Source: Pseudomonadota bacterium
GTDB lineage: Bacteria > Pseudomonadota > Gammaproteobacteria > Burkholderiales > Burkholderiaceae_C
Reading direction: 5' to 3'
DNA: 40,111 nucleotides
Assembly: GCA_030535425.1 (NCBI GenBank)
Contig: JAUNHQ010000017.1
Location: forward strand, 1 to 40,111
The notes beneath the pieces are model-generated. The model was not told the DNA's origin. It worked only from the letters and a program-made list of their open reading frames with translations, and did not search any database. Positions 1 through 40,111 of the stretch are shown in pieces. Both the position numbers and the translations under genes were made by a program. Numbering within the stretch: the stretch's first letter is position 1; every line of letters starts with the position of its first letter.

Positions 1-2
1 TG

Positions 3-3854
<3,852 letters not shown>

Positions 3855-3889
3855 GGCTGAGTGCGCCGCGCCACAGGCGTGAACCCTTG

Positions 3890-3938
3890 GGCGCCCTTGC
3901 CGTCGCATGCATGCGCGGCAAGGGCGCTTTGTTTTTTA
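3890..3938 (+). terminator. Rho-independent terminator of rpoC
   Basis: A perfect 12-bp stem (GCGCCCTTGCCG at 3891-3902 with its complement at 3916-3927) is followed by TTTGTTTTTT (3928-3937). The loop is itself a 12-base palindrome (CGCATGCATGCG), so the hairpin can extend. It lies 37 bases after the rpoC stop and should end the rpoBC transcript. Confidence 0.92.
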
Positions 3939-4101
3939 GGTGGGGCTTGCCCGCACGGTTTATGGCCAGACCGCGGGCGCGCACCTTGTCAAAGAAAAGG
4001 CCGTGCCGCGCTGCAAGCAATGGCATGCTGCCATGCGATGGGCTTGTTGGGGCGCGATACTCTCCAGTCTTTGGCTCCAAGCCGTTTGCAGACTGCATGA
4101 C

Positions 4102-4686
4102 ATGCTGAATCTTCCACTTTGGTTCTGGGCGCTGCCCGCCTTGGCTTTTTTCTGGCTGGTGGGGGCTTACAACCGCCTGGTGCGCCTGCGCGCCGCCGTG
4201 GGCAAGGCCTTTGCGGCGCTGGACGAGCAACTGGTGCGCCAGCTGGTGTGGGTGCAAGGCTGCCTGCCCGAATCCATGCGCGGCGGTGCGGCCACCGCCC
4301 CCGTCGAGCTGCAAGACGAGGTCACCGCCGCCTGGGCGCGCCTGCAAGCGGCCAGCGACCAGTTTGCCGTGGTGCTGGCACAGGCGCGCGCCAAGCCCTT
4401 GGACGCCGCCGCCATGGCCAGCCTGGTGCTGGCGCACGAGGCCATGCGCACCGCCTGGAGCGGCGCGCTGACCCACGCCGTGCCGCCCGATGCCGTGCCT
4501 TCGCCCGAACGCCTGCAAGCGCGCTGGATGCGCCTGCTGCACCAGGCCATGCCCTTGCGCACGGCCTTCAACGACGCCGCCTCTGCCTACAACCAGGCCA
4601 TTGGCCAATTTCCTGCCTGGCTGCTGGCGCGGCTGGTGGGCTTTCGGCCAGCGGGCAGCTTGATGCGACTGGCTGACAAAGCTTGA
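4102..4686 (+). CDS. LemA-like membrane-anchored protein
   Basis: A 194-residue protein resembling the LemA family. One N-terminal hydrophobic segment (about residues 4-19) precedes a helical domain. LemA-type signatures are YNRLVRLRAAV near residue 25, and FNDAASAYNQAIGQFP followed by LLARLVGF near the C-terminus. LemA proteins are small inner-membrane proteins with a long alpha-helical body and no settled biochemical role. I chose the ATG at 4102 because it sits just before the membrane helix; the open frame extends upstream to 3940, but that part overlaps the region right after the rpoC terminator and looks non-coding. The family match is weaker than for canonical LemA because the usual IDVQLKRR-like stretch is altered (ALDEQLVRQ). 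The gene stands alone between the rpoC terminator and rsmB. Confidence 0.72.
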   Translation: MLNLPLWFWALPALAFFWLVGAYNRLVRLRAAVGKAFAALDEQLVRQLVWVQGCLPESMRGGAATAPVELQDEVTAAWARLQAASDQFAVVLAQARAKPLDAAAMASLVLAHEAMRTAWSGALTHAVPPDAVPSPERLQARWMRLLHQAMPLRTAFNDAASAYNQAIGQFPAWLLARLVGFRPAGSLMRLADKA

Positions 4687-4725
4687 TGGTTGCGAGGGAA
4701 TGGTCATGCCTCGGAAGGTAAAGTG

Positions 4726-4779
4726 AAAAACGGCATTTGCGCGCTCTGTATAATGTTTTTAAGCTATAAATAAAATAGC
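4726..4779 (+). repeat. Intergenic repeat copy A (type I)
   Basis: Blocks in order: AAAAA, GGCATTTGCGCGC, a variable middle, then the inverted repeat GCTATAAATAAAATAGC. It is one of seven related copies (others at 23228, 25966, 28184, 32075, 36126, 37371). It lies between the lemA-like gene and rsmB. A perfect TATAAT (4749-4754) occurs in the variable middle of this copy only, so it may have gained a promoter role for rsmB, but I see no matching -35 box. Confidence 0.8.
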
Positions 4780-4851
4780 ATTTATCTTCTCTGTTCCTGC
4801 CTCGCCAAGCGCACGGCGCGCGCCAAGGTGTGTGCAGGCTGTGCCCCCGTC

Positions 4852-6192
4852 ATGTCAGTGTCTGACCATATTTCGGCTCCTTCCGTGGTGCCTTTGTGGC
4901 GCCAGCTTCAGGCTGCGGCGCGCCTGTTGTGCGGCGTGCGTGAAGGGCGCTCGCTCACCCCTCAGCTGGAGGCGGTGGACACCGCCTTGCGCCCTGGCGC
5001 GCAGGCATTGTCCTTTCACGCACTGCGCTGGCTGGGGCTGGCGCAGGGTTTGCGCGAACGCCTGGCCGCACGGCGTCCGCCCGCAGCGGTGGATGCCCTG
5101 CTTTGCACTGCCCTGGCCTTGCTGGCACCCGAAGGGCCGTTGGCCTATCCGCCGTTTACCCTGGTGGATCAAGCGGTGGAGGCCGCCAAACGCGATAAGG
5201 CTCTGCGTGCGCATGCTGCCCTGGTCAACGCCTGCCTGCGGCGATTTCTGCGCGAGCAGGCCAGCTTGATGGCTGCTGTGCGTCAGACCGACGAGGTGGC
5301 GCGTTGGAACCACCCGCGCTGGTGGATCGAACGCTTGCGCCGCGACCATCCTCAGCACTGGCAAGCCATCTTGCAAGCTGCGCAGGGGCACCCACCCATG
5401 GTGCTGCGCGTGAATGTGCAGCGCATCGGCGTGGCCGATTTCATGGCCCAACTGGCGCAGGCAGGCATGCCCGCCACGGCGCTGGGCGGCGCGGCTGTGC
5501 AACTGGACAAGCCGTGTCCTGTGACGCAACTGCCAGGCTTTGCCGATGGCTGGGTGGCCGTGCAATCGGCCAGCGCGCAGATGGCAGCGCCGCTGCTGCT
5601 GGATGGCTTGCCCGCAGCCGCCCCGCGCGTGCTCGATGCCTGCGCCGCCCCGGGCGGCAAGACCGCCCACCTGCTGGCGCTGCGCCCGAGGGCGCAGGTG
5701 CTGGCGCTGGAGGTGGACTCCACGCGCGCGCCGCGTATCGGTCAGAACCTGGCGCGCCTGGGCGTGCAAGCCGATGTGCGCGTGGCCGATGCCGCGCGGC
5801 CAGCGCAATGGTGGCGAGGTGAGCGCTATGACGCCATCTTGCTTGACGCGCCATGCAGCGCCTCTGGCATCACAGCCCGCCACCCAGATGTGCGCTGGCT
5901 GCGGCGCGAGGCCGATATTGCCCAACTGGCCGCTGCGCAGGACGCGCTGCTGCATGCACTGTGGCCACTGCTGCTGCCCGGCGGGCGGCTGCTGTACTGC
6001 ACCTGCTCGGTGTTCAGGCAGGAAGGCAGCGAACGCATACAAATGTTTGCTGCACACCACGCCGATGCGGTGTTGCTGCCTTCGCCAGGCCATTTGCTGC
6101 CTGGTCTGGATGGCAGTGCCGCTGCGCTTGGCGACAATGCAGGCCGTGACGATGGTTTTTATTACGCATTGCTGGACAAGCGCGGCGCTTAG
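4852..6192 (+). CDS. rsmB: 16S rRNA (cytosine(967)-C(5))-methyltransferase RsmB
   Basis: RsmB methylates C967 of 16S rRNA using S-adenosylmethionine. The 446-residue product has an N-terminal NusB-like RNA-binding domain (about residues 15-150) and a C-terminal NOL1/NOP2/Sun Rossmann domain. Visible motifs are the SAM-binding DACAAPGGKTAHLL starting at Asp262, the nucleophile motif LLDAPCSASG with Cys335, and the second catalytic cysteine Cys385 in YCTCSVF. I chose the ATG at 4852; a GTG at 4828 would add eight residues. The last 41 bases overlap the proposed start of the DUF4390 gene. Its position before DUF4390 and ntrYX-like genes matches the order known from other Burkholderiales. Confidence 0.94.
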   Translation: MSVSDHISAPSVVPLWRQLQAAARLLCGVREGRSLTPQLEAVDTALRPGAQALSFHALRWLGLAQGLRERLAARRPPAAVDALLCTALALLAPEGPLAYPPFTLVDQAVEAAKRDKALRAHAALVNACLRRFLREQASLMAAVRQTDEVARWNHPRWWIERLRRDHPQHWQAILQAAQGHPPMVLRVNVQRIGVADFMAQLAQAGMPATALGGAAVQLDKPCPVTQLPGFADGWVAVQSASAQMAAPLLLDGLPAAAPRVLDACAAPGGKTAHLLALRPRAQVLALEVDSTRAPRIGQNLARLGVQADVRVADAARPAQWWRGERYDAILLDAPCSASGITARHPDVRWLRREADIAQLAAAQDALLHALWPLLLPGGRLLYCTCSVFRQEGSERIQMFAAHHADAVLLPSPGHLLPGLDGSAAALGDNAGRDDGFYYALLDKRGA

Positions 6193-6793
6193 GCGCGCGC
6201 TGGGCAGGGCAGGGCTGGCCGTGGCCTTGCTGCTGTGTGGCCTGCTGGCGCTGCCCGCTGCCCGTGCGCAGCACGCTGCGTTGGATACCTTGCGCGTGGA
6301 GCGCACCGAGGATGGCCTGTTTTTGACCGCGAAGGTGGACTTTGATCTGCCCGCCGTGGTGCAGGATGCGCTGCACAAGGGCATTCCCATCTACTTCGTG
6401 GCCGAGGCCGATGTGCTGCGCGAGCGCTGGTACTGGTACGACAGCCAGGTCAGCCAGGCCCGGCGCTACATGCGCGTGGCCTATCAGCCGCTTACGCGCC
6501 GCTGGCGCTTGAACACCTCGCCCGAGCCGCTGTCCAACGCTGGCTTGGGCGTGAGCCTGACACAGCACTACGACACTCTGGATGAAGCCCTGGCCGCTGT
6601 CAGTCGCATTCCACGCTGGCGCATCGCTACGGCACAGGATCTGCAAGGCAATGGCAGGCAGATCTTGCGCTTTCGCTTCCGGCTGGACGCCAGTCAGTTG
6701 CCGCGTACCCTGCAGGTCGGCGCGGTGGGCCAGGCCGACTGGGTGGTGGCGGTGGAGCGGCGTATTGACCTCACGCAGGAGGGCGGGCCGTGA
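6152..6793 (+). CDS. DUF4390 domain-containing secreted protein
   Basis: A 213-residue protein with a hydrophobic signal segment (about residues 16-38, ending in LPAARAQ, a good signal-peptidase I site). The mature part contains the DUF4390 signature: a beta-rich start with RTEDGLFLTAKVDFDLP, then FVAEADVLRERWYW, and YQPLTRRWRLNT. The function of the family is unknown. The start lies inside the 3' end of rsmB in another frame; in-frame alternatives are ATG 6137 and GTG 6146. The TGA stop overlaps the GTG start of the histidine kinase gene by four bases (GTGA), so the two are probably translationally coupled. Constant pairing with an NtrY-type kinase suggests a periplasmic partner of that sensor, but this is inference. 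Confidence 0.85.
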   Translation: MVFITHCWTSAALRRALGRAGLAVALLLCGLLALPAARAQHAALDTLRVERTEDGLFLTAKVDFDLPAVVQDALHKGIPIYFVAEADVLRERWYWYDSQVSQARRYMRVAYQPLTRRWRLNTSPEPLSNAGLGVSLTQHYDTLDEALAAVSRIPRWRIATAQDLQGNGRQILRFRFRLDASQLPRTLQVGAVGQADWVVAVERRIDLTQEGGP

Positions 6794-9081
6794 CGGCCGC
6801 CGCCGTACACACGGGCCCGGCCTCGCGCCATGCCATGCGGCGCTGGGTGCTGTGGCTGGCCATCGCGGCGCTGGTGGGGATCGGGCTGATTCTGGTTTTT
6901 CTGCTGGCACAGGCCACCAATAACCGACTGCTCTACGAGCGCCACTACGCACGGCTGTTTGCCGTCAACGTGGTGGTGGCGGTGGTGCTGGCGCTGGTGA
7001 TCGCCTGGGGCATCTACCGCCTGCTTTCGCGCCTGCGGCGTGGCAAGTTCGGCAGCCGCCTGCTCATCAAGCTGGCCGCCATCTTCGGTCTGGTGGGCGT
7101 GCTGCCCGGGCTGTTGATCTACGTGGTGTCTTACCAATTCGTCTCCCGTTCCATCGAGTCGTGGTTCGACGTCAAGGTAGAGGGCGCGTTGGAGTCGGGC
7201 CTCACCCTGGCTCGCACTTCGCTGGAGACCCAGGCGCGCGACTTTGGCAACCAGTTGCGCACAGCCAGCGCCGCGCTGGCGGGGCGCTCCGATGCAACGG
7301 CGTCATTGGCGCTGGAGCAAATACGCACCCAGCTGGGGGCGACCGATGTCACGCTATGGAGCGGCTCAGGTCAGCTGATTGCGGGCACTGGGCAATCACG
7401 CTTTGAGCTGGCCCCTGAGCGTCCCAGTGGCACCATGCTGCGCGGCCTGCGTGAGCAAGGCGTGGCCACACAGATCGAAGGCCTGGATGAGGCCAATGCC
7501 ACTCCGGGCGGCACGCCTCCGGCCGCCCGCATCCGCGCCCTGGTGGCGGTACGCCCCAGCGCCATAGGCCTGGTGGACGAGCAGCGGCTGCTGCAAGCTG
7601 TGCTGCCTTTGCCCAGCACGCTCGTGGCCCATGCCCTGGCTGTGCAAGAGGCCAACCGGGAATACCAGGAACGTGCCCTGGGACGCGACGGTCTGCGCCG
7701 CATGTACATCGGCACACTCACGCTCAGTCTGTTTCTGGCTGTCTTTGGTGCCGTATTGCTGGCCGTGGTGCTGGGCAAGCAATTGGCCACACCGCTGCTC
7801 ATGATTGCCGATGGTATGCGTCAGGTGGCCGCAGGCGATTTGCGTCCCAAGCTCGTGCTGCCTGGTAAAGACGAACTGGTGGGGCTGACACGCTCTTTTG
7901 CCGACATGACGCAGCAACTGGCCGACGCCCGCGCTGCTGTGGACGCCAGCATGCACGCCGTGGATGCGGCGCGCGCTCACCTGCAAACCATCCTCGACAA
8001 TCTCACGGCCGGTGTCATCGTGCTCGACCGGGAGGGCGTCATCCAGTCTTCCAACCCTGGTGCGACGCGCATTCTGCGTGTGCCCCTGGCGGCCAGCGCA
8101 GGGCGACCACTGGGTGCGCTGCCTGCGCTCGAAGGTTTTGCAGCCGAGGTGCAGGCGCAGTTTGCCGCGTTTGAGGGCGAGCGCCAGGAACATGGTCTGG
8201 AGCATTGGCAGAAGTCCTTCGAGCTGTACGGCCATGCCGGTGGCGGCGTGGCGGCCGAAGCGGTATCTCTGGTCGCACGAGGCGCTGCGCTGCCTAGCGG
8301 CTTTCGCTTGTTGGTGTTCGACGACATATCCGAAATCGTCTCTGCCCAGCGTGCCCAGGCCTGGGGTGATGTGGCGCGCCGCCTGGCGCACGAAATCAAA
8401 AATCCGCTCACACCCATTCAGCTGTCGGCAGAGCGGCTGGAGCACAAGCTGGCCGCCAAACTGGTCGACGCCGACCGCGCGCTGCTTGTGAAGTCGGTGC
8501 GAACCATCGTCGATCAGGTCGCGGCCATGCAGCGTCTGGTCAATGAATTCCGCGACTATGCACGCTTGCCCACGGCCCAGCTCAAACCGCTTGATCTGAA
8601 CGAGCTCATCAGCGAAGTGCTGCATTTGTACGCCGGCGCTGTGGAAGGCGAGAGTGGGCGGCCCGCACCCCTGGCCGTCGAATGCGACCCCGCCTGCCCG
8701 CTGATCATGGGCGACGCTCAGCAACTGCGGCAGGTCATCCATAACCTCGTGCAAAACGCGCTCGACGCTACGGGCGAGGCAGCCGCTGGCAGCGGTGCCA
8801 GCGTCATCCTGCGCACCCAGTGGCTGACGGGCGCCAAGCGTGTGCGCATGAGCGTCGTTGACCATGGCCCCGGCTTTCCCGACGCCATCCTCAAGCGCGT
8901 CTTTGAACCCTATGTGACGACCAAGGCCAAGGGTACGGGCCTTGGCCTGGCTGTGGTCAAGAAAATCGCCGAGGAGCATGGCGCCCGTATCGATGTATCC
9001 AATCGCATCGACCATGGCAAAGTCCTGGGCGCGCAGGTATCGTTATCATTTGAGCCAGCACCTCAAGTGCTATCAATCTAA
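6790..9081 (+). CDS. NtrY-like sensor histidine kinase
   Basis: A 763-residue membrane sensor kinase. N-terminal membrane helices (about residues 15-40, 55-75 and 90-115) precede a periplasmic sensor region, a further helix near residue 305-330, a HAMP linker, a PAS domain (about 390-500), a HisKA domain with the phospho-acceptor His534 in HEIKNPLTPIQLSAERL, and a HATPase domain ending in the GTGLGLAVVKK box. This layout is that of NtrY, which works with NtrX in nitrogen or redox sensing. It starts with GTG overlapping the DUF4390 stop and ends 27 bases before the response regulator gene, so the genes form one operon. The actual stimulus cannot be read from sequence. Confidence 0.92.
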   Translation: MTAAAVHTGPASRHAMRRWVLWLAIAALVGIGLILVFLLAQATNNRLLYERHYARLFAVNVVVAVVLALVIAWGIYRLLSRLRRGKFGSRLLIKLAAIFGLVGVLPGLLIYVVSYQFVSRSIESWFDVKVEGALESGLTLARTSLETQARDFGNQLRTASAALAGRSDATASLALEQIRTQLGATDVTLWSGSGQLIAGTGQSRFELAPERPSGTMLRGLREQGVATQIEGLDEANATPGGTPPAARIRALVAVRPSAIGLVDEQRLLQAVLPLPSTLVAHALAVQEANREYQERALGRDGLRRMYIGTLTLSLFLAVFGAVLLAVVLGKQLATPLLMIADGMRQVAAGDLRPKLVLPGKDELVGLTRSFADMTQQLADARAAVDASMHAVDAARAHLQTILDNLTAGVIVLDREGVIQSSNPGATRILRVPLAASAGRPLGALPALEGFAAEVQAQFAAFEGERQEHGLEHWQKSFELYGHAGGGVAAEAVSLVARGAALPSGFRLLVFDDISEIVSAQRAQAWGDVARRLAHEIKNPLTPIQLSAERLEHKLAAKLVDADRALLVKSVRTIVDQVAAMQRLVNEFRDYARLPTAQLKPLDLNELISEVLHLYAGAVEGESGRPAPLAVECDPACPLIMGDAQQLRQVIHNLVQNALDATGEAAAGSGASVILRTQWLTGAKRVRMSVVDHGPGFPDAILKRVFEPYVTTKAKGTGLGLAVVKKIAEEHGARIDVSNRIDHGKVLGAQVSLSFEPAPQVLSI

Positions 9082-9108
9082 TAACATAGGAAGGAACCTT
9101 TTCGCGAC

Positions 9109-9816
9109 ATGGCCAATATCCTGGTGGTTGACGACGAACTCGGCATACGGGATCTGCTGTTTGAGATCCTGAACGATGAGGGGCACACCGTCGAGCTGGC
9201 AGAAAATGCCGCCCAGGCTCGTGCCGCCCGGCAAGCTGGCCAGCCCGATCTGGTTCTGCTCGACATCTGGATGCCCGATACCGATGGCGTAACCCTGCTC
9301 AAAGAATGGCGCAGTGGCGGTCTGTTGACCATGCCCGTCATCATGATGAGTGGTCATGCCACCATTGACACAGCGGTGGAAGCTACCCGCATCGGCGCGC
9401 AGTCTTTTCTTGAAAAGCCCATCACGCTGCAAAAACTGCTCAAAGCGGTTCAGCACGCGCTGACCCGTGAGTCGCCGCCGTCAGCCATGGATGCGGCCAA
9501 AGGCAGTGAAGTGGTCGCATCTGTCAGCGTGAGTGAATTGACCGTAGAGGCCGCCATGACAGGCGGGCAGGCATTGCCTGTCAGCGTGGATTTGAGTCCC
9601 CAGGGGCAGCAGACCTTCGAGCTTGATAAGCCCCTGCGCGAAGCACGTGACCTGTTTGAAAAAGCCTATTTTGAATACCACCTTGTCCGAGAAGGCGGAT
9701 CCATGACCCGCATGGCTGAAAAAACAGGTCTGGAGCGCACTCATCTGTATCGCAAGCTCAAGCAACTTGGCGTGGACTTGGTGCGCGGTCGACGCAATGC
9801 CAACAACGGAAGTTGA
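9109..9816 (+). CDS. NtrX-like response regulator without AAA+ domain
   Basis: A 235-residue regulator with a receiver domain (residues 1-120; phospho-acceptor Asp52 in LVLLDIWMPDTDG, Lys in the EKPITL loop) and a C-terminal Fis-type helix-turn-helix (about 190-230, containing MTRMAEKTGLERTHLYRKLKQLG). Classical NtrX has an AAA+ sigma-54 activator domain between these parts; here there is only a linker of about 65 residues. It therefore resembles a short receiver-plus-HTH regulator and should not contact sigma-54 in the usual way. A GGAAGG Shine-Dalgarno precedes the ATG. It is the cognate partner of the kinase immediately upstream. Its stop codon lies inside the tRNA-Phe promoter region. Confidence 0.92.
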   Translation: MANILVVDDELGIRDLLFEILNDEGHTVELAENAAQARAARQAGQPDLVLLDIWMPDTDGVTLLKEWRSGGLLTMPVIMMSGHATIDTAVEATRIGAQSFLEKPITLQKLLKAVQHALTRESPPSAMDAAKGSEVVASVSVSELTVEAAMTGGQALPVSVDLSPQGQQTFELDKPLREARDLFEKAYFEYHLVREGGSMTRMAEKTGLERTHLYRKLKQLGVDLVRGRRNANNGS

Positions 9817-9840
9817 TCAGCTTTGGTTCATGCTATAATT
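9812..9840 (+). promoter_or_regulatory. Promoter of tRNA-Phe
   Basis: A perfect -10 TATAAT (9834-9839) is preceded by TGC, giving an extended -10. A -35-like TTGATC lies at 9813-9818 with a short 15-base spacer. Transcription would begin a few bases before the tRNA. The -35 overlaps the stop codon of the upstream regulator gene. Confidence 0.7.
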
Positions 9841-9851
9841 TTCGACTTGTC

Positions 9852-9927
9852 GGCCTGGTAGCTCAGTTGGTAGAGCAGCGGATTGAAAATCCGCGTGTCG
9901 GTGGTTCGATTCCGCCCCAGGCCACCA
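9852..9927 (+). tRNA. tRNA-Phe (GAA), CCA encoded
   Basis: A 76-base cloverleaf. The acceptor stem GGCCTGG (9852-9858) pairs with CCAGGCC (9917-9923). The D arm contains AGCTCAGTTGGTAGAGC. The anticodon stem is GCGGA/TCCGC around the loop TTGAAAA, which gives anticodon GAA for phenylalanine. The T loop is GGTTCGATTCC-type. The discriminator is A and the CCA end is encoded (9925-9927). Confidence 0.97.
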
Positions 9928-9935
9928 AATACAAG

Positions 9936-9966
9936 CGCCCAACTGCTCTGCGGTTGGGCGTTTTTC
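9936..9966 (+). terminator. Rho-independent terminator of tRNA-Phe
   Basis: An 8-bp stem CGCCCAAC (9936-9943) pairs with GTTGGGCG (9953-9960), followed by TTTTTC. It starts nine bases after the tRNA CCA end. Confidence 0.88.
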
Positions 9967-10065
9967 TTTGTGCGCTCCGCACGCTACGCGGGGGTGCGCG
10001 TCGTTTCACGTGTGTCGGAACCTATGCGCGCGTGCCGCAAATCTGGCTCGTTTCCAAAACTGCGC

Positions 10066-10215
10066 TAAGACGTGTTCACACTACTCTTTATTCCGTGTCC
10101 TTTGCCCCCTGATGTCCAGTCCAGGCATGTTGTACATCAGCCAAGACCAATTCAAACGCATCCGCCACCTGCTGCCCCTGCCTCGCGGCAATGTGCGCAT
10201 CAGCCACTTTCGCTT
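10066..10215 (+). mobile_element. Remnant of an IS5-family element (left end only)
   Basis: From the ATG at 10127 (or 10112) the frame reads MLYISQDQFKRIRHLLP followed by LPRGNVRISH. This matches the start of IS5-family transposases, where a (Q/E)QF-R-I-R-LLP block and RGNV are typical. The homology stops at about 10207, just before the IS3-family left end, and the frame runs into a stop at 10235 inside that element. AAGACGTGTTCACAC at about 10067 resembles an IS5-type terminal repeat and would mark the original left end. No right half exists in the window. The remnant is non-functional. The family call is from recall of motifs and was not checked by a search. Confidence 0.6.
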
Positions 10216-10278
10216 TGAAGCCACCTTGAAATCTTGAGCCACGCGGAAGTAGAGAATTTCTTACAACGGAGTCTCTAC

Positions 10279-10545
10279 ATGAAGAAATCCAGGTTCAGTG
10301 AAAGCCAGATCGTTGGCATCCTCAAGGAGGTCGAGCTTGGTGCGAAGGTTGGCGAGACATGCACAAAGCATGGCATCAGAGAGCCGACCTACTACAAGTG
10401 CAAGAGCCAGTTCTCGGGCATGACGGTTTCGCGCCTGGCCCAGTTGCGCGAATTGCAAAGCGAGAACGCCAGACTCAAGCGCATGCACGCCGATCTGGCC
10501 CTGATGCACAGTGCCCTGAAGGATGTCGTTGACCGAAAGCTCTGA
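10279..10545 (+). CDS. IS3-family transposase OrfA
   Basis: An 88-residue protein with a helix-turn-helix (about residues 8-45: [17 protein letters not shown] then [13 protein letters not shown]) that binds the IS ends, followed by a leucine-zipper-like helix ([20 protein letters not shown]) for multimerisation. A CGGAG Shine-Dalgarno precedes the ATG. The last codons contain CGAAAGC (10534-10540), an A-AAG slippery site. A -1 shift there would enter the orfB frame (PKALTPERC...) and make the OrfAB transposase, as usual in IS3 elements. The usual Trp in YYKW is Cys here. Confidence 0.9.
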
Positions 10546-10562
10546 CCCCGGAGCGTTGCCAG

Positions 10563-11375
10563 ATGGTCGTTCGAAGTCTGATGGCCGAGCACGGCATGAG
10601 CCAGCGCAGGGCGTGCATCGCCAGTGGCATTTCCCGCTCCACGCTGCGCTATCGGCCCGTGCCAGGCGACGACTCCGGGGTGATCGAATTCGTTCAAAAT
10701 CACATGGCACTCAATCCTCGCCATGGCTTCGGTCTGCTGCATGCCAGCGCCCGTCATCAGGGCAAGCCTTGGGGCAAGACGGTGCTGTGGCGCGTGTACT
10801 GCGAGTTGCGGTTGAACCTGCCACGCTGGGGCAAGAAGCGTCTGCCTGCGTGCATCAAGCAACCTCTGGAGGCTGCGAATATGCCCAACCGCGGCTGGAG
10901 TTGTGACTTCATGTCCGACGCGCTGTGGTCAGGCCGCAGATTCAGAACCTTCAACGTCATCGACGAATTCAACCGCGAAGGCCTGCGCATCGAGATCGAC
11001 AGCAGTTTGCCGGCAGCGCGGGTCATCCGGGCCTTGAACGAGTTGGTCGAGGTGAGCGGTGCGCCGCTGTCGATTCGCCTGGACAACGGGCCAGAGTTCA
11101 TCGCCAACACGCTGGCCGAATGGGCGCAGAGCAAGGGCATTGCCCTCAATCACATCCAGCCTGGCAAGCCCACGCAGAACGCCTACATGGAGAGATTCAA
11201 CAAGACTTACCGCACCGAGGTGCTGGACTGCTATGTCTTCGAGTCTCTGCAGGAGGTACGTGACATGACAGCCGACTGGCTGCACCGATACAACCACCAC
11301 CGCCCGCATGAATCATTGGGCAGCATCCCACCGCTCGAATACCGTGTGAAGCAATTCCCTAACCTCTACTTCTGA
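10563..11375 (+). CDS. IS3-family transposase OrfB (DDE integrase core)
   Basis: A 270-residue rve-type integrase, in the -1 frame relative to OrfA. It starts with an HTH_21-like part ([20 protein letters not shown]). The catalytic triad is visible: Asp in [11 protein letters not shown], Asp in RLDNGPEF, and Glu in [16 protein letters not shown]. The C-terminal [12 protein letters not shown] block is typical of the family. Translation is expected mainly as an OrfAB fusion by frameshifting, since the ATG at 10563 has no clear ribosome-binding site. The stop codon lies in the right inverted repeat. No internal stop or frameshift is seen, so the element looks intact. Confidence 0.92.
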
Positions 11376-11407
11376 ATGGTTCAGGAAATCGAGGTGGCTT
11401 CAAAGTT

Positions 11408-13813
11408 TTAGTTCTGGAACAAGTCGAGGATACGGTTGCGCTCTTGCGAAGATTCGGGGGCGGGTAAGTCACTAAATCCGAGTGGATCCTCGGGCGGTGC
11501 AAGACCTGCGCCGCCGAGGTTGGTAATGCCGCCGCCGCGTGCGTATTCGGTGTAGTACCATTCGCCGCCCACGCGTGTGACTCCTTCGGGTGTGGGGACT
11601 TCAGCAACGGGCACATCTTTAAGTGCGGACTGCATGAAGTTGATCCAGATAGGCAAACTCAGGCCCCCTCCTGTTTCGCGTGCACCTAAATTACGTGGCG
11701 TGTCGTAGCCCATCCATACCACGGTAACCAAACTGGGCTGATAGCCAGCAAACCAAGCGTCGTAGGAGTCATTGGTGGTGCCGGTTTTCCCATACAGGTC
11801 AGGGCGGCGCAGAGCTGCCTGTGCTTTGGCGGCGGTGCCACTGCGCGTGACGTCCTGCAGCATGGTGCTGGTAATGAATGCATTGCGCGCATCGATGGCG
11901 CGATTGGCTTCTACTGGGCTGGAGGGGATGGCCTCTACCAGCACCTTGCCTGAGTGGTCAGTGATGCGGGTGATGAGAAAGGGAGTAACTTTAAATCCCC
12001 CGTTGGCAAATACCGCGAAGCCAGAGGCCAATTGCATGGGCGTGACCGAGCCGGCGCCCAATGCCATGGTAAGGTAGGCTGGGTGTCTGGCGGCGTCAAA
12101 GCCAAAGCGCGTGACCCACTCCTGCCCGAACTTGGGTGTGATGGTTTCCAGAATACGGATGGAAACGATGTTGCGTGAGCGGGCCAGCGCACGCTTCATG
12201 GTCATGGGGCCTTCAAAGCCACCCTCGTAGTTCTTGGGCTCCCAAGGGCGTCCGCCCGTGACGCTGCTGTCAAAGAACATGGGCGTGTCATTGATCATGG
12301 TGGTAGGCGAAAAGCCTTTCTCAAGACCAGCGGAATAAATGAAGGGCTTGAAGCTGGAACCTGGTTGGCGCCAAGCTTGGGTGACATGGTTGAACTTGTT
12401 CTTGTAGAAGTCAAATCCCCCTATCAGTGCCTTGACGGCACCATTGCGCGGGTCTAGCGCGACCAGGGCGCCTTCCACTTCGGGTAGCTGGGTGATGGAC
12501 CATGTGCCTTTGCTGCCTTGCGTGACACGAATAATCGCGCCTGGGCGGATTTTCACAGCTGGTTGTGCGCGGGTCGTGAGGCCCGTTTGCGCGGCGCGTA
12601 AGCCTGCGCCTTCCACGGCAATGCGCTGGCCGCCGCGGTTCATGACAACCACTTTACGTGTGGAGGCTTCCAGCACCACAACGGCAACCATGTCACCCGT
12701 ATCGGGGTGTTCGGCTAGTGCTTCATCTACTGCCTCTTCCAGTTCGTCCGCAGCAGGATTTTTGGGTAGTTCAATAAATTTCTCTGGGCCACGGTAGGCT
12801 TGGCGCCGATCGTAGTCCAGGATGCCGCGACGCAGCGCGTTGTAGGCGGCGCGCTGATCGGCTGTTGTAATAGATGTATACACATTCAAGCCGCGGCTAT
12901 AGGTTTCTTCGCCGTACTGAGCGAACATCATCTGCCGTACCATCTCTGCCACGTATTCGGCATGCACACGCGTGCTTTCACTGGGGGGGCGGATGCGCAA
13001 CTCCTGCTGTTTGGCCTCAGCCGCCTGCGCAGCGGTGATGAAGCCGTTTTCCTGCATGCGGTCGAGGATGTAGAGCTGGCGCTCCCGGGCGCGGGTGTAG
13101 TTGGCGATGGGGTTGGCGGCGGAGGGAAACTTTGGAATGCCCGCCAGCATGGCTGCCTCGGCAATAGTGATGTCTTTTAGAGGTTTGCCGAAGTAGGTTT
13201 CGGCCGCTGCGGCAAAGCCATAGGCGCGATTGCCCAGAAAGATCTGGTTCATATAAATCTCCAGGATTTGGTCTTTGCTGAGCAGGTGCTCCATCTTGAA
13301 GGTCAACAGCACTTCATAGATCTTGCGGGTGTAGGTTTTTTCGGAAGACAGATAGACATTGCGCGCTACTTGCATGGTGATGGTGGATGCGCCTTGAGAC
13401 TTCTCGCGTCCCAGGTTGGCCAACGCCGCACGTGCCACACCGACGTAGTCCACGCCGCCATGCTCGTAAAAGCGAGCGTCTTCAATGGCGAGTACGGCGT
13501 CCTTCATCACCTGGGGGATTTCGCCGATGGGCGTGAGGTGACGTCGCTCCTCGCCAAACTCGCCGATCAGTGCGCCTTCGGCGGTGTAGACCCGCAAAGG
13601 CAGTTTGGGGCGATAGTTGGAAAGCTGAGAAACGTCTGGCAGGTTAGGGTAGGCGATGGCCAGCGCCATCAGCGCGGCCATGGCAGCAGAAAGCAACAGT
13701 GCTACCGCGATGCCAGTCATCCAGGCCAGAGCCCTCAGCACCCAGGCCAGCACGCTTGTGCTGGCAGTGCCCGTGCGCTTGTTCACGGCAGCCGCCGAAT
13801 TTTGAGTGGGCAT
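11408..13813 (-). CDS. mrcA: Penicillin-binding protein 1A, bifunctional peptidoglycan synthase
   Basis: An 801-residue class A PBP that polymerises glycan strands and crosslinks stem peptides on the outer face of the inner membrane. A cytoplasmic tail and one membrane helix (about residues 21-54) precede the GT51 glycosyltransferase domain with Glu111 in EDARFYEHGG. An OB-like insertion follows, then the transpeptidase domain with Ser486-x-x-Lys489 (PGSSFKP), an SRN motif in ARSRNIVS, and Lys676-Thr-Gly (GKTGTTNDSYD). The ATG at 13813 was chosen over 13882 because the extra 23 residues are unlike PBP1A starts. Divergent pairing with pilMNOPQ is the classical proteobacterial order. An IS3 element abuts the 3' end, and the genes usually found downstream are not present. 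Confidence 0.95.
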   Translation of the reverse strand: MPTQNSAAAVNKRTGTASTSVLAWVLRALAWMTGIAVALLLSAAMAALMALAIAYPNLPDVSQLSNYRPKLPLRVYTAEGALIGEFGEERRHLTPIGEIPQVMKDAVLAIEDARFYEHGGVDYVGVARAALANLGREKSQGASTITMQVARNVYLSSEKTYTRKIYEVLLTFKMEHLLSKDQILEIYMNQIFLGNRAYGFAAAAETYFGKPLKDITIAEAAMLAGIPKFPSAANPIANYTRARERQLYILDRMQENGFITAAQAAEAKQQELRIRPPSESTRVHAEYVAEMVRQMMFAQYGEETYSRGLNVYTSITTADQRAAYNALRRGILDYDRRQAYRGPEKFIELPKNPAADELEEAVDEALAEHPDTGDMVAVVVLEASTRKVVVMNRGGQRIAVEGAGLRAAQTGLTTRAQPAVKIRPGAIIRVTQGSKGTWSITQLPEVEGALVALDPRNGAVKALIGGFDFYKNKFNHVTQAWRQPGSSFKPFIYSAGLEKGFSPTTMINDTPMFFDSSVTGGRPWEPKNYEGGFEGPMTMKRALARSRNIVSIRILETITPKFGQEWVTRFGFDAARHPAYLTMALGAGSVTPMQLASGFAVFANGGFKVTPFLITRITDHSGKVLVEAIPSSPVEANRAIDARNAFITSTMLQDVTRSGTAAKAQAALRRPDLYGKTGTTNDSYDAWFAGYQPSLVTVVWMGYDTPRNLGARETGGGLSLPIWINFMQSALKDVPVAEVPTPEGVTRVGGEWYYTEYARGGGITNLGGAGLAPPEDPLGFSDLPAPESSQERNRILDLFQN

Positions 13814-14137
13814 ATCACAACAACAATAAGTTAGCAGACACTTTATGCGAAAGTCTGAGCTGTCCGTGCCCTTGTGTCGCAAGCCCGGAAAGATCTTGTG
13901 TCAGGAGGCCGCATTGTGCGCAGAGTTCTGTGAAGGCAGTGAGAAGTGCGTGGCACATGGCGGCGCCAAGAAGTGGCTGTAGGTAAGCAAGTGTCCGTAA
14001 ACGTTAGTTTTTGACAACGAAAAGAGGCTGGCGGGGCGGTTTTTTTCTTGGCCCGCAGAGGGGCTTACTGCTAGCATTCATGTGACTTCTTGATTGCCTA
14101 CATGTTTTTTTAACAAAAAAAGTAACAGGATACAGCC
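13814..14137. other. Divergent intergenic region mrcA / pilM
   Basis: These 324 bases separate two divergent transcription units and must hold the promoters for both. A TTGACA occurs at 14011-14016 on the plus strand, but no good -10 lies at the right distance. A TGCTAGCAT stretch (14070-14078) and a T-run (14104-14112) are present. I see no gene, repeat copy or terminator here. Confidence 0.5.
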
Positions 14138-15214
14138 TTGAATACAGGGTCGTTGTTCAGCCGCCAGCCGGCACCCATGATTGGGCTCGATATCAGCTCG
14201 TCCAGCATCAAGCTGGTGGAGCTGTCGCAAGATCGCGCCGGTAAGCTTGTGCTTGATCGCTGTGGTATTGAGCCGCTGGAGCGCGGCTGGATCAGTGATG
14301 GCAACATTGAGAGGTTTGATGAGGTCGTAGAGGCTGCGCGCCGGCTGATTGCCAAAAGCGGTACCAAAGCCAAGCAGGTCATCATGGCGCTGCCTGCATC
14401 AGTGGTGATCAGCAAGAAGATCATTTTGCCGGGTGGCTTGAGTGAGCGAGAGCTGGAAGTGCAGGTGGAGTCTGAGGCCAACCAGTACATACCTTTTTCG
14501 CTGGATGAGGTCAGTCTTGACTTTTGCGTCATTGGGCCGAGTACGACATCAGCGGGCGATGTCGAGGTGATGATTGCGGCTGCCCGCAAGGAGAAAGTTG
14601 AAGATCGCCAAGGGTTGGCAGAGGCCTGTGGCTTGGTCCCTGTTGTTCTTGATGTAGAGAACTATGCGGCGCGCTTGGCTGCGGGGCGAGTTATTGAGCT
14701 TCTTCCGGGGGGGGGCAGAGATGCTGTGGTGGCGCTGTTTGAAATCGGTGCCATAACATCCAACATGCAGGTGTTGCGTAATAGTGAGTTGCTGTATGAG
14801 CGTGATCAAGTATTTGGCGGAGCGCAGCTGACGCAGATGCTGGTGCGTCAGTATGGTTTTACTCAAGAAGAGGCGGAAAACAAAAAACGCGCAGGTGACT
14901 TGCCTGACGACTATGGGCAAACGGTGCTTGAGCCCTTTGTGGAGACGTTGGCGCAAGAGGTTGAGCGTGCGCTTAAATTTTTCTTTACCAGTACCCCTTA
15001 TAACCGGGTGGACTACATTTTACTGGCGGGCGGCACGGCGGGCTTGTCAGGATTGACGGAAGTGGTTACGCGGCATACTTCATTCCCTTGTCAAGTGGTT
15101 AATCCCTTTAATGGGATGGAGATGGGTAAAGGTGTGCGTGAAAACAAGGTGCGACGCGAAGCGCCCTCCTATTTGACGGCCTGTGGATTGGCCATGCGGA
15201 GGTTTCTGCGGTGA
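14138..15214 (+). CDS. pilM: Type IV pilus assembly protein PilM
   Basis: A 358-residue actin-like cytoplasmic ATP-binding protein that docks to the N-terminal tail of PilN and links the inner-membrane platform to the pilus motors. The N-terminal phosphate-binding segment MIGLDISSSSIKLVEL is visible near residue 14, and the C-terminal LLAGGTAGLSGL is an actin-fold adenosine motif. The start is a TTG at 14138, supported by an AGGA Shine-Dalgarno seven bases upstream and by the SLFSRQPAP prefix typical of beta-proteobacterial PilM. The next in-frame ATG (14177) would remove that prefix. The TGA overlaps the GTG start of pilN by four bases. Confidence 0.93.
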   Translation: MNTGSLFSRQPAPMIGLDISSSSIKLVELSQDRAGKLVLDRCGIEPLERGWISDGNIERFDEVVEAARRLIAKSGTKAKQVIMALPASVVISKKIILPGGLSERELEVQVESEANQYIPFSLDEVSLDFCVIGPSTTSAGDVEVMIAAARKEKVEDRQGLAEACGLVPVVLDVENYAARLAAGRVIELLPGGGRDAVVALFEIGAITSNMQVLRNSELLYERDQVFGGAQLTQMLVRQYGFTQEEAENKKRAGDLPDDYGQTVLEPFVETLAQEVERALKFFFTSTPYNRVDYILLAGGTAGLSGLTEVVTRHTSFPCQVVNPFNGMEMGKGVRENKVRREAPSYLTACGLAMRRFLR

Positions 15215-15819
15215 TTTTGATTAATTTACTTCCTCACCGTGAAATGGCGCGCAAGCGTGCGCGTCAGGTGTTCAATGCCTCTCTCGGAATGGCGGCCCTG
15301 GCAGGTGCTGTGATCGCGGGTGGTGTTTATCTTTGGTTTCAAAGTGAAATTTCGCTGCAACAAGGAAGGAATCATTTTTTATCAAATGAAATAGCTATTC
15401 TGGACGATCAGATCAAGGAGATCGCCTCGTTGGAGGGGGAGATTGCTGCGCTTAAGGCTCGCCAAGAGGCGGTTGAAAATCTTCAGTCTGATCGAAATAT
15501 GCCTGTTCATTTGATGAATGAATCTGTGCGACAGCTGCCTAATGGATTGTATTTAAGAAGCATTAAGCAAGAGGGGCAAAATGTCTTGATTATGGGGTCG
15601 GCTCAATCGAATGAGCGCGTCTCTGAATTGTTGAGGAATTTATCTCGCAACAGTGAGTGGGTGACTAAGCCAGAGTTGGTCGAAATTGTAGCAGCCAATA
15701 TAGCGCTGGGTCCGCGCGAGAAGCGTAGGGTTTATGACTTTACCTTGCGTGTGCAGCTGCAGCGCGCCAGTGATGTGGCGGCCGCGGCATCGGCAGCGTC
15801 TGCTGCATCCAACGCATAA
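15211..15819 (+). CDS. pilN: Type IV pilus assembly protein PilN
   Basis: A 202-residue bitopic inner-membrane protein. The N-terminal INLLPHREMARKRARQVF is the conserved PilM-binding tail. One membrane helix follows (about residues 23-43), then a coiled-coil stretch and a ferredoxin-like periplasmic domain that pairs with PilO. It starts with GTG overlapping the pilM stop. The C-terminus ends in an Ala/Ser-rich tail. Base composition is visibly lower in G+C than in flanking genes. Confidence 0.93.
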   Translation: MILINLLPHREMARKRARQVFNASLGMAALAGAVIAGGVYLWFQSEISLQQGRNHFLSNEIAILDDQIKEIASLEGEIAALKARQEAVENLQSDRNMPVHLMNESVRQLPNGLYLRSIKQEGQNVLIMGSAQSNERVSELLRNLSRNSEWVTKPELVEIVAANIALGPREKRRVYDFTLRVQLQRASDVAAAASAASAASNA

Positions 15820-15838
15820 CAGGCACGCAGGACTAAGC

Positions 15839-16531
15839 ATGACTCGTAAATCCTCAATAAATATTGATGTTGCTGCTACCTTGCGCGGGGTAGGTGATCA
15901 GTTTCGGGGTTTGGATACGCGTGACCCATCTTCCTGGCCGGCAATTCCACGTTATTTTTTGCTAATCATAGTGGCTGCATTGGTGGTTTTGCTTGCATGG
16001 CTGGCCTTGCTCAAAGGGGAGAAGGAGTCCCTAGAAGGTGAGCGTAGCAAGGAAATGACTCTGCGGGCAGACTATCAGAGTAGGTTGAAAAAAGCAGTTA
16101 GTTTGGAGGAGTTGAAAAAACAAAAGGAGCAGGTTAGGCAGTATGTAGACTTGCTGGAAAAACAGCTTCCTAGTCGTGCTGAAATGGATGCTCTTTTATC
16201 GGACATCAATCAGGCTGGCTTGGGGCGTGGCCTGCAGTTTGACTTGTTTCGCCCAGGTCAGTTGGTTATTCAGGATTATTATGCGGAGCTCCCAATTGCA
16301 TTGAAGGTGACCGGTGGATATCATGATATTGGCGCTTTTGCGGCCGACGTTGCTCATCTCTCGCGCATTGTGACATTGAATAATATTTCTGTGGCTCCGA
16401 GTCCGGAAAAGGAAAAGGCGGGATCGCTTGTGCTTGAGGCAACAGCTAAAACCTTTCGCTATCTGGATCAAGAAGAGGTGGAGGCGCAGAGGAGAGCAAA
16501 AGCTGCAGAAAATCGCGGGGGTGGCAAGTGA
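15839..16531 (+). CDS. pilO: Type IV pilus assembly protein PilO
   Basis: A 230-residue inner-membrane protein. A cytoplasmic segment with LRGVGDQFRGLDTRDPSSWP precedes one membrane helix (about residues 39-61), a coiled coil (about 65-120) and a periplasmic domain (about 130-210) with the PilO motif DLFRPG and ELPIALKVTGGYHDIGAF. It forms heterodimers with PilN and contacts PilP. I chose the ATG at 15839, 19 bases after the pilN stop, with a GCAGGA Shine-Dalgarno. The stop TGA overlaps the GTG start of pilP by four bases. The gene has the lowest G+C of the operon: 23 of the 60 bases at 16081-16140 are G or C. Confidence 0.93.
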   Translation: MTRKSSINIDVAATLRGVGDQFRGLDTRDPSSWPAIPRYFLLIIVAALVVLLAWLALLKGEKESLEGERSKEMTLRADYQSRLKKAVSLEELKKQKEQVRQYVDLLEKQLPSRAEMDALLSDINQAGLGRGLQFDLFRPGQLVIQDYYAELPIALKVTGGYHDIGAFAADVAHLSRIVTLNNISVAPSPEKEKAGSLVLEATAKTFRYLDQEEVEAQRRAKAAENRGGGK

Positions 16532-17085
16532 GTGTGCGAAAAAGAAGACATGGCTGTGATACTCCGATATTTTTTGTGATGGCGATTGGGGTTTTGATTG
16601 CTGGAGGCTGCTCTCCTGCGCATGAAGATTTGCGTCAGTGGATGGCGGAAGAGCGCCAGAAAACGCAGCCTCAAGTGACGCCTATTTCGGCGCCTAAACA
16701 ATATGTGCCTTTGGCTTATTCTGAGGGATCTGCTGTAGATCCTTTTAGTAGTGAGCGTTTGACGCAAGTGCTGAGAAGTGAGTCAAGTAGTAAGGGGGCT
16801 CTTGTTGATCCCGAGTTGGCTCGCCGGAAAGAGCCTTTGGAGGACATCCCGCTTGATGCAATGACGATGGTCGGTAGCCTTGCTCGAGGGGGGCAGCGTG
16901 TGGCGCTGGTGCGTGTAAATGGTTTGCTGCATCAGGTGCGAGTAGGTAACTATCTCGGACAAAATTATGGGCGAATTACTCGCATCACGGAGAATGAGGT
17001 AGTGCTCAGGGAAATTGCTCAAGATGCGGCGGGTGAGTGGATTGAGCGCCAAGCTGTTTTGCAGCTGCAGGAGAATACAGAATGA
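16528..17085 (+). CDS. pilP: Type IV pilus lipoprotein PilP
   Basis: A 185-residue lipoprotein. A hydrophobic leader (about residues 13-27) ends at Cys28 in VLIAGGCSP, a non-ideal but plausible lipobox. A disordered linker follows, containing the YSEGSAVDPFS region that binds PilN/PilO. The beta-sandwich domain starts near MTMVGSLARGGQRVALV and includes VRVGNYLGQNYGRIT. PilP bridges the PilNO complex to the PilQ secretin. The GTG start overlaps pilO, and the stop overlaps the pilQ ATG (ATGA). Confidence 0.93.
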   Translation: MSVRKRRHGCDTPIFFVMAIGVLIAGGCSPAHEDLRQWMAEERQKTQPQVTPISAPKQYVPLAYSEGSAVDPFSSERLTQVLRSESSSKGALVDPELARRKEPLEDIPLDAMTMVGSLARGGQRVALVRVNGLLHQVRVGNYLGQNYGRITRITENEVVLREIAQDAAGEWIERQAVLQLQENTE

Positions 17086-19244
17086 AAAAGTTGATGAACA
17101 GCGGACGAAATATTTTAGGGTCTGCAGTGTTTGGGCTGGGGGCGACCGTAGTCTCGGTTGTGGCCTATGCTCAGGGCAGTATTGAGTCTGTTACGGCATC
17201 CATTCAGGCTGGGGCGGAAATCGTTCGAATCGATTTTACCGAGCCGTTGGTGGGAATTCCTGCTGGGTTTGTCGTTCAGTCACCCGCACGTATCGCATTA
17301 GATTTTCCTGGCGTGGCTTCTGGGCTCAAGAGCGGAGTGGTTGAGTTGAACCAGGGCAATGTGCGCGGAGCGAATGTGGTGCAAGCAGGGGATCGTACCC
17401 GTGTGGTCCTGAATCTCAAGCAGCCTACAACGTATCGCTCCGAGGTCGTAGGCAATTCGTTGATGGTGTCTCTGGCGCCTGTCGCTACGCCTGCCGCGAC
17501 CACTTCTGGCTCGGTTCCGAAAGTGTTTGCTGAAAGCGGGGGCGTTAGCAATTTGCCCCTAAAAGATATTGACTTCCGGCGGGGGGTGGAGAATGCGGGT
17601 CGAGTCATCGTGGATTTGGCCAATAATCAAGTGGGGGTGGATATTCGCCAGCAAGGGCAAAACTTGGTGGTTGAATTCTTGAAAACCAGTTTGCCAGAGG
17701 GGCTGCGCAGGCGATTGGATGTTTCTGATTTTGGTACGCCTGTGCAAACCATTACGTCCGTGCAGTCGGGTGATCGCGTTCGCATGGTCATTGAGCCTAA
17801 GGGCTTATGGGAGCATTCTGCCTACCAGAGTGATAACCAATTCGTGGTGGAAGTGCGTCAGCAGCGCGTCAATCAGGATAAGCTGACGCAGGGTCCTGGT
17901 TATCGGGGGGAAAAGCTGTCCTTGAATTTCCAAAATATTGATGTGCGTTCATTGCTACAGGTCATCGCTGATTTTACAAACTTCAATATCGTCACCTCTG
18001 ATACCGTTCAGGGGAGTCTGACATTGCGTCTGCAAGATGTGCCTTGGGATCAAGCCTTGGATATTATTTTGCAAGCTAAGAGTCTGGGCATGAAGCGCAG
18101 TGGGAATGTGCTGCAAATTGCACCCAAAGATGAGTTGGCTGCAAAGGAAAAAGCTGAGTTGGAAAGTCAGCGGGCTATTCGTGAGTTGGAGCCTTTGCGC
18201 ACGCAGTCTTTCCAGCTGAATTATGCTAAGGCGGTAGATATCGCAAAGCAGATTACAGGCTCGTCGGCTGAGACAGGTGGTGGGGGTGGGCAGCAAAACA
18301 ACAGGCTTTTGAGCCCTCGAGGTTCGGTTGTTGCGGAGTTGCGCACGAATCAGCTTTTTGTTTCAGATATTCCTTCCCGTCTGGAGCAAATCCAGGACAT
18401 GATTGCCAAGCTGGATGTCCCTGTACGGCAAGTGCTGATTGAGGCACGTATCGTTGAGGCGCGGGACTCTTTTGGCAAATCGCTTGGCGTCAGATTGGGC
18501 GGTGGTGATTTGCGGGGTATTCGAGGTGGTGATGCGGGCTACAGCGTGGGAGGTGGAAACCGTATTGCAGTGGGTGGGAACTACAGTGCGGTGGGGGCAA
18601 CGACAGGAGCTTTCGATTCCAGCGCATTAACGTCGGATAATTCGATGTTCGTGAATCTGCCTGCCTCAAGTATCAATGGAATATCGCCAAGTAATTTTGC
18701 AATTTCTTTATTCAGTTCAGCTGCCAACCGATTTTTGAATTTGGAGATCTCGGCGCTGGAGGCGGATGGGACGGGGCGTGTGGTGTCCAGTCCGCGAGTT
18801 GTGACGGCGGATCAGACCAAGGCCCTGATTGAGCAGGGTACCGAATTCCCATACCAAGAGGCCACATCTAGCGGTGCGACTTCAGTTTCGTTCCGTAAGG
18901 CTGTGTTGAAGTTGGAGGTTACACCTCAAATTACTCCAGAGGGCAATATCATCCTTGATTTGGATGTAAATAAAGATAGTCCAGGGGTTGAAGTGGAAGG
19001 TGGCATGTCGATCAATACCAAGCGGATTCAGACGCAGGTATTGGTTGAAAATGGCGGCACTGTTGTGATTGGTGGTATTTTTGAGCTGACGGAGAGTGAA
19101 AGCACAAACAAGGTTCCATTGCTGGGTGATATTCCCATCATGGGGAACCTTTTCAAGCAGCGCTCGCGCGAGTCGGAAAAGACGGAAATGCTAGTTTTTA
19201 TTACGCCCAAGATGATTTCTGATGGTGGCGGGCCGGTGCGTTAA
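17082..19244 (+). CDS. pilQ: Type IV pilus secretin PilQ
   Basis: A 720-residue outer-membrane secretin that forms the pore for pilus passage. In order: a signal peptide (about residues 1-30, ending VVAYAQG), two AMIN peptidoglycan-binding domains (about 35-130 and 150-255), a secretin N0/STN region (KLSLNFQNIDVRSLLQVIADF), an N1 domain (QSFQLNYAKAVDIAKQI) and the secretin beta-barrel domain, with VPLLGDIPIMGNLFK near the C-terminus. A Gly-rich loop lies at about residues 475-510. It is the last gene of the overlapping pilMNOPQ set. No terminator is visible before the next gene, 38 bases on, so read-through is likely. Confidence 0.95.
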   Translation: MKKLMNSGRNILGSAVFGLGATVVSVVAYAQGSIESVTASIQAGAEIVRIDFTEPLVGIPAGFVVQSPARIALDFPGVASGLKSGVVELNQGNVRGANVVQAGDRTRVVLNLKQPTTYRSEVVGNSLMVSLAPVATPAATTSGSVPKVFAESGGVSNLPLKDIDFRRGVENAGRVIVDLANNQVGVDIRQQGQNLVVEFLKTSLPEGLRRRLDVSDFGTPVQTITSVQSGDRVRMVIEPKGLWEHSAYQSDNQFVVEVRQQRVNQDKLTQGPGYRGEKLSLNFQNIDVRSLLQVIADFTNFNIVTSDTVQGSLTLRLQDVPWDQALDIILQAKSLGMKRSGNVLQIAPKDELAAKEKAELESQRAIRELEPLRTQSFQLNYAKAVDIAKQITGSSAETGGGGGQQNNRLLSPRGSVVAELRTNQLFVSDIPSRLEQIQDMIAKLDVPVRQVLIEARIVEARDSFGKSLGVRLGGGDLRGIRGGDAGYSVGGGNRIAVGGNYSAVGATTGAFDSSALTSDNSMFVNLPASSINGISPSNFAISLFSSAANRFLNLEISALEADGTGRVVSSPRVVTADQTKALIEQGTEFPYQEATSSGATSVSFRKAVLKLEVTPQITPEGNIILDLDVNKDSPGVEVEGGMSINTKRIQTQVLVENGGTVVIGGIFELTESESTNKVPLLGDIPIMGNLFKQRSRESEKTEMLVFITPKMISDGGGPVR

Positions 19245-19282
19245 TTGTTAATAACAGAGGAAGATTTTTGGAGAAGTTAGAT

Positions 19283-21262
19283 ATGAAATTGCTGAATTTC
19301 TTCCAGGCCGCCAGGCTCGCTGCGGCGTGCATGGGTGCGGCGCTGCTGGTGGCTGCGTGCGGAGGCGGTGGTGGCGACCCGGGGACATCGGGCACGGGTT
19401 CGACCACGGTCAAGGCGGCTAGCATTGATCTTTCTTCCAGCGCCACGACGCTCCCATCGGGAGCGACCAGCGGCTCGGGGGTAACGATCACGGCCATTGT
19501 CAAGGACTCAGGTAATGTTGCGATTGCAGACTATCCGATTACCTTCCGAACCAATTACGGCACGCTGACGGCATCGGGAACCAACACAAATGAGCAGGGC
19601 GTGGCCACGGCGGTGCTGACAGCGCCAACGGATACCAGCGCGGACACGCGTTCCAACCGTGACATCGTGGTGGCTGCAACGGCGGGTTCGGCTTCCAAAG
19701 AGATCAAGGTGCAAGTGGTGGGCACCCGTTTGTCCATGTCGGGTGACAGCAGTATGGGGCTGGGCGACAGTGCCCAGTACCGTGTTGTGGCACAAGACTC
19801 TTCGGGTAGCGTGGTGCCGGGTGCAACTTTGAGTGTCAGCACGGCCAAGTCTACGAGTGTGTTGAGTGCAACCACGCTGACCACGGATCAAAGTGGTGAG
19901 GCCATGTTCACCTACACGCCTAAAGAGGCAGACACGGATACGATTTCGGTTACAGGCCTGGGCGCCTCCACGCAGTTGAAAGTGGTTGTGGGCGCAAGTC
20001 TTCTGCGACTGAGTTCTTCCGCACTGCAGTGGAATGTGAATCAAGCCCACGCGGTGGTGGCTACTGTGCGTGATGCCAATGGCGGCATTCCGGCGGCAGG
20101 CACACAAGTTACGTTCAATACTTCGCGCGGCTGTGTGTGGGCGACTTCTGATGTCACTACCACCTGCGTGTCAGTGGTGAGTGTGGGAACTGAGGCAGAC
20201 GGCACAGCCACGGCTTGGTTCTCTTCTCCAGATGTGGGAGAGGTTGTGGTGACGGCACTGGCAAGCGATGTAGGTGCGGCGACGGGTACGCTGCGGGCTC
20301 GCTACATTTCGACCGTGCCAGCGCAAATCACGATGCAGGCCAACCCCAGTGCCTTGCGCACCAGTGCGTTCGCCACGAACAACTCTTCTACATTGGAGGT
20401 TTTGGTTCGCGATGCTGCGGGCAACCCTGTGCAGGATGTCAACGTGAGCTTTGCGACGGTGCAAGATCCCAGCGGAGGTCGTCTGGCTGCGGCTGGCGCC
20501 CGCACGGATGCCAATGGCCGCGCAACCAACACCTACTATGCAGGTGCGCGCAGCTCGGGCACGAATGAGGTGCGCCTGCGTGCCACTGTGGCTGGCACGA
20601 GCACTATTGTGGCTGAGACTACCCTGACCGTGGGCGGTGATGCGTTGACCATTGGCCTGGGCGCCAGCAACAAGATCGAGTCTGCGGGTAACGAAACCAT
20701 GTATCGTCTTTTCCACACGGTTTATGTCACCAATGCAGCGGGTGCGCCGGTGGCTTCGCAGCCGGTGACCATTACCCTGCGTCCTGGCGCTTACGGTGTG
20801 GGCGTGCTGTGCTGGACAGGCAAGATCTGGGCACGTACAGACACTTCTTCGGTGAGTCTGCTCAATGAGGATGTGAACTTCAACGGCGTGCGTGATGCTG
20901 GCGAGCCTGATTACAACGGCGATGCTGCTCTGAGCCCTGGCTTTGTGGCCAATATTGTTCCCGCCGACAGCAGCGGCAACACGACGGGTACTGGCAGCTC
21001 CACCGTGACCTTGACCACTGGCTCGGATGGTTTCGCCTACTTCCAGATGCAATACGCCAAGGATTACGCCAACTGGGCCCAAATGCAGGTGCAGGCAACG
21101 ACCCGCGTGGGAGGTAGCGAGTCCACCAACCGTATGGCGCTGAATTGGCTGATGGGTATGGCGGATGACTACACGGAAGAAACCGTGAGTCCGCCGGGTT
21201 CGGTGAGCCCCTATGGTGCCGCAGGCCTCTCCTGTGCTGCCGCCACGACTACTACGGAGTAA
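19283..21262 (+). CDS. Lipoprotein with tandem bacterial Ig-like (Big_1-type) domains
   Basis: A 659-residue predicted lipoprotein of unknown function. The leader ends at the lipobox VAAC (Cys26), followed by a flexible Gly-rich stretch. The rest is four or five Ig-like repeats of about 90-110 residues, each with a GxPVxxxxVTF-like strand and a DxxGxAxxxY turn, as in invasin/intimin Big_1 repeats. Near residues 530-547 an Asp/Asn-rich loop (DVNFNGVRDAGEPDYNGD) looks like a calcium-binding motif. The ATG at 19283 has a GGAGAAG site at good spacing; a TTG at 19268 is the alternative. It lies 38 bases behind pilQ, so it may be co-transcribed and serve as a surface or adhesion partner of the pilus. 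That role is inference only. Confidence 0.85.
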   Translation: MKLLNFFQAARLAAACMGAALLVAACGGGGGDPGTSGTGSTTVKAASIDLSSSATTLPSGATSGSGVTITAIVKDSGNVAIADYPITFRTNYGTLTASGTNTNEQGVATAVLTAPTDTSADTRSNRDIVVAATAGSASKEIKVQVVGTRLSMSGDSSMGLGDSAQYRVVAQDSSGSVVPGATLSVSTAKSTSVLSATTLTTDQSGEAMFTYTPKEADTDTISVTGLGASTQLKVVVGASLLRLSSSALQWNVNQAHAVVATVRDANGGIPAAGTQVTFNTSRGCVWATSDVTTTCVSVVSVGTEADGTATAWFSSPDVGEVVVTALASDVGAATGTLRARYISTVPAQITMQANPSALRTSAFATNNSSTLEVLVRDAAGNPVQDVNVSFATVQDPSGGRLAAAGARTDANGRATNTYYAGARSSGTNEVRLRATVAGTSTIVAETTLTVGGDALTIGLGASNKIESAGNETMYRLFHTVYVTNAAGAPVASQPVTITLRPGAYGVGVLCWTGKIWARTDTSSVSLLNEDVNFNGVRDAGEPDYNGDAALSPGFVANIVPADSSGNTTGTGSSTVTLTTGSDGFAYFQMQYAKDYANWAQMQVQATTRVGGSESTNRMALNWLMGMADDYTEETVSPPGSVSPYGAAGLSCAAATTTTE

Positions 21263-21278
21263 TGGCGATCAGCTTGCT

Positions 21279-21860
21279 GTGACAGAGGCGGGTAAACACA
21301 GGGGTTTTGCCTCGTCTCTGCTGGTTCTGATTGGCTTGCCGGGCTCTGGCAAGTCAACTGCTGGAAGGCGGCTCGCACTCAAGTGCGGGCTGCCTTTTTT
21401 TGATTCAGATGAGGTCATCGAGCAGCGTTTGGGCTGCTCGATACGAGCTTATTTCGACACGCATGGTGAAGAGGCGTTTCGTGATATCGAGACGCAGGTG
21501 CTTGATGAGTTGACGCAGGGGTCACCTGCGGTGCTGGCCACGGGTGGCGGGGCGGTGCTGCGCCCCATCAATCGCCAACGCTTGCGTGAACGCGGCACGG
21601 TGGTGTATCTGTACGCGGCGCCAGAGCTGCTTTTCCGCCGTTTACGGCGAGATACCAAGCGTCCGCTGTTGCAAGTGGCCGACCCCTTGCAACGCTTGAA
21701 GCAGTTGCATGCAGCGCGAGATCCGTTGTACCGCGAGTGCGCGCATTTCGTGCTGGATACGCAAGGGCTGGCGCAGTCTTTGCTGGTCAGCCGGATTGCG
21801 ATGCAGTTGGAACTGGCGTCCCCTCAGGGGCCGCCGCGCTCGCAAGCCAAGGGCGGATAA
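21279..21860 (+). CDS. aroK: Shikimate kinase
   Basis: A 193-residue kinase that phosphorylates shikimate at O3 in the chorismate pathway. The Walker A motif GLPGSGKST is near residue 16, the shikimate-binding FFDSDEVIE near 37, the GGGAV motif near 89, and the lid contains RRDTKRPLL. I chose the GTG at 21279, 16 bases after the preceding stop; an ATG at 21213 would overlap the upstream gene by 50 bases and add residues unlike the family. In most relatives aroB follows aroK directly; here the next gene is prfA on the other strand. Confidence 0.93.
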   Translation: MTEAGKHRGFASSLLVLIGLPGSGKSTAGRRLALKCGLPFFDSDEVIEQRLGCSIRAYFDTHGEEAFRDIETQVLDELTQGSPAVLATGGGAVLRPINRQRLRERGTVVYLYAAPELLFRRLRRDTKRPLLQVADPLQRLKQLHAARDPLYRECAHFVLDTQGLAQSLLVSRIAMQLELASPQGPPRSQAKGG

Positions 21861-22038
21861 CTGTGGGGTGCTCCTCTCTTGAGCATAAAGAGAAAGCCCC
21901 CGCCTTGGATAGCCAAGCCGCTGCGCTGCCTGGGGTGGGTCTGCATGCGGTTTGCCCCTGAGTGAGGGCTTGTGGCTGCGGGCTGCTTATTTTGCGGGGG
22001 GGCGCACCATGTCTCAAGCGGCGGTGCTTAGAGGCGCT

Positions 22039-23121
22039 TTAGCCAGCCGCTTGCATTTCGGCCATTTGCTCTGATTCGCGTGTGTGCCGCAGGGCGTCGA
22101 GCACGTCGGTCAAATCGCCTTCCATGACCTGCGACAGCTTGTAGAGCGTGAGGTTGATGCGGTGATCTGTCAGCCGCCCTTGCGGGAAGTTGTAGGTGCG
22201 GATGCGGTCGCTGCGGTCACCCGAGCCGATCAGCCCCTTGCGCGTGGCTGCTTCCTTGGCCGCGCGCTCGCTGCGTTCTTTTTCTTGCAGCCGCGCTTGC
22301 AGCACTTGCAGCGCCTTGGCCTTGTTGCTGTGCTGGCTGCGCCCGTCCTGGCATTCGGCCACGAGGCCCGTGGGCAAGTGCACCACACGCACGGCCGAAT
22401 CGGTCTTGTTGATGTGCTGGCCGCCTGCACCGCTGGCGCGGAAAGTGTCGATGCGCAAGTCCGCCGGGTTCAGTGTGATGGCCTGGGCTTCATCTGGCTC
22501 GGGCATCACGGCCACCGTAGCTGCGCTGGTGTGAATGCGCCCTTGTGTCTCTGTGACGGGCACGCGCTGCACGCGGTGTCCGCCAGACTCAAAGCGCAAA
22601 CGCCCGTAGGCGCCATCGCCTTGCACGTGCAGCACCACTTCCTTGTAGCCGCCCAGCTCGGCGGGTGATTCGCTCATCACCTCTACTGGCCAGCCCTGGG
22701 CCTGGGCGTAGCGTGTGTACATGCGGGCCAAATCGCCTGCGAACAGGGCGGATTCGTCACCGCCTGTGCCTGCGCGAATTTCGATGAAAGCATGGCGAGC
22801 ATCGTCTGGGTCCTTGGGCAGCAGCAGGCGCTGCAACTCGCCTTCCAGCGTGGCCAGTTCGGTTTGGCAGGCGGCGATTTCTTCGCGCGCCATTTCGGCC
22901 ATGTCGGCATCGGCCTGCATCTCCTGGGCGGCGGCCAAGTCGGCCTCGCGTTGCTGATAACGCGCCCAGCGCCCTGCCACGGCAGCCACTTCGGCATGCT
23001 CGCGCGAGAGCTTCATGAACTGCGACATGTCGGCCATCACGTCGGGCTGGGAGAGCAGGAAGTCCAGCTCAGACAGGCGCTCGGCATGGCGTGCGAGCTG
23101 AGTGCGTAAAAAGGCTTGCAT
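22039..23121 (-). CDS. prfA: Peptide chain release factor 1
   Basis: A 360-residue RF1 that ends translation at UAA and UAG. The peptidyl-hydrolysis motif GGQ is at 233-235 within [15 protein letters not shown], with Gln235 at the same number as in E. coli RF1. An RF1-type anticodon-like segment lies just after VMSESPAE ([14 protein letters not shown] region). Length is normal. In many proteobacteria prfA sits between hemA and prmC; neither is next to it here. It is convergent with aroK, and repeat copy B lies about 100 bases before its start. Confidence 0.95.
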
Positions 23122-23227
23122 GGCGTGGACGCAAAGAGGCCGATTGTCGGCGACAGTGGCTCAGGTGGCCGTGGGGGCGGCCGACAGGATGGAAGATGTG
23201 CTGGGGGCGATTGGCGCATGGTGCCTG

Positions 23228-23280
23228 AAAAGGCATTTGCGCGCACTGTCAAATGGTTTGTAGCTATATAAATTATAGCT
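23228..23280 (+). repeat. Intergenic repeat copy B (type I)
   Basis: AAAAGGCATTTGCGCGC at the left, a variable middle, and the inverted repeat AGCTATATAAATTATAGCT at the right. It lies between prfA (start at 23121) and the DUF4124 gene (stop at 23406), both on the minus strand. The rest of the 284-base gap shows nothing else I can name. Confidence 0.85.
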
Positions 23281-23405
23281 GTTATGCGGTGGCGCTTGAG
23301 GCAGTAAATCAACGCCTGGTGTGCTGCTTCGCAAATGCCTGCACATCCCATCGCGTCTTTCGCGCCAGGGCTGCGTTGCCAATGCCCGCCGATGCCGATA
23401 CCGCC

Positions 23406-24113
23406 CTAACGCCGTTCCTCGCTGTCCTTCGGCGGGTTGGCCCGTGGCCTGGTGTTGACGGGCACGGAAGGGGTGTGCTGGGGCATGGGGCCAATGCGCA
23501 CATGACCGGGGGCGGTGGTGCTGGGCGGTGCGGGGGGCTGCACAGGCATGCCAAAGCCGGGGCCGCGCGGTGCGGGTGCAGGCAGGGGCCGCCAGGTGTC
23601 GTGGTAGCCGTAAGGCGGCGGGTAGGGGCGGGGGTAGCGCGGCTGCATCGTCGTGGGCGGCTGCACCACGATCACTTCGCTGGGGGGCGGCTGGCCGCAG
23701 GCCAGGGCGGCGTTGTAACGCGCGGTGCGAATTTGCTCTGGCGTGGCGCTGAAACTGCGTGCGCGAAAGTCGGCTTCGGCACGGGCTGCGCGGCAATCGC
23801 CCGTTTCTGCCGGGCTGGGCGCCTGTGCTGCGCGCAGGGCCGCTTCGGCCTGGGCGGCTTGCAGGCGCTGCTGCTCACGCGCCAGGGTCAGCGCCTGCTG
23901 CTCGGCCTCGCGTTCGCGCGCCAAGGCGGCAGCTTGCGCGTCCTGGCGCAACTCTTCTTCGGTGCGCCTGGGGGCTACCAGGGTGCCGCCCTGGCAGGGC
24001 TGGTCGGTGTACATCACCTGGCCAGTGGCTGGGTCGGGGCAGCGAAACGCTTGTGCGCTGGCCAGCAGGGGCATGGCGAGCCAGGCAGCGGTGAAAAGCA
24101 GTGGGCGGGTCAT
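23406..24113 (-). CDS. DUF4124 domain-containing secreted protein
   Basis: A 235-residue protein. The signal peptide (about residues 1-21, ending LLASAQA) precedes a DUF4124-like motif (FRCPDPATGQVMYTDQPCQGG), in which a short sequence ending YTDQPC is typical. A charged Ala/Glu/Gln-rich helix (about 50-100) follows, then a Cys-containing segment (GDCRAARAEADFRAR ... ALACGQ). The C-terminal third is Pro-rich and probably disordered. The function of the family is unknown; the location is probably periplasmic. The frame is open far upstream on the minus strand, but that part is an antisense shadow of the SulP gene. It is divergent from sulP. Confidence 0.82.
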   Translation of the reverse strand: MTRPLLFTAAWLAMPLLASAQAFRCPDPATGQVMYTDQPCQGGTLVAPRRTEEELRQDAQAAALAREREAEQQALTLAREQQRLQAAQAEAALRAAQAPSPAETGDCRAARAEADFRARSFSATPEQIRTARYNAALACGQPPPSEVIVVQPPTTMQPRYPRPYPPPYGYHDTWRPLPAPAPRGPGFGMPVQPPAPPSTTAPGHVRIGPMPQHTPSVPVNTRPRANPPKDSEERR

Positions 24114-24251
24114 GCCAATAGCCTTTGTGTGACGGGACGGCGTGAGAGTCTGAGTATGCGCTGTGTGTTCCAGCAAATGCCCGGTGTTATTTTCAACGCA
24201 CGGCCTTGGCGACTGGCTTACCATCGCCAACTCTCTTGCCTGCTGCCTTGC

Positions 24252-25961
24252 ATGCCTGCTTTCCTGCGCCGCGCCTTGCCTTTTCTGAACTGGCCCCGCC
24301 CCAGCCTGGCGCTGCTGCGCACCGAGGCGCTGGCGGGGCTGACGGTGGGGCTGATGATGGTGCCGCAGGCGGTGGCCTATGCGCAGCTGGCGGGCATGCC
24401 GCCGGTCACGGGCATTTATGCCGCCTTGCTGCCTGCCCTGGTGGCGGTGCTGTTTGCCAGCGCCAAGCGGCTGTCGGTGGGGCCCACGGCGCTGACGGCG
24501 CTGCTGGTGTCGGCCGCGCTGACCGGGCTGGCCGAGCCGGGCAGCGCCCAGTGGGTGACGCTGGCGGTGTGGCTGGCGCTGATGAGCGGGGCGCTGCAAG
24601 TGCTGCTGGGCCTGGCGCGCTTTGGCTGGCTGCTGAACCTGGTCAGTGCGCCGGTGCTGATGGCGTTCACGCAGGGGGCGGCGGTGCTCATCATCGCTTC
24701 GCAGCTGCCGGCGCTGCTGGGCCTGCCGAGTCTGGGGCTGCACACGCTGGCCGGCGGGCCGTGGCCCGCATGGGACTGGCGGGCAGCGCTGTATGGCGGG
24801 GTGGCGCTGGCGCTGCTGGTGCTGCTCAAGCACTGGCGGCCCGCGTTTCCCAGCGTGCTGCTGGTGGTGCTGGCCACGGCGGCGCTGGCCTGGGCCACGG
24901 GTTTCGAGGCCGCAGGCGGCGCCGTGGTGGGCGCCCTGCCCCACGGTCTGCCCACGCTGGCGCTGCCGGGCTGGCCGGGCTGGGCCACGCTGTCGCAATT
25001 GATCTTGCCGGCGCTGGTCATCACGCTGGTGAGTTTTTTGGAAACCGCCTCCAGCGCACGCGTGGACAGCGAACGCCTGGGTCAGCACTGGAACCAGGAT
25101 CAGGACTTGCTCAGCCAGGGCCTGGCCAAGCTGGCGGCGGGCCTGTCGGGCACGTGGGCCACCAGCGCGTCGTTTTCGCGCTCGGCGCTGAATTTGTACG
25201 CGGGCGCACAAACGGGCTGGGCCACGGTGTGCATGGTGGCGGTGGTGCTGGCGGTGCTGCTGTTGCTCACCCCCGTGTTGCAGCACGTGCCGCGCGCGGT
25301 GCTGGCGGCCATTGTGGTGGCGGCCGTGCTGGGGCTGATCAAGCCGCGCGAGTTTGTGCGCCTGTGGCGTGTGTCGCGGCCCGAGGCGGTGATGGCCGCC
25401 ATCACCCTGGCCCTGACCCTGGCCGCCGCACCCGCGCTGTACTGGGGGGTGCTGGCCGGGGTGCTGATGACGCTGGGCCATTTCGTCTACCAGCGCCTGC
25501 ACCCGCGCATCATCGAAGTGGGCCTGCACACGGACGGCAGCTTGCGCGACCGCCAGCTGTGGCAGCTGCCGCCGCTGGCGCCGCACACCCTGGCGCTGCG
25601 GCTGGATGCGGCGCTGGACTTTGCCACCGCCAGCGCGCTGGAAAGCCGCGTGGCCGGCGAGCTGGCGGCGCAAGCCGGTGTGCGGCACCTGGTGCTGTTT
25701 GCCCAGCCCATCAACCGCATCGACGCCACCGGCTGCGAAACGCTGCTGAAGCTGATGCTGCGCACCCAGGGCCAGGGCATCACCTGGCACCTGGCGGGGC
25801 TGAAGCTGCCGGTGGAAAACAGGCTGCGCGCCGCCGGGGCGCTGCACCCCGGCCCGCAGCTGCGCCTGTACCGCACCGACACGCAGGCGCTGGCCGCACT
25901 GCGCCGCATGGCAGAGGAAGAGGGCCACACCCCCGCCGACTTGCCCGCGGCGGCGATTTGA
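24252..25961 (+). CDS. SulP family anion transporter with STAS domain
   Basis: A 569-residue inner-membrane transporter of the SLC26/SulP family, which carries sulfate, bicarbonate or dicarboxylates. It has the SulP signature near the N-terminus (GLTVGLMMVPQAVAYAQLAGMPPVTGIYAAL), about a dozen hydrophobic helices, the conserved FLETASSARV segment and FSRSALN loop, and a C-terminal cytoplasmic STAS domain (about residues 440-550: LALRLDAALDFATASALE ... INRIDATGCETL). I chose the ATG at 24252, directly before the first conserved block; upstream ATGs at 24156 and 24177 would add an atypical leader. The substrate cannot be told. It is divergent from the DUF4124 gene, and repeat copy C begins four bases past its stop. 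Confidence 0.9.
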   Translation: MPAFLRRALPFLNWPRPSLALLRTEALAGLTVGLMMVPQAVAYAQLAGMPPVTGIYAALLPALVAVLFASAKRLSVGPTALTALLVSAALTGLAEPGSAQWVTLAVWLALMSGALQVLLGLARFGWLLNLVSAPVLMAFTQGAAVLIIASQLPALLGLPSLGLHTLAGGPWPAWDWRAALYGGVALALLVLLKHWRPAFPSVLLVVLATAALAWATGFEAAGGAVVGALPHGLPTLALPGWPGWATLSQLILPALVITLVSFLETASSARVDSERLGQHWNQDQDLLSQGLAKLAAGLSGTWATSASFSRSALNLYAGAQTGWATVCMVAVVLAVLLLLTPVLQHVPRAVLAAIVVAAVLGLIKPREFVRLWRVSRPEAVMAAITLALTLAAAPALYWGVLAGVLMTLGHFVYQRLHPRIIEVGLHTDGSLRDRQLWQLPPLAPHTLALRLDAALDFATASALESRVAGELAAQAGVRHLVLFAQPINRIDATGCETLLKLMLRTQGQGITWHLAGLKLPVENRLRAAGALHPGPQLRLYRTDTQALAALRRMAEEEGHTPADLPAAAI

Positions 25962-25965
25962 GGTT

Positions 25966-26022
25966 GCTATATTAAATATAGCTGCTTGCGCGCATCAGAC
26001 AGGCGCAAATGGCCTTTTTGGC
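25966..26022 (-). repeat. Intergenic repeat copy C (type II)
   Basis: On the plus strand: GCTATATTAAATATAGC, then TTGCGCGC, then GGCGCAAATGGCC and TTTTTGGC. It is therefore inverted relative to copies A, B, D, E and G. An internal TTGCGC/GCGCAA pairing is present. It lies between the convergent sulP and methyltransferase genes. Confidence 0.8.
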
Positions 26023-26085
26023 TATGTGTTTTCAAAGCGCGGCGAAAGGCCGGGCCCGCGCGGGCGGATCTGCGAGGGCGGCTTT

Positions 26086-26913
26086 TCAGACCCGGGCGAT
26101 GATGGGCACGCTGGAGCCTGGCGGCCACAGAATGCCCGCTTCGGGCACGTTGACATCCATCACCTGCACCGAGCGAAAGCCTGCGTCGGCCAAGTGGCGG
26201 TGCAAGTCGGGTTCGGAGAACATGCGCATTTCCAGCGTGGCGCCGCCGCCGCCGTGGAAGACGAGGTGGGTGAAGCGCTCTTGCTCGCCCGTGGCGGTGG
26301 TGTTGTAGAGCACGGGCTGCCCATCTTCTTCGACGATGCGGAAATCGTGCAAGCGCGGAAAGTGCTCTTGCGTGGTGCCGGTCTTGGTGAACGGCACGCT
26401 GAAAAGGAAAAAGCCGCCAGGCGCCAGCAGCGCACGGGCATTGTGAAAGGCCTTGCTCAGCCCGAAGAGGGGAATGTGCTCGAACACGTCGCTGGAAATC
26501 AGGAAGCGGTGCTGCCCCAGCAGATGCGCAGGCACGTCGGTGATGTCCAGGTGCGGCGGCTGGTGGTAGTAGGTGTTGGTGTAGGCAAAGCGCGCAGCCA
26601 GCGTGTGTGCATAGCCTTCCCAGTCGCTCATGCCCAGGGCGCGGATGCCGGGGTCGGCGGGAAAGTCCTTGAGCGCGATGGATCGGCCAAACAGCTCCAT
26701 CGACAGCGCATGCACCAGCGAGCGCATGCGCAGGCTGCTGTGGCAGTGTGTGCAGGTCTGGCACTCACGGTTGGAGACTTGCGCGTAGGGCACCTGCGCA
26801 TGGGGGGTGCCGCAGAGGTTGCAGGTGAAAGCCACGCTGTCCGGGTTGGTCAAGGCGGCGGGGGCGGGGGCGCTGCGCGGGCGCAGCGAACGCAAAAAGG
26901 AAAACAGTCCCAT
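26086..26913 (-). CDS. Class I SAM-dependent methyltransferase with N-terminal Cys cluster
   Basis: A 275-residue protein. The N-terminal part carries CNLCGT and, about 26 residues later, CQTCTHCHSS; this pattern suggests a small zinc-binding module. The remainder resembles Methyltransf_11/23 domains: an LGMSDWEGYAH region in place of a clear glycine-rich motif I, then DITDVP, SSDVFEHIPLFGLSKAFHNARALLAPGGFFLFSVPF (typical post-I to motif III), and a late KTGTTQEHFPRLHDF. The substrate is unknown. The ATG at 26913 is preferred; one at 26937 would add eight residues. It lies 72 bases downstream of the BLUF gene on the same strand. Confidence 0.78.
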   Translation of the reverse strand: MGLFSFLRSLRPRSAPAPAALTNPDSVAFTCNLCGTPHAQVPYAQVSNRECQTCTHCHSSLRMRSLVHALSMELFGRSIALKDFPADPGIRALGMSDWEGYAHTLAARFAYTNTYYHQPPHLDITDVPAHLLGQHRFLISSDVFEHIPLFGLSKAFHNARALLAPGGFFLFSVPFTKTGTTQEHFPRLHDFRIVEEDGQPVLYNTTATGEQERFTHLVFHGGGGATLEMRMFSEPDLHRHLADAGFRSVQVMDVNVPEAGILWPPGSSVPIIARV

Positions 26914-26985
26914 GAGTGGCCTTGGTGAACGGGGCAAGGGGCGAACGGGGGGCGTGTGGGGCGGCGGCTGGCCTGTGGCGCCTTG

Positions 26986-27414
26986 TCAGCCGCCCGCGCG
27001 CGCGGCAATGCTGGCGGTGGCGGCCAGCTCTTCGATCAGCGCCAGCGACATGCGGCCCGAGACGGCCCAGGGGTTGAGCTCGGCACGCTCGGCATACTTC
27101 AGCAGCACGCCGCTGTTGACCCGGTCCACGTTGACCACGCCCATGGTCCAGCCGCCAAAGCGGCGTTCGGTGATTTCCTCGTAGTGCAGCAGCGTCACGT
27201 CCTGGTGGCGCGCATCGCGCAAGAGGGTGGCGTACAGCGCGTTGACGGCGGCGCGCCCGCCTTCGATGGCCTGCATGAACACGCCATCGCCGTACACCAG
27301 AATGCCCGTGACCCCGCTGTCGTGGTTGTGCTGGCGGGCGGCGGCCAAAATGTGCTCAATGGCCTGCGGCGAGGCATCCACTGCGCGGGAAGCAAACAAA
27401 AGACGAACCAGCAT
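26986..27414 (-). CDS. BLUF-domain protein with Phe at the photoactive Tyr position
   Basis: A 142-residue stand-alone BLUF (blue-light sensing using FAD) protein. The fold is recognisable from LLFASRA, ILAAARQHNHDSGVTGILV, GVFMQAIEGG, DARHQDVTLLHYEEI and RRFGGWTMG. By alignment with known BLUF proteins, the flavin-contacting Asn is Asn30, the essential Gln is Gln48, and the Trp/Met pair is Trp89/Met91, all kept. The residue aligned with the essential Tyr (Tyr8 of Slr1694, Tyr21 of AppA) is Phe7, coded TTT. The C-terminal part (about 95-142) forms the usual capping helices. The start is 10 bases after the folE stop, so the two genes very probably share a transcript. Confidence in the family is high; light activity is doubtful. 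Confidence 0.9.
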   Translation of the reverse strand: MLVRLLFASRAVDASPQAIEHILAAARQHNHDSGVTGILVYGDGVFMQAIEGGRAAVNALYATLLRDARHQDVTLLHYEEITERRFGGWTMGVVNVDRVNSGVLLKYAERAELNPWAVSGRMSLALIEELAATASIAARAGG

Positions 27415-27424
27415 GGTGTGTGCC

Positions 27425-28150
27425 TCAGCCTTTCCGGGGAATCAGGGACAAGAACTCGCGCCGCAGGCTGGCGTCTTTGAGGAACACGCCGCGCATGACG
27501 GAGTTGATCATTTTGCTGTCCACGTCTTTCACGCCGCGCCAGGCCATGCAAAAGTGCGTGGCCTCCATCACCAGGGCCAGGCCATCGGGCTGGGTCTTGG
27601 CCTGGATCAGATCGGCCAGCTGCACCACGGCTTCTTCCTGAATCTGCGGGCGGCCCATGATCCACTCGGCCAGCCGCGCGTATTTGGACAGGCCGATGAC
27701 GTTGGTGTGCTCGTTGGGCAGCACGCCGATCCACAGCTTGCCCATGACGGGGCAGAAGTGGTGGCTGCACGCGCTGCGCACGGTGATGGGGCCGACGATC
27801 ATCAGCTCGTTCAGGCGCTCGGCGTTGGGAAACTCGGTGATCGCCGGCGCGGTCACGTAGCGGCCCTTGAACACTTCGTTCACGTACATCTTGGCCACGC
27901 GCCGGGCGGTGTCGGCGGTGTTGTGGTCGCTGGCGGTGTCGATGACCAGGCTGTCGAGCACGCCTTGCATCTTGGCCGTGACTTCATCGAGCAGGCGCTC
28001 AAGCTCGCCGGGCTGGATGAATTCGGCAATGTTGTCGTTGGCGTTGAAGCGCCGGCGCGCGGCCAGCACGCGCTCGCGGATCTTGACCGAGACGGGCGTG
28101 CCCTCGTCTTCGGCGGCGTTCGGGGCGGCAAGATCGGGTGGGGGCTTCAT
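27425..28150 (-). CDS. folE: GTP cyclohydrolase I
   Basis: A 241-residue enzyme making 7,8-dihydroneopterin triphosphate from GTP, the first step to folate and pterins. Zinc and active-site motifs are visible: CSHHFCPVMGK (zinc Cys and catalytic His, family CEHH), a VIGLSKYARL block, and HFCMAWRGVKD (second zinc Cys and the RGV motif). The N-terminal 30 residues are Pro/Ala-rich and poorly conserved. The product is longer than the E. coli enzyme (222 residues), mostly at the N-terminus. The HHFCP motif carries an extra Cys where many homologues have LVP. It is followed 10 bases later by the BLUF gene. Confidence 0.95.
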   Translation of the reverse strand: MKPPPDLAAPNAAEDEGTPVSVKIRERVLAARRRFNANDNIAEFIQPGELERLLDEVTAKMQGVLDSLVIDTASDHNTADTARRVAKMYVNEVFKGRYVTAPAITEFPNAERLNELMIVGPITVRSACSHHFCPVMGKLWIGVLPNEHTNVIGLSKYARLAEWIMGRPQIQEEAVVQLADLIQAKTQPDGLALVMEATHFCMAWRGVKDVDSKMINSVMRGVFLKDASLRREFLSLIPRKG

Positions 28151-28183
28151 GGGGCGGGCAGGGGCTCAAGGCACAGGGGGTTA

Positions 28184-28240
28184 GCCAAAAAAGGCATTTG
28201 CGCGCGACTATAAAGGGTTTTGCGCTATATAAATGGTAGC
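28184..28240 (+). repeat. Intergenic repeat copy D (type I)
   Basis: GCCAAAAAAGGC, ATTTGCGCGC, then AAAGGGTTTTGCGC and the inverted repeat GCTATATAAATGGTAGC. It lies between folE (start at 28150) and msrB (stop at 28266), both on the minus strand. It is closest to copy G in its second half. Confidence 0.85.
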
Positions 28241-28265
28241 TTTATCTTGGCGCCGCACGCGGGTC

Positions 28266-28673
28266 TTACGGCGCCTGGAAATCCAGCGCCGCCGAGTTCA
28301 TGCAATAGCGCAGGCCCGTGGGCGCGGGGCCGTCGGGAAAGACGTGGCCCAGGTGGGCGCCGCACTGCGCGCACACGGTTTCCACGCGCACCATGCCGTG
28401 GCTCAGGTCGCGCCGCTCTTGAATGGCGCCGGGCACGGCCTGCCAGAAGCTGGGCCAGCCGCAGCCGGCGTCGAATTTGGTGTGGGACTCAAACAGCAAG
28501 GCGCCGCAGCAGATGCAGTGGTAGCGGCCTGTGGCCCAGTGCTGTTCGTATTTGCCGGTGAAGGGGCGCTCGGTGGCGGCGCGGCGGGTCACGTCAAACG
28601 CGGGGGTTTCGGCGCCCTTGGCGGCCAGCAGTTCGCGCCACTGGGTGTCGGTCTTTTGGACGGGGTGGGTCAT
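28266..28673 (-). CDS. msrB: Peptide-methionine (R)-S-oxide reductase MsrB
   Basis: A 135-residue enzyme reducing the R form of methionine sulfoxide in proteins. Two zinc CxxC pairs are visible (CICCG near residue 47 and [15 protein letters not shown] near 96). The GCGWPSFW block and the catalytic Cys in [10 protein letters not shown] near the C-terminus are present. The ATG start overlaps the TGA of selO (ATGA), so translation is probably coupled to selO. The open frame extends further upstream on the minus strand only as a shadow of selO. Confidence 0.95.
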
Positions 28674-30175
28674 GAGGAGCAGCTGATGTGGATGTCGGCC
28701 GCCCAGTCGGGCGGAAAACCGGCCCAGGCGGCGTGGCGGGGGTGGTCGTGAAACGGCGCTTGCAGCACGGCGAGCAGCTCGTGCAGCATGCCAAAGTCTT
28801 GTTCTTTGGCCAGGGCAATGGCTTGCTCGGCCAGGTAGTTGCGCAGCACGAAGGCGGGGTTGGTGTTGAGCATTAAATGAGTGTCTGGCGCTTGTCCAGA
28901 GCGTGCGAACAGCTCCTGATACTGTAGCAAAAAGGCTTGGGCAGCGGCTTGGTCGTGGAACAGGTCGAGCACGATGCTGGCGGGCTGGCCGGCGGCGTGC
29001 TGGCTCAGGCGGCGCCAAAAGAGGGTCCAGTCGGTGCGCTCGCGCGCCATCAGCGCCAGCAGCGTTGACACCAGGGCGCGGCTGGCGTCGCTGGCCTGGG
29101 GCAGGCCCAGCTTGGCGGCCATGCGCGCGTCCAGCTCGGCGGGGAACAGGGTTTTGAAAGGCTCCAGCGCGGCCAGGGCGTCGTCGGGCTCGCCGATCAG
29201 GGGCAGCAGCGCCTGGCCCAGGGCAAACAGGTTCCAGTGCGCGATCTGGGGCTGGCGCTGGTAGCTGTAGCGCCCGTGGTGGTCGGAGTGGTTGCAGATG
29301 TGGGCGGGGTCAAAGCCGTCCATGAACTGAAACGGCCCGTAGTCGATGGTCAGGCCCAGGATGCTCATGTTGTCGGTGTTCATCACCCCGTGCATGAAGC
29401 CCACGGCCTGCCACTGGGCGATGAGCGCGGCGGTGCGGCGGGTCACCTGGGCCAGCAGGTCGGCATAGGGGTTGGCCGCGTGCTGGCTGGCGGGGTAGTG
29501 GCGGGCGATGACGTGATCGGCCAGGGTTTTGAGCGCATCCAGCTGCCCGGTGGCGCGGAAGTGCTCGAAATGCCCAAAGCGGATGAAGCTGGGCGCCACG
29601 CGGGTGACGACGGCGGCGGTTTCCATGCTTTCGCGGCGCACGGGCGCGGGCGAGCCCACCACGCACAGCGCGCGCGTGGTGGGCACGCCCAGCGCGTGCA
29701 TGGCTTCGCTGCACAAGAACTCGCGAATGGACGAGCGCAGCACGGCGCGCCCGTCGCCCATGCGCGAATAGGGGGTCAGGCCACTGCCCTTGAGTTGCAG
29801 CTCCTGGGGGCCGGCGGCGGGCGTGTCCACCTCGCCCAGCAGCAGCGCGCGCCCGTCGCCCAGCTGCCCGGCCCACACGCCAAACTGGTGGCCGCTGTAC
29901 ACGCTGGCCAACGGCTGGCTGCCGGGCAGCACTAGGTTGCCCGCCAGCGCGGGCAGGGCATCAGGCGCTTGCCACCAGTCATCGGGCAGGCCCAGCTCGC
30001 GCGCCATGGCGGCGCTGCGGCCCACCCAGTACGGATCGGGCAGGGGCTGCGGCGGCAGGCGCGTGAAAAAGGCTTCGCCCAGTTGCGCAAAGCCCGGCCG
30101 CCAGCGCAGGGGCAGGGCAGCGGGCGCCTCAGCAGGTGCGGGTTGGGCCACAGAGTGGGGGGAAGAAGTGCGCAT
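28670..30175 (-). CDS. selO: Protein adenylyltransferase SelO (YdiU/UPF0061)
   Basis: A 501-residue pseudokinase-fold enzyme that transfers AMP to Ser, Thr or Tyr of target proteins and is linked to oxidative stress responses. Family marks are [18 protein letters not shown] near residue 93, [21 protein letters not shown], and the catalytic region [23 protein letters not shown] with the metal-binding Asn and Asp. The protein ends in SCSS; the conserved C-terminal Cys replaces selenocysteine of animal SelO and takes part in redox control. It is followed by msrB with a four-base overlap and is divergent from the acyl-CoA synthetase gene, with 109 bases between the start codons. Confidence 0.93.
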
Positions 30176-30234
30176 GCGGCATTGTCCCCCGCCTTGGCGA
30201 AGGGGCGCGCGGCGGCATGGCGTGGATTAGTATT

Positions 30235-30253
30235 GCGCCCGGATTTTGGGCGC
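30235..30253. promoter_or_regulatory. Inverted repeat in the selO / acyl-CoA synthetase gap
   Basis: GCGCCC and GGGCGC are separated by seven bases, 32 bases before the acyl-CoA synthetase start, in a 109-base divergent gap. It could be an operator, but short G+C palindromes are frequent in such DNA, so the call is weak. Confidence 0.25.
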
Positions 30254-30284
30254 CCCGTCCTGTCACACACAAAGAGGAGTACAT

Positions 30285-31913
<1,629 letters not shown>

Positions 31914-32006
31914 TGGCAGGCAAGGGCGCCATCGGCCCCTTGTCCCCGGCGGTTCTTGACCACCACTTGCCCACTGGCGCCAAGATCGGCGCCGCATAAG
32001 ACAAGG

Positions 32007-32046
32007 AAAAAGCCCCTGCATCGCTGAGGTGGTGCAGAGGCTTTTT
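32007..32046. terminator. Bidirectional Rho-independent terminator
   Basis: AAAAAGCCCCTGCA (32007-32020) pairs with TGCAGAGGCTTTTT (32033-32046), a 14-bp stem with one mismatch, with an A-tract on one side and a T-tract on the other. It can end the acyl-CoA synthetase transcript on the plus strand and the fbp transcript on the minus strand. Confidence 0.9.
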
Positions 32047-32074
32047 CTCTATGGGAAAGCCAAAACTTTTATGA

Positions 32075-32129
32075 GAAAAATGGCTTTCGCGCGCGTTCCA
32101 TAAGGGATTTGAGCTATTAAAAATATAGC
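32075..32129 (+). repeat. Intergenic repeat copy E (type I)
   Basis: AAAAATGGCTTTCGCGCGC at the left, TAAGGGATTTGAGC in the middle, and the inverted repeat GCTATTAAAAATATAGC at the right. It is the most diverged type I copy, with TTTCGCGCGC in place of TTTGCGCGC. It lies between convergent genes. Confidence 0.75.
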
Positions 32130-32215
32130 GAATGCCGATGCGCGCATGCACACCGGCATGCCGCGCCGACGGCCCAGTGGCCCATGGCCGGCTTGGGCCG
32201 ATGGCGGGGCTGGGG

Positions 32216-33238
32216 TCAGCCCTTGGCCTGATCGTGCTCCAGGTGGTAGCGGGTCACGCGCTCGACTTCGTTCTTGCTGCCCAGAATGACGCTCACGCGC
32301 TCGTGCAGCTGCGTGGGCTGCACGTCCAGAATGCGTTGGCGGCCGTTGGTGGCGGCGCCGCCGGCTTGCTCGACCAGCCAGCCCATGGGGTTGGCCTCGT
32401 ACATCAGGCGCAGCTTGCCGGGCTTGTTGGGCTCGCGCTTGTCCCAGGGGTACATGAAGATGCCGCCGCGCGTGAGGATGCGGTGTACGTCGGCCACCAT
32501 GCTGGCGATCCAGCGCATGTTGAAGTCTTTGCCGCGCGGGCCGTCCTTGCCGGCCAGGCATTCGTCGATGTAGCGGCGCACGGGCGTGTCCCAGTGCCGC
32601 ATGTTGCTCATGTTGATGGCAAATTCCTTGGTGTCCTCGGGAATGCGGATGTCGTCTTGCGTGAGGATGAAGCTGCCTTGCTCGCGGTCGAGCGTGAAAG
32701 AGGCCACGCCATCGCCTACGGTGAGCACCAGCGTGGTTTGCGGGCCATAGATGCAGTAGCCCGCCGCGACCTGGTTGGCGCCCGGTTGCAGGAAGTCGCT
32801 TTCTTCCACGCCACGGTCGCCTTCGGGCATTTTCAGCACGCTGAAGATGGTGCCGATGCTCACGTTCACGTCGATGTTGCTGGAGCCGTCCAGCGGATCG
32901 AACAGCAGCAGGTATTCGCCCTTGGGGTAGCGGTTGGGCACGACGTGGATGCTTTCCATCTCCTCGCTGCCCATGGCGGCCAGGTGGCCGCCCCATTCGT
33001 TGGCTTCGATCAGCACTTCGTTGGCGATGATGTCGAGCTTTTTCTGCACCTCGCCCTGCACGTTTTCTGAGCCGGCGGTGCCCAGCACGCCGCCCACGGC
33101 GCCTTTGTTGACGGCGATGCTGATGCGCTTGCACGCACGCGCCACCACTTCGATCAGCAGGCGCAGCTGGGCGGGGATGTGGCCATCCACGCGCTGTTTT
33201 TCAACGAGGTAGCGGGTCAGGGAGATGGTTTTGGGCAT
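32216..33238 (-). CDS. fbp: Fructose-1,6-bisphosphatase class I
   Basis: A 340-residue enzyme of gluconeogenesis that hydrolyses fructose 1,6-bisphosphate. Metal-binding motifs are visible: the GSEEMES loop with Glu residues near 91-94, [13 protein letters not shown] with the catalytic Asp residues near 113-118, and the substrate-binding region [21 protein letters not shown]. The [18 protein letters not shown] block with the conserved Glu lies near residue 280. Length is normal. It lies 165 bases downstream of pepN on the same strand. Confidence 0.95.
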
Positions 33239-33402
33239 GGTGCGGTAGAGGAGAGTGGGGATGGATGGCAGGTGCTGGAATCAGCAGGCGCGGGTGCGCA
33301 GTCCGGCATCAGACGGGGCCGCATGGCAGCAGCGGGCTGCCTGGCTGGAGCGGCGCGCCCAGGGCAATGGGTGTGCTGAGGGATGCATCTGCATGGCAAG
33401 GC

Positions 33403-36108
33403 TCAAGCCGCTGGCGCTGCCAGGGCTTTGGCGGTGATTTCGCGCACGTCTTTGCTCAGGGTCTTGTGGGCGGCCACGCGCTCGATGGCGGCGCGGGCGG
33501 CGCTGCGGCAGGGCTCGGCCAGTTGGGCCCAGCGGTCCAGGGCGCGGGCCAGGCGGGCGGCCACCTGCGGGTTGCGCGCGTCCAGCGCCAGCACCTGTTC
33601 GGCCCAGAAGGCGTAGCCCGCGCCGTCGGGGCGGTGGAAGGCGGCGGGGTTGAACATGCAGTAGCTGAAGATGAGCGAGCGGGCGCGGTTGGGGTTGTGC
33701 AGGCTGAAGTCGGGGTGCTGCATGAGCTGGCGCACGGCCTCCAGCACGGGGCCGCACAGGCTTTCGGGCGCGCGTGCCTGCAGGGCAAACCATTTGTCCA
33801 GCGCCAGGGCTTCATGGGCGAACTGCTTGTGAAAGCGGGCCAGGGCCTGCGCGGCCAGGGGGTGGCTGGCGGCGATGAGGGCGCTGGTGGCGGCCAGGCG
33901 CTCGGTCATGTTGGTGGCGTCCTTGCTGCGCTGGTAGGCGCGGCCGGGCCACACGGGGTCGTCTGTGCTGCGGGCGTGCAGGCACAGCATGTGCAGGGCC
34001 AGGCCCGCCAGGGCGCGGCGGCCGCTACCCATGGCATCGGGCCGGTAGGCGCCGCTGGCCTGGTGTTCCTGCCAGGCCCATTGCCAGTCGGCTTCCAGCT
34101 CGCGCGCCAGCTGCGCCAGCATGGCCTGGCGCAGTCGGTGGATGCGCTGCGGGTCCACCGCCTGCGGGCAGCGGTCGGCGATGGCGTTTTCGCTGGGCAG
34201 GGTGAGGGCCAGGGCCTTGAAGGCGGCATCGAGCTGCGGGTGGCGCAGCACGGCGCGCATGGCCTGCACGAAGGCTGCGTCCAGGGGTGATTCGCTGGCC
34301 TCATCGCTGCCGCTGCCCAGCGCCTGCAGGGCGATGTGCAGGGCCAGGCGCTGGCCGGCTTCCCAGCGGTTGAAGGGGTCGCTGTCGTGCGCCAGCAGGT
34401 GCAGCAGGGCAGCGGGCTGCAGGCCGTCTTGCAGATCCACGGGCGCGGAAAAGCCGCGCAGCAGCGAGGGCACGGGGGCGGCGGAGACGTTGACGAAGAC
34501 GAAGCGCTGCTCGCTTTCCGTGAGCAGCAGGGTGCGGGTGTGGCCCTGGGGCGCGCTTTCGCCATCGAGCTGCAGGGGCAGGTCTTGCCCATCGGGGCCG
34601 ACCAGGCCCATGCGCACGGGGATGACCAGGGGCTCCTTGTGCGGCTGGCCGGGGGTGGCCGGGGTGTGCTGGCGCAGCGTGAGGGTGTAGGTCTGCGCGG
34701 CGGGGTCGTACTGGCCTTCGGCGCTCAACACCGGGGTGCCGGCCTGGGCGTACCAGCGCTTGAACTGCGGCAGCAGGGCAGGCAGCTCGCTGTGCGGGTT
34801 GGCGTCGGCCATGCACTGGGCAAAGTCGTCGCAGGTGACGGCCTGGCCGTCGTGGCGCTCAAAGTACAGGTCCATGCCCTTGCGAAAGCCCTCGCGGCCC
34901 AGCAGGGTCTGGTACAGGCGCACTACCTCGGCGCCTTTTTCGTAAATGGTGGTGGTGTAGAAGTTGCTGATTTCCTGGTATTCGTCAGGCCGCACGGGGT
35001 GGGCCTGGGGGCCGGCGTCTTCAGGGAACTGGCTGGCGCGCAGGGCGATGACGTCTTCAATGCGCTTGACGGCGCGAGCCGATGGGCTGCCGGCCATGTC
35101 CTGGCTGAATTCCTGGTCGCGAAAGACGGTGAGGCCTTCTTTGAGGCTGAGCTGAAACCAGTCGCGGCAGGTGACGCGGTTGCCCGTCCAGTTGTGGAAG
35201 TACTCGTGGGCGATGACGCTTTCCACCCCGGCAAAGTCGGCGTCGGTGGCGGTGGCGGGTTTGGCCAGCACGTAGCGGGTGTTGAAGATGTTCAGGCCCT
35301 TGTTTTCCATGGCGCCCATGTTGAAGTCGCTGGTGGCCACGATCATGAAGCGCTCCAGATCCAGCGGCAGGCCAAAGCGCGCTTCGTCCCAGGCGACGGA
35401 GGCGATGAGCGAGCGCATGGCGTGCTCGGTCTGGTCCAGATCGCCCGGGCGCACGAAGACTTGCAGCAGGTGCTCTTGCCCTGAGCGGCTGGTGATGCGC
35501 TGCTCGCGCGCCACCAGGTTGCCGGCCACCAGGGCAAAGAGGTAGCTGGGTTTTTTGTGCGGGTCGTGCCAGGTGGCAAAGTGCCGGCCTTCGGGCAAAT
35601 CGCCCGACTCGATCAGGTTGCCGTTGGACAGCAGCACCGGCCAGCGGGCCTTGTCGGCGCGCAGGGTGACGGTGTAGGTGGCCATCACGTCGGGCCGGTC
35701 TAAAAAGTAGGTGATGCGGCGAAAGCCCTCGGCCTCGCACTGGGTGAAGAAGTCGCCCCCGCTCAAGAACAGGCCCATGAGCTGGGTGTTTTTCTCGGGT
35801 GCGCAGGTGGTGAAGATTTCCAGCTCAAAGGGCGCATCGTCTTCGGGCAGGTTTTCCAGCACCAGGGTGGGCCCGTCCATGCGGAAAGAGCAGCCCTGGC
35901 CGCCCAGCAGCACGCGCGAGAGGTTGAGCTCATCGCCATCGAGCCGCAGCGGCTGCGCGGGCACGGCCAGGTTGCGCCGCAATGTCATGCGGTTGAGCAC
36001 CCGGGTTTTGGCCGGATCGAGGTCAAACGTCAGGTGCACGGTGTCGATCCAGAACGCGGGGGGGGCGTAGTCCAGTCGCCGGGTGACGGTGGCTTGTCCT
36101 TCTCGCAT
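33403..36108 (-). CDS. pepN: Aminopeptidase N (M1 zinc metallopeptidase)
   Basis: A 901-residue cytoplasmic aminopeptidase that removes N-terminal residues from peptides. The GAMENKGLNIFN substrate-anchoring motif is followed by the zinc motif His301-Glu302-x-x-His305 (HEYFHNW) with the third ligand Glu324 in LKEGLTVF; the spacing equals that of E. coli PepN (297/301/320). The N-terminal beta domain, the thermolysin-like domain, the DUF3458 Ig-like domain and the C-terminal helical domain are all present at normal length. I chose the ATG at 36108 (MREGQATVTRRLDY), because the 16 residues before it overlap repeat copy F. The AAAGAGA upstream can serve as a ribosome-binding site. Confidence 0.95.
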   Translation of the reverse strand: MREGQATVTRRLDYAPPAFWIDTVHLTFDLDPAKTRVLNRMTLRRNLAVPAQPLRLDGDELNLSRVLLGGQGCSFRMDGPTLVLENLPEDDAPFELEIFTTCAPEKNTQLMGLFLSGGDFFTQCEAEGFRRITYFLDRPDVMATYTVTLRADKARWPVLLSNGNLIESGDLPEGRHFATWHDPHKKPSYLFALVAGNLVAREQRITSRSGQEHLLQVFVRPGDLDQTEHAMRSLIASVAWDEARFGLPLDLERFMIVATSDFNMGAMENKGLNIFNTRYVLAKPATATDADFAGVESVIAHEYFHNWTGNRVTCRDWFQLSLKEGLTVFRDQEFSQDMAGSPSARAVKRIEDVIALRASQFPEDAGPQAHPVRPDEYQEISNFYTTTIYEKGAEVVRLYQTLLGREGFRKGMDLYFERHDGQAVTCDDFAQCMADANPHSELPALLPQFKRWYAQAGTPVLSAEGQYDPAAQTYTLTLRQHTPATPGQPHKEPLVIPVRMGLVGPDGQDLPLQLDGESAPQGHTRTLLLTESEQRFVFVNVSAAPVPSLLRGFSAPVDLQDGLQPAALLHLLAHDSDPFNRWEAGQRLALHIALQALGSGSDEASESPLDAAFVQAMRAVLRHPQLDAAFKALALTLPSENAIADRCPQAVDPQRIHRLRQAMLAQLARELEADWQWAWQEHQASGAYRPDAMGSGRRALAGLALHMLCLHARSTDDPVWPGRAYQRSKDATNMTERLAATSALIAASHPLAAQALARFHKQFAHEALALDKWFALQARAPESLCGPVLEAVRQLMQHPDFSLHNPNRARSLIFSYCMFNPAAFHRPDGAGYAFWAEQVLALDARNPQVAARLARALDRWAQLAEPCRSAARAAIERVAAHKTLSKDVREITAKALAAPAA

Positions 36109-36125
36109 GGGTATTCTCTTTGCTC

Positions 36126-36179
36126 TAAAAAATATAGCTTCTTGCGCTTGATACACAAGCGCTATTGGCCAAAAAGGCT
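36126..36179 (-). repeat. Intergenic repeat copy F (type II)
   Basis: On the plus strand: TAAAAAATATAGCTTCTTGC, then GCGCTTG and CAAGCGC around a five-base loop (a perfect 7-bp hairpin), then GGCCAAAAAGGC. It is inverted relative to type I copies and most like copy C. It lies between the start of pepN and the stop of prfB. Confidence 0.8.
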
Positions 36180-36186
36180 TGAAACA

Positions 36187-37291
36187 TCAAACGCCTTGCT
36201 TCAAGCTGGCTTCGATGAAGGCGTCCAGATCGCCGTCCAGCACTTTTTGCGTGTTGCTGATTTCAACGTTGGTGCGCAAGTCCTTGATGCGGCTTTGGTC
36301 CAGCACGTAGCTGCGGATCTGGTGGCCCCAGCCCACGTCGGTTTTGCTGTCTTCGAGCTTTTGCTGCGCTTCCATGCGCTTGCGCATTTCAAAGTCATAC
36401 AGGCGCGAGCGCAGGCGGCGCCAGGCCACGTCGCGGTTGCTGTGCTGGCTGCGGCTGTCCTGGCATTGCACGACGATGCCGGTGGGCAGGTGCGTCAGGC
36501 GCACGGCCGAGTCGGTTTTGTTGATGTGCTGGCCGCCCGCACCGGAGGCGCGGTAGGTGTCCACGCGCACGTCGGCGGGGTTGATGTCGATCTCGATGGA
36601 GTCGTCGATCTCGGGGTAGACGAACACGCTGGCAAAGCTGGTGTGGCGCCCGCCGGAGGAGTCAAAGGGCGATTTGCGCACCAGCCGGTGTACGCCGCTT
36701 TCAGTGCGCAGCAGGCCGAAGGCGTATTCACCCTCGATCTTGATGGTGGCGCTTTTGATGCCAGCGGTTTCGCCCGGGGTTTCGTCTTCCAGGTCGGTCT
36801 TGAAGCCTTTGCGTTCGGCGTATTTGAGGTACTGGCGCAGCAGCATGCTGGCCCAGTCCTGGGCCTCGGTGCCGCCGGCGCCGGCCTGGATGTCGAGAAA
36901 GCAGTTGTTGGGGTCGGCCGGCTGGTTGAACATGCGGCGGAATTCCAGCTGCTCCACGCTGGCGGCCAGGCCGTCAACGTCGCTGGCGATGGACTGCAAC
37001 GCGGCTTCGTCGCCCTCGTCGCGGCTCATCTCGAACAGCTCGGCGTTGTCGGCCAGCTGCTGGGTCAGCTCATCGAGCACGACCACGACGCCATCGAGCG
37101 CCTTTTTCTCCTTGCCCAGCTCCTGGGCTTTCTTGGGGTCGTTCCAGACGGCGGGGTCTTCCAGCGCGGCGTTGACGGTGCGCAGGCGTTCGGCTTTGCC
37201 AGGGTAGTCAAAGATACCCCCGTAGCGCGTCGGTGCGCGCACGCAGGTCGTGGATGCGGGTGGTGATTTGGTTCAGTTGTTCGGCGTCCAT
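36187..37291 (-). CDS. prfB: Peptide chain release factor 2, with programmed +1 frameshift
   Basis: RF2 ends translation at UGA and UAA. The gene is read as 27 codons from the ATG at 37291 to an in-frame TGA (37208-37210), then continues in the +1 frame for 340 codons, giving about 367 residues. The frameshift site reads CGG GGG TAT CTT TGA C; the G-run is the internal Shine-Dalgarno and CTT-TGA-C is the slip site, as in most bacteria. After the shift the protein reads [10 protein letters not shown]. The GGQ motif lies in [21 protein letters not shown]. Low RF2 raises frameshifting and so restores RF2 (known autoregulation). The second frame alone starts artificially at 37242. Confidence 0.95.
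37205..37222 (-). promoter_or_regulatory. RF2 programmed frameshift site
   Basis: On the minus strand, GGGGG lies three bases before CTTTGAC, matching the conserved RF2 recoding site. The base before the G-run is C, giving CGGGGGTATCTTTGAC, where the common form has A. Confidence 0.95.
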
Positions 37292-37370
37292 GAGAGGTGT
37301 CCTTGGCAAAGAGGGAGTGAGGTGGGTTGTGGCAAGCCCCGGCGCGGCACAGGCCAGGGGCTTATACGTT

Positions 37371-37424
37371 AAAAAAGCTGTTTGCGCGCTATTGGTAAGG
37401 GTTTTGCGCTATAAAAATATTAGC
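37371..37424 (+). repeat. Intergenic repeat copy G (type I)
   Basis: AAAAAAGCTGTTTGCGCGC at the left, TAAGGGTTTTGCGC in the middle, and the inverted repeat GCTATAAAAATATTAGC at the right. It ends three bases from the gspD stop codon and lies upstream of prfB. Confidence 0.85.
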
Positions 37425-37427
37425 AAA

Positions 37428-39886
37428 CTACTGGCGTGGCGCAGGGGCGGCCGTATCGAGGGTCAGGCCTTGCATGCGCTGGCGCAGCTCGCGGCTGACG
37501 GCGCGGGCGTCGTCGTCCGAGCGCAGCACGCGCGGGGTGAGGATGACCAGCAGCTCGGTGCGATCGGTGGTGTTGCTGTGCCGACCGAACATGGCGCCCA
37601 GGATGGGGATGGACGAGAGCACGGGCAGGCCAGACTTGCTGCTGGAGTTGCTGTCCTTAATCAAGCCGCCCAGCACCAGGGTTTCGCCCGAGCGCACGGC
37701 CACTTTGCTTTCAATCTGGCGCTGCAAGAAGGTGGGGTAGCCGCTGGTGGCTGATTTGGCAGCGCTGTCCAGATCGGTGACGGACTGGCTGATGTCCAGC
37801 GTGACCAGATCGCCCGCGTTGACAGAGGGCGTCACGCCCAGCATGACGCCCGTGTCCTTGTACTGGATATTGTTGGTCGTGGCGAGGTTGCCTGAAGTGC
37901 TAATGGTCGTGCCAACGTTGATGGGTTGCTGGTTGCCCACCTGGATGGCGGCGGTGTGGTTGTCCAGCACCATGAGGGATGGGCTGGAGATGACTTTCAG
38001 CAGCGACTTGCTGGCCAGCGCCTGGAGCATGGCGGTGACATTGCCTGCCGCGTTGCTGAGGGCGTAGCTGAAGCCCGTGCCTGCGGCGCTGCCCAGGGCG
38101 TAGCGGGTGGCGCCATCGGCAAAGGAGATGGCCGAGTTGCTGCCCGTGGCGTTGTTGAGCACGCCAGAGCCGCGGTAGCCGCCGCCCACGCCGCCGCCAA
38201 AGGCCCATTGCAGGCCATACTCCAGCCCGTCACCCAGGGTGACTTCGACGATGCTGGCCTCGATGAGCACTTGCGCGCGCTGGATGTCCAGGCGCTTGAG
38301 GGTGCCTTCGATGCGGGCGTACTCGGCCGGGCTGGCGTGGATGAGCAAGGTGTTGTTGATGCGGTCGGCCATGACGCGCACGTTCTGGCCCAGCTGCATG
38401 GCCGCGACGTTGCCGGCTGCGCCGCCCTGGGCCGTGGCGGTGGCGGCGCGCCCGCCCATCAGGCTGCTGGCGCCCAAGGCGGTGTTGCCCATGGAGGTGC
38501 CCAGATTGCCGGATGTGCCCAGCGTGCCGCTGCCGCCCCAGCAAAGGTGCTGGCAAAGCCGCTGTTGAGGTTGCTGGTGGTGGACAGGCCCGCGCTGCTG
38601 CTGGCAGTGGTGGCCAGGCCAGGGGCCACGCCGGTGGCGCCTGTGGCGCCGGGCGCCTGCGCGGCGGCGGTGCCGCCATAGATGCCGTTGAGCAGCTCGG
38701 CCAGATGGTCGGCAGAGCCGTTTTGCACCTTGTACACAAACAACTGCGGCTCGGCGCTGTTGAGGTTGGGGCGGTCGAACTGCTCGATCCAGTAGCGCAC
38801 TTCGTCCAGGTAGGCCGCGCGCGGGGTGATGACCAACAGGGCGTTGATGCGCTCGATCGGCATGATGCGTAAGGCGCCAAACAGCGGGTTGGCCTCGCCC
38901 AGCGCGGCGGGCGCGCTGGCGGCGGCACCTGCGGCCGTGCTGCCAGGCGTGGCGGTGCCGGCGCGTGCCGTGCCTGCGCTGCCAGAGGCCGCTGCGCCTG
39001 CCGCCGTGGCTGCGCCCTGCGTTGCGCTGACACCGCCCGAGAGCATGCGCAGCGCAACGTCGGCATCGGCCACGCTGGTGTGCTTGAGCGGGAACACGCC
39101 CACGGACATACCACGCAGCAGGTTCACGTCGAAGGTGTTCACGATGTCCATCCAGCCCTCGGCCTCGGCGCGGGTGCCGCGCATGACGAGGATGTTGCGC
39201 AGGCTGTCCACGCGCACGATGGCATCGGCCGACACCAGGGGGCGCAGGATGTTGGCCACTTCGCCCGCACCCAGGTATTGCGGCGCGATGATGACGACGC
39301 CATAGCCGGGCGGCATGTTGCCCTTGCCCGCCACTTGCGGGGCACTGACGATGCCGCGCAGCGCCTCGGGCGTGCCCACGTGGTAGGTGCCGCGCGCATC
39401 GCGCGCCATGACGATGCCGTTGGCCTGCAAGGCCTGCTCCAGCAGGAACATGGCGCGGTCGGCAGGCACCTGCGCACGCGTGCTGAGGGTGACGGTGCCA
39501 GCCAGCGGCGGGTGAATCACGTAATCGACTTTCAGCAGATCGCCCAGCATGACCTTGACGACTTCGCTGACGGGGGCGTCCTCGAACTTGAAGCCGCTGA
39601 CAGGGCCGCGCACGGCGCCGGGCGCGGCGGTGGAAGAGGGCGCCAGCAAGCGGTCGTTGCCGCGGATGAGGATGGGTGTGTGGTCGACCGCAGCGCTTTG
39701 TTCAGCGGCACTGGCAGCACTGGCGGGGGCCGCCGGGGCGCTGGCGGGCAGCAAGGGCGCGGGCACCAAAGGGGAAGACGTGGTGGCGGCGTCCGCTGCG
39801 GGGGGCAGGGGGCCGGGCTGGGCGCAGCCGCTGAGCTGAACGATGGCGGCGGCCAACAGGGCCAGGGGAGCGAGCGGTCGGGTCAT
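37428..39886 (-). pseudogene. gspD: Type II secretion secretin GspD, split by a single-base frameshift
   Basis: GspD forms the outer-membrane channel of the type II secretion system. From the ATG at 39886 there is a lipoprotein-type leader (IVQLSGCAQ), an Ala/Ser-rich linker, N0 (FKFEDAPVSEVVKVMLGD), N1 (YGVVIIAPQYLGAGEVANIL), N2 (MSVGVFPLKHTSVADADVAL), N3 (PQLFVYKVQNGSADHLAELL) and the secretin domain (AQVLIEASIVEVTLGDGLEYGLQW to TELLVILTPRVLR). The frame breaks inside a Gly/Ser/Thr-rich N3 loop at the four-C run 38536-38539 (GGGG on the coding strand). One extra G gives FAGGGSGTLGTSGN and restores an 819-residue protein. The upstream frame otherwise ends at 38459, and the 3' part is open from 38492. 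Both halves keep coding character, so this is a recent mutation or a sequence error. Confidence 0.88.
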
Positions 39887-40019
39887 GGACAGGTGGGCGC
39901 GGCGGGGGCGCGCAGGAGAGAAAAAGACAGGCTCAAGCGCAGGGCTTGAGGGCGTGAACGGACGGGTTGTCCAGGCGGGGCAGTCGCGCAAGCGCGGTGC
40001 GGGCGGTGTCATAGGCGGC

Positions 40020-40111
40020 TTACCTTCTTGAGCCGCCGAAAGCTGCACCGCCAAAGGCTGCGCCCGACGGCGCAGGCGCCGATGCAGGCACCGATGCGGG
40101 CGCTGACACAG
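40020..40111 (-). CDS. 3' end of an unidentified gene upstream of gspD
   Basis: On the minus strand a frame runs in from the window edge and ends at a TAA (40020-40022): APASVPASAPAPSGAAFGG, then AAFGGSRR. It is Pro/Ala/Gly-rich and low in complexity. Its place right before gspD suggests another type II secretion gene such as gspN or gspC, but the 29 visible residues do not allow identification. The 133 bases between it and gspD show nothing else. Confidence 0.4.
   Translation of the reverse strand, partial: VSAPASVPASAPAPSGAAFGGAAFGGSRR

What the first reader, a model, noticed from the sequence alone, without database searches (positions are those of the whole stretch)
4726..37424. Seven copies of a roughly 55-bp bipartite repeat, all between genes
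Copies lie at 4726-4779, 23228-23280, 25966-26022, 28184-28240, 32075-32129, 36126-36179 and 37371-37424. Shared parts are an A-run often framed as GCC-AAAAA-GGC, a TTTGCGCGC-like box, and an A/T-rich inverted repeat close to GCTATATAAATTATAGC. All seven lie outside genes and none separates genes that overlap or nearly touch. Five (type I) point one way on the plus strand; two (type II: 25966 and 36126) point the other way and carry an internal GCGC hairpin. Copies end within three to five bases of the sulP and gspD stops. This looks like a family of REP- or MITE-like elements, or a conserved mRNA 3'-end signal. I recall similar A/T-rich repeats in related genomes but know of no assigned function.
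Basis: partly seen in the sequence, partly recalled or inferred. Interest (0 to 1): 0.75.

Follow-up and report, generated by a model that had tools for sequence, protein, structure and literature searches.

The report
Abundant 60-bp motif of Comamonadaceae genomes
A 60-letter DNA motif is scattered hundreds of times through the genomes of many Comamonadaceae bacteria and behaves more like a recognition signal kept by the cell than like a jumping repeat, possibly a label that helps these bacteria take up DNA of their own kind.

Summary
The seven copies are real, and an eighth lies inside the SelO gene (28871-28930). They belong to one 60-bp family: about 580 copies per genome here (77 in 440 kb sampled), about 1050 in a finished relative, present in 60 of 126 sampled genera of its family, almost nothing elsewhere in the order. 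Fragments were very probably printed in 2017 as 'potential novel motifs' without function (PMC5217627). The REP/MITE and mRNA 3'-end readings are not well supported: copies ignore gene orientation, pairing does not covary between copies, REP-transposase-like genes are not required. Copies inside genes did not lengthen them: in 31 comparisons over five genes with orthologs lacking the motif, length differs by 0 codons (24), 1 (5) or 2 (2), never by 20. Copies follow their own genome's dialect. This looks like a maintained recognition sequence. My best guess is a DNA uptake signal: Verminephrobacter is reported to take up DNA selectively through its pili and Acidovorax temperans to be transformed only by its own species' DNA, and the motif is missing from 100 kb of plasmid. 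Uptake itself is untested. A chromosome-binding protein site and an overwriting mobile element are the main rivals.

The parts
4722..4781 (-). motif copy, type I, between an ORF ending at 4686 (+) and rsmB (+)
   Evidence: R1 66.0 bits; genes
23222..23281 (-). motif copy, type I, upstream of a peptide-release-factor-like gene (-)
   Evidence: R1 62.5 bits
25964..26023 (+). motif copy, type II, starts just after the sulP stop, convergent pair
   Evidence: R1 63.1 bits, R2 67.0 bits (this copy was in both training sets)
28183..28242 (-). motif copy, type I, between GTP cyclohydrolase I (-) and an ORF/selO (-)
   Evidence: R1 68.9 bits
   Evidence: R2 33.7 bits, E 1.1e-9 (not in a training set); no 20-aa insertion in SelO against 6iii
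32072..32131 (-). motif copy, type I, between an AMP-binding-enzyme gene (+) and fbp (-), convergent pair
   Evidence: R1 62.8 bits
36120..36179 (+). motif copy, type II, between pepN (-) and a second release-factor-like gene (-)
   Evidence: R1 51.7 bits, R2 62.4 bits (this copy was in both training sets)
37367..37426 (-). motif copy, type I, ends just short of the gspD C-terminal ORF
   Evidence: R1 60.7 bits

Best explanation
The copies are instances of one 60-bp DNA recognition sequence that the genome gains, keeps and re-tunes by substitution, not insertions of a repeat. What it most likely does: it is an uptake signal for natural transformation. A surface receptor of the type IV pilus DNA-uptake machinery would bind it, so that DNA of the same lineage is imported and recombined more often. 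That bias would itself spread and hold the motif (molecular drive) and make all copies of a genome shift together into a dialect when the receptor changes. Shown here: nearly fixed length, dispersal, indifference to gene orientation, in-gene copies without length change, genome-wide dialects. Inferred: that a protein recognises it, and that this protein serves DNA uptake. I put about 0.7 on 'maintained recognition motif rather than inserted repeat' and about 0.38 on the uptake role.
For: 1) Copies inside genes. Of 302 copies at PWM >=30 bits in five congeneric genomes, 70 lie inside genes. Five of these genes have held orthologs that lack the motif (PWM <10 bits, >=55% identity): 31 comparisons, 24 without length change, 5 with one codon, 2 with two, none with 20. 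They are tsaD 14 of 14 gap-free, pepN 7 of 14 gap-free, three others 1 of 1 each. A second look for alignments broken at the copy, which the first would have dropped, found one, with a difference under one codon (42 of 70 copies had a spanning hit). TsaD aligns gap-free there to 3zet and SelO is 2 aa shorter than 6iii. G018 lacks the tsaD motif, its supported neighbour G001 has it, same length. 2) Concerted change between G004 and G001: 32 of 36 and 19 of 25 copies fit their own genome's profile in leave-one-out scoring; nine same-place pairs are 0.52-0.77 identical against means of 0.50-0.64 to other copies. 3) Near-fixed length: 121 of 125 G027 matches of 25.6 bits or more are exactly 60 nt. 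4) In G027 copies are close to independent draws from a profile: 69 strong copies z 2.2, pairs >=0.8 identical 4 against 2.05 expected. 5) Fewer close neighbours than random: 16 spacings <1 kb against 25.2 +/- 3.7. 6) No match in 100 kb of two Polaromonas plasmids or in a 20-kb G027 stretch with an integrase, iron-uptake-type genes and a restriction-modification-type gene; 2 viral contigs for each of two strict patterns. 7) PMC4212676 (abstract and passages read) reports sequence-specific, type IV pilus-dependent transformation in Verminephrobacter and transformation of A. temperans only by its own species' DNA. A. temperans and A. facilis each reach the 150-match ceiling.
Against: About 55 bits over 60 bp (0.916 bits per column) is far longer than known uptake signals, and hard to build by point mutation. 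Two subtypes coexist in this genome and a third middle part occurs in G003, more like subfamilies of a copied element. Copies are not fully independent: all 118 G027 copies z 8.6, one exact pair, top-20 pairs above every shuffle; G004, G001 and both G000 types z 5 to 28, perhaps from decayed copies, perhaps from descent. Same-place pairs are somewhat more alike than the average paralog in 5 of 9 cases, and only 5 of the 9 G001 members fit G001's profile. In G000 only 50 of 77 R1 matches are exactly 60 nt, 72 are 58-60. Counts per 20 kb are Poisson-like (variance/mean 0.94) and the spacing variation alone is within about 1.3 sd of random. A. temperans and A. facilis profiles hardly differ (14 of 300 permutations as high, top-scoring copies only), so dialect does not explain the reported barrier; A. 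delafieldii carries the motif but showed no transformation in that paper. ComEC is nearly universal (291 of 299; missing in 3 of 117 motif genomes and 5 of 182 others). Synonymous codons in the tsaD site are not unusually conserved (z 0.6 among bearers, -1.7 among motif-rich genomes). One in-gene copy (L092:4063) shows 9-12 codon gaps against relatives of 31-46% identity. The motif-free stretch was picked because it had no copy; copy number follows GC weakly (rho 0.42, p 0.04) and coding score not (p 0.31). Plasmid density was compared with no matching Polaromonas chromosome.
Confidence: 0.38

Rival explanations
1. A dispersed binding site of a chromosome-organising or nucleoid protein. The two inverted repeats (GCTAT-N7-ATAGC and GCGC...GCGC) would be dimer sites, the A/T runs bend DNA, and copies are held by selection.
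For: Same evidence for a maintained motif as in the best explanation; somewhat fewer close neighbours than random; both strands about equally used (66 + and 55 -) without link to GC skew (rho -0.18, p 0.38); genome profiles tend to keep the middle arms complementary (G004 GG/CC, G027 TTG/CAA; but G001 TTG/CGG does not pair in double-stranded DNA).
Against: No candidate protein was sought or found; no known 60-bp site of this kind comes to mind (recalled). Very different copy numbers among relatives, 0 to above the ceiling within one genus, fit an essential chromosome function poorly.
Confidence: 0.27
2. A non-autonomous mobile or self-copying hairpin element (REP, IS200/IS605-like or MITE), with copies spread by a transposase and sometimes overwriting existing sequence of equal length.
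For: Hairpins in the consensus; subtypes; mostly between genes and scarce between divergent genes (26 convergent, 5 divergent); clean 65-bp presence/absence at A 94910; copies not independent in several genomes; association with Y1_Tnp over the family; in G004 a 40.3-bit and a 20.5-bit copy lie on either side of the single Y1_Tnp gene (L059:5806 and 4932 around 5368-5643).
Against: Ends are not inverted repeats; in-gene copies do not change length; no covariation between copies; genomes without Y1_Tnp are rich in copies; at the other four Y1_Tnp genes examined no copy of 20 bits or more lies within 500 bp of the matched domain (L055, L056, L057, L058); few near-identical pairs.
Confidence: 0.24
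3. A transcript end: bidirectional terminator or mRNA 3' stabiliser.
For: Tandem-gene copies in G027 lie nearer the upstream stop than the next start (38 of 55, p 0.006); convergent pairs are favoured (20 against 6 in G027, p 0.07); T-run at one end.
Against: Orientation is random (49 with, 41 against); no pairing covariation; 8 of 10 single folds have z above -2, the two below are both strands of one copy; downstream of fbp a separate GC hairpin with T-run follows the copy (read by eye); 36 of 121 G027 copies lie inside genes.
Confidence: 0.06

Closest known systems
Motif pairs GCTTAT(N)5AAGCG (Acidovorax ebreus) and ATAGCT(N)22CAAAAG (Polaromonas naphthalenivorans), PMC5217627 Table 7
   Same: Very probably parts of this family: letters and spacing like the middle arms and the ATAGCT block, same family of bacteria, 94% and 81% intergenic, many between convergent genes (section 13 read).
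   Different: The paper gives pairs of short words with 114 and 125 copies and no function; in section 13 it does not describe a 60-bp unit, dialects, or in-gene copies without insertion. I did not search those two genomes.
Haemophilus influenzae uptake signal sequence (USS)
   Same: Dispersed, GC core beside A/T tracts, recognised in DNA uptake (passages of PMC7811141).
   Different: USS has a 9-bp core and about 1 kb spacing, in a gammaproteobacterium; here 60 bp, about 4-6 kb, and no uptake test.
Neisseriaceae DNA uptake sequence dialects
   Same: Copies of a genome share a dialect and related species differ (abstract of PMC3630211).
   Different: DUS is short (9-11 bp by a passage of PMC4212676) and read by the receptor ComP (abstract start of PMC3868556 in a search listing); no receptor is known here.
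REP elements with RAYT transposases
   Same: Short, palindromic, hundreds of copies, mostly between genes at 3' ends (recalled).
   Different: No requirement for a Y1_Tnp gene, no covarying hairpin between copies, no insertion seen in genes.
BRE of Bordetella and other Betaproteobacteria, PMC3110155
   Same: Repeat of Betaproteobacteria including Comamonadaceae, usually intergenic (passages read).
   Different: 75-91 bp (one partial of 50), mean 69% GC, 1-29 copies per listed genome, partly tandem; here 60 bp, 25-70% GC, hundreds of copies.

Membership tests
DNA uptake sequence (USS/DUS) | DNA carrying the motif is taken up or transforms better | not testable with these tools
   Needs an uptake assay. 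Only reports of specific transformation in relatives exist (PMC4212676).
DNA uptake sequence (USS/DUS) | Strong over-representation, dispersed, both orientations | tested here: met
   77 copies in 440 kb, 121 in 500 kb of G027, 66 + and 55 -
DNA uptake sequence (USS/DUS) | Occurs inside genes without insertion | tested here: met
   31 comparisons over 5 genes, none with a 20-codon change; check for broken alignments
DNA uptake sequence (USS/DUS) | Species dialects shared by the copies of a genome | tested here: met
   for G004 and G001; but A. temperans and A. facilis hardly differ
DNA uptake sequence (USS/DUS) | Short motif of about 9-12 bp core | tested here: not met
   60 columns, 0.916 bits per column
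DNA uptake sequence (USS/DUS) | Competence machinery present | tested here: inconclusive
   ComEC family (PF03772) in 291 of 299 genomes, so not discriminating
REP/RAYT | Dependence on a RAYT (Y1_Tnp) gene | tested here: not met
   G003, G006, G007 rich without Y1_Tnp; 8 of 58 rich family genomes without; positive association p 0.001
REP/RAYT | Hairpin kept by compensating changes between copies | tested here: not met
   Paired cells 77.5% observed, 77.4% shuffled; covariation score 0.121 against 0.120, 51 type II copies
REP/RAYT | RAYT gene flanked by copies | tested here: inconclusive
   Flanked on both sides in L059 (G004); not within 500 bp at 20 bits or more in L055, L056, L057, L058; a 16.8-bit R1 match at the gene end in L055
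MITE | Terminal inverted repeats and target duplication | tested here: not met
   Ends read TTGCTAT and GGCC-T-run in aligned copies, not inverted repeats; target duplication not tested
Intrinsic terminator | Oriented with the upstream gene | tested here: not met
   49 with, 41 against, p 0.46
BRE repeat | 75-91 bp, about 69% GC | tested here: not met
   Copies are 60 bp, window copies 32-50% GC; paper passages
Rfam RNA family | Match at the gathering score | tested here: not met
   Only a tRNA in the window

The most novel reading that the evidence does not exclude
Comamonadaceae carry a further, independently evolved DNA-uptake signalling system beside those of Neisseriaceae and Pasteurellaceae, with a 60-bp signal, longer than any I know of, present in hundreds of copies and re-tuned in dialects across dozens of genera.
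Probability: 0.31. Interest if true: 0.88.

Novelty: new variant of a known kind. Interest (0 to 1): 0.62.

Why it matters
Sequence-selective DNA uptake is well established in Neisseriaceae and Pasteurellaceae (passage of PMC4212676). Specific transformation was reported in Verminephrobacter and Acidovorax, and the passages I saw name no signal (the word 'motif' does not occur in that paper); this motif is a concrete, cheaply testable candidate. Even if it is not an uptake signal, a 60-bp sequence kept at hundreds of places, also inside genes and without insertion, would be an unusual kind of bacterial recognition site, and it would warn against reading every dispersed intergenic palindrome as a mobile repeat.

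Tried and rejected
Rfam at gathering score: nothing but a tRNA. Exact pattern GCCAAAAAGGCNTTTGCGC in the own genome: 0. Single-copy folding: 8 of 10 folds not better than z -2. Bordetella BRE: different repeat. RNA structure kept between copies: rejected. Orthologous position of the fbp copy: not shared as such; some congeners have their own copy there. Synonymous conservation in tsaD: no excess, so I do not claim it. Dialect difference as the cause of the Acidovorax species barrier: not supported. ComEC presence: uninformative. A first belief that L113:2097 lies in fbp was wrong; it lies in pepN. The 51-copy alignment A4 was chosen by hand: type II copies set to 60 nt; one copy with an extra base (L108:11629) and one mis-set row (L065) were left out, so its freedom from gaps is partly selected. 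In the G027 count, four non-60-nt matches (L285:12567, L272:45, L286:3734, L107:15310) and matches under 25.6 bits were left out. On re-checking I ran: the first supports the no-insertion result, the second showed copies beside the Y1_Tnp gene in G004, for which I lowered the uptake odds slightly and raised the mobile rival. Literature: eight searches; none of the listings showed a paper naming this motif as an uptake signal; 'DNA uptake sequence' with 'Comamonadaceae' gave 0 papers. I read PMC5217627 section 13 and passages, PMC4212676 abstract, section list and passages, PMC3630211 abstract and section list, PMC7811141 and PMC3110155 passages; PMC3868556 only in a search listing.
Full report
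What was checked. The window is the whole contig C54 of a 3.31-Mb, 144-contig genome. Its genus is Ottowia by inference: the congener G001 has a contig of 4008472 bases, the length of Ottowia beijingensis GCS-AN-3 record NZ_JACCKX010000001.1. With that orientation type I and type II differ mainly in about 15 columns of the middle: type I reads TAAAACCCTT-like, type II carries GCGCTTG-N5-CAAGCGC-like arms. G003 has a third middle part.

How many, and where. Model R1, built from the seven, reaches the ceiling of 150 scored matches in the own genome. In 440 kb I kept 77 of 103 matches, about 580 per genome by extrapolation. Of the 77, 50 are exactly 60 nt and 72 are 58-60 nt. Model R2, from 51 chosen type II copies of four genomes, adds others, among them an eighth window copy at 28871-28930 inside selO. 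In the finished relative G027, 500 kb hold 121 counted copies, about 1050 per genome. In G000, 66 of 77 copies lie mostly outside my gene calls (26 convergent, 35 tandem, 5 divergent) and 11 inside. In G027, 117 copies could be placed: 36 inside genes, 81 outside, 20 of the latter touching a gene (4 more at stretch ends). Gene calls come from a codon model of my own, not from an annotation. Tandem-gene copies do not follow gene direction: 49 with, 41 against.

Distribution. Over the order, 5 of the 6 genomes listed for the own family and 2 of the other 194 have an R2 match at E <= 1e-5, the latter one match each; one of these reaches 33.4 bits, about as high as the SelO copy, so single matches at that level can occur by chance in many genomes (only 27 candidates scored per genome). 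Over the family, 117 of 299 genomes and 60 of 126 genera have a match (18 candidates scored per genome, so counts are ceilings). Within Ottowia 23 of 29 genomes have R1 matches, from 0 to the ceiling.

Not a transposed REP or MITE or a folded RNA, on most of this evidence. Y1_Tnp, the RAYT domain, has no match in G003, G006 and G007, which hold 92, 87 and 39 motif matches, and has one in G010, G023, G024 and G026, which hold none (G024 below the family cut-off). Over the family, 17 of 117 motif genomes and 57 of 182 others lack it: an association (p 0.001), but no requirement. Of five Y1_Tnp loci examined, one (G004) has copies on both sides within 500 bp of the matched domain, four do not; at about one copy per 4 kb this is suggestive at most. 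Base pairing between copies shows no covariation above shuffles (77.5 against 77.4% paired cells).

Copies inside genes. The strongest observation concerns tsaD. In 11 of 26 Ottowia genomes the stretch that encodes ...PLxxxxLAQAGQALxAIDxVA... is written so that it is also a motif copy (PWM 37.7-57.0 bits); in the other 15 (13.3 bits or less) the same stretch has other codons and the same length. The TsaD structure 3zet aligns without a gap there. On a tree of tsaD and fbp without the site (24 genomes; bootstrap not settled) the trait needs 5 changes, 2 forced by well-supported branches; G018 lacks it while its supported neighbour G001 has it. Over all, 70 of 302 copies at 30 bits or more in five genomes lie inside genes; a motif-free control of 45.5 kb gave none. 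For five of them I hold orthologs at >= 55% identity that lack the motif: 31 comparisons, 24 with no length difference, 5 with one codon, 2 with two. Set aside: rows with an ortholog score of 10 bits or more, second rows from the same genome, and rows under 55% identity, among them L092:4063 with gaps of 9-12 codons. Since an insertion could split an alignment and so escape, I looked for split alignments: of 70 copies 7 lay too near a gene end, 47 had any hit in another genome, 42 a spanning one; one split pair appeared, with a difference under one codon. SelO in the window is 2 aa shorter, not 20 longer, than 6iii. So these copies arose by substitution or by equal-length overwriting, not insertion.

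Concerted change. G004 and G001 were compared over 160 kb each (43 and 37 copies); they are congeners, not nearest neighbours. With copies of 25 bits or more and 60 nt, 32 of 36 and 19 of 25 fit their own genome's profile in leave-one-out scoring. Nine same-place pairs, picked by eye, are 0.52-0.77 identical, while the mean identity of the G004 copies to other copies is 0.50-0.64; the pair is more alike than the mean G004 paralog in 5, equal in 2, less in 2, and 8 of 9 G004 but 5 of 9 G001 members fit their own profile. Some sites are present in one and absent in the other. Within G027 the copies are close to independent draws from a profile when only the 69 strong ones are used (z 2.2), less so for all 118 (z 8.6), with one exact pair and a top-20 mean identity of 0.790 against 0.769; neighbouring columns are linked, for example the T-run that turns to an A-run as a block. 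In G004, G001 and G000 they are less independent (z 5 to 28), which weakens this argument.

What it may be. A sequence of near-fixed length, dispersed, indifferent to transcription, gained and lost in place, and re-tuned as a set resembles the uptake signals of Neisseriaceae and Pasteurellaceae (abstract of PMC3630211; passages of PMC7811141). Comamonadaceae are a plausible place: Verminephrobacter eiseniae was reported to take up DNA specifically and through type IV pili, and A. temperans to be transformed only by its own species' DNA (PMC4212676). A. temperans and A. facilis genomes both reach the 150-match ceiling. The motif has no match in 50 kb each of two Polaromonas plasmids (Polaromonas chromosomes were not measured) and none in one of 25 G027 stretches, which carries iron-uptake-type genes, an integrase and a restriction-modification-type gene (examined because it was empty), and it is rare in the viral collection (2 contigs for each of two strict patterns). 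Against this stand the length, the coexisting subtypes, the near-identity of the two Acidovorax profiles, A. delafieldii, which carries the motif but was not seen to transform, and the lack of any receptor or uptake measurement. A nucleoid or segregation protein site would explain most of the same facts.

Prior art. The pairs GCTTAT(N)5AAGCG and ATAGCT(N)22CAAAAG of PMC5217627 (Table 7) very likely are fragments of this family, reported with no function in Acidovorax ebreus and Polaromonas naphthalenivorans. That identification rests on matching letters and spacing, not on a search of those two genomes.

Noticed in passing
window 37428-40054 (-): gspD is split over two overlapping ORFs in different frames (secretin domain in 37428-38492, N-terminal domains in 38459-40054): a frameshift, a sequencing error or a broken gene.
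   Followed up: no
window 22039-23121 and 36187-37242 (-): Two genes with PCRF and RF-1 domains, 360 and 351 aa, presumably the two release factors.
   Followed up: no
window about 9850-22000: A stretch with lower third-position GC, a tRNA at 9852-9924 followed by an integrase-core ORF, then penicillin-binding protein, pilMNOPQ and an ORF with invasin-like Ig domains; it holds no motif copy at E <= 0.1 with R2.
   Followed up: partly
L278:18053-18610 (G027): Four motif copies 165 or 168 bp apart, a small tandem array.
   Followed up: no
G027:C1: Twenty Y1_Tnp matches in one genome, several with the same score, which looks like an active IS200-like family beside the usual single longer gene.
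   Followed up: no
L059:4932-5865 (G004): Motif copies of 20.5 and 40.3 bits on either side of the Y1_Tnp gene.
   Followed up: partly
motif columns 53-57, several loci: The T-run of the motif is replaced as a block by an A-run in some copies (columns 54-56 linked), so the A/T tract rather than its strand seems to matter.
   Followed up: partly
window 23253-25961 (+): The sulP ORF runs about 350 codons upstream of the permease domain; the gene caller starts it at 24252 and sees a minus-strand ORF before it.
   Followed up: no
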